Part shown: positions 1-64,000 of the stretch, one piece after another | Numbering within the stretch: the stretch's first letter is position 1 | Layout of the letters: every line of letters begins with the position of its first letter | Assembly: GCA_903813345.2 (NCBI GenBank) | Contig: CAIIXF020000003.1 | Location: 3,126,109-3,190,108, forward strand | Direction of reading: 5' to 3' | Length of the DNA stretch: 64,000 nucleotides | Source of the DNA: Owenia fusiformis | Taxonomy: Eukaryota; Annelida; Polychaeta; Sabellida; Oweniidae | Position numbers and translations under genes: made by a program | The notes under the pieces: generated by a model | Seen by the model: only the letters and a program-made list of their open reading frames with translations | What the model was told of the DNA's origin: nothing | Databases searched by the model: none

Positions 1-299
1 CTCTCTAACCAGATGACACAGGGTAGGGCTGGTACCTATGTATGGGGTCACCCGCGGGAATCCACGGTAATAGCTGTAAACAGTGATTAGATTTTATAAT
101 ACAGTTAAATGAATGCAGTATTGACTAATTCGGAGTTAAACATATATATATGATTCATTAGTTACTTCAGATATCAGGCATATAAGGGGTGTGTAATTGA
201 AGGTTTTTATCCAAGGGGGGAATGGATACATGATATGCCATGTAATACTAGTAATAGTAGATATTAACAGAATGCCACTTCTGGTGGTGACATAAAAAT
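1..299. other. intron sequence, nothing recognised
   Basis: This is AT-rich intron of the channel gene downstream of its last visible exon. I see no exon, RNA gene or mobile-element signature here. Confidence 0.5.
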
Positions 300-1375
300 C
301 AACAATTAAGAGACACATGTTCTAAGCCCATATTAGGAGACACATATCTTCATAAGCCCATATTAGTAGACACATATTCTATAAGCCCATATTAGGAGAC
401 ACTATTCTATAAGCCAATATTAATAGACACATATTCTATAGCCCACATGAGGAGACACTATTCTATAAACCCAAATTAAGAGACACATATCTTCATAAGC
501 CCATATTAGGAGACATACTCTAAAAGCTCATGTATGCAGACACATTTTCTTTAAGCTCTTATTAGGGGACATATATTTGATAAGCCCATGTGATGAGACA
601 CATATCTTTATTAGCCCATACATAGAGATATATAACCTAAAAGCCCATATTAAGAGATAAATATCTAATGAGACCATATTAGGAGACACATATATCATAA
701 GACCATATTAGGAGACACATATCAAAATATGAGCCCAAATTAGGAGACACATACTTTTATAAGCCAATATGTGGAGAAACAATTTTCTAGATCCATATTG
801 GGAGACACATATTCTATAAGTCCATATTATATGACACATATCTTATTAGATCACATTAGGAGACACATATTTTATAAGCCCATATTAGGAGACACATATT
901 TTATAAGCCCATCTTAGGAGACACACATCTACGTATAAGCCCATATAAGGAGACACATATCATATAAGGACATATTAGGAGACACATATTCTATAAGTCC
1001 ATATTAGGAAACATGTATTTCATAAGCCCATATTAAGAGACAAATATCTTATAAGGACAAATAAGAAGGCACATATTCCATAAGTCCAGATTAGGAGACA
1101 CCTCTTCAGAAGCTTATATTAGGTGACACACTATATATACATCCATATTTGAGACAAATATCCAATAAGCCCACATTGGGACGCACATTCTAAAAGCCCA
1201 AATTAGAGACACATATCCCTTTTGCCAATATGAGGAGACACATATCCAATTTGATAAGCCCATATTAAGAGACACAATTAGCCTAAATTAAGAAACACAT
1301 ATACTTTTATAAGCCCAAATTAAGAGACACATTCTAAAAGCCTATATTAGGAAACATATCCTATCTTGAACTAAT
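300..1375. repeat. diverged minisatellite, about 30-34 bp unit
   Basis: About 33 imperfect copies of a unit built around AGGAGACACATATTCTATAA followed by GCCCATATT. Copies vary by substitutions and small indels, so the array is old. It lies in the intron after the last visible exon of the channel gene. Unlike the arrays at 6.4, 11.9, 14.2 and 35.6 kb it shows no similarity to the neighbouring exon end. Confidence 0.9.
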
Positions 1376-1563
1376 TCATTTACCTTTTGTTTAACTTTGA
1401 ACATCTGCAAATACAGCAGGAGAAAGGTGAATAATTTTACAAGTTATCGCAAAAATAATTTAATTTGGTTGAGAAATTATGAATGGACAGATTTTTCAAA
1501 AATTGGTGGTCATTTTGAAATCGAAGACTATTGAAATTGTTTGATTATAGTGATGTTACTTAC

Positions 1564-1645
1564 TCAGAATCGGGGGCATCCCATAATTCCTCTTGTGCGT
1601 CAGGTTCGTCCTCTGAACTGTCACTCTCGACATTGATTTCTATAC
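1564..1645 (-). CDS. KCNT: Slo2 exon: acidic part of RCK1-RCK2 linker
   Basis: Acceptor TTGCAG and donor GTAAGT flank an 82-bp exon that encodes an acidic stretch (ESDSSEDEPDAQEELWDAP). Phase joins the preceding exon as G|GT. In KCNT proteins the same position holds a serine/acid-rich linker (SDQSEDE type) just before RCK2, so position and composition agree. It is the last exon inside the window, and its donor leaves two bases (GA) for the next exon. Confidence 0.82.
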
Positions 1646-2140
1646 CTGCAACATTTGCAAACACAAAAATGCAGATGCGTTGAAAAATATGCCAAAAAGT
1701 AGTAATAAATGTATCACCCAAATGCTTGAAATAAAGAAGGTTCATTTTGATATATTTAATTGACCGCAAGTGGAATTTTAGAACCACTAGAAAGCTGGGG
1801 TACCATAGTTAAAAATTTCAGGATAAAGGAGACTTTAACTAAGGCTGTTGCCATGGAAACAAATGCAATAACCTTTGTTAAATGTACAATAAATAGTAAT
1901 AATAGCACCTTTTTCCTCTCAATAGGATCTTTCTAAAACTAAATTTTTAATTTAATTTGGTAAAATCAAGACAAACTGCAAATATCGGGCTATTTCAATT
2001 ATTTTGAACTCAAACACAATATTGATTTAAATTGACACTACCCTACTGGTTATTAAAATATGATACATTTTTTTATACTTGAGAAGTTCTAATTATCGTG
2101 GATCGTGATGACATATTCTCATCATTTATGTATAGCTTAC
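1646..2140. other. intron, nothing recognised
   Basis: AT-rich intron between two linker exons. No repeat or coding signal seen. Confidence 0.5.
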
Positions 2141-2314
2141 CAATTGCTTCTAACATGGCCGGTACAGGTGCAATACTCGGCCTCTTTGCCAGGCTTTGTA
2201 TAGTTAGTCCTTTAGGGAGTTCTAGTTTATTCGATGGTTCCTTATTACTCTGACTGGACGTCGACATAGACCGAGGCTTAACTGACGTATGCTGTAACTC
2301 CAAGGCAACAGTCC
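2141..2314 (-). CDS. KCNT: Slo2 exon: RCK1-RCK2 linker with RRPSIAPV-like motif
   Basis: 174 bp, acceptor TTTGTAG, donor GTAAGC, phase 1 at both ends, so skipping would keep the frame. It starts GTVALELQ and ends with KRPSIAPVPAMLEAI. These match the conserved GTVAMDLQ start and RRPSIAPV motif of vertebrate KCNT linkers. Between them lies a low-conservation Ser/Lys-rich stretch. The exon directly upstream at 5154-5243 begins with a similar pattern. Confidence 0.9.
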
Positions 2315-5153
2315 CTACAAATAAAGACAAAATTCTAAACTGTAAAAATGGGCATTTTTTCAAAATGACAGTCTACCATTTTGACCCATGTTTAACAAGA
2401 TGAGAATGAGAGAATGATGAGAATTTCTCTAGTTTAATTAAAAAAGTGTATGAACATTAATTTTGCAGATTTGTTATTTTAAAGGTTGTCGCCATCTAAG
2501 GTAAAAGATAAATCCCCGCTAAAAAATCAAAACAACTTATGCAATACTTTATTTGCATAAAAACATGTTAATAATTGCATTGCATGCAAATAAAACTGAA
2601 ATACTAGCACCACAAATTCTATTCTCCTGTACCCCTCTGCCATATCAAGAAGGGGAGAGGTGGGGGGGGGGTGTCTTTGGGGTTGGCGCAGTGTTGTTTT
2701 TGCAGCTATTGTGAAGTTAAAACCATTATCCATTTTATTACAAAACTTGACAAACATAAACTACAATACTAGATGTAACATCAGGGAAGGTTTTGGTGAA
2801 TGAATAAATTACAGTAAAACATGAATACAGACATATCTCTATGATCTGAACATCTCTCAATGTTAACACCTCTCAATGTGAACACCTCTCTAATGTGAAC
2901 ACCTCTCAATGTGAACACCTCTCTAATGTGAACATCTCTCAATGTGAATGTCTTTTAATGTGAATACCTCTCAATGTGAACACTTTTTCTTGGTCCCAAT
3001 TTTGTTATCTTCCATTGACACACATGTTGATAAACCTTGAAATATGAACACCTGCTAGTTTGAACACTTTTATCTGGTTCAAGAGGGGTTCAGATTAGAC
3101 AGGTTTTACTGTATCTCATACTTCATTTTGTGCATCAACTATTAATTCGAGATCTAAGGAACCCCATTTATACTCTAAAGAGTTTATTTTCATATAACTC
3201 ATTTTAGTCAACATCCACAACCATCTGAATTTTAAATGATTTCTAAAATATGTCACAATATTATAAAAATGAATCAAAATCATTTGACAATGTTTAATAT
3301 AACAATTAGAAAACTATATCCTAAAAACTACCTACAGTATAAATATTCATATTTCTTAAATGTAACACCAATTTTTTAGAATAATGGCTATTTCTATATG
3401 TGATGACACACTTTTACAAGCACTTGACATCAGCACTTAGAGAAACTCCGCTAAAAATCTATTTGCACTTATTTGAAAATATATTTTCAACCAGTAGAGT
3501 GGTTGAACGATCTTGAAATGCTTTTCTAATATTTTGATTTTATAGACAGTGTAGGTGGTAAGTGACTATCTAACACACAGTTAAAATACTGATCTACTAA
3601 AAATGAAATAATGTACAATAGGGAGTTTAAGCTACGTTTTAGAGAACTTGTGCATGAATGTGTGCAATTATCGTCTTTTTGAATATGTTTTGTTCATAGT
3701 TTACTTTCCCCATTGAGTCTTAATGATGCTGTCCCCAAAAATAGGTGGCGCCCCTGTAGTGAATTTCAAAATATGCCCTTATTTTCACCCTAATTCACAC
3801 AAGAAAATTCATACTGATTGTAAATAACGTTTTTGATAAGATTTTATTAGTATTTCAATGTCATTTTACTATTAAAATATGTTAAAAATTATTTTATACC
3901 CCTACCCTCTGTTTGAAAATGAATAGATGGCGCCTCTTTAACTGCCCATAGCGAATTTACTTACCACACATTTTTATTCAAGTTAGGATAATTTACTCTA
4001 GAGAGTGTCTGGAACAAAATGATACCCTCAAACCTTTTTTACTAGCCGATCACCGAAATCGGAGCTGGGGACAGCATCATAAGGGAAGATAGCTGTTCAG
4101 ACTGAATGAACTCTCTGAAAAAACTAATTGAGATGGACACTGTGATCCCTGGGGGATGGGGGGTCATACGGGTCATAACATTCATGCATGAGTTCTCTCA
4201 GAAATGTGTAGTTTAATCTCCTTATTAGATTCAACATGCAGGTTTCCCACGGAGCACATTAATATAATAGTCATTTCTAGAAACAAGTGATTAGATTAAA
4301 TTGTTCCATCGCATATCGAGGGGCCCTATCGAGGAACAGTACATTTTGATTTCAGAATGCAAAATGGTCAAAATGCTCCTTTTGTTTATTTTGATCATTT
4401 CTGAGTTTCGTTCAAAGTTTTACCACTGATCCAGATTTTTCTAAAGATAAAATGCATATTGGCCAAAACTGTACTTCTTGAGTTTTGCTTTTTCAGGTGA
4501 ATCAATCAGTTGATTGAAACAATTGAAATACCTGGAATATATCATGGGGCTTAAATGTACATGGCTTAAAGACTGAGAGCGGGTATAAAAGGCAGATGGA
4601 ACAGCCCACAAAAGCCAAATATGGCAGTTTAAAGGTCCAGTTCAAACAAAATGAGAAAATTTTTTAACTTTCTGCTATAACAAGATTGTTATGATGAGTT
4701 ACAAGCTCTTTTTTGTTACAGTGGTTCATGAATCTTTCAAATCAAATTCTGAAAATGTTGTTTAGTTTTTGTGAAATTTCTTTTTGTAAATATGCTCATT
4801 AGCATAACTGAAAGTTTAAATTTCAGCCAATGGGCATCTCTTATCCGTCTAGAAGTAAACAAACATAGCATAAGGCTGTATCTCACTTGTAGCAGACCAT
4901 GTGTTTCTGTTTATGCTGGACATTTAAACTGACCACATTAGCACTGATTGGCTGAGCTGTGACAGCTTGATTAATAGCTTCACCCGGGTCCAAATCTCTG
5001 GGCCTTTAAATGTATACAGCGTTTAAATGTATCACAGGCTTAAATGTACGTAAGGCCTAATTGTATATATAGCTTAATAATTATGGGTCTTAAAGGGACC
5101 AATCTCGATATACGACTGAATTTCTAGTGCAATATTTTGTAGACGGCTCTAAC
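2315..5153. other. intron with one dispersed-repeat copy
   Basis: Long intron. At about 2820-3115 it holds a copy of a dispersed repeat rich in TGAACACCTCTC and ending in a CAGGTTTTACTG-type motif; related copies are elsewhere in the window. A G-rich run lies near 2660-2675. The rest is AT-rich with no coding signal. Confidence 0.55.
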
Positions 5154-5243
5154 CATTATCTCCATCTATATTTTGGACAAGCTGTTCACTCTCCACAGGG
5201 GGTTCATCTACTCCAACTTTATCTAAGTCCAGTATAATAGAAC
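5154..5243 (-). CDS. KCNT: Slo2 candidate cassette exon in the linker
   Basis: 90 bp (multiple of three), phase 1-1. Acceptor AATTTCAG is good; donor GTTAGA is weak. It encodes GSIILDLDKVGVDEPP and then an acidic run ending in DGDN. It fits in frame between the exons at 5907 and 2141, but those two also join directly in frame and reproduce the usual KCNT linker. Its first residues (GSIILDL) resemble those of the next exon (GTVALEL), which suggests a diverged exon duplicate. It may be optional or alternative. Confidence 0.6.
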
Positions 5244-5906
5244 CTGAAATTCACAATACTGACAGGGTTCAAAAAGAAAAACTAAAAAAAATGAATATTT
5301 ACAATAATCAAGCTTAAAATATCAGATGTAAAGATCGGATAGTCAAAATTAGGGTTGGCACAGGATAGTTTTTTGTAGGATCCTGAAGTTTTGGAGTAGC
5401 TCTTTCACATGAGAAGAACTTAAAATTCCGTTTTCAAGAAAAAACATTGGATATTTTCAAAATGTTCTGAATTTTGAAAGACTTCTATTTTCATTCACAA
5501 CATTTTTGAAATATTTTTTTTCTCCGAGTATGGAAATTAAGTTTTGAAATCTTCTCAGCGCAGTCCAGATTCAGATACCAATGGCAGATACTCAGTACGG
5601 TAATGTTTTATAATTAGAGATACAACAAATTCATTCCAAAAACAGTAGCAGTTTTTATCGATCAGATATAAAATCAAATTAGAAATGCTTAAGACAATCA
5701 CATGCAGAAATTATCATAGTGGAAGTATATTTATTTGCACATGTACATTTTTACAGACCATGCAAACTATATTTACATCCACTGTCATTTTTAATTTTAA
5801 ATATGATGTATGTTGACTATTGTGACATCATCATATTGATCAATTATGACCTCATAGTTACACAAAACAACATAGCAACCAAGCAACATAAGCATTGTTG
5901 CCATAC
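5244..5906. other. intron, nothing recognised
   Basis: AT-rich intron without recognisable repeats or coding signal. A 72-aa plus-strand ORF here has no supporting features. Confidence 0.45.
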
Positions 5907-6145
5907 CTACGCTTGCTATCATACTAGCTACTTTTGAATAAGCCTTCCCATCACCCATCTTGAGCTTGTCCAATCGCTGGTCTTTCTCCTGATTTGGGTG
6001 TGCTAGTATGAACGCAGAATTCTCCTCCTTTGTTAAATTCATATAGAAGCATGTATCGGTCTCATGCATGATATGACGAGGTCCGGGATTCAATTGGATA
6101 GATGGACTGTTTTCTGTTTGGATTCCAACCAAACTGACTCCATAC
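5907..6145 (-). CDS. KCNT: Slo2 exon: end of RCK1 region, NPGPRH/CFYMNLTKEEN segment
   Basis: 239 bp, acceptor TTGCTAG, donor GTATGG. Codes for YGVSLVGIQTENSPSIQL, then LNPGPRHIMHETDTCFYMN and LTKEENSAFILAH. These are among the most conserved stretches of KCNT proteins after the first RCK core. The C-terminal part (KMGDGKAYSKVASMIASV) leads into the linker, where vertebrate KCNT has an IIASMGTVAM-type sequence. Confidence 0.95.
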
Positions 6146-6360
6146 CTAGCAAAAATATAAAGATATAAATTATCAAAAACTATATTTATGCACCATTTAA
6201 AGCATGATAGGTGACAAACTTAATAAGACTCTATTTCTCTAGTCGTAATGTGTTTTTGTACTTTCTGATGGATTTTCGACTAAATGTTATGGAACATTAA
6301 GAAAAAAAATATTCAACTTTTTTCGAACCACCCTGTATTTACATATTATTCACTTATACA

Positions 6361-6828
6361 GACCATCATGTACCAACTTCAGATGTGCAATTCAAAAAAC
6401 TATTCAAAAATTACCCTGTACTTACTTCCGATGTGCATGAAATGTAGCAACTAAAAATATATTCACCTTTTCAGATATTCACTTACTTCCGATGTGTATG
6501 AAATGTAGCAACTAAAAATATATTCACTTTTTCGGATATTCACTTACTTCCCATGTGCATGGAATGACAAATATATTCACTTTTTCGGATATTCACTTAC
6601 TTCCGATGTGCATGAAATGTAGCAACTAAAAATATATTCACTTTTTCGGATATTCACTTACTTCCCATGTGCATGGAATGACAAATATATTCACTTTTTC
6701 GGATATTCACTTACTTCCGATGTGTATGAAATGTAGCAACTAAAAATATATTCACTTTTTCGGATATTCACTTACTTCCCATGTGCATGGAATGACAAAT
6801 ATATTCACTTTTTCGGATATTCACTTAC
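6361..6828 (-). repeat. exon-end/5' splice-site minisatellite D (53/61-bp units)
   Basis: Seven tandem copies, plus one degenerate copy near 6375, of the 3' end of the 6829-6978 exon followed by GTAAGT and about 35-40 bp of intron. Donors on the minus strand sit next to 6420, 6481, 6542, 6595, 6656, 6709 and 6770, and the genuine one at 6823-6828. Spacing alternates 61, 61, 53, 61, 53, 61, 53, so the higher-order unit is 114 bp. All seven full copies keep GTAAGT. Use of any decoy would add an in-frame TAA directly after the exon. Confidence 0.92.
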
Positions 6829-6978
6829 TTCCGATGTGCATGAAATGACGCATATGTGAAACTCTTCCCCTCGTACTCTCCGAAAAATTTACTATTTTTC
6901 AGCTGTATGTGATAAATCTCATTCCCGGAGCATCTGCCATAAAGTCTTTGCCATTCTGAATCAGAATCCTGGCCTTCC
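6829..6978 (-). CDS. KCNT: Slo2 exon: RCK1, [16 protein letters not shown] to [10 protein letters not shown]
   Basis: 150 bp, acceptor TTGCAG, donor GTAAGT. Encodes [18 protein letters not shown] and [20 protein letters not shown], nearly the same as vertebrate KCNT at this point. Phase links AG|G on the 5' side and AA|G on the 3' side. Its last about 19 bp plus donor are the seed of the tandem array directly downstream. Confidence 0.96.
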
Positions 6979-8376
6979 CTGCAAGCAGAAATAAACATAT
7001 CTTAGGGATTTCATTAGCAGCAAGCAACGGGCAATTTTCACAGGTCGTTTTCACAAAATCGCCTGTAGTTTTTAAGGACTTTTCAACGTTCCCATGTAAA
7101 ATTCCCTGTATCTTTTATAAGTAGCCTTCCAGCCAAGGGAAATTGATGGGAACTTTATCAATAATCATCTTGGTTGGTTGGGTCGAATAAATAAAATGCA
7201 ATCTGCAACATACATTCTCTTAGATTATTTTTCGATGTTATTATATTTTTCCAGTCTCCGAAAAAAAAAACTTCTCGAATCGTCTCGATTCAGATACAAT
7301 GATATTTTTGAAATAGTTGTTTTTCGTAAAACAGCATTTAATGCAATACATATTGTATCATGCACACCTGAGCACTGATGTTTTTTCCTCAGGTTATCCT
7401 CTGTTATTGTAAAAAAACAATAAGTATGAGTTAAAATAAGTAATATAATACCCTATGGCCATGGTCCCATATGGTCAACAGAATTAACTCTTGTGTTAAA
7501 TCTAGTTCGCTGGAAGATGTTTTTACAGAAAACCATCTAAGCAACTGATCAGATTTCGTAAACATTTCCGAATTCTCTTAATACTGAGTGTAGCTTTGTA
7601 CAAAGAGTGTTTAAAATTAAACCTGTATATTAGAACAAAATTTCAAGTTAAACCTTAAACTCCAAATTAAACCTTAAATTCCAAGTTAAACATGAGTGAA
7701 ATTCGATTATGGGAGGTTTTACTATTTTTGAAACTCCAAAGCTTCAGGTAGCATTCCCAAATTCAATAGACTAGATGCGAGTAGAAAAAATCTTGATTTA
7801 CGCCATCAAATATTCAAAATTCAGTCAAAGCGATGTTATATTTGAAATCTACATGTAAAAGTACATCTAGAAATATGGCTTCGAAAATTGTTTATCAAGT
7901 TTGAAAATTTAATTATTTTTGAAAGTGTGACTTCTAGTTCGGGTTGATTCTCCATAGAGCCCATGTTACAAAATCACAAAAAGTGAAATATCTTTTCTTG
8001 TATTGGTCAGATAACATTTTCATTTACTGGACATATTTTGATTTGCATAACTATTAGATACATAAGGGTTATATGAAAATTAAACCACTAAAACAGATGT
8101 AATTTAAGTTTAAGGGAACTTTCTACTATAGCCGCCATGTTATCTGACCCGAACGGGCCACCTGGTGGTGAAACTGGGAACTACCTACTCACATCTGCGT
8201 TATTGCCGCCTGACAGTTTAACAGTGACAGTTTAACCTACTATTTTATGGCCAACTCATTTAATAAATATGAAAAAACCACTATTCCATTCATATTTCAA
8301 TGAGTTGGCCATTAAAATAAGTTAAACCATCAGCCAGCAGTTGGAATTCTTGAACGCTACCAAAGGGTTTACTCAC
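6979..8376. other. intron with one foldback element
   Basis: About 1.4 kb of AT-rich intron. Apart from the foldback at 8230-8327 I see no coding or repeat structure. Confidence 0.5.
8230..8327. repeat. small foldback (inverted repeat) element
   Basis: Arms of about 30 bp (left starts GTTTAACCTACTATTTTATG, right ends AATAAGTTAAAC, sharing the GGCCAACTCATT core as complements) surround a short loop. It is 50 bp upstream of a splice donor (8377) on the intron side. Confidence 0.75.
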
Positions 8377-8485
8377 CTTCCTCTTGATGTATGTGTCAAT
8401 AGTGTTATAAGTGTAGATGCCCCAGGGCACAGACAATTGTTGGCTAATATAGCATATTTGAATTCATCCTCACATACCACATGCT
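8377..8485 (-). CDS. KCNT: Slo2 exon: RCK1, [20 protein letters not shown]
   Basis: 109 bp, acceptor GTCTTTCAG, donor GTGAGT. Encodes [20 protein letters not shown] followed by [16 protein letters not shown], matching the conserved DHVVCEEECKYAMLALNC block of KCNT RCK1. Phases are G|AG in and AG|G out. Confidence 0.95.
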
Positions 8486-8714
8486 CTGAAAGACAACAAC
8501 AATTTACTGATTTTCAAATTTAATCTAAACCGAGCTGAGGGAGATTTTCTCAATATTTTACTTCTCGAGTGATAAACTAAAACTGACCATACATAACCCT
8601 TATATAATCTATACATCATTAATGCAGCTTTTTTAGGTATTGTTGCTCCCTAGAGGGTTGCCCCACTACCTTATAGATTAAATAAAATAAAAGAACTGAA
8701 TGAAAACTACATAC

Positions 8715-8823
8715 CTGCAAACTTGACGTGGAATTTATTTTCAGGTCTAAAGATTTGGACATACTGTGGGCAGTGTGGGGCAAAATCTCTGACAGCCCAT
8801 GACCTCATTATTGTATGCTGGTC
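8715..8823 (-). CDS. KCNT: Slo2 exon: RCK1, [16 protein letters not shown]
   Basis: 109 bp, acceptor TGTTCCAG, donor GTATGT. Encodes [18 protein letters not shown] and [16 protein letters not shown], matching the ILRAWAVKDFAPNCPLYVQ region of vertebrate KCNT. Confidence 0.95.
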
Positions 8824-9089
8824 CTGGAACAAATCAGAAATAAAGAATAGAAAATAAGATTAAGCCCTCACTTTTTCGTAGATTCATGATTTCATTCGAT
8901 CCATTCATTTTAATTTTTTTCCATTATTTTTTTTATTTTTTCATTATTTTTCATTTTCACATTTTTTCATTCTATTACATTTTTCCTTTTAATTTTACAC
9001 TACCATTTTTAAGTTTTTGGAATACAATGCATTTTTTTAAATGATGAACAAATATGAGATGAGATGTTGTTTTGTATAAAGAACCTTAC
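8824..9089. other. short intron with T-rich tract
   Basis: The plus strand is very T-rich (runs of TTTTTCATTATTTT), giving a long A-rich tract in the transcript. No coding signal. Confidence 0.5.
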
Positions 9090-9153
9090 AGCAGCATTCC
9101 TGTCCGCATAGTTCCTCTGGGCCAAAATAAAGCAAGCCTCGGCATCTTGCATT
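9090..9153 (-). CDS. KCNT: Slo2 exon: RCK1, MQDAEACFILAQRNYADRNAA
   Basis: 64 bp, acceptor TTATAG, donor GTAAGG. Encodes MQDAEACFILAQRNYADRNA, aligning with [20 protein letters not shown] of KCNT1. In-frame with both neighbours. Confidence 0.93.
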
Positions 9154-9229
9154 CTATAATAATAAAATGGAGAGGGTTATTGGCTACAGATTAAAAATAA
9201 ACCGTTGCACATAAAAACTCAAAACTGAA

Positions 9230-9865
9230 AGTTGTAGATTACAACTCTAGAGCTCCAAATTGTAACCATACATCAGCAGATAACAACTCAACAGCTGCAG
9301 ATTACAACCTTACTGCTGCAGATTACAACTCAAAAGTTGCATATAACAACTCTACTCCTGCAGATTTCAACTCAAAAGGTGCATATTACAACTCAAAAGT
9401 TGCATATTTCAACTCAAAACCTGCAGATTTCAACTCAAAAGCTGCAGATTACAACTCAAAAGCTGCAGATTTCAACTCAAAAGGTGCAGATTACAACTAA
9501 AAAGCTGCAGATTACAACTCAAAAGCCGCATATTACAACTCTTCTGCTGCAGATTTCAACTCAAAAGTTGCAGATTACAACTCAAAAGCTGCAGATTACA
9601 ACTCAAAAGTTGCAGATTACAACTCAAAACCAGCAAATTACAACTCAAAAGCTGCAGATTACAACTCAAAAGTTGCAGATTACAACTCAAAACCTGCAGA
9701 TTACAACTCAAAAGCTGCAGATTACAACTCAAAAGTTGTAGATTACAACTCAAAAGCTGCAGATTTCAACTCAAAAGGTGCAGATAACAACTAAAAAGCT
9801 GCAGATTTCAACTCAAAAGCTGCAGATTTCAACTCAAAAGCTGCAGATTACAACTTCATTTCTTA
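9230..9865. repeat. minisatellite, about 20-21 bp unit
   Basis: About 28 copies of ACTCAAAAGCTGCAGATTACA and close variants (GTTGCAG, ATTTCAACTC). It sits in the intron between two RCK1 exons. Open frames on both strands (about 134 aa plus, 65 aa minus) are by-products of a repeat length near a multiple of three. The unit contains CTGCAG but no GTAAGT, so it is not one of the exon-end arrays. Confidence 0.93.
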
Positions 9866-9937
9866 TTATCACTATAATTTGAGAATTTGACACAAATCAA
9901 CAAAATTACAGTATTTACCCAGAATTCCCAAACTTAC

Positions 9938-10074
9938 CTGCATCTATTTAGATCAGAGTCTTTCAGCACAGAACCCTGGATGTATATGACCCTCTGTGCC
10001 CAAATAGGGACTGATAATATCATCTTAATGGTGGGTTCAAGTTCACAGGGAGATAACAGCACAACATAATAGTC
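9938..10074 (-). CDS. KCNT: Slo2 exon: RCK1, DYYVVLLSPCELEPTIK
   Basis: 137 bp, acceptor ATTGTAG, donor GTAAGT. Encodes DYYVVLLSPCELEPTI and WAQRVIYIQGSVLKDSDLNR, matching DYYVVILCPTEMD and QRVIYLQGSALKDQDL of KCNT1. This is a beta-alpha-beta part of RCK1. Confidence 0.95.
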
Positions 10075-10499
10075 CTACAATAAATAATATTCAATTCTTT
10101 TTAAAAACTGTTTTTGAAGTCCTGTGGGAAAACAGTGTTCATTCCAGGTCTGAACAGTATACACTGTATATGTAATTTGAAGAATTTAGTCTTATTTATT
10201 TTTCTTTTAAATAGTTTTACAGTAATTTTTTTATATTGTTGGACGGACGTTTGGCCCTTATAGGGAATAAGTAAAAATAAATCCTATTAAATATATAATG
10301 TATATTAAATGTAAGCTTGTATATAAACTAAAAAATACTGAATTTTGGCAAATACAAAATTTTGTTTTAGAAGGTTTACCACAGTGATCATACAGAGTTG
10401 ATAGACTGGGTATGTAGAAAACAAAAAACGTGTATAATTTATAATATAAATGTTACTAAAGGACTGTTAGGGAGATTTTTTACAGTCCCTCAGGATAAA

Positions 10500-10767
10500 A
10501 CCCATATCTAAAAAATGTTTGCTCATTTGTAATTTTGGGTGCGCCTAGAACAAAAGGTCCATTATTTTGGGAGATTTTTATAGTCCCTAAGAGGACACTA
10601 TTATTTCCCTCAGGATAAAACCCATATCCAAAAATTACATGTATGTTTACTCATTTGTAATTTTGGGTAGGCATAGATCAAAAGGTCCATTTTGATAGTC
10701 CTAAAGAAGATACTATTGCTTCCCTCAGGATAAAACCCATATCCAATACTAATAATATGTTACTCAC
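10500..10767 (-). repeat. decayed exon-end/5' splice-site duplications (array E)
   Basis: Two extra copies, spaced about 128 and 113 bp, of the last about 25 bp of the 10768-10932 exon plus following intron. Each keeps a CACCCAAAATTACA-like exon end (ACCCAAAATTACA in the nearer copy), but the donor has changed from CAGGTGAGT to CAAATGAG(T/C). Intron sequence such as TGGGTTTTATCCTGAGGGA repeats with them. It looks like the earlier or decayed form of the same process as arrays A-D. Confidence 0.8.
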
Positions 10768-10932
10768 CTGTAATTTTGGGTGGGCGTAGAATTCATTTAA
10801 GAAGTCCATGATGCTCTCTGTGTGTAGTGTAGTGGCACATACAACAACATGTTTCTCATTCTGAGCCCTATGGGAGCTGTATGTCCCCCCTTGTTTCTGG
10901 CGCTCCATCCAGGTGTACGCCAGTTGTTCAAA
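10768..10932 (-). CDS. KCNT: Slo2 exon: post-S6 to RCK1 start, WMERQK...EKHVVVC
   Basis: 165 bp, exactly 55 codons, acceptor TATGACAG, donor GTGAGT. Encodes [20 protein letters not shown], then [20 protein letters not shown] and [14 protein letters not shown]. This is the most recognisable Slo2 stretch: the end of the S6 linker and first beta strand of RCK1. Confidence 0.97.
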
Positions 10933-10957
10933 CTGTCATAAGAAAATGGTACAATAT

Positions 10958-11125
10958 ACAATTGTTGACCTCTCCAGAGGTCAACCGGCAAAATTGTATA
11001 CCGAGACTGTAAACCGAGAAACTACTGTTGACAGAGACCGAAGGTCGAGGTCAACAGTAGTTTCAAGGTTTACAGTCGAGGTATATGATTTTGACGGTTG
11101 ACCGAATGGAGAGGTCTACAATTGT
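10958..11125. repeat. long hairpin (inverted repeat), end of a MITE-like element
   Basis: Two arms of about 75 bp. Left begins ACAATTGTTGACCTCTCC, the right reads as its inverted copy ending GGAGAGGTCTACAATTGT. Related sequences occur at about 21.5, 23.3, 24.4 and 27.8 kb. The left end is only 22 bp beyond the acceptor AG of the exon at 10768-10932, so the element probably supplies or overlaps the branch-point zone of that intron. Confidence 0.85.
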
Positions 11126-11550
11126 TTTGTTAGTCAGAAGAAACTAATAATACACATATAGACGACAGACATCAATCATGGCTTCATTTCACAATCTTTT
11201 CTCCGAACCACGCCAGCAATAATTTGTTAAGAAAATCAGAAGACAGTGGTAGCTAGACTCTCTGTAGTAAATTAATGTTAATTTTGCGTTTCTATTTGTA
11301 TTTTTGCTATACTCGTCGTCTAGCAAAGTCAAAATATCACTTTTATCAACGTTTACAAAATGTCCGTCTTCAATTTTGTTTTCTGTAAACATTGTGACGT
11401 CATATTCCCCATAATTCACAAGTGTAGTACAGTAACATACGCGGTCAATAATATGATATCCCATGATGCACAGGTGAGGTACAGGCAAAACTGTTGACCG
11501 CTAATTGACCAATCAGATGCGAGTATTTACACTGAGGTACTAACAATATA
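11126..11550 (-). mobile_element. body of dispersed element with vestigial 99-aa ORF
   Basis: The sequence from the hairpin to the CTAATTGACCAATCAGATGC segment recurs at about 22.9-23.3, 27.3-27.8 and 28.0-28.3 kb. A minus-strand ORF (11189-11488, 99 aa) contains DILTLLDDEYSKNTNRNAKL. Its spacing resembles the N-terminal SAM-like segment of eukaryotic tyrosine recombinases, but no catalytic domain is present. The other copies carry point changes and frameshifts. Probably a non-autonomous derivative; family not established. Confidence 0.5.
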
Positions 11551-11892
11551 AACTGGTACAAAGAATGAAATCAATAAACCAAAGATGGGGTGTTCTGCTT
11601 GGTGTGTAGATATATAACATTGTAAAATAGTATTTCCATTTTATAGCATTTTCATTGTAAAAAGTATTTCCATTGTGAAAAAGTTTTTTCTTGAATTGAA
11701 CTGAATTAGAAGGTGCCTCATGTACTTAATCAACAGTCACTATAGCAACCATAATTTTGGACGCAGTTTTGTCACTAACCTTTGACTCAAACATATATTT
11801 GTCGTAGTTTATGTCTGCCAAGTTTTATGAAATGACGCAAACTATTGTAAAATTACCTTGTAAAACTACATTGTACCTTTTATTTGCCATAC

Positions 11893-13387
11893 AGAACTTT
11901 ACCTGCGTTGGTAGAACTATATAAAAGCTGATGCTATAAGAAGTGTAGTGAAGAGTTGACTTGGCCAGATGACTGGGCTTATGTCCCCATAGCCATGAAC
12001 ATTAGAGAATGTGACTTACCTGCGTTGGTAGAACTATAAAAGCTGATGCTATAAGAAGTGTAGTAAAGAGTTGACTTGGCCAGATAACTGGGCTTATGTC
12101 CCCATAGCCATGAACATTAGAGAATGTGACTTACCTGCGTTGGTAGAACTATAAAAGCTGATGCTATAAGGAGTGTAGTGAAGAGTTGACTTGGCCAGAT
12201 ATCTGGGCTTATGTCCCCATAGCCAACAGTAGAGAATGTGACTTACCTGTGTTGGTAGAACTATAAAAGCTGATGCTATAAGGAGTGTAGTAAAGAGTTG
12301 ACTTGGCCAGATAACTGGGCTTATGTCCCCATAGCCATGAACATTAGAGAATGTGACTTACCTGCGTTGGAAGAACTATAAAAGCTGATGCTATAAGAAG
12401 TGTAGTAAAGAGTTGACTTGGCCAGATAACTGGGCTTATGTCCCCATAGCCATGAACATTAGAGAATGTGACTTACCTGCGTTGGTAGAACTATAAAAGC
12501 TGATGCTATAAGAAGTGTAGTAAAGAGTTGACTTGGCCAGATAACTGGGCTTATGTCCCCATAGCCATGAACATTAGAGAATGTGACTTACCTGCGTTGG
12601 TAGAACTATAAAAGCTGATGCTATAAGAAGTGTAGTAAAGAGTTGACTTGGCCAGATAACTGGGCTTATGTCCCCATAGCCATGAACATTAGAGAATGTG
12701 ACTTACCTGCGTTGGTAGAACTATAAAAGCTGATGCTATAAGAAGTGTAGTAAAGAGTTGACTTGGCCAGATAACTGGGCTTATGTCCCCATAGCCATGA
12801 ACATTAGAGAATGTGACTTACCTGCGTTGGTAGAACTATAAAAGCTGATGCTATAAGAAGTGTAGTAAAGAGTTGACTTGGCCAGATAACTGGGCTTATG
12901 TCCCCATAGCCATGAACATTAGAGAATGTGACTTACCTGCGTTGGTAGAACTATAAAAGCTGATGCTATAAGAAGTGTAGTAAAGAGTTGACTCGGCCAG
13001 ATAACTGGGCTTATGTCTCCATAGCCATGAACATTAGAGAATGTGACTTACCTGCGTTGGTAGAACTATAAAAGCTGATGCTATAAGAAGTGTAGTAAAG
13101 AGTTGACTTGGCCAGATATCTGGGCTTATGTCTCCATAGCCAACAGTAGAGAATGTGACTTACCTGTGTTGGTAGAACTATAAAGGCTGATGCTATAAGG
13201 AGTGTAGTAAAGAGTTGACTTGGCCAGATATCTGGGCTTATGTCTCCATAGCCAACAGTAGAGAATGTGACTTACCTGTGTTGGTAGAACTATAAAGGCT
13301 GATGCTATAAGGAGTGTAGTAAAGAGTTGACTTGGCCAGATATCTGGGCTTATGTCTCCATAGCCAACAGTAGAGAATGTGACTTAC
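11893..13387 (-). repeat. exon-end/5' splice-site minisatellite C (112/115-bp units)
   Basis: Thirteen copies (the farthest near 11893 with an altered donor) of the last about 108 bp of the pore/S6 exon plus GTAA. Donors fall at 12014, 12129, 12241, 12356, 12471, 12586, 12701, 12816, 12931, 13046, 13158 and 13270; the genuine donor is at 13382. Each unit runs from GTCACATTCTCTA through the pore/S6 code to CAG, then GTAA, then the next GTCACATTC. The three copies beside the real exon are 112 bp; most distal ones are 115 bp with GTTCATGGC in place of TGTTGGC. Copies are almost identical. Confidence 0.97.
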
Positions 13388-13571
13388 CTGTGTTGGTAGA
13401 ACTATAAAAGCTGATGCTATAAGGAGTGTAGTAAAGAGTTGACTTGGCCAGATATCTGGGCTTATGTCTCCATAGCCAACAGTAGAGAATGTGACGATGA
13501 CAAACCAGAATGACTGGAATAAATCCATGTGTGTGTAGCCTGCCCTCTGAATGTGTTGTATACCACACATA
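13388..13571 (-). CDS. KCNT: Slo2 exon: pore loop and S6, TVGYGD filter
   Basis: 184 bp, acceptor AATTTCAG, donor GTAAGT. Encodes CGIQHIQRAG, the pore helix (LFQSFWFVIVTFS), the selectivity filter TVGYGDISP, then [19 protein letters not shown] of S6. The filter is intact, so a K+-selective pore is expected. A second AG eighteen bases upstream (TTTTTCAG|TATGTG) copies the real acceptor context (TTTCAG|TATGTG) and would break the phase. Confidence 0.98.
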
Positions 13572-13825
13572 CTGAAATTATATGCCACATACTGAAAAAT
13601 CCACCAACTTTCATATCTAGATATCTATTTTGGAAAATCTGAAAATCACTGAAACTAAACTATAAACTAAATATGTGAAGTTGAGCAAATCCGCCAAATT
13701 AACCAAAGTCATATTAAGTGAGTTTAGTCAAATTAAGTACACTACAGTATGTCACCACTTCAAATTGGTAGTGACAAAAATTACCAAATTTTCATACATC
13801 AACTTTTATTATGGGAAAAACTTAC

Positions 13826-13920
13826 CTTGTAAATATAAGACATGCTATTGTGACTGCTAAAATGACTAACTGCTGAGCCAATGCTGACTGATTTTTCTGC
13901 ATTACTCTGTGGAGATCATT
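13826..13920 (-). CDS. KCNT: Slo2 exon: S5 region, NDLHRVMQKNQSALAQQ
   Basis: 95 bp, acceptor GTTTTCAG, donor GTAAGT. Encodes NDLHRVMQKNQSALAQQL and VILAVTIACLIFT, i.e. the S4-S5 link and hydrophobic S5. Homologous to NDLHRAILRTQSAMFNQ and the following S5 of KCNT1. Phase AG|T gives Ser before MCGIQH. Confidence 0.95.
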
Positions 13921-14235
13921 CTGAAAACATGTTTAACGTATATTAAAACTCAGGTTGGGCCATAGGATATTGGGGTTCATTTTTTTCTGAAAACATGTTA
14001 AACGTACATTAATAAGACATTACATTGATTAGAAATACTCCTGCAAGGGTGTAAATATTACTGATATGTATATATGATTAAAATAAAAATAAAAAACTAA
14101 GTTAGAACCAGTAGAACCAGTCTTAGTGGAACACATTTGGTACCTCTGTCAAGTGTTTCACTTGAGAGGTGTTCCACTTATAGAGGTTCATCTAACATTA
14201 AGTCAGTTTGTCTTGGGACTCTAAAAAAATATATT

Positions 14236-17231
14236 AATATACCTACAAGCATATTCCCCAAAACTAACTTGGCCAAAATATATTAATATACTTACAGGCA
14301 TATTCTCCAATGCTGACTTGGCCAAAATATATTAATATACTTAACTTATACAAAAAACGAACTTGGTTAAAATATATTCATATACTTACAAGCATATTCC
14401 CCAATACTAACTTGGTTAAAATATATTAATATACTTACAAGCATATTCTCCAACGCTGACTTGGCCAAAATATATTAATATACTTACAAGCATATTCTCC
14501 AACGCTGACTTGGCCAAAATATATTAATATACTTACAAGCATATTCTCCAATGCTGACTTGGCCAAAATATATTAATATACTTACAAGCATATTCTCCAA
14601 TGCTGACTTGGCCAAAATATATTAATATACCTACAAGCATATTCCCCAAAACTAACTTGGTTAAAATATATTAATATACTTACAAGCATATTCTCCAACG
14701 CTGACTTGGCCAAAATATATTAATATACTTACAAGCATATTCTCCAACGCTGACTTGGTTCAAATATATTAATATACTTACAAGCATATTCTCCAATGCT
14801 GACTTGGCCAAAATATATTAATATACTTACAAGCATATTCTCCAACGCTGACTTGGCCAAAATATATTAATATACTTACAAGCATATTCTCCAATGCTGA
14901 CTTGGCCAAAATATATTAATATACCTACAAGCATATTCCCCAAAACTAACTTGGTTAAAATATATTAATATACTTACAAGCATATTCTCCAACGCTGACT
15001 TGGCCAAAATATATTAATATACTTACAAGCATATTCTCCAACGCTGACTCGGCCAAAATATATTAATATACTTACAAGCATATTCTCCAATGCTGACTTG
15101 GCCAAAATATATTAATATACTTACAAGCATATTCTCCAATGCTGACTTGGCCAAAATATATTAATATACTTACAAGCATATTCTCCAACGCTGACTTGGC
15201 CAAAATATATTAATATACTTACAAGCATATTCTCCAATGCTGACTTGGCCAAAATATATTAATATACCTACAAGCATATTCCCCAAAACTAACTTGGTTA
15301 AAATATATTAATATACTTACAAGCATATTCTCCAATGCTTACTTGGCCAAAATATATTAATATACTTACAAGCATATTCTCCAACGCTGACTTGGCCAAA
15401 ATATATTAAAATACTTACAAGCATATTCTCCAATGCTGACTTGGCCAAAATATATTAATATACTTACAAGCATATTCCCCAAAACTAACTTGGTTAAAAT
15501 ATATTAATATACTTACAAGCATATTCTCCAACGCTGACTTGGCCAAAATATATTAATATACTTACAAGCATATTCTTCAACGCTGACTTGGCCAAAATAT
15601 ATTAATATACTTACAAGCATATTCTCCAACGCTGACTTGGCCAAAATATATTAATATACTTACAAGCATATTCTCCAAAACTAACTTGGTTAAAATATAT
15701 TAATATACTTACAAGCATATTCTCCAACGCTGACTTGGCTAAAATATATTAATATACTTACAAGCATATTCTCCAACGCTGACTTGGCTAAAATATATTA
15801 ATATACTTACAAGCATATTCTCCAACGCTGACTTGGCCAAAATATATTAATATACTTACAAGCATATTCTCCAACGCTGACTTGGCCAAAATATATTAAT
15901 ATACTTACAAGCATATTCTCCAACGCTGACTTGGCCAAAATATATTAATATACTTACAAGCATATTCTCCAAAACTAACTTGGTTAAAATATATTAATAT
16001 ACTTACAAGCATATTCTCCAACGCTGACTTGGCTAAAATATATTAATATACTAACAAGCATATTCTCCAACGCTGACTTGGCTAAAATATATTAATATAC
16101 TTACAAGCATATTCTCCAATGCTGACTTGGCCAAAATATATTAATATACTTACAAGCATATTCTCCAACGCTGACTTGGCCAAAATATATTAATATACTT
16201 ACAAACATATTCCCCCATACTAACTTGACCAAAATATATTAATATACTAACAAGCATATTCTCCAATGCTGACTTGACCAAAATACATTAATATACTTAC
16301 AAGCATATTCTCCAACGCCGACTTGGCCAAAATATATTAATATACTTACAAGCATATTCTCCAACGCTAACTTGGCCAAAATATATTAATATACTTACAA
16401 GCATATTCTCCAACGCTGACTTGGTTAAAATATATTAATATACTTACAAGCATATTCCCCAAAACTAACTTGGTTAAAATATATTAATATACTTACAAGC
16501 ATATTCTCCAACGCTGACTTGGCCAAAATATATTAATATACTTACAAGCATATTCTCCAACGCTAACTTGGCCAAAATATATTAATATACTTACAAGCAT
16601 ATTCTCCAACGCTGACTTGGCCAAAATATATTAATATACTTATAAGCATATTCTCCAATGCTGACTTGGCCAAAATATATTAATATACTTACAAGCATAT
16701 TCTCCAACGCTGACTTGGCCAAAATATATTAATATACTTACAAGCATATTCTCCAATGCTGACTTGGCCAAAATATATTAATATACTTACAAGCATATTC
16801 TCCAATGCTAACTTGGCTAAAATATATTAATATACTTACAAGCATATTCTCCAACGCTGACTTGGCCAAAATATATTAATATACTTACAAGCATCTTCTC
16901 CAACGCTGACTTGGCCAAAATATATTAATATACTTACAAGCATATTCTCCAACGCTGACTTGGCTAAAATATATTAATATACTTACAAGCATCTTCTCCA
17001 ACGCTGACTTGGCCAAAATATATTAATATACTTACAAGCATCTTCTCCAACGCTGACTTGGCCAAAATATATTAATATACTTACAAGCATATTCTCCAAC
17101 GCTGACTTGGCCAAAATATATATATATACTTACAAGCATATTCTCCAACGCTGACTTGGCCAAAATATATTAATATACCTACAAGCATATTCTCCAACAC
17201 TGACTTGGCCAAAATATATTAATATACTTAC
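14236..17231 (-). repeat. exon-end/5' splice-site minisatellite B (49-bp unit, about 61 copies)
   Basis: Each 49-bp unit, read on the minus strand, is GGCCAAGTCAGCGTTGGAGA plus ATATGCTT (the code for AKSALENML, the last codons of the S4 exon), then GTAAGTATATTAATATATTT and T. The array fills most of the intron after the 17232-17315 exon. Most copies keep GTAAGT; a minority have GTAGGT. Some copies have variant exon parts (TTAGTTTTGGGGAATATGCT). Variant types recur in a regular order, pointing to amplification of multi-unit blocks. Confidence 0.98.
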
Positions 17232-17315
17232 AAGCATATTCTCCAACGCTGACTTGGCCAACCAACAGTTGAGGAAAACTGGTATGAATAAATTTCTCAG
17301 AGGTTCAGAAAATAT
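17232..17315 (-). CDS. KCNT: Slo2 exon: S4, [21 protein letters not shown]
   Basis: 84 bp, acceptor TATTTTCAG, donor GTAAGT. Encodes [20 protein letters not shown] and KSALENML, nearly the same as [24 protein letters not shown] of KCNT1. Like other Slo2 channels this segment lacks the regularly spaced arginines of voltage-sensing S4. Its last 28 bp plus donor are the seed of the 49-bp array. Confidence 0.97.
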
Positions 17316-18137
17316 CTGAAAATATAAATTGAGTTCAGAAAATGGGTCATTGGAAAATTGCAAAGTCTTTCTCAACAAATGGAAAAATAGTGAAAACTGA
17401 AACTTCAGTAGATAATAATTTTAAATCATTTCTAAATGTTATTTTATATGAACATTTAAAATATGATATACAATATCACACAAACTATTTTGAATACTCA
17501 TTGATGAAAATTTATACACTTTTACTTGCATAGAGTCTGTTAGCGTTAGGAATGTATGGTGTCTAATTGTCAACATGGGAAAACAAAGATTTTGGGATGA
17601 GCCCCTTTGTCTTTACTGTACTCCTGGCCATTTTTGCATGCTGCTATATTTCACACTTTTCACGAGTTTTGGAAAATCGCAGAATATAATAGCCAGGAAA
17701 TTCCCAAAGTTTGTATATTTGCAAAATATAATAACCACGAAACTTCAAAATTGCAAAAGTGTGAAATATAATACCATCAAATATTAGTTGAAGTACAATA
17801 TCTAATGAAATTTTAAAAATTTTGATTTGTTTTACATTTGAAACCAACACTCTTTAATAACTAACAAAACCATCATTTACAACCTCCCTTAATATAATTA
17901 ACTATCACGGGTAGTTCCCCGTACACTGGGTACACCAGATGGTTGCAAATTTGCTCCAAATACAACCAAATTTCAAAATTATCCTGAGGGATAATCCCCA
18001 AGAACGCTCATTTTTTACTTCGCTTAACTCTTGTTCCCATGGTGGCGTACTGCTGTGAAAAATAGCGCTACACCCATGACTATGCTATTCTTCAACTAAT
18101 AATTGGATGGCATCAATAAACTTTTGCAAGAACTTAC
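17316..18137. other. intron, nothing recognised
   Basis: AT-rich intron between the S3 and S4 exons. Short local repeats (GCAAAATATAATA, GGAAATTCC) occur near 17650-17760. No coding signal. Confidence 0.45.
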
Positions 18138-18212
18138 CGTTATAATAAAAGGAACTGTGTTGATGAGCTCAAGGATAAAGCCAAATGAGAGAATTTGTTG
18201 AAGGATATTTCC
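18138..18212 (-). CDS. KCNT: Slo2 exon: S3, GNILQQILSFGFILELINTV
   Basis: 75 bp, 25 codons, acceptor TTTTTTCAG, donor GTAAGT. Encodes GNILQQILSFGFILELINTV then PFIIT, matching [20 protein letters not shown] and PFIIT of KCNT1. Too short to stand out as an ORF but unambiguous by homology and phase. Confidence 0.95.
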
Positions 18213-18817
18213 CTGAAAAAATAAAATCAGCATTATAATATATAAAAAAATCAGTATGAAGTGTGTAAAATCAGCATAGTCTATGAAATCAGCATAAAAT
18301 TTAAAAAAACAAGCATTTTAAGGTTTTAAAATAAACATTATAATAAAGTCTATAAAATCCGCATTATGAAATCTATCAAACAAATAAAGTCTATAAAATA
18401 AGCATCATATTAGAAAAAAGCAAGATTTTAGGGTTTATAAAATCAGCATTATATTTAGCTTATGATTGGCATTTATATTAAATTCACCACTAAATTAACA
18501 ACTTCCACAAGTCAATTGCTATTTTTTGCCATTTTATTTATTTATAAATAACAGAAATGACAGCTTTTTATAGCAATGGTTGACAGTCATACATCTATAA
18601 GCTCTCAAATTAATGAAAATTGAAATTAATCTGACAGACTAAAACGACACTTTAAACTGACACTTTAATGAAATCTCTATTTCCCGATAGAGTGGTATAA
18701 TGCACTTCTAAAAATATTCTGAATGTTTAAAAATATCCAAAACATTATGAAGAATTGTATATTTATATTAGTAGCTTATATTTTTCTTCTTTATTTGAAA
18801 TTGATTTTGCAAACTTA

Positions 18818-19177
18818 CTTTCTTGAAATGTTGCCCTGATTTTCAGCCCTTCCCGACCCTGTTTTTTCAATGTTGAATGCATCAGAATGTTGCATTTAGA
18901 GATACAGTTAGCCTCTTTAAAGGAAAATAGGGTTCATGCAGAGGTTTTAAAGATATCAATTATGGGTGACCAAAATAAAGCTGAAAGCAATGGATCGCAT
19001 GAGTTTTCCCTATGGGAAAATACCATTGAAAATATTGTTTTCCACTTTATTCTGAATGAATCAATTTTTCCTGTTAAGAGGTTAACTGTGTCTCAAATCG
19101 CAACATATAGATGCATCAAACATTGAAAAAACAGGGGTGGAGAAGGTCGAAAATCAGGACAACCTTTCAGAAAAAAC
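18818..19177. mobile_element. MITE-like element with about 50-bp terminal inverted repeats
   Basis: The left end (TTGCCCTGATTTTCAGCCC, then CTGTTTTTTCAATGTTGAAT) and right end (the inverse of the same with a few mismatches) are inverted copies around about 250 bp of unrelated sequence. The 79-aa ORF inside is not recognisable. Confidence 0.75.
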
Positions 19178-19254
19178 GTGTTGGTCGGGCATTTGTACTT
19201 TTCCTGTCTTTCAAGCTCAAATTATCTTATCGCCTCTATGAGTGCTTGTCCTGG

Positions 19255-19505
19255 AGTTAATACAGCTCTAGAACTTCCTACCACGTAACATGTGTGAAAA
19301 TTTGAAGTAAACTCATTAGGTGGTTTTCCTGGAATTGTGATGACAAGATTTATCTAAAAACTTCCAAGATGGCCGCCAGAATACAAGATGGCTGCCGAAA
19401 AGTTATTCAGCTCTAGAACTTTTAAACATGTAACATGTATGAAAATTTGAAGAAAATCCGTCAAGTGGTTTTCCTGGAATCGTGATGACAAGAAAGTGAG
19501 ATGCT
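19255..19505. repeat. two-copy direct repeat, about 125 bp
   Basis: Two copies, both starting with CAGCTCTAGAACTT and ending TTTTCCTGGAAT(T/C)GTGATG. About 80 percent similar by eye. No coding function seen. Confidence 0.7.
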
Positions 19506-20076
19506 GCCCGCCTGCCCGCTGCCCACCCATCAAGCTGACGACAATATTGTAACTTTTTAGGTACAATAAAAATCTGTAACATTGTATAATACAAAACAAA
19601 AACAGAAATAGTAAATAATGAAATTATATCTTATATAGACTTATTTAAATCGTTAGACTGTAACATTAAAATTTAAAAAAAATTAAACAGTGTTAAATGA
19701 GTTATAACACCCACTGTGAGTTTGGAGTCCATTTTGATCATTTTTCACTTGATATCATTTGAAATATTCTTGAGGTCAAAGTGTTAATGACATTTCTGCT
19801 TATCTATTTTATATTCAAACAAAATCTTCAAATACAAAAAAGTATTTTGAAAAATGACCCCCTGTGTAGCCCCAAATAAATGATAATATTGTGAATAATC
19901 AAGCACTTATATCAGTGATATCGAATCTACCAGTACAATCTATTTATATAAAGCAGTGTTGCTTCAGAGGGGGGAGGCTATTTAATTTTTCATGAGAGAG
20001 TAAAAACTTATATGGCACTGGGATATCTCGTCTCCATTCATTCTTTCTGTCTGTTCTTTAAACAGACATACAAAAA

Positions 20077-21055
20077 TTGAATTTAAGTTTTTCATTAGAA
20101 AGATTTATACATGTTTAATTAATGTTAATTTACCAATTGATGTTCAATTAGAATTGTTTGATACGTTAATATTACCTATTTTGTGTTATGGCTGTGAAAT
20201 ATGGGGATTTTCGAAGGCTATAAAAAATTGTGAAGTCTTACACCTCAAATTTTGTAAATACATACTCAGAGTAAAAGCAACTACACCCTCATTCATGATA
20301 TATGGTGAATTGGGGCGCTACCCTTTGGAAATACACATTAAAACAAGAATGGTAAATTTTTGGGGTAAATTGATACAAAGTAAAACAACAAGTAGTTCCA
20401 TTTATAAAGCTATGCTTCAATTACATATAAGGGGTATATACAGCTCACCATGGTTAAGTACAGTAGAAAATATTTTAAATGACTGTAGATTTTCATATAT
20501 TTGGAATAGACAAGAGTTTATATCAAGGGATGCATTGAAACATATGGTGAAGAGGAAACTAAAAAATCAATTCCTACAGCAATGGCTATCAGACTTAGAT
20601 AAATCTAAAACTTCATATTTTACATATTGTAGCATTAAGAACAAATTTATTTTTGAACCCTATTTATGTCAACCAATAAGCACTAGATTATATATAACAA
20701 AACTTAGAACTTCAAATCATAATCTTCCTATAGAAACAGGGAGATACATAAAAAGACCAAGGTTAGAGAGAGTGTGTACCAAATGTAGCAGACTAGGAGA
20801 TGAGTACCATTATATTTTAGAATGTAAACTTTTTGAAGATGAAAGAAAAATACTTCTAGATAACTACTTCATTAAACAACCAAATATGTTAAAATTTAAA
20901 AGTTTGTTGTCAAATATTAAATATTCTGTGCAATTAAGTAAATTGATGAAGATTATTGGTGGTAGTGAATTAAACTAAACTGTATTATCATTGTATGTAT
21001 ATGTACTATTTTATGCTCACAAGTGTGGGTAGAAGTAAAGAATAAAAAAGAATAA
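20077..21055 (+). mobile_element. 5'-truncated LINE (non-LTR retrotransposon) insertion
   Basis: It interrupts a host-repeat copy. Left of about 20103 and right of about 21056 the sequence matches uninterrupted copies at 25.5 and 28.5 kb. The 3' end has an AATAAAAAAGAATAA-type A-rich tail. Only the last part of the element's ORF is present, as expected for target-primed insertion with 5' truncation. Left boundary is uncertain by about 20 bp. Confidence 0.85.
20095..20978 (+). CDS. LINE ORF2 C-terminal fragment (post-RT region, CCHC-like motif)
   Basis: About 290 codons open to the TAA at 20976-20978. The first part (VQLELFDTLILPILCYGCEIWG region) is the thumb/connection sequence after the reverse-transcriptase palm of many LINE proteins. 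The end has a CTKC-x8-H-x4-C knuckle (CTKCSRLGDEYHYILEC). Endonuclease and RT palm are missing, so it is a dead fragment although its frame is intact. Clade (CR1/L2/RTE-like) cannot be fixed from this piece. Confidence 0.8.
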
Positions 21056-22480
21056 GTGTAGATTCACCAAAAAATGGGTTTTATACAGTTTTACTTTTTT
21101 AATATCAAAATCATTTTCCAGGGTTAAAAAATTAAACTTTTAGACAAATGAAAAGTTGTATATTTCTTTGAATAGGTTATATTTATCTTCTTAATTTGAT
21201 ATGAATTTCTAACCACATTTGATACTACTTTTTTTATACTACTAAGTTTATTACGAGAATATCAAGATTTTTACAAAAATTCCTTTAATTTTGTTTACTA
21301 TACTTTACTGGAATCTTTCTTGTTAGTTTGTTTATTATCAAGACTCAAATCTGATTGGTTGATGAGCAGTCAACGAACTGTTGTTGACTGAAACTAGGTA
21401 CTGTTGAACACTATTTTTGGAGAATATCTTGAGAAGATCAAATATTTTTTTGACCTTGAGAATGTCAACGAAGGTCATTGTGTGAAATATTCTTGAGGTC
21501 AGCGTTAATGACATTGCAGATTTTCTTTTCTCAACCTTCGGTTTCTCGGTTTACAGTATCAGTATACAAGTTTGCCGGTTGACCTCTGGAGAGGTCAAGA
21601 ATTGTATAATGTTGTTGACCGCTACTAGGTACCTATGATTGCTATTTTTGAAAATTCTTTGAGAAGATCAAATATTTTTTTGACCTTGAGAAAGTCACTG
21701 AAGGTCCTTGTGTCAAATATTCCTAAGGTCAAAGTGTTTATGACATTTCTGCTTATCTATTTTATATTCAAACAAAATCTTTAAACACAAAAAAATCTTT
21801 TACAAAATGACACCTTTGTTGAACACTATTTTTGGAGAATATCTTGAGAAGATCAAATATTTTTTTGACCTTGAGAATGTCAACGAAGGTAATTGTGTGA
21901 AATATTCTTGAGGTCAGTGTTAATGACATTTCTGCTTATCTATTATATATTCAAACAAAATCCTAAAACACAGAAAAATCTTTTACAAAAGGACCACCTT
22001 TGTACTCCCAAATAAATGATACATAGAACCATTTGAAAAAAAAAAACTCATCAGCCAGGTGCCATACTAAAAATCAGGGCAAATGTGACCAAGGCATATG
22101 GCATATGTAAGGTCAAATCACCATTCACTCTTTCTGTCTGTTCTTTGCACAGACATACAAAGATTCAAATTAAGTTATATTTTAGGTACTACTCATTTTC
22201 TGTTTAATAAATATATATTCACCAAATAATTGGTTTTATAGCGTTTTACTTTCTAAATATGAATTCATTTTCCAGGGTTACAGAATTAAACTTATAAACA
22301 TATGAAAAGTTGTATATTTATTTGAATAGAATATATTTATCTTCTTAATTTGATATGGATTTTCTAACCACATTTGATACTACTTTTTTATACTACTAAG
22401 TTTATTACAAGAGTATTAAGATTTTTACAAAAATTCCTTAGTTTTGTTTACTATACTTTACTGGAATCTTTCTTGTTAGT

Positions 22481-22838
22481 TAAGAGGGGGAATAACCCCA
22501 GAGTTCAAAGATGACATATGCTTATAATGTAAACCTGTATTGAGATGACCCACGTCTCTGATTGGTCAAAATCGACAAACAATAATGGCGGATTCAAAAT
22601 TTTCTAATAACGCTTCGAGTAATATTATGTTAATTTCTGGCATGTTAACCAATATCATAGCTTGTTATTTCACATCAAGATAAAGTGAGATAGGAATATG
22701 CTTAAATCGATTAAAACATCACAACAATGTGTTATATTCAAAAACTAACTGGTGAGAATTTCCGCAAACAAAGGTGGTACGCAAGAGACGTAATATGCCA
22801 GTCATCACTAAAGCTCTTGGGCTTTGCCTCCTCTTTTT
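22481..22838. mobile_element. TSD-flanked insertion, about 358 bp
   Basis: Sequence between two TTAGT copies (22476-22480 and 22839-22843). It splits the host block CTTGTTAGT/TTGTTAATTATT that is uninterrupted elsewhere. Ends are roughly inverted (AAGAGGGGG at left, CCTCCTCTTT at right). No ORF of note; non-autonomous DNA element likely. Confidence 0.65.
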
Positions 22839-23559
22839 TTAGTTTGTTAATTATTCAGACCCAAATCTGATTGGTCGATGAGCAGTCAACAATATGTATT
22901 GTTAGTACCTTAATGTAAATACTCGCATCTGATTGGTCAATTAGCGGTCAACATTTTTGCCTGTACCCCAACGGTGCATCAGGGATATCATATTATTGAC
23001 TGCATATGTTACCTTATGAATTATGGGGAATATGACGTCATAATGTTTACAGAAAAAATGGTAGATGTACATTTTGTAAATGTTGATGAAAGTGATATTT
23101 TGAGTTTGCTAGACAATAAGTATAGCAAAATACAAATAGAAACGTAAAATTAACATTAATTTACTAGTGAGTATGCAGCGATGTGCCAAAAACAGAGAGT
23201 TTAGCTACCACTGTCTTCAGATTTTCTTAAAAATTATTGCTGGCTTGATTCAGAGAAAAGATTGTGAAATGAGGCCATGCCAATTGATGATTGTCGTCTA
23301 TATGTGTATTATAAGTTTCTTCTGACTAACAAAACAATTGTAGACCTCTCCACTCGGTCAACCGTCAAAATCATATACCTCTACTGTAAACCTTGAAACT
23401 ACTGTTGACCTTGACCTTCAGTTTCTCGGTTTACAGTCTCAGTACACAAGTTTGCCAGTTGAACTCTGGAGAGGTCAAGAATTGTATACTTTTGACAGTT
23501 GACCGAGTGGAGAGGTCTACAACTGTTTTGTTAGTCAGAAGAAACTAATAATACACATA

Positions 23560-24430
23560 CGAGGGGTGATCCAAAAGTCTTGGACGCCCTGCTCTATTTT
23601 TGTTGGTTTTTGATAAAATTACTTTAAACTTTTCAATAATAAAGACCAACAACCTAACTACTTTGTGTATTAATTTCATGGAGAAATGATATATTTTATA
23701 TAGTTTTCTAGATAGTTTTTAATACAGGGACCCTGCCACCTGGAACGGTATTCGCACATGGCAACTTTCAGCCTTAAATGTTGCCGCCATTTCACTTGTT
23801 TTCTAAGCCTTGACCACTATATTTCTTTAAATTTTGAATGTTAAGCCATGCTAATTTACTTCATTTGTTACTAGGCAACCAATTAATTGTGTTTTAATTA
23901 TAATGTCACATATGACAATGCCCGTACATGTCAAATTCTAAGAAAATGCCATCAGACAAGCAACCCTCATTCTGGTATCATTTATGCTGCAAGATGGCTG
24001 CTCAAATGCAGAACACGAAAGAAATCAAAGTGGAACAAAGAATACTACAAGATATTTTCACTATTATTGACCTTGAACAGCTACCATATGCACGATACAG
24101 TCTATGTATGGCTCTGTGTAATTTTCTTCCTTTTCTCCAAGTTGAAAGGAGGGTTGAAAAAATGTTTTTTTGCTCATTGGATGAGGTTGAGAGTGGCACT
24201 CAAGCAGCATTTGTATCACATAAGCAATAGTGGTGTCATAAATGTCTTTCATTCATTGGTAAAGCGGTATGAAATTTGTGTTCAAATTTGTGAAAAATAT
24301 GTTGAAAAGTAGGTCTTAATATGTGAAAATGATAATGGCAGATGACACTCAGATTAAAAATCGGAAATTCTCTCATATCATGGCTGGTTTAGGTTGTGAA
24401 CCTGCAACTAAAGTATTTGCCATATTATAT
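23560..24430 (+). pseudogene. mariner-like transposon relic, internally deleted
   Basis: The left end CGAGGGGTGATCCAAAAGTC has the typical mariner TIR form and sits next to TA. The uninterrupted copy at 11.17 kb has CACATATAGACG at this place, so the insertion is exactly at a TA dinucleotide. Near the right end, codons up to the stop at 24312 read HSLVKRYEICVQICEKYVEK, like the C terminus of mariner transposases (RW..C....GEYFEK type). The DDD catalytic region is absent or scrambled and frames shift, so it is inactive. The right TIR was not found; right limit is where the host repeat resumes. Confidence 0.55.
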
Positions 24431-24751
24431 TGACCTCGACCTTCTGTTTCTCGGTTTACAGTCTCGGTATACAAGTTTGCCGGATGACCTCTGGAGAGGT
24501 CAACAATTGTACACTGTTGTTGACCGCTACTAGGTACTTATGACTGCTATTTTTGAAAAATATCTTGAGAAGATCAAATTTCTTTTGACCTTGAGAATGT
24601 CACTGAAGGTCATTGTGTGAAATATTCTTGAGGTCAAAGTGTTTATGTCATTTCTGCTCATTTATTATATATTAAAACAAAATCTTTAAATACAAAAAAA
24701 TTATTTTGAAAAATGACCCCCTGTGTAGCCCCAAATAAATGATAAATGGAA

Positions 24752-25241
24752 TTATTACATCACTGTCATATTCCTCACTCTCTTATTTGTGCATGTCCTA
24801 CACGTGACTAAAAAATAACTAGCCATATTCAACGGAAGTCACGTGACTTCCGGTGAATATCAAATGATATTCAACGGTAATGACTTCTCATGGAGATACT
24901 GTGAGTTATGTGAGCTACCAAGTGTAAATGGCAGTTCTAACAAGGAGTCATCTCAGAATGGACATTTGAAAACATTCCCAACCCTGTTTCCCACATGGCC
25001 AATACTATGAGTATGAACACAATGGTTCCATTTTCATTGACCCATTGCAATGTTACAATTAATGATAAAGTTTATATCAAATCTTAAATTAAAATACTTC
25101 TATTTGGGAGTTTATATTTATTGACAATACAATTTGGTAGTTGATATTTATTATTGTATTATTAGAAGAAATATAAATGTATTTCAATGTTAACATATGA
25201 CTTATTTGATTATAGAAGATGTTATGACAGTGATATAATAA
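24752..25241. mobile_element. MITE-like element, 19-bp terminal inverted repeats
   Basis: Ends TTATTACATCACTGTCATA and TATGACAGTGATATAATAA are inverted copies with one mismatch. It is inserted in a host-repeat copy whose empty form (AAATGATAATATTGTGAATA) is at 19.88 kb. Inside is a perfect 20-bp palindrome CGGAAGTCACGTGACTTCCG at 24833-24852. Confidence 0.7.
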
Positions 25242-25246
25242 AAAAA

Positions 25247-25379
25247 AATATTTAATTCTACTTTTGGTGAATACCTGTTACACTTTCAGAAGATGATATT
25301 CCACTAGCTCTTCGGGCTTCGTGGAATATTATACTTGTGAAAGATGCACAGGTAATCACCTCAATAGAATTAAATATTT
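25247..25379. mobile_element. foldback element, 133 bp
   Basis: Nearly whole-length inverted repeat: AATATTTAATTCTA at the left and TAGAATTAAATATT at the right, with arms continuing inward to a CTCTTCGGGCTTCGTGG centre. Adjacent to the element at 24752-25241. Confidence 0.75.
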
Positions 25380-25794
25380 GTATAATATTGTGTGATTATT
25401 CATCAAGCACTCATATCAGTGAAATTGAATCTACCAATACAATCTTTTTAAAACAGTGATGCTTCAACGGGAGGAGGTTATGAAATTTTTCATGAGAGAG
25501 TCAATACTTCTATGGCACTATATCTAGTCTCCATTCACTCTTTCTGTCTGTTCTTTAAACAGACATACAAAAATTGAACTCAAGTTTTTCATTGGAAAGG
25601 TACTTTTTTGTTTAATAAATATAAATTCCCTAAATAATAGGTTAATATCAAAATCATTTTCTAGGGTTACAGAGTCAAAATTATAAACATATGAAAAGTT
25701 GTAGATTTCTTTTAATAGGTTATATTTATCTTCTTAATTTGATATGGATTTTCTAACCATATTTGATACTACTTTTTTTATACTACTAAGTTTA

Positions 25795-26129
25795 TACCCT
25801 TTGCATTCGTTTGACTTCACTTCTTAAAAGAGAGCTTCGTCTTCACTCTTTCAAACTAAAATAAACCTGTGAACTCACCGCGCCAATCAGTGTTCGTCGG
25901 CCAAATTTGACCGACTTTCTATATATGGCCATTCCTTCTGACGTCATCGTTGAGCCCGGAATTGACCAATGACATGCGCATATTTAATTAGAACGCATTT
26001 GGCGTATGTTTATTTATGTATGATTTATTACCCAAACTGTCAACAGTACCAATCGTGGGGCGAGGCTACTAAACTGCAATATGGTCTCTACTAGGCAGAG
26101 TGTAGTTTAACTAGACTCTGCACACAGGG
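25795..26129. mobile_element. TSD-flanked insertion, about 335 bp
   Basis: Flanked by an 11-bp direct duplication TACTAAGTTTA (25784-25794 and 26130-26140) of the host block TACTAAGTTTATTACGAGA. Ends are short inverted repeats (ACCCT / AGGGT). A part (GAAAGAGTGAAGACAGAGCT) occurs again inverted near 29800-29850. Class unclear; the long TSD would also suit a retroposon. Confidence 0.6.
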
Positions 26130-26524
26130 TACTAAGTTTATTACGAGAATATCAAAAATTTTTACAAAAATTCCTTTAATTTTGTTTATTATACTTTACT
26201 GGAATCTTTCTTGTTAGTTTGTAATTATTAAGACTCAAATCTGATTGGTTGATGAGCAGTCAACGATATGTACTGTTCTTGACTGCTACTAGGTACTGTT
26301 GAACACTATTTTTGAAGAATATCTTGAGAAGATCAAATATTTTTTTGACCTTGAGAATGTCAACGAAGGTCATTGTGTGAAATATTCTTCAGGTCAGTAT
26401 TTATGACATTTCTGCTTATATATTATATATTCAAACAAAATCTTTAAACACAAAAAATCTTTTACAAAATGACCCCCTTGGTAGTCCCAAATAAATAATA
26501 TACAGTGTATATAGAACAGTTTGA

Positions 26525-26770
26525 ACAAAATACTCATCGGCCAGGTGCCATACTGAACAAAATACTCATCAGCCAGGTGCCATACTGAACAAAATACTCA
26601 TCAGCCAGGTGCCATACTGAACAAAATACTCATCAACCAGGTACCATATTTTACAAAATACTCATCAGTCAGGTGCCATACTGAACGAAATACTCATCAG
26701 CCAAAATAACCCCCTTTGTAGTCCCAAATAAGTGATAAATAGGCCGGTTTGAACAAAATACTCATCCACC
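26525..26770. repeat. tandem repeat, about 32-bp unit
   Basis: Five to six copies of ACAAAATACTCATCAGCCAG plus GTGCCATACTGA. It derives from one block of the surrounding repeat family, which is single-copy in the other family members. Confidence 0.85.
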
Positions 26771-27254
26771 AGGTGCCATACTGAAAGTAAGGGCAAATGT
26801 GACCAAGGCATAAGGCTCAGGGAAAGTCAAATCTCAATTCACTCTTTCTGTCTGTTCTATAAACAGACATACAAACATTCAATTCAAGTTTGACTTATAA
26901 ATTAGATGTATATGCTGTTCAATAAATATAAATTCACCAAACAATTGGTTTTATAGAGTTTTACTTTTTGAATATTAAATTCATTTTCCAGGGTTACAAA
27001 ATTAAACTTATAAACATATGAAAAGTTGTATAGTTCTTTGAATAGGTTATATTTATCTTCTTAATTTGATATGGATTTTTTAACCACATTTGATACTATC
27101 TTTTTTATACTATTAAGTTTATTATGAGAACATTTTTTGAGAAGATTTTTACAAGAATTTCCTTTTGATTGTTTACTAAACTTTACTGGAATCTTTCTTG
27201 TTAGTGTGTTTATTATTGAGACTGATTCTGATTGGTTGATGAGCAGTCAACAAT

Positions 27255-27480
27255 ATGTATTGTTAGTACCTCAGTGAAAATACCCGCATTTGATTGGTCA
27301 ATTAGCGATCAACATTTTTGCCTGTACCCCACCTGTGCATCATGGGATATCATATTATTGACCGCATATGTTATTGTTAGTACCTCAGTGTAAATACTCG
27401 CATCTGATTGGTCAATTAGCGGTCAACATTTTTGCCTGTACCTCACCTGTGCATCATGGGATATCATATTATTGACCGCT
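27255..27480. repeat. tandem duplication, about 117 bp
   Basis: The segment from ATTGTTAGTACCTCAGTG to ATATTATTGACCGC occurs twice head-to-tail, within a copy of the element also seen at 11.1-11.55 kb (opposite orientation). Confidence 0.8.
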
Positions 27481-29167
27481 TATGTTACTGTACTACACTT
27501 GTGAATTATGGGGAATATGACGTCATAATGTTTACAGAAAAAACATGGTAGACGGACATTTCGTAAACGTTGATGAAAGTGATATTTTGACTTTGCTAGA
27601 CGACAAGTATAGCAAAAATACAAAAATAAACGAAAAATTAACATTAATTTACTAGTGAGTACGCAGTTATGTGCCAAAAACAGAGAGTTTAGCTACCACT
27701 GTCTTCAGATTTTCTTAAAAAATTATTGCTGGCGTGGTTCGGAGAAAAGATTGTGAAATAAGCCATGATTGATGACTGTCGTCTATATGTGTATTATTAG
27801 TTTCTTCTGACTAACAAAACAATTGTAGACCTCTCCATTCGGTCAACCGTCAAAATCATATACCTCGACTGTAAACCTTGAAACTACTGTTGACCTCGAC
27901 CTTCGGTCTCTGTCAACAGTAGTTTCTCGGTTTACAGTCTCGGTATACAATTTTGCCGGTTGACCTCTGGAGAGGTCAACAATCGTATACTGTACTACAC
28001 TTGTGAATTATGGGGAATATGACGTCATAATGTTTACAGAAAAAATGGTAGACGTACATTTTTATGTTGATGAAAGTGATATTTTGAGTTTGCCAGACAA
28101 TAAGTATAGCAATAATACAAATAGAAACGTAAAATTAACATTAATTTACTAGTGAGTATGCAGCGATGTGCCGAAAATAGAGAGTTTAGCTACCATTGTC
28201 TTCAGATTTTCTTAAAAATTATTGCTGGTTTGATTCAGAGAAAAGATTGTGAAATGAAGCCTTGCCGATCGATGACTGTCATCTATAAGTGTATTATTAG
28301 TTTCATACGACTAACATTTAACAATTGTAGAAAATCATATATCCACCAGGTACCATGCTGAAAGTCAGGGCAAATGTGACCAAGGCATACGGCACAGGTA
28401 AAGTCGAATTTCCATTCACTCTTTCTGTCTGTTCAGAATACAAAGATTCAATAAAGTTAGATTAATAGTTAGATCAGGCAACGGTTAGATATCAAGACAT
28501 AATACTGTTTGATAATTATAGATTCACCAAATAATTGGTTTTATACAGTTTTACTTTTTGAATATTGAATTCATTTTCCATGTTACAAAATTAAACTTAT
28601 AAACATATGAAAAGTTGTATATTTATTTGAATATATATTTATCTTCTTAATTTGAAATGGATTTTTTAACCACATTTGATACTATTTTTTATACTATTAA
28701 GTTTATAATGAGAATATTAAGATTTTTACAAGAATTCCTTTAAGTTTGTTTACTATACTTTACTGGAATCTTTCTTGTTAGTGTGTTCATTATTAAGACT
28801 CAATTCTGATTGGTTGATGACCCTTAATAGGTACTTTTGACCACTATTTTTGAAAAAAAGTTATTTTTAAAATTTCGAAAATTCTTTTTTTAAATTTGAA
28901 AAAGAATTTGTGAAAAAATGACCAAAAACATTTTTTATAAATTTAAAAGATTATTAAAAATTGTTTTCAATTTCAAAAATTTTTTTAAAAAAATGAACAA
29001 AATTTATCTTTTTTTAACAATAATTTTTCATTTTGCAGTATCAATAAAAAATCAAACTTACTATTTTCACGCCTGGTGATCATACAAAATGAACAGAGGA
29101 GGGGGGAATAGGCGATTTCTCCAAGAAAATTCAACAAATCTGAAAGATTTCTAAATGCAATACATAC

Positions 29168-29276
29168 CTTATATCCTAGATATGTCACCAGAAGTGTCTC
29201 AGCCAGGCTTATACAGGCGACTGTCACCTGGGTGATCCACAGGGCCATGTCCCTTTTCACCCACAACATCATTTCC
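29168..29276 (-). CDS. KCNT: Slo2 exon: S2, MMLWVKRDMALWITQVTVAC
   Basis: 109 bp, acceptor TATTTTAAG, donor GTATGT. Encodes EMMLWVKRDMALWITQVTVA, then CISLAETLLVTYLGYK, matching [20 protein letters not shown] and SFLETMLLIYLSYK of KCNT1 (S2). Joins TG|G with the preceding loop exon to give NWEMMLW. Confidence 0.96.
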
Positions 29277-32200
29277 CTTAAAATAAATTAATACTGGGTG
29301 AGCCAAAAAAGCCAAAACATCATTTCCCTAAAATAAATTAATACAGGGTGAGCCAAAAAAGGTAACAACAAAAAATGTATGTTAATAACTCAGTCATTCA
29401 GCCTGGGTTAAAATCATATTAAACCTCGTTTAATGTTCTTTCATTCTACTCAGTGCCATTGGTCTAAATCCCTAATGGTCATTTATTAAACATGCTCAAA
29501 ATGCCGAAATGTGCCTCACTGACTGGACATAAATGTGACTTGACATAAATCCCACCAGATTTTTATCCGTGGGCCTATTTTCCACCCCCCCATGACCGAT
29601 GCCTGTGTTAATTCGAGTCATAAATCATTTCAAACCTATCCCTCTGACCTATTCTCAACCAATCTGCGAGTTGGAAGGCACAAGAGCTAAATGTGTGCAC
29701 AATAATTATGCGATTATATCAGAGAAATGACTGTGCATAGAAAGTCGTCCGTATTTCGACGACAAACTCTGATTTGCTCGGTTAGATCAGAGATTTATTG
29801 CAAACTGAAAGAGTGAAGACAGAGCTTTCTTTTAAAAAGTGAAATCAGAAAGGTGTTGAGATATATAAGTTTTACTGTATTCTCCAGGGTGTTACTAAAA
29901 GAGGGCAAGTTGACATATATTGACATATATTTTCTCGTTGATTATGCCCCTCGAGTGGTCACGACTCAGCTGTCTCAAAGTCGCAATACCTCATTAGATA
30001 ATTCTGCTACAAAATTTATTCAGTGAATATACTAATAGTGTGATCATTTGGAAGATAGTGAAAAGCAACTTATTTCTTAGCAAGAAGCAATAATATTATT
30101 TTTACAATTTGTGTGACGCTATTGAAGTGATCGACTCCGCGGCTCTATATCACTTCAGAGAATGCGAAATTAGATTTCAGCGAGTTCATTACATCATTAG
30201 GGTTATCCAATAACGATAATTAATTTCCTTTATATTTATCAAAACAGTCCAACTCATTCGATCGAGTCTTTTACTTGATTACTTCGATGCGATTTTCTAT
30301 TTTGCTTTTTCCTGGATACATTAAAATAATATTTAAAGTTGAAAATAAAACAGAAAAATAATACAGAAAAATATTATTTTCATATCTTGTTCTTACGTAT
30401 AAGAAATGTGGAGAAATGTGGATGGATAAACAAATGTGGTCACTAATGAGAAAATGATACTATGATTTCTCGAAGGACTCATAATAAGCCAGAATAAGCA
30501 TCTTTGAGCAGATTTTGTCAGAACTGTCAAAATGTAGACTTTGCGACAACTGAAAGTCTCCGATAAATCGGACTACGTATACCCCCGTGTTTACATTAGG
30601 GGATTAGAAGAGTTTATTTTTATTTAGGTATGCAAGCAATATAAATATTAGGCCTTCATGCATGTACTCGTGTGTACAATCAGCATGCCCTTGAATATTA
30701 TATAAACCAGGCTATTCAGGTACTACATAATGTACACTATTTATGTGTGTACTACATGGGAATACGATTCCCTGGGGAACAAAACACAAATACTTTTTAT
30801 ATGTTCAAAATGAGCCATTTGATTGATGCATACACTTAATAGCTCATTAATAACATCTACAAAGTATATCTAATAGTAATTTTCAATGTCAATGGTGAAA
30901 CTTGCCTGTTTACGTTTACGGGAAATCAACATGTAATGGGACGAAGATTGTTCACCTTCCTGACTTACCTCTGAAGCCTGTACCTTGTAATCTCTTTATA
31001 TAGGTTAGCGAGAGCGCTGCGCCTGCACAGTTTTAAACTTTGGCGCACACTTTAAGACAAGGCGTAAACATGCAAAATATCACTACCTGCCATTTGTCAC
31101 AGATGTGACCAACAACCACCGAACACCGAATGCCAGATGCTATCACAAAAAGTAACAATATGTCACCATTTGTGATGGTGACATTTAAACTTTACATGAT
31201 GCACACTGGTCTATCTAATGTAAAATCTGTCTTCATTAAAACACCTGTATCTAGTGAACACCTCTTACAAGTTAACACCTCTCTCTAATGAACACCTCTT
31301 TCTACTGAACACCTGTCTCTAGTGGACATCCTTCCTCTGTACACATTCTACTGAATTCTGTATAAAATACCCTCTTTGTAGTGAACACCTACTAGCACTT
31401 AACATTTTTTTCTCGTTAAAAAATGTTCAATATACACAGGTTTTACAATACTGTAAACCCAGTCTCACCATAATGTTACTGAGAGAACTCAAAATTGCCA
31501 AAAGTGTTCAGAATAGCAGGTGTTCATATTTCAAGGTTTCTTTAACATGGGAGCCAAAGGGAGATGATAAAACTGGGGTCAAGAGAAAAAGTGTTCATAT
31601 TGGCAGGTGTTCATATTGGTAGGTGTTCATATTGGTAGGGTTAAAAATGAAGATTGTATTGTTATTTGTTGGACTGGGCAAAAGTGTTTAGAAAATGAGA
31701 TATTCACATTTCAAAGTTCTTTTAACATGTCAATTGGAGATAACAAAACTCACTGAAAAGTGTTCATATTAAGAGGTGTTCAGACTACAGAGGTATTCAG
31801 ACAAATAGGTTTACTGTAGTTTCAACGAAAATCTGTACTTTTATTACATTACGGGCAGTGTCCTTTCTCATTAGTAATCCTAGATTATTGTTAGTAAGAT
31901 TAGGGGGGATTAACCCTAATACTCAATCCTTTTTAAATCTTTAATCGATCAATATTGCACTAAAAGGTGATCTTCATTATGAACTTAATGGCTCTGGAAA
32001 CTGGAAAAATTGTGTAGTGAACATATGTGTGAAAAGAACACCTGTATAAATTGAACACCACAAGAAAAGGAACACCTCTATAACTAGAATGCTTCTATGA
32101 ATGGAACACCTCTGTCAATGGAACACCTTTAACAATTAAAAATAGCTATGAATTTTATTTTAAATGCACTCCAGTAAATAAAAACTACAAACAGCAGTTT

Positions 32201-32840
32201 TTCTGTATATAAATTAGTTGCAGGATTTTTTTCTAATTTCAACAATTTTCATACAATTTACACAAAAACTGTTTTAAAATGTTTAGAAATGATCTCTTTT
32301 GTCTAATTTTACTAAATTGAGCGTCATCTGTTTATATGTACAGTGTGTTGTATATGTAGTAAAGTGTCAAAAGCTGCCAAAAATGAAAAAATTTCTGGTT
32401 TCAACTGATTTCAGTACCTGGGATTCAAGAGGTTAATTCAGTAAAACATTGGTTTAAAATGAATTAAACGGTAAAACATAATGCTATGATTTTATAGTTC
32501 AACTTTTGTGAGCCATTTCAAAACAATCATATAATTATAGAATTGCATCACAAGTGCCTGGGTATTTCAAATTAACGGAATAATTAAGTTTGATGTTTTT
32601 AGAACATTTCCAGCGTATTCAATAGAATTCCTTCTATAAATATGAACAATATTATGAAGATTAATATGTAATCATACAGCTGTGCGATCATTTTCAATTA
32701 TAGGAGATTGTTTATAATCTATCGCATAATTTCCTCTTTATTAAATCGCATGAATTACTGATACGCTTTATGATATTCTTCTAAAACTAATTAAGTGGAT
32801 TATTGAAGCAGTTGACACCAAACCAGTTTCCATATGGATG
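29277..32840. other. intron with dispersed-repeat copies
   Basis: Large AT-rich intron part. Copies of the TGAACACCTCT family lie at about 31225-31445, 31490-31810 and 32030-32130. A segment at 31065-31150 (AACATGCAAAATATCACTAC) recurs at 63135-63225. The first 70 bp of the intron (ATCATTTCCCT...GGTGAGCC) are a two-copy repeat of the acceptor region. No exon found. Confidence 0.5.
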
Positions 32841-32849
32841 AATAAACAA

Positions 32850-32950
32850 AAGGAGCACACGCGTCTCGAACTCGCAACCTCGTGGTTACAGCGCCCAATT
32901 GCCTAGCCTGAACATGCCAGCGCTCAAGCCCTCTCGGCCAACTCGACAAC
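32850..32950 (-). repeat. tRNA-like sequence, probable SINE head
   Basis: On the minus strand a box A-like part (GTTGGCCGAGAGGGCTTGAG) and a box B-like part (GAGTTCGAGAC) have Ser/Leu-tRNA spacing, with TTTT shortly after. The acceptor ends do not pair, so it is not an intact tRNA. A tRNA-derived SINE or tRNA pseudogene fits. Confidence 0.5.
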
Positions 32951-33623
32951 CCCCAAAAAGTTGTTTTGTCAGTCGATCTGACTAGAGGCAGCTGATGTTA
33001 ACGCTCGAACACACCAGAGAAAGCACAACAGACATTTTCTACACACACACACCCAGAACCCAGAGCAGAGAAACTTTGTATATAATACATTTCTCTAATC
33101 CAGACATGTACCTCCTAATCTGACCACTCTGTCTTAGTCCTGATTTTGTGATCTCTCATTGACTCCAAATCATAATGAGGCATTGACATGACAAAATTTT
33201 GAGCACTTCTCAAGTGATTTTAGCCATATTTGGGCCAAAATTGTCAATGTGAACCCCCCCTGGAAATTTTTGAAAACTGAACCCCCCCTTGGCAAATCCT
33301 GGCTACGGGCCTGGAGACTATACAAATATATCAACACTTGTGGACATTTGAATATGCCACAAATGCAAGATAAAAGCAGAAAATGCAATGATTGCATCTT
33401 TGAATGGGGTTGTTGTTCTTGCTGGACGACAATTTTCAGCTTGAACAAGATTTCCTAGACAACAATCTATATTCTTCTGTAAAAACAGACTGCCTGACTT
33501 AATGTTAATTCTGTTGACAAGGAAATGAATGACTGTCATTACATTATACTTAGGAAATAATCTCGTCTATGATGCAGCCATGGAAATGCAGTATTCAAAT
33601 ATTTCAAAACAAGTTTCTTAGTT

Positions 33624-34463
33624 ATGTCTGTCTTGCGTAATCTTTTTTCTTCCGCTTCTACGAAGTCAAATAATAGAATTCAGATAATACACAACTCATA
33701 TGGTTTGATGATTCTGTACATTAGGGAACCTTTAGATCTAATGCCTCATCCTCAGACCAGGCCTGACAGATACAAACTGATAAATTGCGATGCTTTGACA
33801 CCTCAAGAGATAACAAGCCAATTCTATCAGTTCCATTTGAGAAGACATATTGATAGTTTAGAGGCCCTTCAGATGTGAAATCTGATGAGTATGGGAATGA
33901 CAGATACTTATGGCTTCTATTTACGAACAAGAGTTTTTAATGGAACTGTTCAACCATGTGGTGAAACGCAATTACGGGCTAAATTCTCAACATGTAAATG
34001 ACTTTTGCCTGTTCAACGCAACTTAATAAACAACGCCCTGGTGACCAAAATTACACTGACAAATCTGGAAGGGGGAGGGGGGGGGGGGGGATCTAGGGGT
34101 CACAGTGGGCTCCAATTTTTCAGAAATTGTTAATTTTAGAATACTGAGAAGACTTGGTAAATAGCAATGACAGGTGAAACAGACACTACAGACATAAATG
34201 AATGTAGAAACTACCGTATACATATCGCAGTTTTTGCTGGTACCACCAATTTTCATCAAAGGGCAGACAGTGAACCCGCAGGAGGACGACTCGTCAATCC
34301 CAAAAACTTGATGTTTAAGCCAAAAAGGGCTCACATTTTTCCCCACTTTAATTCAAAAATATATTTTTCAAAAGGCTATAAATTTCTAGATCAGCCCTCG
34401 GATCTAAAGTCAGAGATTCTAGAACGAAATACAAAGTGGAATATGAAGTGGAAACAGAAATGA
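33624..34463 (+). pseudogene. two adjacent unrecognised ORF pieces, possible gene relic
   Basis: Plus-strand ORFs at 33624-33878 (84 aa) and, in another frame, 34167-34463 (98 aa) lie close together in the same direction. The stretch between has a third in-register fragment (TDTYGFYLRTRVFNGTVQPC). The amino-acid composition looks protein-like rather than repeat-derived, but I recognise no family. A processed pseudogene or frameshifted mobile-element ORF would explain it; chance remains possible. Confidence 0.22.
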
Positions 34464-35134
34464 TTAAGGTGAAGTAAGGTGCGGCAGCATGACTTTCATG
34501 GTAATGAAAACAATACAACTTGCTAAGCCCAGTTCAAGTATGATATATGTCATTTCTAGGAACTGCCATGAAAAACATTTCCTGAAATTCAATTGTTTTT
34601 CACTATGTTACCATAGCAACATCATCAAGTACAATTAAAGTAAACAAGTAACACTATTAATATTCTAACAATTTCCAATTTCAAGAAACAGAAACTACGC
34701 AAAGTTACTCGTAGATCATTTATTTTAACCATGAATATAATGATGTCACAGTTAGAGAACAATGAACTTTACGAATTCTTAACTTTACGAAGTTTCTGTT
34801 AATGGTCCCCGATTATGGGATTATTCTTATTGGTTTAGAACACTGCCCTCTGATTGGTCCTCGAAGTGTTTGGATTGGAAGCTAGGTAAAATATTTTACT
34901 CCTTTATGATCCTTAAATGGCTGGTTACGCTTAACTTACCCCCCCCAAAGGCCTCTAACATTTCTCACCATCTATATTATGGACCTAATCTATTGTATTT
35001 CCATTTATTTCCAGTTTGATATGTTTTTTATATTGCCGACAATGTTGAAAATCATAGACAATAATATTGAATAGTATTTTTATTTATTATATATGGAATA
35101 AAAGAAAATTGAAAAAAAAACCAAAAAAACTTAC

Positions 35135-35212
35135 CAATTGATATGTGGATTCTCCCTGAACTCTGATAGTGATTTTGCAGTATGGTTGAAGCATGACTTC
35201 ATATCTTTCTCG
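35135..35212 (-). CDS. KCNT: Slo2 exon: S1-S2 extracellular loop
   Basis: 78 bp, acceptor GTTTTCAG, donor GTAAGT. Encodes EKDMKSCFNHTAKSLSEFRE and NPHIN(W). It has a Cys and an N-H-T glycosylation sequon, as expected for an extracellular loop. KCNT1 has a loop ending EINW before S2 at the same point. Both phases fit (TG|C and TG|G). Confidence 0.88.
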
Positions 35213-35629
35213 CTGAAAACACAAGTAAGTGCATTAAAATTTTATGGAAAAGTTTTATGCCATTCTTTACTTTGAAAATGATGTCTAATTAGAGGCATTA
35301 AAATAGTAAAAAAGGTATGGTTAAGACATAAGGAAAATATAATACAGGAGTTTCACTAGAATTTCCCACAACAGGCTAAATAAATGAAAACAACAGGCAA
35401 AATTAATGGAAATCATGAATTTAACATGGAAAAGATGAAAAGTCCCTAAAAACAACAGGCAATTTTGTGAAAACAACTGATGAAAATCGCCTGTTGCATG
35501 ATGCGAATGAAAACCCTGTACGTGATCCGATGAATCTATTTAGAGAAGCATTAAATCTTATTTTATTTTAAATCTTCTACAATTTTCAACTCTTTCATAT
35601 CACCAAGTGAAGTTTGTAAGAGGGGGAAA

Positions 35630-36858
35630 ACTTACCATTCGTCTGTGTAGACACTCACTACATAAACGACACATGTTAGCAGCTTGATTATAAGACTTAG
35701 GTGCAGATGTACTTACCATTCGTCTGTGTAGACTCTCACTACATAAAGGACACATGTTAGCAGCTTGATTAAATAAGACTTAAGTGCAGATGTACTTACC
35801 ATTCGTCTGTGTAGACTCTCACTACATAAACGACACATGTTAGCAGCTTGATTAAATAAGTCTAAGGTGCAGATGTACTTACCATTCGTCCATGTAGACT
35901 CTCACTACATAAAAGGACACATGTTAGCAGCTTGATTATAAGACTTAGGTGCAGATGTACTCACCATTCGTCTGTATAGACTCTCACTACATAAAGGACA
36001 CATGTTAGCAGCTTGATTATAAGGCTTAGGTGCAGATGTACTTACCATTCGTCCATGTAGACTCTCACTACATAAAGGACACATGTTAGCAGCTTGATTA
36101 TAAGACTTAGGTGCAGATGTACTCACCATTCGTCTGTATAGACTCTCACTACATAAAGGACACATGTTAGCAGCTTGATTAAATAAGTCTTAGGTGCAGA
36201 TGTACTTACCATTCGTCCATGTAGACTCTCACTACATAAAAGGACACATGTTAGCAGCTTGATTATAAGACTTAGGTGCAGATGTACTCACCATTCGTCT
36301 GTATAGACTCTCACTACATAAAGGACACATGTTAGCAGCTTGATTATAAGGCTTAGGTGCAGATGTACTTACCATTCGTCCATGTAGACTCTCACTACAT
36401 AAAGGACACATGTTAGCAGCTTGATTATAAGACTTAGGTGCAGATGTACTTACCATTCGTCTGTGTAGACTCTCACTACATAAAGGACACATGTTAGCAG
36501 CTTGATTATAAGACTTAGGTGCAGATGTACTTACCATTCGTCTGTGTAGACTCTCACTACATAAAGGACACATGTTAGCAGCTTGATTATAAGACTTAGG
36601 TGCAGATGTACTTACCTTTCGTCTGTGTAGACTCTCACTTCATAAAGGACACATGTTAGCAGCTTGATTATAAGACTTAGGTGCAGATGTACTTACCATT
36701 CGTCCGTGTAGACTCTCACTACATAAAGGACACATGTTAGCAGCTTGATTATAAGACTTAGGTGCAGATGTACTTACCATTCGTCTGTGTAGACTCTCAC
36801 TACATAAAGGACACATGTTAGCAGCTTGATTATAAGACTTAGGTGCAGATGTACTTAC
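35630..36858 (-). repeat. exon-end/5' splice-site minisatellite A (81-84-bp unit, 15 copies)
   Basis: Each unit has the last about 55 bp of the S1 exon, from TAATCAAGCTGCTAACATGT to ACAGACGAATG, then the donor GTAAGTACATCTGCACC and a few more intron bases. The genuine donor is at 36853-36858. Fifteen copies follow, three of them with GTGAGT instead of GTAAGT, both strong donors. Because 81 is a multiple of three the array also gives open minus-strand frames with a 27-aa MCPLCSESLHRRM unit; this frame is not the channel frame. In the channel frame a decoy donor would be preceded by TAA. Confidence 0.97.
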
Positions 36859-36940
36859 CATTCGTCTGTGTAGACTCTCACTACATAAAGGACACATGTT
36901 AGCAGCTTGATTATAAGGTTGAAGATTCTAATTCGTAAAC
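36859..36940 (-). CDS. KCNT: Slo2 exon: S1, LRIRIFNLIIKLLTCVLYVV
   Basis: 82 bp, acceptor TTTGCAG, donor GTAAGT. Encodes LRIRIFNLIIKLLTCVLYVV and RVYTDE, matching [20 protein letters not shown] and VRVLLDD of KCNT1. Phase A|GT gives the Ser of NQRSS. The strongest ORF here is in another frame and hides this exon. Confidence 0.96.
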
Positions 36941-39900
36941 CTGCAAATATAAAAACAGATTCATAAATTCTCATAAAATTAAGGTCTTCATCTTCAAGCT
37001 ATAAGCCCTTGTGCCCCCCCCCCCATACAGCAAGTGAAAGAAGGTGTTTGGTCAAGTAAAAGGGGGACAAAGAGGCTTGTAACTAGAATAGAAATTATCA
37101 AAGAGAATGTGGGGGTCCCCGAGAATGTAATCTATATTGTCCTGTTTCTTGGATAAGTTTGAATGATTACCATTACTCAAGTTATGGTTTCTATGGCATC
37201 ATATGCAATTCATGGAACTTAAAGAATGGAGTCTAAATTTTGATTTCGAAAAACAAAATTTTTTTAGAGTGAAAATTTGTGATCAATGAGTTTCGCAAAT
37301 GACACTCTATCATTTCTTCATTAAGTAAAGTATTTCAGTAATTAAGTAAAGGTAATTATGCTCTCAAAATTTTATTGCTTGTCTTTCATCATTCAAATTT
37401 TCAGTGACGAAGCTTCTGACATTTTTCAAACACTAATCTGAAAAGATTATTGAGATATAATGAATAATAGCGAAATAGTAGTTGTCATAGTAACGCAAAT
37501 ACAAGTTCTGCAGAGCACAGCATAGTCTTTTTTGTTAACACTAGTTTCTGTCCTGTCTGTTTCGATTTTGGCTGATTTCTACAATCAAGTTAACATTCCA
37601 AGTTCAAAATACATGTAGCGTTCACAAATAGCTGTTGTCATTCTAGTTCTACAAACTTCTTGTATTTTCTGTAGAAACCATCTGGAAAGTTCTTTGTCAA
37701 ACATGAAAATACCCCAAATCACCATCTTGTCAAAGCGATTCGCAAGAAGAGGCACCATAGGACTCTCCACTCCTCCATATTCCATCAGGTAATGCGCCAT
37801 TCCATTGGTTGCAAAAGGTGCAGGATACACTGCGTGAAATATGGGATTCCAACTCTTGACACGTCTAGAAACTGGTCTTTACACGCCGGGTTTCTAGACG
37901 TGCCAATTATTTACACCTCTTGACACGCGATGAATTCAACTCTTTACACCTCTTGACACGCTCTTGGCACACTGAACAACATAATTATGTGTAAACAACT
38001 AACCTAATTACCAATAGCAATACATACAGTATTTTAACGATTGCAAGTATTTTCTCTGATACTTTTAATTGATATATTTTTTAATCATTCTTTCGCAGAC
38101 TGTTTGGAACAAGTACATGTAGCAAATATTAAACAGACTATTTTGTATGTATGCTGACACATTGACTTATTTTAACATTTTGGCAATTTCATGCCGCCTT
38201 TTGAAAATATAAATCAGTTACAGGCAATGCTAATCGACGCATTGATCCTAAGTGAAGGAAATACATATCATGATAAGAAAAAGAAAGGCGTTTCAAGGAT
38301 AAAACGTGCAATAAACTTTGAAAACACTGATACATCAGGCCTATTTATATATTTATTTTGTATTAGCTTAATATAAAGATAAACTTACTTTTCGATGAGT
38401 ATTTGGATTTCGGAGTAATTTGTTTCAAGTTAAGTCAATACAAATTATCGCCGACTTAACTTGTGACCATACATATGATAAATGAGGGGCATTTTAATAC
38501 ACAATTGGGCAAAACAAGCATATTCAATCGAATGTACCATTCTCTCTGCTGTTCTTTCCCAGCCTATCCATAAACAGACAGGTACAAGTTCCCATAGTTT
38601 TCGCAACATCTAATTCTATGATCAATTGCTAGACACAGCAAATATACTAATTAATTGTCTGATTGTGATTCGGGAACGTAGGGTTTTTACATAAACAGGA
38701 TACTTGGCTGTACATAGCCTGAGAACACCGGATTGACCCCCCCCCCCCCATCGACGCCTAGGCGCTGCTTATGTTTTAATAAGAAACATTCCCTTGTAAA
38801 GAATTATCGGGATAAGAATTGATACAAGGTCAAGTATTCTGCCCCTTTTGTGTGATAAAAATATGTATTTAATTGGTGCTTTAACTTTTTGAACAAAGAA
38901 ATGAAATAATCGCACTGAATGTCTCAACATAAATCAGTGATGTTTAATTAATAAATGGCACTATTATGTCAGTCTACGCACTTCATGGACATGGACGGGG
39001 GGGGGGTGTGAGTTACCCATTCTAAAATGGTTAAATTTTGTATTAAAGAGTAATCAATAGGTCGTGAACTGTAGCATACTACTTAATTTGTTTGACTATT
39101 GATATTAAAAAGGAGTGAATTTATGATATTCATAGAGATACATTGTATTGGTATTAATATAATAATGATATCGGGGACCATAAACCACTTTGTTTCGCAA
39201 GTAGCTTTAGGATCGCGGTTTTATCTTCACATGTTGCCCTTTGTGCAATTCGAAAATGAAATATTTTAATCTATAATTTATATATCATTTGCAAAATAAA
39301 TGTAATTAAGAGACATGGGGGAGGGGAGGGGGGGGGTTAACGGCCAGAATTTGGAATGAATTTGGGAATTTCAAGGATTGATTCACTTAATGTTGTTCAC
39401 TGGAGTCGATACACACACCTGCATAACAATCGGAGACAAAACTGACTTAATCTGATATGATAACAAAAGATTAATAACTTAGTCTATGTTTTTGTTTTTA
39501 TAATTGCGGAAGTGTACCAAAACCACCTTGATTACAGAAGATATCGTCTAGGCTTTAGATTTAATGAATAGATTTTTTGCCCTAGTCTCATTTAATAAAA
39601 CAGGCTATTTGCGTATTTAATTAATATTTGTGACAAAATATTTCAGTTAGACTCAAAATCAAAACGAATTTCTCCATTATAGCCCCCCTCGCAACTGTCC
39701 CGAGTCTGCATCTGTTTTTCATGCTTCCGATCCACCTTTGGGATAGAGAGAATAGATGTGGATTTGTAATTTGGGGGGTGGCATTAAATGTGTTCTCATA
39801 CAAACTAAAATAAACCCCAAAAAGCCATATCAAATGTCCAAACACAAGACCAATGCCATGTCAAACATCCAAATATAGAACCAATGCCATACCCCCGGGT

Positions 39901-42900
39901 ACCAAATATCCAGAATATAAGACCAATGCCATTCGAAATATCGAATGCCCCGAGAAGAAGGCAGATCTTTGAGTAAAATGATCATAAACAACCTCAAATG
40001 AAGGATATGTGTAACAACTAGACCAATGCCCCGGGACCAATGCCTTACCACAATTGAGGGGTAACATATTTTCCACACCGACTCTTATACCAGAAAATGG
40101 AAAAGTCTGTCTTAAAATGTGGGTCCATTGGCTTGACATACCAAATGTAAAAAAGGTACCCCACCTGAGCCGAGTGTGAACCCCCGGGGTGAATGGTGAA
40201 CACACGGGGCAAGGAATTCTTCGATTTTGATTAAAGTAATTTTTTTTATAAAATTCATACTCATGTTAATAGCGGACGCCTTGGCCAAATAATCTTTCAA
40301 ATCATGCACTTTCCAAGTGATTTTGTAGCAAAATTGTGATAATATATGAACCCCTTAGAATTATTCAAAGACGGACCCCCGCCAGCCCATCCCCCATTCT
40401 TACCTATGCTAAACACTAAGAAAATATATAGAATGGTATCTTACACTTTTTTCTAAATGTTGATATCCAAAAAACATATCTTTTTGGTTTATCAACACAT
40501 ACCGCTCACAATATAACAAGTATACAGATTGTAACATAGATAAGCGAATTGGGGAAAATTACAATCCCTTTGATCAAATTATTATAAGATTTAATCTCCA
40601 GCTGAGGTGCAATCAAAATGTTGATACACATAATTAGCTGTCAGAAAGATGCTCTTACCACTGTAGTTTTCAATATTCCCTTTGTTGTAACATCTTATTT
40701 CAAAAGAATGGATATTGATGGTTGTATGGAAGTATTCATAACAAACATTCACATTATAGTTTACAGTGGAATTCCCTCCATAAATGCAACATATTTACCA
40801 TTTAAGATTTCATATTGGACTTTCCGCATAATGATAAAATGTTGACGATATAGTTTTCGATAAAACCCCAGGGCCGTAGCCAGCTTTCAATCGGGGGGGG
40901 GGGGGGGGGGGAGGGGTGATGCAATCACCAAAATATTTTAGGTTTTCAGTCGGGGGGTGCGATCGTGACATAAATGAGGCAAAAAATATTTGTTTTGAAT
41001 TTTTACGAAAATGATGCAACTTCCTTCAAACCTGAGCTAGAAGCTTCAAACAAAAAATCAATTTAATGCTCTTTTCTTCCTCTACCTTATGGTACCTTTT
41101 ATTGCTTGTAGGAGGGGGTGCGAACCCATCGCTTCTCCTCGTTACGCTTATAAACCCAATAACATATTCCCAAGGAATCGACTTTATTAATTTATATGTG
41201 AAAAATGAGCTTGCATGTACAAATTGCATCGTATGCAAACCTTCCCCTGACCGACCCGGTCATGTTTATGTCTTTTGAATGATGTCTACCCCTTGATGCA
41301 TGCATCCTTTAATAAGTGGTGTTAAGAATATTGGTGTAGGCCCTGGTCAATATCTCTAGATACGCAGAGTTTCTAGACCGGCTAAGCACGTCTTAAAATT
41401 ACTAGAAATTCCACAATTTATACAGTGATATGGATTTCATGTTTCTATTGAATGCCTTATTTTGAAGTCTAGCTAAATAATCGAGTTTGATTTTAAACGT
41501 TTTCGGGGATCCGGGCAGAACTCAGGATATAGTACTTGAGTACATTTGCATTCAAAATAATTCAAATTCAAAATTGCAAATATCATGGAAGTTGATTGCA
41601 ATTATGTTCGATGATCGTCAACATGAAAGAACAATATGTCTGAATAATTAGCTATTAAACATCTTTATCAAAACTTTCCTACACTTTTAAATGTTGATCT
41701 TGTCAAAGAGTACTCTCCATCTGAGATTCAGATGTAGATCGAAAATCAAATTGACTTCAAAGGTATTTATAGATGGTTTACATGAGGGGTTCTGTCCATG
41801 TGGGTGGTGTATTCCTTTCATAACAAAGAGTTGTTTTGCTTCCGGGGTCCTAAATTATTCAATTTTAAATAGTAACTAATAAGATTAAACAGATCAAAAA
41901 GACTCGGGGCACTGCCGTCGCCCCATCATGATCAATACAGGTGACAATAAGCGACACATGTTTCAGCGTCATGATAGTAAACCATGACATCTCAAATCTT
42001 CCCAGCCCTTGATTTTTGAGATCTTTCATCCCAGCTCATATTTCATCTAATTGGGGTCATAAAACTTGTGTAACTGTGCCTGTTGCATCCTCGCTGGAAG
42101 GGTATTTTACAAGTATAAATGAAGTCCTTTGAAGAAGGATGTGCCTGTTGTTAAATACATGTACAATGCCTTACTACATTATGTAATGTATTGACATTAA
42201 GGTAGATGATTACATGATAACAATCACACTTATTGACATTCATAACTCTTCCCATCTGATATGCTCAGATCACAGAATATGCCTCATTATATCAGAGCAT
42301 GTTTCAGGCGTTTCAGACCCATAGCCAGGATTTGCCAAGGGGTGGGTTACTTTTTTTAAGAAATTCCAGGGGGAGTTTACTTTTGGCAATGTTAGTTCAA
42401 AAATGAGCAAAATAATTTAAAAGGTGCTCAGTATGGGGTGATATGGGGTGATAATGATTTAAAAAACACAAATTATTATTAACACGAAATTAAAATGATT
42501 GTTATATTCCAATCCTAGTAAAGTATAATTAAGCGCGACTATAGGGCATAACAACATGTGGCCAGTCTAATTATACTGTTTGTTTTGATAAGGCTGTGCA
42601 AAGAGATATCAAAACTCTTGACACGCTCTTTACACGTGAGGTCTTTGCACCTCTTGACACGTCTTGGAATCTCTAGATACGCGGAGTTCCTAGACTATCT
42701 TTGCACGTCTAGAAATTGCTTGGAATTTCACATTTGACGCAGTGATACTATCCAGAAAAGCTTGAGATGGAGGTTCAAGGATCAGCATATTCTCCTGACA
42801 AGGCACTGTGTGAGTTTTGGGCATTTGCATGTTGGAAAATGATGTGCGTGGTAAAATCTACGCAAATATCCATGAGCTTCAGAACACCATTCAAGAATGC

Positions 42901-43343
42901 CACCTAACATGAGTGACTTACAAATGTTGAATGACCTTTCTTCAAATTTTGGACACCTTGTTTCATATCAGAACACCTTGGTTCAAATTTTATTGTATAT
43001 GACCAAATTTTGGACACCTCAAAATTTTCCAGCAAATATGCGTGACAAATACACAAATTGTGGGACAGTTGGACAGCTTGGGATCCCCAGAATATACCAG
43101 ACATGAGTAGAACGACACCAGCTATACGTGAAAGCAAAGGGGAACTATTTTAAGCATGAAATAGAATGTTGAATGATGGTAGAAATATGGAGCAGCCACA
43201 GAACTATGATCAAAACATAGACAGGATAGAAATTAATGTTATGCTGTGAACAATTAAAATTGCTCTGCAGAACCTGTATCCGCGTTACTATAACAACCCC
43301 TATTTTGCTATTATTCATTATACCGCAATAGATTTTTCAGAGT

Positions 43344-43344
<1 letters not shown>
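36941..43344. other. large intron region, mostly unassigned
   Basis: AT-rich intron sequence. G or C homopolymers occur at 37015-37024, 38738-38749, 38998-39006 and 40893-40910. A repeat with CTCTTGACACGC and CTCTTTACACG occurs at about 37850-37975, 41345-41415 and 42610-42730. Segments resembling CCAGGATTTGCCAAGG / TGGCTACGGGCCTG dispersed repeats occur at about 40866 and 42320-42410. An 81-aa minus ORF at 37585-37830 is not recognised. No convincing exon. Confidence 0.45.
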
Positions 43345-43381
<37 letters not shown>

Positions 43382-45065
43382 CATTCATGAACCACGCACT
43401 CACGCGTTTTATTCATGTCCCGACCAACACCTATTCAATTCAATTCAATTTGTTTATTTCATAAACACACATACAATATAGTAGACAATGAATGGGTGAC
43501 ACAAAGGTTTGTGTATATTCCCAAGATGGAGTAAATTAAATACAAAGTATGTTGAAATGGCGGGGATCTGCCATTGCATGCCCTCAATAAAAAAATACAA
43601 ATTGTGCCATCAAATTGCCCCTAAAAAAATTAAAGTTGTAGCAAATATTTTTTAATCTGTTTTTTCATGAGGATGATGCTTCTGATGGATTTAAAATGTG
43701 GGGGTAGTTGGTTCCAAATATCAGGTATAGAATATGATAACATTGATTTTCCATAGTTTGTACGGATTTTAGGTTTGTCAAAAGTTTTCTTGTTTCTTGT
43801 ATTATAATTGTGTCTGTTTTCAACTGTTTGGAAGAAATTAAGAAATATTTGCTTGTAATTGTCCTTGTCATTGATCCATTTAAACATGAATAAATATCTT
43901 TGTTGCTTATTTATCTCAAATATGTTCAAGATTCTTAAATTTTGAAAAAGAGGTAAAGAGTGGGCTCTGTAGTCGCTATTTGTTGCAATCCTTACAAATT
44001 TTTTCTGTGAGAGATGAAGAGTATTAAGTAATGTGCAGCCTGCTTCACCCCAAATTATATTTCCATAAATAAGATATGAATAGATTAGTGAGTAATATAT
44101 ACTAAGTAAGCTTTTAGCGTTTAATAAATGTTTCACTTTGTATAAAATACCAATAGTTCTTGAAATTTTCATGTTTACTGATGTGATGTGATTTCTCCAG
44201 GTAAGATTTTGATCAATTATAATTCCCAAAAAGTTTATATGTGACACTTGCTCAAGCACTTTATCATTCAGCGTGACAATTATATCATTTTTATTATATT
44301 GCTTTTGTCTTGAAGAAAATATTATATATTTAGTTTTCTTGGCATTTAACGAAAGTTTGTTTGTGGCTATCCATTCCTCGATTAGTTTCAGTTCAGCATT
44401 CAAAGCGTTAGTAATTTTATTAAGATTTTTTCCTTGTATTAACAAATTGGTGTCATCTGCAAATAGCACAAAAAATAATCGTGGAGAAGATAAGTAAATG
44501 TCATTTATGTATATGATAAAAAACAAGGGACCTAACACAGAACCTTGAGGAATTCCACATGTAATTATCTCGGGATCTGAAATAGTGTCTATATAACAGG
44601 TTTTTTGAATTCTGTTAGAAAAGTAACTTTTTACCAATTCCAGTGCTATACCACGAATCCCATAAAATTCAAGTTTTTGAAAAAGAATATTGTGGTCAAT
44701 AGTATCAAAAGCTTTTGAAAAGTCAAGAAATACCCCAATAGAGAGTTCACCTTTGTCTATAGAATTTCTGATTTTTTCAACAAATGTAAGAACTGCCATA
44801 AATGTCGATTTTTTTTCCCGAAAGCCAAATTGATAAAGATACATGATTTCTATTTTGTTCAGAAAAGAAGTCAGTCGATGGTGCATTAATTTCTCAAGAA
44901 GTTTGGAAAAAACTGGTAAAATCGATATAGGTCGATAATTAGTAAAAAGTTGTCTGTCTTCCTTTTTATGAATTGGTATGATCTTTGCAATCTTTAATTT
45001 GTCAGGAAAAATACCATTTGATAGAGATAAGTTAAAAATGTGTAATAATGGTACTTGGAATGCCT
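43345..45065 (-). mobile_element. 5'-truncated LINE, CR1/Jockey-like
   Basis: From about 45065 down, the minus strand reads the RT part of a LINE, then a 3' UTR, an (ATTGA)-type short tail at 43432-43452, about 50 bp of other sequence with AATAAA, and finally a 35-nt poly(A) (T run at 43346-43381). The endonuclease half is missing. The two-step tail suggests read-through of the element's own end. Confidence 0.85.
43630..45060 (-). CDS. LINE reverse transcriptase fragment (RT palm to C terminus)
   Basis: Open from about 45060 with no start in frame; the first Met is at 44886 (418 aa from there). Motifs in order: NYRPISI (upstream of the Met), FGFREKKST, LDFSKAFDTIDHN, GIPQGSVLGP, FADD (residues 142-145 of the 418), LSLNAKKTK, then YNTRNK and WNQLP near the end. 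All catalytic aspartates of the palm are there. The N-terminal endonuclease is missing because of 5' truncation. The frame is intact, so insertion is fairly young. Related to, but clearly diverged from, the LINE at 59-61 kb. Confidence 0.92.
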   Translation of the reverse strand, partial: FQVPLLHIFNLSLSNGIFPDKLKIAKIIPIHKKEDRQLFTNYRPISILPVFSKLLEKLMHHRLTSFLNKIEIMYLYQFGFREKKSTFMAVLTFVEKIRNSIDKGELSIGVFLDFSKAFDTIDHNILFQKLEFYGIRGIALELVKSYFSNRIQKTCYIDTISDPEIITCGIPQGSVLGPLFFIIYINDIYLSSPRLFFVLFADDTNLLIQGKNLNKITNALNAELKLIEEWIATNKLSLNAKKTKYIIFSSRQKQYNKNDIIVTLNDKVLEQVSHINFLGIIIDQNLTWRNHITSVNMKISRTIGILYKVKHLLNAKSLLSIYYSLIYSYLIYGNIIWGEAGCTLLNTLHLSQKKFVRIATNSDYRAHSLPLFQNLRILNIFEINKQQRYLFMFKWINDKDNYKQIFLNFFQTVENRHNYNTRNKKTFDKPKIRTNYGKSMLSYSIPDIWNQLPPHFKSIRSIILMKKQIKKYLLQL

Positions 45066-45459
45066 TACCACAATGCTCTGTATAAGGGGGCTGTAAGACA
45101 TTGTGAGGGCCTCCCTATTCACCATATTTGACGGCCCATACTTTTTTCTCTGAGGCTATTTGAAGGACCATTTTTATGCTAAACCCAAGCTAAGAGACCT
45201 AGAACAACTTAAGACCAGCATCCGAACAGAAATCAAAACATTCCACCAGAAATATCAGATGTGATTAACAATGTAGTAGTAGGATGCAGACTTTCATCGA
45301 AATATGAGGTTACATTGAATATGTGGTGTAAAACGTAACGGGTTAAAGTATCAAAAAGGCAAAACTGAATTAAAAACTGTGTATGGGGGAGAAAACTTTC
45401 ATCTTTTATCTACAAGACCATGCAAAAAATGTCTGAAAATATTGATTGGTTTGTCTATG

Positions 45460-46305
45460 TGTTACAGTAGTGAGCTACATGTATATTATATTCTACTATA
45501 TTCACCTATAGTTTAATTTGAAATCTATGCTTGCTGTATATGTTGAGCTATTCTTTATTCGAGATCTTAGGTCAAGGTCACAATGACACTATATCTTGTA
45601 AACAAAACTGAACTGAATGACTCATTAACTCTTGACCTTCTAGAATATTCGGAAACTAGTAAACATTTAATCAGATTGAATCATGTCACTAAAGATGTCC
45701 AATCAAGATGTAGTTCCAGAAGATTCATTTCTGGATAATTCTTTCACATTATAAAAGGAACTGCACAGTGGCTCTCATCAGCAGATAATTAAGTCATCAT
45801 AACTGGACATCTCAAAGGAACTAAATAAAGCAGAATTTCAAAGTCTATCAAAAGGACATCTTCTTAGCGGAATATTACAGACACCTACTGTGGGAACATT
45901 TTAACACTACAAACACACAACCTGAGGACTTTATATGGACATATATTACAAAACACACACTATATACGGATTATCATATACATTCGTGGATTATCATAAA
46001 CATTTGTGGATTATCATCAAACATTATTGGATACGAACATTATAGGATTACGACGAACATTATTGAATTATTACAAACATTGGAGAACTATTAACGATTA
46101 TTGAAACTTTCGTGATCTGGAACATTCTCAAGGATCGTCAAGGATATTTATCGACATCAAGAATAAGCCGTATCATTGATTGGACATCACTTAAGTATTA
46201 AACCTCCTTTATATTATTGTTGTATTATTTAGTTTTCAAAATATAAATATATTGTTATCATATTTTAATTGCTGTTTTTACTTTCTGTTATTTTCGAACG
46301 TAACA
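45460..46305 (+). repeat. 5' LTR, 846 bp
   Basis: Starts TGTTACAGTAGTGAGC and ends TTCGAACGTAACA, so the ends form TGTTA...TAACA. TATAAAAG at 45750-45757 and AATAAA at 45824-45829 are likely promoter and polyadenylation signals. Near the end several short repeats of GGATTATCAT with ACATT occur. Confidence 0.95.
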
Positions 46306-46310
46306 GAAAT

Positions 46311-46328
46311 TGGGGGCTCGTCCGGGAT
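46311..46328 (+). promoter_or_regulatory. primer binding site, tRNA-Pro
   Basis: TGGGGGCTCGTCCGGGAT, five bases after the 5' LTR, is complementary to the 3' 18 nt of tRNA-Pro. The same primer is used by many gammaretroviruses and several Ty3/gypsy elements. Confidence 0.93.
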
Positions 46329-46418
46329 CCAACTACAACAAGCTAAAAGTCAAATATTTCAAAATCCAAAATTCAAAATCCCAAACTAGTAAATTTTAAC
46401 TGTGAAGACAGCAATTAA

Positions 46419-49286
46419 TTGAAAATGAGTTTTGAGGTTGAGACATTTTTAGAAGCGCCCTCTTTGGAGGAATTTGACGATTTAAAGAAAACTGAACTTC
46501 TGGCAATTGCAAAACATGTTGGCCTGTCAGTCAAAAGCTCATACAAAAAGGATACAATTAAAAACTTTGTACTTCAATATTTGGTTGCAGAATCACTTCT
46601 GCCTGAGCAGCCAGCCCAACATGTTGACCCTGTTGATCCTATTAAGCTCAAAGAGCTTGAAATAAGAGAGAAAGAATTAGAAATTCAAAAAGAGAGAGAA
46701 ATTAGAGAATTGAGAGAAAAAGAATTAGAAATGCAAAATGAAAGAGAAAAAAGGCAACAAGAAATTGAATTAAAACGTCTTGAAATAGAAGCCAAATCAA
46801 TAACTGATGAACATGCTACTATGCATCAACATTTTGAAAATAGGTTTGACGCTTCAAAATTTCTCAAATTTGTACCTAAATTTCAAGAGAAAAATGTTGA
46901 TAAATACTTTACACATTTTGAAAAAGTCGCTCAGAGCCTAGACTGGCCCAAATCTGCATGGCCAGTTATGCTTCAGAGTGTTTTTATTGGAAAAGCAAGT
47001 GAAATATTTGCCGCTCTCTCAGCAGAAGTATGCTCTGATTATGACCTAATTAAAAATGCAATTCTTAAAGCTTATGAACTAGTGCCAGAAGCTTACAGAC
47101 AGAAATTTAGAAATGCCCACAAACAGAGTGACCAAACCCATGTTGAGTTTGCTAGAGAGCAAGAGCAGCTTTTTGACAGGTGGCTTGTCTCTAAAGATGT
47201 ATCTGAAGAGTTTAAAAAGCTCAGAGAGCTTATGCTAATAGAACAATTTAAAAACTGTGTTCAGTATCACATTAGAACTTACTTAGATGAACACAAGGTA
47301 GAAACTTTAAGCCAAGCTGCCACCCTGTCTGATGATTATGCTCTTACTCATAAGGGTAGTTTTATCAAAGGTAATCCCAACTTTAGAGGTTATCAAGGTA
47401 ACAAACCTTCATATGATTCAAAACCAAATCAGTCCTCATCATCAAATGCATCAAACAAAGCAAAAGACCAGTCTAATTCATCACAGAATTCTAGCTCAAA
47501 ATCAGATCAATCAAAATCGTCAGGTCCAACATCAAATGTCACCTGTAACTATTGTAAAAAGCCTGGTCATCTTATTTCTGAATGCTATAGGATTAAGAAT
47601 AGAAGAGAGATGTCTGGTTCTGCTCATTCAAATGGTTGTGCTACAGTTCCCATTTCAAGAAAGCCCATTGTTTGGGATTCATATACTCATACTGAGAAAT
47701 CTACTCATAGTGATATTATGGAGGATTATAAGCCTTTCATGTCGGAAGGATTTGTGTCACTTTCAAGTGATGATACCAATTCAAAGCCTGTTAAGATTCT
47801 TAGAGACACGGGTGCATCACAGACTTTGTTGTTAGAAGGTGTCCTTCCTTTATCTGAGGAGTCATTCACAGGTACCCATATTTTGATGCAAGGCATTGAA
47901 TTAGGTTTTACTAAAGTTCCCCTCCATCGTATTCATATCACATCAGAGTTAGTCAAAGGGCCAGTTATTGTGGGTGTTAGGCCACAACTTCCTGTTGAAG
48001 GAGTCGCATTGCTTTTAGGCAATGATTTAGCTGGGGGTAAGGTATCATTAGACCCCATTGTTTCAGATCAGCCTTGTTCTATTGAGGATTCTGTCCAAGA
48101 GGACTCTGATATATATCCTGCTTGTGCTGTTACTAGGGCTATGGCTAAAAAGTTAGCTGATAGCGGGGATTTGTCTGTGGGAGATGACTTTGATAGTGGG
48201 TTTTTAAGCTCCTTGTTTGATGATGAATGTCACTCACCACTTGTTAAAGATGATCCTTATCCTATTTTAAAGGCAAATTCTTCATTGAAACAGCCTTCTG
48301 TTCAAGCCAAGCAGTCATCTATTGAGGCAAATTCTTCATTGAAAAAGCCTATTGCCAGAGGTGAATCACCTTCTGAGCAGGATCACTATTTTAATGCGGT
48401 TTCGCCCGCTCTTGCTAGTCCCGATGAAGTTTCATCTTCTTCTGCTAGTGTTCATGAGGTTTCATCTCCTCCTTGTTCTGAGGTTTCATCCTCTATTTCT
48501 GATAGTGATTCTTTGAAAAATGATCCTCATTCTAAACACATGTTAATTTATGAACAAGAGCATGATCCATCACTCATTGATCTTCATAAAAGATGTCTTA
48601 CTATTGATGAAGCTGACAAGGTCCCTGTTTGTTTCTACAAAAAGGATGGCATATTAATGCGAAAGTGGAGACCTCCTGAAGCTTCCCCTGAAGACGATTG
48701 GGCAATTGTGCATCAAATTATTGTCCCAAAATCATATCATAAGGAAATCTTGAGTCTAGCTCATGACTCGCCTATGGCAGGTCATTTAGGAGTAACTAAA
48801 ACATACCATAAAATACTCAACCATTTCTATTGGCCCGAATTAAAACAAGATGTCCAAGAGTATTGTAGGTCTTGTCATACATGTCAAATGGTAGGGAAAC
48901 CTAACCAGAAAATCTCAATTGCTCCTTTACAACTTATACCTGCATTTGATGAACCATTTAGTAAGGTTCTTATTGACTGTGTTGGTCCATTACCAAAAAC
49001 AAAATCTGATAGTCAATATCTGCTCACTATTCTATCTATGACCACACAGTTTCCAACAATAAAATCACTCCTCATGCTTAGAAATAGCAAAACCAAGTAT
49101 ATTGTGAAATCACAAATCAACAATTTCACATTAGTTGGGCTACCAAAGGAGCTTATATCTGACTTACAATCTGACTCAGTGCTGAATGATTTCATTGGCA
49201 TTGATAAAACTACCCCTGTGAGGTGTAGAGAGCTACACATGATGAAAAAGTATGTTGAGCGTGATAAATTTCTTTACTCAACATGA
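46419..49286 (+). CDS. Gag-protease-integrase polyprotein of the LTR element (955 aa)
   Basis: The N terminus has a short SAP-like helix pair (residues about 20-55). A charged coiled coil follows (about 75-130, ELEIREKELE-type heptads), then a capsid region (about 140-310) with a SCAN-related block (AYELVPEAYRQKFR, FKKLRELMLIEQFKNCV). The zinc knuckle CNYCKKPGHLISEC starts at 375 and the aspartic protease motif DTGAS at 463. After a Ser-rich spacer comes the integrase H2C2 zinc domain (HDSPMAGHLG at 782, CRSCHTC at 816), then the core with D853 and D915. After D915 the sequence departs from the integrase pattern and the final Glu of DDE is absent, so integrase is truncated. No RT or RNase H. 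SCAN-like capsid plus protease-integrase order support the Gmr1 group. Confidence 0.92.
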   Translation: MKMSFEVETFLEAPSLEEFDDLKKTELLAIAKHVGLSVKSSYKKDTIKNFVLQYLVAESLLPEQPAQHVDPVDPIKLKELEIREKELEIQKEREIRELREKELEMQNEREKRQQEIELKRLEIEAKSITDEHATMHQHFENRFDASKFLKFVPKFQEKNVDKYFTHFEKVAQSLDWPKSAWPVMLQSVFIGKASEIFAALSAEVCSDYDLIKNAILKAYELVPEAYRQKFRNAHKQSDQTHVEFAREQEQLFDRWLVSKDVSEEFKKLRELMLIEQFKNCVQYHIRTYLDEHKVETLSQAATLSDDYALTHKGSFIKGNPNFRGYQGNKPSYDSKPNQSSSSNASNKAKDQSNSSQNSSSKSDQSKSSGPTSNVTCNYCKKPGHLISECYRIKNRREMSGSAHSNGCATVPISRKPIVWDSYTHTEKSTHSDIMEDYKPFMSEGFVSLSSDDTNSKPVKILRDTGASQTLLLEGVLPLSEESFTGTHILMQGIELGFTKVPLHRIHITSELVKGPVIVGVRPQLPVEGVALLLGNDLAGGKVSLDPIVSDQPCSIEDSVQEDSDIYPACAVTRAMAKKLADSGDLSVGDDFDSGFLSSLFDDECHSPLVKDDPYPILKANSSLKQPSVQAKQSSIEANSSLKKPIARGESPSEQDHYFNAVSPALASPDEVSSSSASVHEVSSPPCSEVSSSISDSDSLKNDPHSKHMLIYEQEHDPSLIDLHKRCLTIDEADKVPVCFYKKDGILMRKWRPPEASPEDDWAIVHQIIVPKSYHKEILSLAHDSPMAGHLGVTKTYHKILNHFYWPELKQDVQEYCRSCHTCQMVGKPNQKISIAPLQLIPAFDEPFSKVLIDCVGPLPKTKSDSQYLLTILSMTTQFPTIKSLLMLRNSKTKYIVKSQINNFTLVGLPKELISDLQSDSVLNDFIGIDKTTPVRCRELHMMKKYVERDKFLYST

Positions 49287-49946
49287 GCTTGTGCTCTTAG
49301 CTCATAGGCCAAACTTGTATGTCAATGACAACTATACATGTATGTTATTCAAGAGTCAGATATTGTAAATTATAATGATTAACTCATGAAGATTATATTA
49401 TATGGTAGGCAAATTAGAGATTTGTGATAACTGTCACTTTATTTTAACAATGTATAAAAACATTTGCCTAAATAGTGAAATTGATATTATATGAACTACA
49501 AGAATGTTTCTAGATTATGTGAGCATTATAGGTAATCTTTAAATAGTGTCACAAGATTACTTGATAACATCAGAGTGTACTATTAGAAATACTTACATAA
49601 GATCATGTGATAATTTAAAACATTATACTAGTTTAGTGTTTGTCAGACTCAAAAATGTATGCTATTGTACATGTTATATGATCTATTGCAAGTATTGTAT
49701 TTATGACTTAATGCATAACTTATGTAGATATTATTGTAGTATGGGATTATAAGAACATTATATGTTATTAGATTGTACTCACACTGTAACGATAGAAAGT
49801 ATTATATACTTGTAAACATACTGCATATAAAAAGACTATTGTAAACAAATATTATGTAAGTCTCAACCTCACTTTTAGAAATTGTAACGCTCGCTACTCA
49901 AGATATTATTGTAAAAGTTTTTCATTGCATTCAAAACTTTTCTTTT
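49287..49946 (+). other. non-coding 3' part of the LTR element
   Basis: 660 bp without open frames of note or RT/RNase H similarity. This is where those domains would be in a complete relative, so a large deletion junction is expected close to 49170-49290. Confidence 0.7.
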
Positions 49947-49957
49947 AAGGAGGGAGG
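49947..49957 (+). promoter_or_regulatory. polypurine tract
   Basis: AAGGAGGGAGG directly before the 3' LTR, the usual plus-strand primer position. Confidence 0.9.
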
Positions 49958-50803
49958 TGTTACAGTAGTGAGCTACATGTATATTATATTCTACTATATT
50001 CACCTATAGTTTAATTTGAAATCTATGCTTGCTGTATATGTTGAGCTATTCTTTATTCGAGATCTTAGGTCAAGGTCACAATGACACTATATCTTGTAAA
50101 CAAAACTGAACTGAATGACTCATTAACTCTTGACCTTCTAGAATATTCGGAAACTAGTAAACATTTAATCAGATTGAATCATGTCACTAAAGATGTCCAA
50201 TCAAGATGTAGTTCCAGAAGATTCATTTCTGGATAATTCTTTCACATTATAAAAGGAACTGCACAGTGGCTCTCATCAGCAGATAATTAAGTCATCATAA
50301 CTGGACATCTCAAAGGAACTAAATAAAGCAGAATTTCAAAGTCTATCAAAAGGACATCTTCTTAGCGGAATATTACAGACACCTACTGTGGGAACATTTT
50401 AACACTACAAACACACAACCTGAGGACTTTATATGGACATATATTACAAAACACACACTATATACGGATTATCATATACATTCGTGGATTATCATAAACA
50501 TTTGTGGATTATCATCAAACATTATTGGATACGAACATTATAGGATTACGACGAACATTATTGAATTATTACAAACATTGGAGAACTATTAACGATTATT
50601 GAAACTTTCGTGATCTGGAACATTCTCAAGGATCGTCAAGGATATTTATCGACATCAAGAATAAGCCGTATCATTGATTGGACATCACTTAAGTATTAAA
50701 CCTCCTTTATATTATTGTTGTATTATTTAGTTTTCAAAATATAAATATATTGTTATCATATTTTAATTGCTGTTTTTACTTTCTGTTATTTTCGAACGTA
50801 ACA
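49958..50803 (+). repeat. 3' LTR, 846 bp
   Basis: Same length as the 5' LTR and, reading the two side by side, I found no difference. This indicates a very recent insertion. Followed by the TATG target duplication. Confidence 0.95.
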
Positions 50804-53683
50804 TATGGTGTTGATATACTTTTGGGTACATTTTTTTGAGACACCCTATATATGAATGTTTCTAAATTGGAATACGTTTTCTTTGTCCCAACTTTAATAA
50901 CTCCCATTGATTTACATATAAAGAAACCTTAAAATGTGAACACCTGCTAATCTGAACACTTTTGACTATGAATCCCAGTGGCATTCAGATTTAATACGTT
51001 TAACTATAGTTTTTCCATTGAGGTGTTCAGATTAGAGGTTTTCATATATACAGGTTTTACAGTATATTGTATCATCCAATCAATCATTCTGATCCCCTAC
51101 TGTAAAGTACAGGTAAGTAGGGGATCAGAGGATGAAAATTGTACTCATCAATTAGGTCAATAACAGAACTAATTTCAAGAACAAAACATACAGTGATAAA
51201 TATAGTCTTATATAGGCCATAACCTAATGAGAAATTGCCTTTGAAAAAAGTGAGATCAAAAGTAGATTATAGTAGCAGTAAAATAGTTTAAGGTTATATA
51301 CTCATTTCAAGAACAACACATACAGTGATAAATAGTCTTCTTTCAAGATACTGGTCCCTCAGCTATCTACCTCAATAACATGCTGCTGTTGAAGTATGGG
51401 GGAAGGGGGATGGGGATCTTGAAACAAGACTATGATTTACATTGCATTTTCTATTCAAATATTAAAAAATTGAAAAAAATTGAGCAAGTAATTTACCCAG
51501 CATCCATAATCTAATGAGACATTGACTTTGAAAAATTGAGATGAAAAGTAGGTTGTATACTTGTTTTTTTTTTGCTATTGCTATTTTGAAATTGTCTTCT
51601 TTAATTCTGGTTTAGTATTGCTGTTTTAAATTGGGCTAATAGCAGAAAAATTCTCAACCTCAATATAGTATTTCTAATTCCATCATAATGATATGTATCT
51701 TACACTTCTCAGTTGAGCCATGGGCTTTCAACTAATTAAAAGCCCATGGTTGAGTGCAAAATTCTCATTTTCACAATTCAGACAAAAATAGGTTATGATT
51801 TTTCTCATTTTCAGGTGGGTGTTAGCCTATTTTCAAAATCTCAGGTGGGTGCTGTGCCCACTTGCTTTAATGCTGTGGAGATCACAGCTTAGATAGAAAT
51901 AGTAGTGGGATAAAAAGGTTCATTCATCATTATGGTATACTGACATTATATTTATATTTTACAGTCTAAAAACCGCATATCAAATAGAACAAATGTTTTT
52001 TACAATATCATTAATCAGCAGATAAATCATGTCTTTGAAGCGCTTTATAGCGTTATGCACATCAAACACCTCTGTCATTTTGGTAATGTTACTTTCCTAA
52101 ATGTCAATACACTTAAAGTTCACAGTTACTGTATTTCTATTAGGGTATTGTACGCCATATCTCTATTATTGTATTCAACAATGAATCCAAAGTGGTTCTT
52201 TATTAGATTAAAAATCTCCTCTCATTTCACATAAATATCTCTCATTATTATATTCAAGAACAAAAATACTGTATATGAGGTTCCTAAGAAAATATTCTCG
52301 GTTTGGAGAACAGTCTCCTGGGCTGATAATTTTTTCATGAAAAATATAGAAATATTACCCAAATTAAACTATGAATATTCAAAAGAGGACATTTAAATCT
52401 ACAAGATGTAAAAATAACAAATTGGTCTGAAGCAGGGATAGGGCTCAATTAGACCGATTCAATAAAATACAAGTCTCGATTTGGGGAAAGAAGTTCATTA
52501 GTATACGCTAACATTTTTTTGCGAAAAATCTAGAAATAGTACCCAATTGAAATTATGACTATCCAAAAGAAAACATTCAAATCTATATTATGTAAAAAAA
52601 TCAAATTTGTCCGAAGCAGGGATAATGCTCATTTAGATTGATGAACTTCGTTCTCCAAACCGAGGATCTTCCTTTGAGCCCTTTTGGCAGGGGGAGTTCA
52701 CTTTTCAAAAAATTCCAGGAGGGTTTAAGGTTGACAACTTTGTTGATAACAACTTAAAAAGTGCTCAGAATGGTAAAAACTTATTCATTGTGAAACAATT
52801 TTCGTCCAGGGGGGTCTTCGCCTGAGCCCTCTAAAAAACCCACCCTGGCTACGGGCCTGCAATCACAATTTATGGACTATATCCAGCTAGAATATAAATC
52901 TTACAATCATCTTTCATTCTATCTAGACTTCAACACCAACTCCAATTCCAAATAAAGATGAAGATTTATGTATCTCCAATCTTTGATTAATAACACCATT
53001 TAAGGTAGGATTTTCAGGGTGCATATAAATTGGTTGATTAGCTTACTACAATCATGCCATAGTAGGAAGGTTGCGCTTCATGTTGACTAGAGAATGTGTA
53101 AATAAAACTATAGAGTTATGGTCTTCTAGGTCTGCTATTCCCTTGTCATATTAATAAGCCCAATTGAGTATAAAGGTAAAAGTCATATACTTGTATAATC
53201 CTAGTCTATCTACAAGCCCTTGTGCCTCCCCCCTTCACACCTCCCTACAAGTGGGTTGTTGCATACTCAAATGGTGAGAGGACGGGAGGGGGGATCACAG
53301 GGGCTTGTAACTAAACTAATAAGATATATAATCCTAGTCTAGCTACAAGCCCTCGTGTACCCCCACTCCCTACATACCTCCCTACAAGTGGGTGGGTGCA
53401 TACTCAAATGGTGAGAGGAGGGGGGGGGTTGGGCACAGGGGGTTGTAGCTAAACTAATAAGATATATAATCCTAGTCTAGCTACAAGCCCTTGTGTGCCC
53501 CCACTCCCTACATACCTCCCTACAAGTGGGTGGGTACGTACTCAAGTAGTGAGAGGACGGGGGATCACATGGGCTTGTAACTAAACTAATAAGATCTTTT
53601 AAATTGAGAGGGGAAAAAGTGTTCAGATATAAAGAGGTGTTTAGATATACTGGTTTTACTGAATTTTTCTTCAATGTACTTAC
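50804..53683. other. intron with dispersed repeats and a 3-copy tandem
   Basis: A TGAACACCT-family copy is at 50930-51065. Two about 110-bp similar pieces (CATACAGTGATAAATA...) lie at 51180-51330. A TGGCTACGGGCCTG-type repeat is at 52680-52860. A tandem of three about 121-bp units starting AATCCTAGTCTAGCTACAAG spans 53195-53590. No exon found. Confidence 0.55.
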
Positions 53684-53763
53684 TTGATCTTTGGTTCTTG
53701 ACAAAATAAAGTTGTAGCCTTTGTTTCAGTGACTTCTCATTCGTGAAGAACTCTATCTGCACT
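53684..53763 (-). CDS. KCNT: Slo2 exon: N-terminal cytosolic segment, first recognised exon
   Basis: 80 bp, acceptor TATTTCCAG, donor GTAAGT. Encodes VQIEFFTNEKSLKQRLQLYF and VKNQRS, matching [20 protein letters not shown] and IKNQRS of KCNT1, just before S1. Starts with the last base of a codon (probably Arg) from an upstream exon that I could not find. Confidence 0.94.
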
Positions 53764-54640
53764 CTGGAAATAAATCAACATGTCAATTAGGGTTTTTATT
53801 CATTGATCAACATGTTAATTGTTCTATCAACAGGTTAATCTTTTTATCAATGTGTTAATTTTTTATTATCAGGTTTTATTAACATGTTACATTTTTTTCA
53901 TTGAGAGGATATTCTACCAACGGTTTGTTTTTTATCAACAGATTATTTTTCATCTATCTACATGTTATTTTTTCATCAACAAATTAATTTGCACTACTAT
54001 CTCATTCCAATTTATCAGAGTCTCTCTTAACCGTTTCAAGACGATAGGCTCCATATGGAGCCCTATTACATAATACCTGTAGGACGATAGGACCTTTTAG
54101 CACCACTATTTTTATTTACATACATCAATGAAATGGCAATATCTCCAGTTCTTATCATTATTTTTACACCAAATGTTGACAAGTTGTTGACGTTTGATAA
54201 TGTTTATTAATAATTGTATTATAGTGATACAATTTAAAGTATAAGTCCCAGAGTATGCATCATTTTCATTGTTTACCTAAAAACTGCTCTTACTTATCTG
54301 TCATCGGGCCAATATTTTCCTCTTGTATTCATGTTAATCTATGTTCAACTGAAAACTTTATTTTCCTACTGTACAATTCAACAGTTTGAGAGAGACACTT
54401 TGGGACAATTACTGCCTGTTGAATTCCAGACCCAGCAATACGGGGGGGGGGGGGGGGGGGGGGGGGCTCTAACAAACCTTTGAATCGTGCATTAAGTTGG
54501 AATGGACATGAATTGAAACAGGACTTTTTGGAAAACTAGGGGCAGGGGCAGATCTGGGAACGAACAAGGGGGGGGGAGGGGCAAATTTCAGGTCTGAGAA
54601 AAAAAACTTTGGAATTTTGAGGCCCATTTTCTTCAAAATT
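53764..54640. other. upstream intron or 5' region with AT-rich tandem and G run
   Basis: 53790-53995 has imperfect tandem copies of ATCAACATGTTAATTTTT. A G26 run is at 54441-54466 and another at 54570-54580. No start-codon exon for the channel recognised. Confidence 0.5.
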
Positions 54641-55165
54641 TTGCCTAAAATGCAGGGGGTACTACTAAACAGATATTTAATTTAATATGGCCTTAAAGCC
54701 ATGTGCAGGGATAGAATCTTTAGGGTTATATTTGGGAAATCTAGAAGGTACTACTAACCAAATGTTTAATTCAATATGGTCTTAGGACCCCTCTGTAGAA
54801 TAGAATCTTCATGATAATTTTTCAGGAAAACCTAGAAGGTACTACTAACCAAATGTTTCATTCAATATGGCCTTAGCCAACACTCTGTAGAGATCTTTAA
54901 GGTTATATTTGGGAAACCTAGAATATACTACTAATTTAATGTTTAATTTAATATGGCCTCGGAGCCATCTGTAGAAATAGAATTAATTTTTGGGAAAAGC
55001 CAGAAGGTATTACTAACCGAATGTTTAATTTAATATGGCATTAGCTTTAGAGCAATCTGTAGAGATCTTTAAGATTATTTTTGGGAAACCTAAAGTATAC
55101 TACTAACCGAGTGTTTAATTTAATATGGCCTTAGAGCCATCTGTGAAAATGGAATCTTTATAAGC
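54640..55165. repeat. tandem repeat, about 90-100-bp unit, six copies
   Basis: Units centred on ACTACTAACCAAATGTTTAA followed by TATGGCCTTAGAGCCATCTGTAG and GGGAAACCTAGAAGGT. Copies are diverged by substitutions and indels. Confidence 0.85.
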
Positions 55166-55459
55166 TAAGATAAATTGGTTCATTTGCCAAATTAAGTTCT
55201 TGCGCTTGAATCATGAACAGAGATTTCCTTGGGAAAATATTTCCACTAATTATTTGCCAGGGATTATAGAAATCAAAATTCTTAGGATCTTCCACAAAAG
55301 TAAAAGCATGGGACATTGATGTGTCTGGAATATTTATTTACATTTATTTTGGGGATGATGTATTTTGGAAAAACTGGTCTGGTTTTTAAAAAAAAGAAAG
55401 TTATCACCACCTTGTGAGACTTGTTCTCTGGATAGCATAAAATTACACACATTTCTTAC

Positions 55460-55795
55460 TTTATTAAGCATGAAAAGCTCAGTCAACCTCAGAAGTAGCC
55501 CATTAAAGCCCGGCCATAAACCCACTTAAGCCCATAAACCATTTTTATAGAATCTAAGCATGAAAAGCTCAGTCAACCTCAGAAGTAGCCCATCAAAGCC
55601 CAGCCATAAACCCTTAAAAGCCCATAAACCATTTTCATAGAATCTAAGCATGAAAAGCTCAGTCAACCTCAAAAATGGCCCATTAAGGCCCATAAACCCA
55701 CTAAAGCCCATAAACCCTTTTCATATAGTCTAAGCATGAAAAGCTCAGTCAACCTCAGAAGTAGCCCATCAAAGCCCATGAACCATTATTTATAG
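55460..55795. repeat. tandem repeat, about 90-bp unit, four copies
   Basis: Units from GCATGAAAAGCTCAGTCAAC to GCCCATAAACCATTTT. The minus-strand ORFs here follow the repeat. Confidence 0.88.
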
Positions 55796-56729
55796 TCCGA
55801 AGCATAATAAAGCTGATAAAAGTAGAGATGATTTGTTTGTTGTTAAGATAAAAAGAGTGAATGATTTATAGTCAAACAGCAAATGAATGCACCTGATCCA
55901 ATCAAATATATTTCCATGGTAACAATGGTACATGGTACACACAGCGGGAACAAATTGCTTCAATACGAAAGTATTTAACAAAAAGCTTCTAACAAAGGAT
56001 TTAGTGCCTGTGTAACAGCTAAACAATCAAAAACCAATTTTAGATGCTGTGGAGCGCTAACCAGGTTGCATCATGCGTTCCCAGGATCTGTTGTTTTCTT
56101 CACTTGGCTGGCAAATCTTATTATTTTGTCTGTTAAAAGGCACTCTGATTCTGTAGTGCATCTTAAGCTAATGCTAAAAAAGTAAACTCCAGGTATTCAG
56201 ACCTATATTCAGCCAAAGAGGGGGGTATTCAGGAATCTCACCACTCTGGGTGGTCAAGTAGTTAAATTAAAAATTTAATCTACATACCCAAGTATCTAAC
56301 TTTATCACTGGAATCAATAAATTAAAATACATAGTAAAAATTCTGATCTGATTGCCAGGAATATAAATTTCAAGAGTCCTACTCCTGCAATGAGATGTAA
56401 TATCTAAATCTCACCCCTTCCCCCTCCCTGGGACATTAGTACATTTCAATTTCCAGACTACATTATAGAGGTCTCATGGGTAGCAAACCTTTGAAATCTT
56501 GCATTAAAAAATATCACACTTGCGTTGCCTGATTTTTGTATTATCACATATGTACTATCACTTATGTATTATCACTTATGTATTATCACTTATGTATTAT
56601 CACTTGTGGTAGTGATAAGTGAGAGACAATGGATGACACCTCTCCATTTCAGTTATTTGACTGTAAGGATATTAATTGCATTCTAAACGCTATTAACAGA
56701 TAATTAACACTGTCTATATAAAATATTCC

Positions 56730-56995
56730 AATTTTAGCCTACCAGGGTGATTAAAGCTGATATTCAAGAAGAAAATGATATACCAATGACTATAAAATTT
56801 TCTCTCCAGAATTTTGTAGTCTCTGAAAATCAGGAGAACTTTGAAGAAATTGTTAACTTATATGTGAAGCAACTTACTAATAATGATCTATTATATAGAA
56901 ATACAATGAACATTGATTATTACAAACTAAAATGCCACCATATAATAACTACAATACTACATTACATAGAGACAATTAGAGACCCACCCATGTAA
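56730..56995 (+). other. unrecognised 82-aa ORF preceded by a splice-acceptor-like site
   Basis: After CCAATTTTAG the plus strand reads PTRVIKADIQEENDIPMTI and ends HYIETIRDPPM with TAA. Composition looks protein-like (acidic, mixed), but no motif is recognised. It could be a 3' exon of an unseen gene, a transposon remnant, or chance. Confidence 0.2.
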
Positions 56996-57235
56996 TACCC
57001 TAGAATATATTCTCAGAATCATATGCAGAATTTGAATTTTATCATCAACATAAATCACTAGCCAGAATTTTGAATATCTAATTGTTCATAAGTTGTTTAT
57101 TTTCAAATGGGTGCTAAAAGGTCTTCAACTGGGTGAAGGGCAGGTGAAAAATTATCAACAAGATGAAGCACCTTGATTATTTCAAGACTAGGTATTGCCT
57201 GGTAGATCATTGAATAGAGATAGATATCATATATC

Positions 57236-57460
57236 ACTGACAAATGATCATAAGACTAATTACAGTATATACCCTTTTAAAGCATGAGAGTTTAACTTCA
57301 ACAATCCTCTTAAAATGAGGATAGTTTTTTTGGAGCTAAAGCTAATTGAAGAAAGGTGGATATATATCACACATCATGCGACTAATTACAGTATATACCC
57401 TTTTAAGCACAAGAGTTCAACTTCAACAATCCTCTTAAAATGAGGATAATTTTTTGAGTT
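57236..57460. repeat. two-copy direct repeat, about 120 bp
   Basis: GACTAATTACAGTATATACC ... CAACAATCCTCTTAAAATGA occurs twice with small differences. Confidence 0.75.
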
Positions 57461-58114
57461 GGACTTCAATCACAAATCAAACCCTTTGTGAGAAAATACT
57501 TTCAGTGACACTCTTAATTCAAGTAAATTATTTTAGCTTAATCATACTAATGTGTTTCTTACATTCTAACTCATATGATAATTGGCATTAAAAATACATT
57601 TTGGACAATTAAGATCTGATCAACATCAATATGGGTCTGTAAATCAAGAGGAGTGGTCGATAAAAATATTTGGTCAAACTCTGAAAAATTGGCCACTTTG
57701 TAAGGCCAAAGTGGACAAAGGCCAGTTTGTTACCAAAATTACCCTGTTTATGTTGAGAAAAGCAGATTTTAGGCCATAAATTATTTTTGAGCCTCAATTT
57801 TTTTGGTGCCAAGGAAGGGAGCCCTAGTAACACCCCCCCCCCCCTCCTAGTTATACTCAGAGGGTAGTACATAGGCTAAAAGATGGATTAAGGGTAACTA
57901 TAATGAAATTGCAAAACAATAACCTTTCCCTTACAGAACACTCTAACCTCTGAAATATTAACCATGTTAATAAGTGAGCAGATCAAACTGAATATTTGAT
58001 GAGCATTGGGTTGAACAAGGCAAATGTCTAAAATATCAAACGAGGTGCTCACATAACATTTGTTTAGTCTGAGATTGCTTTCAAGGTTCTTCTTTCCCTA
58101 TTCCTTACTTTTTT

Positions 58115-58735
58115 TTCCAAAATGCAACCTTTTACATTATGCAACCTTTTACATTCATAATGCAACCTTTTACATAAGGCAACCTTATATATTATGCAAC
58201 CAATTATATAAGGCAACCTTTTACATTATGCAACCAATTACATAAGGCAACCTTTTATATTACGCAACCAATTACATAAGGCAACCTTTAACATTATGCA
58301 ACCAATTACATAAGGCAACCTTTTATATTACGCAACCAATTACATAAGGCAACCTTTAACATTATGCAACCAATTACATAAGGCAACCTTTTATATTATG
58401 TAACCAATTACATAAGGCAACCTTTAACATCATGCAACCAATTACATAAGGCAACCTTTAACATTATGCAACCAATTACATAAGGCAACCTTTTATATTA
58501 TGCAACCAATTACATAAGGCAACCACTTATATTATGCAACCAATTACATAAGGCAACCTTTAACATTATGCAACCAATTACATAAGGCAACCTTTTATAT
58601 TATGCAACCTTTTACATAAGGCAACCTTTTATATTATGCAACCAATTACATAAGGCAACCTTTTACATTATGCAACCTTTTACATAAGGCAACCTTTTAT
58701 ATTATGCAACCAATTACATAATGCAACCTATTGAA
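58115..58735. repeat. minisatellite, about 34-bp unit built of two half-units
   Basis: About 18 copies of ATAAGGCAACCTTTTATATT plus ATGCAACCAATTAC. Each unit is itself two diverged 17-bp GCAACC(T/A)(T/A)TTACAT halves. The left edge has the simpler 17-bp form, so the 34-bp dimer amplified later. Confidence 0.92.
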
Positions 58736-58797
58736 ATATGTCAGTAGAACACCTTTTGTACTTCAAAACACTGTTTCACTTTAGAGGTGTTTTATTT

Positions 58798-58939
58798 ATG
58801 CCTGGGTCACATTTGCTCCGATTCATCAGCCAGCGCCCGGCCGATTGAGTATTCTGTTCAAAACTGAATACAATTGTGAACAGGATCCTCAATCAGCCTG
58901 GCGCCGGCTGATGAATCGGGGCAAATGTGACCCAGGCAT
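58798..58939. mobile_element. foldback element, 142 bp
   Basis: Arms of about 40 bp: ATGCCTGGGTCACATTTGC at left, GCAAATGTGACCCAGGCAT at right, continuing with GATTCATCAGCCAG and its inverse. The right arm resembles the GGCAAATGTGACCAAGGCAT blocks at 22.1, 26.8 and 28.4 kb, so these belong to one family. Confidence 0.85.
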
Positions 58940-58944
58940 TACAA

Positions 58945-61478
58945 AGGTTCATTTTACATATAAGTTAATGCTCTTAGGGAAAAAATTAAAACGTCCACAG
59001 TTTCATTCAGGCAATTTAATAACACCAATAAATCAAGCTTCAAAGAACAAGTCAAAACTATGATATGGCATAATATTGAAAATACTAACGATGTAAATGA
59101 AGCTTATTCCAATTTTGATAAAGAACTTTCAATCATATTCAATCAATGTTTTCCTATAAAAACATTCAAATCTTCATATTACTTTGACCCCTCACGCCCA
59201 TGGCTTTCAACTGCAATACTGACATCAGCGAAACGTAAGAATAATTTATACAAAAAATTCATCCAATACCCCAATGAACATAATAAGAAAATCTACAAAT
59301 CATTCAGTCATAAGCTCAAGCATATTATTAGATATGCCAAACAAATGCACTTTGAAAACAAATTTGCAATGGTGAGTGGAAACATGAAAAAAACATGGCA
59401 ACTAATAAATCAAGTGTTGGGGCGCTCAAAGTTCAACAAAACATCAACTGTCCCTATGCTTATTAACGGGGTCCTCAGTAATGATAGTTCAAAAATATCC
59501 AATGGTTTCAATAATTATTTTGCCAATATTGGTAAATCATTGGCAGATAAAATCCCCAAATCTAATTCATCCTTTAAAGAGCATCTCAAGAAGATTAAAC
59601 AAGTCTCTTCATCCTTATTTTTCAGCCCGATAACAGAAAGCGAGCTATCAACGGAAATAACAGCCTTAAAAAATACAGCCGCGCCAGGCCTTGATGGGTT
59701 CAAGGCTGATATAATAAAATCTGTTGGTGCTTATCTCGTCAGGCCACTACTATATATCTTCAATCTCTCACTATCAACTGGAACATTTCCCAATCAATTA
59801 AAAGTAGGAAAAGTCACACCAATTTTCAAAAAGGGAGATACTCAGCTCTTTTCAAATTACAGGCCCATTTCAGTGTTATCCGTATTTTCAAAATTACTCG
59901 AGAGATGCGTACACTCTCGCCTTGTAAGCTTTCTAAACAAATTTGAAATACTTTATAAAAACCAATTTGGTTTCCAGAAGAAAAAGTCTACATACATGCC
60001 ACTTCTAACTTTTATTGAAAAGATAAGATGTGCAAATGAAAGCAAAATTCCTTCACTAGGGATATCATTAGACTTCTCAAAAGCATTTGACACTATTGAT
60101 CATAATATATTATTAGATAAACTCTCACACTACGGAATGCGCGGTGTTACCCTTTCTTGGTTTCAAAGTTACTTAACTCAACGTCTTCAGACTGTTATTT
60201 CTAATGGCTGTAAATCGAAACAAACCTCATTATCTCATGGTGTCCCTCAAGGTTCAGTGCTTGGTCCTATTTTATTTCTTCTTTACATAAATGACATCTA
60301 CAAATCCTCTGATTTCTTTGAATTCATACTATTTGCTGATGATACCAATCTCTTGGCCTCTCACAAAGATTTACCCACTCTATTTGACACCGCAAATGAA
60401 GAACTTTCAAAGCTCAGTGACTGGATCAATGCCAATAAACTTTCTTTAAACATTGACAAAACTAAATGGATTCTCTTTGGACCAGGCAAAACTTCTAACA
60501 ATCATTTTCTCAAAATAAATGACACCAAACTCAAGCAAGACATCACTATATCTTTCTTAGGAATAGCTATTGATGCCAATTTAACTTTCAAAGAGCATAT
60601 CAAAAACTTAGAAAAAAAGATTTCTCAGTGCATTGGGGTCTTGTATGGAGTCCATAATCTTTTAACAAAAAGTGCTTTGCTCAGTATATACTACTCTCTT
60701 ATTCACTCTCAACTCAATTACTGCAATATTATTTGGGGTAACAACTACAAATCTTATCTTAATAAAATTCACATGATTCAAAAACGATTTGTTCGCATTG
60801 TTTTAGGAAAAAAATACCTTGATCATACAGCTCCATTATTCAAAGAACTTAATCTTCTGAATATATATGATATAAATAAGCTGAATACAGCAATTTTCAT
60901 GTACCAAGTAAAAGATGGTGACCAAATACTAAATTCACTACTCGATACAAATTTCCAAATAAACAGTGATACACATAGTTATAATACCCGCCAATGTGAC
61001 AACTTCCATATTGAACATGCGAACAAATTTTCCATAAAACGGAATGGGCCTTCACTATGGAATTCTCTTAAAAATTCCACAAAAATGTCAAAATCTATAA
61101 CCTCCTTTAAAAAGGCCTACAAATCTGACCTCTTGTCAAGCTACTTATAAAAATCTGTCTTATTAAACATCTTTATTTACTATCCACGCATTGTATATTA
61201 CAATAGTCATGGCACATCATTTAAACACAATGTACATACATGCTTAGTGTATGCATTGTACTATGTTATATCATGTAAATACTTGTATATATGAAACTCA
61301 TATACCTATATACCCTTGTAAACTAGTTAGACTATATATATATATTTTTTATATTTGCTAGTGATACTTTTTTTTTGATACTTGACATTATACTTTTATA
61401 TGCCATTTGGTGTCAGTATTAGTCATGTATTATTATTGTATATACATTTTTTCTAAATAAATAAATAAATAAATAAAT
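58945..61478 (+). mobile_element. LINE, CR1/Jockey-like, 5'-truncated
   Basis: Contains the ORF below, a 3' UTR of about 300 bp and a tail of six AAAT units (61454-61478). The endonuclease domain is absent. It sits between two foldback elements and 20 bp from the left one. Confidence 0.85.
58964..61150 (+). CDS. LINE reverse transcriptase polyprotein fragment (about 728 codons)
   Basis: Open from 58964 (stop TAA at 58961); the first Met is at 59060 (696 aa from there). The part before the RT (RPWLSTAILTSAKRKNNLYK, TWQLINQVLGRSK) is the usual linker between endonuclease and RT. RT motifs by residue from the Met: AAPGLDG near 210, NYRPIS at 266, LDFSKAFDTIDHN at 337, GVPQGSVLGP near 395, FADD at 425-428, LSLNIDKTK near 464. 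The C terminus has SYNTRQ and WNSLK. All palm aspartates are present and the frame is unbroken, but it lacks the endonuclease, so it cannot act alone as a full LINE protein. Confidence 0.93.
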   Translation, partial: VNALREKIKTSTVSFRQFNNTNKSSFKEQVKTMIWHNIENTNDVNEAYSNFDKELSIIFNQCFPIKTFKSSYYFDPSRPWLSTAILTSAKRKNNLYKKFIQYPNEHNKKIYKSFSHKLKHIIRYAKQMHFENKFAMVSGNMKKTWQLINQVLGRSKFNKTSTVPMLINGVLSNDSSKISNGFNNYFANIGKSLADKIPKSNSSFKEHLKKIKQVSSSLFFSPITESELSTEITALKNTAAPGLDGFKADIIKSVGAYLVRPLLYIFNLSLSTGTFPNQLKVGKVTPIFKKGDTQLFSNYRPISVLSVFSKLLERCVHSRLVSFLNKFEILYKNQFGFQKKKSTYMPLLTFIEKIRCANESKIPSLGISLDFSKAFDTIDHNILLDKLSHYGMRGVTLSWFQSYLTQRLQTVISNGCKSKQTSLSHGVPQGSVLGPILFLLYINDIYKSSDFFEFILFADDTNLLASHKDLPTLFDTANEELSKLSDWINANKLSLNIDKTKWILFGPGKTSNNHFLKINDTKLKQDITISFLGIAIDANLTFKEHIKNLEKKISQCIGVLYGVHNLLTKSALLSIYYSLIHSQLNYCNIIWGNNYKSYLNKIHMIQKRFVRIVLGKKYLDHTAPLFKELNLLNIYDINKLNTAIFMYQVKDGDQILNSLLDTNFQINSDTHSYNTRQCDNFHIEHANKFSIKRNGPSLWNSLKNSTKMSKSITSFKKAYKSDLLSSYL

Positions 61479-61694
61479 TCCGCAACTCACTTATAGCATG
61501 TTTATTATTAAATAAGGTATAACTTATGAAACATTTGATTACATCATCATTTTGATATTAAATGATATGTAAAGATGTCAATTTATAAGAATATCACACT
61601 TATGGACGTATAGAGCTATGCAATAAATGATGGTGTAATCAAACGCTTCATAAGTTATACGAGAATAGTAAATAGGCTATAAGTGAGTTGCGAA
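61479..61694. mobile_element. MITE-like element with inverted repeats, about 216 bp
   Basis: CGCAACTCACTTATAGC at left is the inverse of GCTATAAGTGAGTTGCG at right. The inner arms (GTATAACTTATGAA, TTGATTACATCATCATT) also pair. It begins right at the end of the LINE's AAAT tail. Confidence 0.82.
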
Positions 61695-62039
61695 ATCTCT
61701 CCACTATGAGAACTGTTTCACTTATGGAGGTGTTCCACTCACAGACAGTGTTGTGCTTAAAGTGAGTTGTTCCATTTAAAGACTGCCATTCAACTTCATA
61801 GGATTTACTGTAATTAAGGCACCATGGTGCTTTAGCTACTGTTAAATACTAATTTCAGATTCAGGACTTGGTATGCAACTGGATATGATTATCCAACAGC
61901 CATGCATACCTGATGATTTTGGCACCATTAACTGTTGCCATGACATCCTTAACTCAGTGAGTGAAGTTGATAGGGGATAGGGGAGGATGTCTTACTGGGG
62001 GGATAGGGGTCAGGGGGCTCCATAGATTTGTTCATAAAT

Positions 62040-62957
62040 CACTTAAATATTATATTTACCCACAAAACTACTTGCTTACAGTGAATAGCTAGGGAAATTA
62101 AGGCACTGGGTATGTTATGCCATATACCTGGATGGAAAAGATGGAGGCGGGGGGGGGAGGTCAAGAGTCGTGTTCCAAAACCACAAAACTACTAACTTAC
62201 AGTATATTTACAGTAAATAACTAGGGAATTAAGGCACAGCTAAGTCAGCTATGTTATGCATAATACCTGGATGGCAAAGATGGAGGTGGGGGGAGGTCAA
62301 GAGTCGTGTTCCAAAACCACAAAACTACTAACTTACAGTATATTTACAGTAAATAACTAAGGAATTAAGGCACAGCTAAGTCAGCTATGTTATGCATAAT
62401 ACCTGGATGGATAGCAAAGATGAGGGTGGGGGTCGAGAGTTGTGTTCCAAAACCACAAAACTACTAACTTACAGTATATTTACAGTAAATAACTAGGGAA
62501 TTAAGGCACAGCTAAGTCAGCTATGTTATGCCAAATACCTGGATGGATAGCAAAGATGAGGGTGGGGGTCGAGAGTTGTGTTCCAAAACCACAAAACTAC
62601 TAACTTGCAGTATATTTACAGTAAATAACTAGGGAATTAAGGCACAGCTAAGTCAGCTTATGTTATGCTGAATACCTGGATGGATAGCAAAGATGAGGGT
62701 GGGGGTCGAGAGTTGTGTTCCAAAACCACAAAACTACTAACTTGCAGTATATTTACAGTAAATAACTAGGGAATTAAGGCACAGCTAAGTCAGCTATGTT
62801 ATGCATAATACCTGGATGGATAGCAAAGATGAGGGTGGGGGTCGAGAGTTGTGTTCCAAAACCACAAAACTACTAACTTGCAGTATATTTACAGTAAATA
62901 ACTAGGGAATTAAGGCACAGCTAAGTCAGCTTATGTTATGCTGAATACCTGGATGGA
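62040..62957. repeat. tandem repeat, about 136-bp unit, seven copies
   Basis: Units from AATTAAGGCACAGCTAAGTC through TACCTGGATGG(ATAG)CAAAGATG to ACAGTAAATAACTAGGG. Left copies have GATGGAGGTGGGGGGAGGTC, right copies GATGAGGGTGGGGGTCGAG. On the minus strand each unit has CCATCCAG|GTATT, which looks like a splice donor. No exon could be supported at its right end. Confidence 0.9.
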
Positions 62958-63324
62958 TAGCAAAGATGTTATATTGATCCACTTATTAAGTATCTGTCGA
63001 GTTTATGAATTAATTGAAAATACTCAGCTGCGGAATCGTGTTATTGATTCTGTTACAATTACAATGTCTGTTAAGTGCACTGATGGACAACAGCAATTTC
63101 ATCATGATGAATATAATGCTTTTAGTAATAAACAAGGTGTTAACATGCAAAATGTCACCACATGCCATTTGTTACAGATACTGGCTGATGAACATCAAAA
63201 GCTGAATGCAAAACACCAAATGCAAAAAAACGTCCACAAAAAAGTTGGAGTACATATCTTGTGGTGGTAATTGATTTGTTTAAAACAAGGTTGGAGTACC
63301 TATCGTTGGTTAGATTCATACGGC

Positions 63325-63540
63325 TGGTGCATTGTATTGTATTGTATTGTATTGTATTTTGTTTACCATCATGGTGAGCAATATCTCTTGAGTATATCCT
63401 GTATGTATACAGTCGAAATTAACGTAATTAGCCTGGAAGATAGACCCAGAAACCCCTCCTCAAAGGGGTCCTGTGTTCTTTTATGTGCACTTTATACATA
63501 GACAATTTGTACACACCACGGCCTTTTTGTACGAGTATTG
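63325..63540 (-). repeat. SINE- or LINE-like 3' end with (AATAC)n tail
   Basis: The minus strand ends in four to five AATAC units (63331-63357 on the plus strand as GTATT). They are preceded by about 180 bp including GGACCCCTTTGAGGAGGGGT, a short stem. A pentanucleotide tail is usual for some non-LTR elements and their SINE partners. Family unknown. Confidence 0.4.
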
Positions 63541-63894
63541 GACCACTCTAAGTTTCTAAGAAGCCCCACATCAACAAAAGTAATGATGTAATTACTAATA
63601 ACTCATTTCTGACAGTAATGCAATTTTGTAAAAATGCCATCAAGAATTCACAATAATGCTAGTCTATAAAGCCAACGGCGCCACGGAGATCACTAATGTT
63701 ATGAATTAACGAGCTTTTTTTCACAAGCTTTACATAAGTTTAGTATAAATCACACTAAAAACATAAGACTAAGTGGAATAGTATCCTGATAATAATGGTC
63801 CATTTTCCATCATTCTGACACTTCACATATTCAGTTATGCAAGTTGTGATATATTTCTAGAAATAAAAAAATACTTGTCTTTATGATTGTCGTA

Positions 63895-64000
63895 TTATTG
63901 TCAGAATAATTTTCAATCACTTTGTCACAATGATTTTCAAACTTTTTGTCACAACGATTTTCATCACTTTGTCACAATGATTTCCAATCACTTTGTCACA
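63895..64000. repeat. tandem repeat, about 28-30-bp unit, cut by window end
   Basis: Four copies of CACTTTGTCACAATGATTTT with CAAT, running to the last base. Confidence 0.85.

Follow-up and report, generated by a model that had tools for sequence, protein, structure and literature searches.

How five introns of one channel gene came to begin with tandem copies of their own exon's 3' end and splice donor is the question raised by the window, a 64,000-nucleotide stretch of the genome of the annelid Owenia fusiformis. These arrays are very probably mirages, that is, near-neutral minisatellites founded by a short local tandem duplication over an exon-intron boundary, with splicing at the exon-proximal site.

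The host gene encodes a Slo2/KCNT-type potassium channel. Exons E1-E14 splice into a single open frame, each of E1-E13 being followed by GT and each of the 14 preceded by AG, and the top PDB match of this model is KCNT1 (5u70, E 3e-244). An annotated protein of the same species, P0001, shows 95% identity across the entire query; it is a partial protein that ends with exon X4, just ahead of the X5 acceptor mirage. Exon E2b is part of P0001 and carries no array. The gene continues past window position 1, to about L010:6153, and its locus is a local hotspot for array DNA (19.8% vs 6.3%). The parts concerned are:

1..53763, minus strand: Slo2/KCNT-type potassium channel gene, in-window part (E1-E14, E2b, E15, E16 and part of X1)
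2315-2107, 1646-1563 and from 72, minus strand: E15, E16 and X1, edges of all three approximate
35135..35212, minus strand: exon E2b, S1-S2 linker (EKDMKSC..HINW), from P0001 and the ORF list, coordinates hand-derived

All five donor arrays reported in the initial annotation are present and lie where it had placed them, and copies are spaced by 81-83 bp at E2, 49 bp at E5, 112/115 bp at E7, 113 and 128 bp at E8, and 53/61 bp at E13:

35630..36917, minus strand: E2 donor mirage (S1 exon 36940-36859), 16 copies of about 81-84 bp
14226..17261, minus strand: E5 donor mirage (S4 exon 17315-17232), 61 copies of 49 bp
11899..13495, minus strand: E7 donor mirage (pore/S6 exon 13571-13388), 14 copies of 112/115 bp
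10440..10790, minus strand: E8 donor mirage, decayed (RCK1 start 10932-10768), 3 copies of about 115-120 bp
6377..6849, minus strand: E13 donor mirage (late RCK1 exon 6978-6829), 9 copies, for the most part 53 and 61 bp in turn

Counting by donor register gives 103 copies over the five arrays, 98 of them besides the genuine ones. The E2 unit comprises up to 58-59 bp of exon plus the donor, and GTRAGT occurs in 16/16 copies; the E5 unit contains 30 bp of exon plus the donor, with GTRAGT in 53/61 copies and GT in 60/61. At E7, the unit includes 108 bp of exon and GTAA as its sole intron part, and GTRAGT is found in 13 of 14 copies, the final copy having GTAAAG. GTRAGT is likewise present in 8/9 copies at E13, where the last copy has decayed, while at E8 the GT has changed to AT in both extra copies. 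Altogether, GTRAGT is found in 91/103 copies, the genuine ones included. The previously estimated 95 or so decoy GTAAGT/GTGAGT sites must be lowered to 86; GT itself is present in 95 of the extra copies. Decoy use yields a stop for 95/95 GT decoys in the spliced model, which joined E2 to E3 (without E2b) and in which the E2 decoy stop falls within the array. Homogenisation is evident at E7, where neighbours among copies 5-10 (115 bp) are 0.98-1.00 alike vs 0.92-0.93 to the exon copy.

The 3' edges of introns in the same gene are also affected. Acceptor arrays occur at E3, X4 and X5, of which X4 and X5, both outside the window, are the clear cases:

29261..29361, minus strand: E3 acceptor duplication (S2 exon 29276-29168), two copies of 50 bp, from TRF and boundary BLAST
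L009 7773-8096 and L009 7092-7452: acceptor arrays of the same gene beyond the window

At X4, AG is kept in 7/11 copies. Including the X2 relic and the two-copy duplication at E3, arrays touch 9 of the gene's 26 exons. It is true, as first noted, that the genuine exon is the 5'-most copy at each donor array and that expansion runs into the intron only. This is no clue to mechanism, because it holds for any array lying over a donor.

The number of these arrays at exon edges exceeds chance. Across the gene span in the window, four of the five arrays with a period of at least 40 bp and at least 3 copies cover a donor, vs 0.12 expected when one founder unit per array is placed randomly. Random placement of whole arrays, a harsher null than founder-unit placement, gives 1.45 donor-spanning arrays expected vs 5 observed among the 12 window arrays with a period of at least 30 bp (P 0.005). 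Gene-wide, 24 arrays have a period of at least 30 bp and at least 1.9 copies, and eight straddle an edge (donors 5, acceptors 3), vs 1.09 expected for random founder units; none of 20,000 placements reached eight. For acceptors alone under the founder null, the excess is modest (3 vs 0.57 expected, P 0.019), and for those with at least 3 copies it is 2 vs 0.36 (P 0.05).

Recurrence is also seen well beyond the unrelated units at five exons of the channel gene. Outside the window, a donor array of 14 copies of 47 bp lies in a PR/SET-domain gene read from the other strand, whose PR-domain exon matches PF21549 (2.7e-16), and further donor arrays occur in unrelated genes on contigs C1-C3. Genome-wide, triples of the donor motif AGGTAAGT number 654 vs 376 for the backward motif, these being clustered matches of which one array yields many, not independent events; as single words in 210 kb, the backward motif is the commoner (10 vs 7). 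Triples of plain GTAAGT show a small excess over the control (9224 vs 8001). Among the matches listed, 13 distinct AGGTAAGT arrays were found in about 101 Mb. An exon-like first copy was seen at 10 of the 13 and no exon at the other 3, and five gave a firm match: Muted (5.9e-15), NIF phosphatase (4.9e-6), Neur_chan_LBD of a neurotransmitter-gated channel (2.4e-15), mL52/MRPL52 (4.2e-7) and SSE1/HSP110 (3.6e-8).

The acceptor motif TTTCAGGT gave 16 arrays among the matches listed, in about 136 Mb, a count to be read against the 13 donor-motif arrays in light of the motifs' differing single-word frequencies. Nine of the 16 were chosen by hand, and four of these end at an exon-like start (zf-H2C2_2, 1.7e-13; USP, 1.6e-5; a frame resembling AlaRS; and another of 71 aa); no exon was seen at two, and three more overran the examined stretch. 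By way of background, 14 random 10-kb stretches with exons unannotated contained 17 arrays, and repeated GTRAGT was present in one, which reads as coding ankyrin-type sequence. The Pfam baseline from random stretches (20 hand-picked ORFs, 8 matching at E≤0.001) is too thin for use. Two candidate mirages were rejected: L022 4016-7205 reads by eye as an ankyrin-type coding repeat, and L024 3422-5065 has repeated TSP1 exons (one copy searched).

The phenomenon is already known in kind, and it is neither donor-specific nor limited to one gene. Although the initial annotation knew of no described system, the available text of PMC3087553 presents mirages in amphioxus Adh3 and in the globins BflGb6 and BflGb9 as minisatellite-like tandem duplications across exon-intron boundaries, 5' and 3', with units of 10-160 bp, and the consulted part of PMC3902484 also names mirages for lancelet Adh and troponin C. 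As far as these portions go, the likeness to Owenia extends to boundary-spanning units at both edges (five donors and three acceptors in the KCNT gene, and the PR-domain donor), AG/GT retained in many but not all copies, and units homogenised within a cluster. Adh3 data and globin RT-PCR are described there as suggesting that regular splicing is undisturbed (PMC3087553); in Owenia, one annotated protein, P0001, is continuous over six arrays. Amphioxus-type mirages are further marked by length polymorphism and somatic instability; the Owenia data covered one assembled haplotype. What sets Owenia apart is an annelid host, up to 61 copies, the 9/26 exons of one gene and several unrelated genes. 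As far as our searches go, the annelid host, the density and the spread across unrelated genes are new, and no report of mirages outside lancelets was found in the literature searched, partly by narrow terms.

Other systems resemble these arrays in part. A minisatellite in the human 6-16/IFI6 gene, reportedly described by Turri, Cuin and Porter in 1995, is said to have a 12-bp unit with the splice donor inside it and multiple donor sites, several of them used and in frame. Like the Owenia units, it contains a splice donor; unlike it, the Owenia decoys lead to stops and none is used in P0001. The tandem repeats of lancelet PGBD5, likewise counted among the published mirages, differ in being imperfect and confined to one gene, the 108-bp repeat being a triplication, according to the accessible part of PMC3902484. 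Tandem structures at exon-intron borders are also described from human segmental duplications, as internal repeats (PMC2812944), and from intron gain through tandem duplication (PMC4974935); in the portions available, both are tied to new introns, whereas in Owenia an existing intron has been lengthened.

A likely course for mirage formation can be outlined. Founder duplications would arise often in the Owenia genome, at donors and acceptors alike, and gain, loss and homogenisation of copies, perhaps by unequal exchange or slippage, would expand the array into the adjoining intron. Coding selection would act solely on the copy joined to the remaining exon, and splicing would take the exon-proximal site, the first donor or last acceptor, presumably through exon definition, which yields the shortest exon. 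Decoy copies would therefore be silent and the array close to neutral. Consistent with this, P0001, a single annotated partial protein, joins exons at the exon-proximal site for six arrays (E2, E5, E7, E8, E13 and X4), is continuous across them and uses none of the 95 GT decoys. The excess of arrays at edges over intron interiors could reflect either a mutational bias at edges or re-seeding of recognisable arrays by the conserved exon copy.

A stronger version is possible, though rather doubtful: tandem duplication in Owenia may be biased to exon edges genome-wide, several-fold above intron interiors, so that edges would be hotspots of minisatellite birth in a process shared with amphioxus. 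The cause could be, for example, transcription- or splicing-coupled damage.

A donor-specific mechanism, in which amplification into the intron would be seeded at the 3' ends of exons through R-loops or slippage during replication, is improbable. Donors do outnumber acceptors in the KCNT gene (5 vs 3), the highest copy numbers (up to 61) are found at donors, and AGGTAAGT triples exceed their backward control. However, a 5:3 split is too small to demonstrate donor bias, both boundaries are affected in the accessible text of PMC3087553, and the acceptor arrays in this gene and elsewhere in the genome rule out a donor-only mechanism.

It is similarly unlikely that the arrays are selected, with decoys as U1 landing sites that tune splicing or block early polyadenylation in long introns, or with acceptor copies that generate in-frame isoforms. 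The 86 GTRAGT decoys kept in four donor arrays would suit such a role, and use of either of the nearest two X4 decoy acceptors would extend the open frame by 30 or 60 nt without introducing a stop. At E5, with the last two copies out of register, donor columns are more conserved than exon columns (0.970 vs 0.928), but the remaining intron columns are conserved like the donor (0.974). Moreover, every GT decoy at the donor arrays leads to a stop, the E8 decoys have been lost, the selectivity-filter codons are interrupted by an insertion in the distal pore copies of E7, and P0001 contains no repeat-bearing isoform.

Finally, assembly artefact or chance is scarcely credible: tandem arrays are liable to collapse or miscounted copies, but units of differing sequence lie at eight edges of one gene (1.1 expected for random founders) and in unrelated genes, and the published Owenia genome, presumably the assembly analysed here, rests, in the part of PMC9977687 available, on PacBio reads whose N50 of 25.75-30.75 kb exceeds every array here.

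In the literature searched, lancelets are the animals in which mirages have so far been described. That an annelid carries them so densely, at either edge of exons and in unrelated genes, suggests a general route of intron growth and splice-site multiplication. They also offer a natural experiment in how the spliceosome chooses from as many as 61 near-identical donors. Counting them would further test whether tandem duplication, a proposed step towards intron gain, has its hotspots at exon edges.

A Slo2/KCNT potassium channel gene occupies the minus strand of the window, and its hand-built exons E1-E14 form a single open frame, with AG preceding 14 of 14 exons and GT following E1-E13. The top solved-structure match to the spliced model is KCNT1 (5u70, E 3e-244), while the nearest protein is P0001, an annotated, partial protein of Owenia fusiformis that contributed an extra exon, E2b (about 35.2 kb), to the hand model. 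Five of the exons are followed by donor arrays, that is, by copies of the exon's 3' end and 5' splice site, counted here in register with the donor:

Donor arrays of the KCNT gene in the window
E2: 16 copies
E5: 61 copies
E7: 14 copies
E8: 3 copies
E13: 9 copies

Among the 98 extra copies in these arrays, GT is kept in 95 and GTRAGT (GTAAGT or GTGAGT) in 86. The initial annotation had proposed that decoy use would lead to a frameshift or stop, and this was borne out, as a stop is reached from every one of the 95 GT decoys. The E7 unit consists of 108 bp of exon and just 4 intron bases. In its 115-bp copies, 3 bp are inserted among the codons of the selectivity filter, and these copies therefore do not appear to be maintained as coding sequence. 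Adjacent copies 5-10 of this array are 0.98-1.00 alike, versus 0.92-0.93 to the exon copy, which is the usual sign of homogenisation within a cluster.

The following 60 kb on the gene's 3' side, which lay outside the initial annotation's view, were then added, and here two of exons X1-X5 carry acceptor arrays, in which copies span the exon's 5' edge. The part of it labelled L009 holds the following mirages, as such exon-boundary arrays are called in amphioxus:

Arrays beyond the window (L009 coordinates; window coordinate = L009 - 10000)
7773-8096: X4 acceptor array, 30 bp unit, 11 copies, AG in 7
7092-7452: X5 acceptor array, 114 bp unit, full acceptor in three copies
4852-5543, + strand: donor mirage of a PR/SET-domain gene, 14 copies of a 47-bp unit

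The 3'-most copy is the genuine exon at both X4 and X5. Splicing to either of the two decoy acceptors nearest X4 would lengthen the exon by 30 or 60 nt, in frame and without a stop. A further acceptor duplication, of two copies, occurs at E3. The PR-domain gene (PF21549, 2.7e-16 for its exon) is nested on the opposite strand in the large KCNT intron between X5 and X6, and GTAC replaces the GTRAG donor in the four most distal copies of its array. Of the six donor arrays, E2 is the one whose farthest copy still has GTAAGT; at E5, E7, E8, E13 and in the PR-domain gene, the donor of that copy is weaker or absent. A decayed partial copy of mid-exon X2, 76% alike, was also seen in the intron upstream of X2 (L009 about 9600-9655), and is possibly the relic of an old mirage.

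Chance placement poorly explains these edge arrays. Across the entire KCNT gene, taken as 26 exons and 67.6 kb with some edges approximate, 24 arrays (period at least 30, at least 1.9 copies) included five over donors and three over acceptors; the window share of these counts was picked since the initial annotation had seen it, and the extension share was not so picked. Random placement of one founder unit per array predicts 0.57 donors and 0.57 acceptors (1.09 together), and the total of eight was reached in 0 of 20,000 placements (donors, P 0.0003; acceptors, P 0.019). Under a harsher null, with whole arrays randomly placed in the window gene span, 1.45 donor arrays are expected versus five observed (P 0.005). 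The locus is array-rich in general, with arrays making up 19.8% of 84 kb versus 6.3% of 140 kb in 14 random stretches.

Other elements were observed in the window. A 494-aa open frame at 43633-45114 (minus strand) reads by eye like a non-LTR retrotransposon reverse transcriptase. Identical tandem-repeat rows with a shared peptide (45570-46081 and 50068-50579) lie exactly 4498 bp apart, like the paired termini of an LTR-type element. A ACAGGGTG..AAAAAAG-like motif, which looks like a DNA-transposon end, occurs in intron parts of the E3 repeat (29261-29361) and in the E13 intron (6280-6450), and could perhaps have seeded some of the duplications.

A pattern search of the genome (498 Mb) for exact motif triples, with the same motif backwards as the control, gave counts that are not independent events since matches are clustered: GTAAGT, 9224 versus 8001 (gaps 40-70); AGGTAAGT, 654 versus 376 (gaps 40-70) and 527 versus 312 (gaps 70-100); and TTTCAGGT, 685 versus 63 (gaps 40-70). 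The excess for the plain six-base donor is small even uncorrected for clustering. When the motifs are counted singly instead of as triples, over 210 kb from 21 stretches (seven adjoining the locus), the donor controls are commoner (GTAAGT 100 versus TGAATG 199; AGGTAAGT 7 versus TGAATGGA 10) and the acceptor control is rarer (TTTCAGGT 15 versus TGGACTTT 8). Distinct arrays and periods were read by eye among about the first 100 matches listed per motif. Among these, the donor motif gave 13 arrays in about 101 Mb (primary period at least 48 in 12), and its backward form nine in about 103 Mb (at most three); for the acceptor motif, about 136 Mb yielded 16 arrays, 12 of them with such a period. 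The AGGTAAGT pattern catches none of the five window donor arrays, so these counts probably understate how many such arrays exist.

The exon side was inspected for all 13 donor arrays among the matches listed, and ten start with an exon-like first copy. Nine of these show an acceptor-like AG, and their frame runs open into the first donor; in the other (L040), the frame is open across the whole stretch. Family matches were firm at five of the 13, weak at one (tetraspanin 0.058, under cut-off), and four exon-like arrays are supported by frame alone. In the exon side fetched, no exon was seen beside two arrays, and one array is a short-period repeat. Nine of the 16 listed acceptor arrays, hand-picked, were also inspected: four lead into an exon-like frame, two have no visible exon in the stretch, and three extend past the stretch fetched.

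Neighbours of arrays elsewhere in the genome
Donor: Muted, 5.9e-15
Donor: NIF phosphatase, 4.9e-6
Donor: neurotransmitter-gated channel, 2.4e-15
Donor: mL52, 4.2e-7
Donor: SSE1/HSP110, 3.6e-8 (Pfam HSP70 just 0.0047, under its cut-off)
Acceptor: C2H2 finger, 1.7e-13
Acceptor: ubiquitin hydrolase, 1.6e-5 by PDB, without Pfam match
Acceptor: putative alanyl-tRNA synthetase-like frame (tRNA_SAD just 0.034, without PDB match)
Acceptor: 71-aa frame without family

A 285-bp array at L024 3422-5065 was rejected as a mirage, as several units contain a TSP1-type exon, making it a tandem exon duplication.

The most likely account of the arrays combines a founder duplication, drift and homogenisation, and exon-proximal splicing. 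A short tandem duplication across an exon edge would start the process; the exon-joined copy would remain under coding selection, the remaining intronic copies would drift and become homogenised, and the spliceosome would choose the exon-proximal site. P0001, although partial, is continuous across six arrays as annotated, which fits use of that site. The published Owenia gene set, as a whole, is described as built with RNA-seq and splice-junction hints, with 99.29% of transcripts RNA-seq-supported (PMC9977687). P0001 ends C-terminally at the exact end of X4, ahead of the X5 acceptor mirage; mirages may break automatic gene models.

The initial annotation knew of no described system of this kind. 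Mirages were, in fact, already published as minisatellite-like tandem duplications of exon-intron boundaries in the amphioxus globin genes and Adh3 (PMC3087553), with troponin C and PGBD5 as further examples (PMC3902484). The former report places them at both 5' and 3' boundaries, with AG/GT kept by many, not all, copies; describes RT-PCR suggesting regular splicing, as well as unstable length; and calls their origin mechanism unclear. Of six features of the amphioxus mirage, the Owenia arrays show four: units across an exon-intron boundary, arrays at both kinds of boundary, splice signals retained by many copies though not by all, and homogenisation of neighbouring copies; the other two are regular splicing, on which the continuity of P0001 bears, and length instability. 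The claim of novelty therefore falls. As far as the literature searched extends, what is new in Owenia is the phylum, the density of the arrays, and their spread over unrelated genes.
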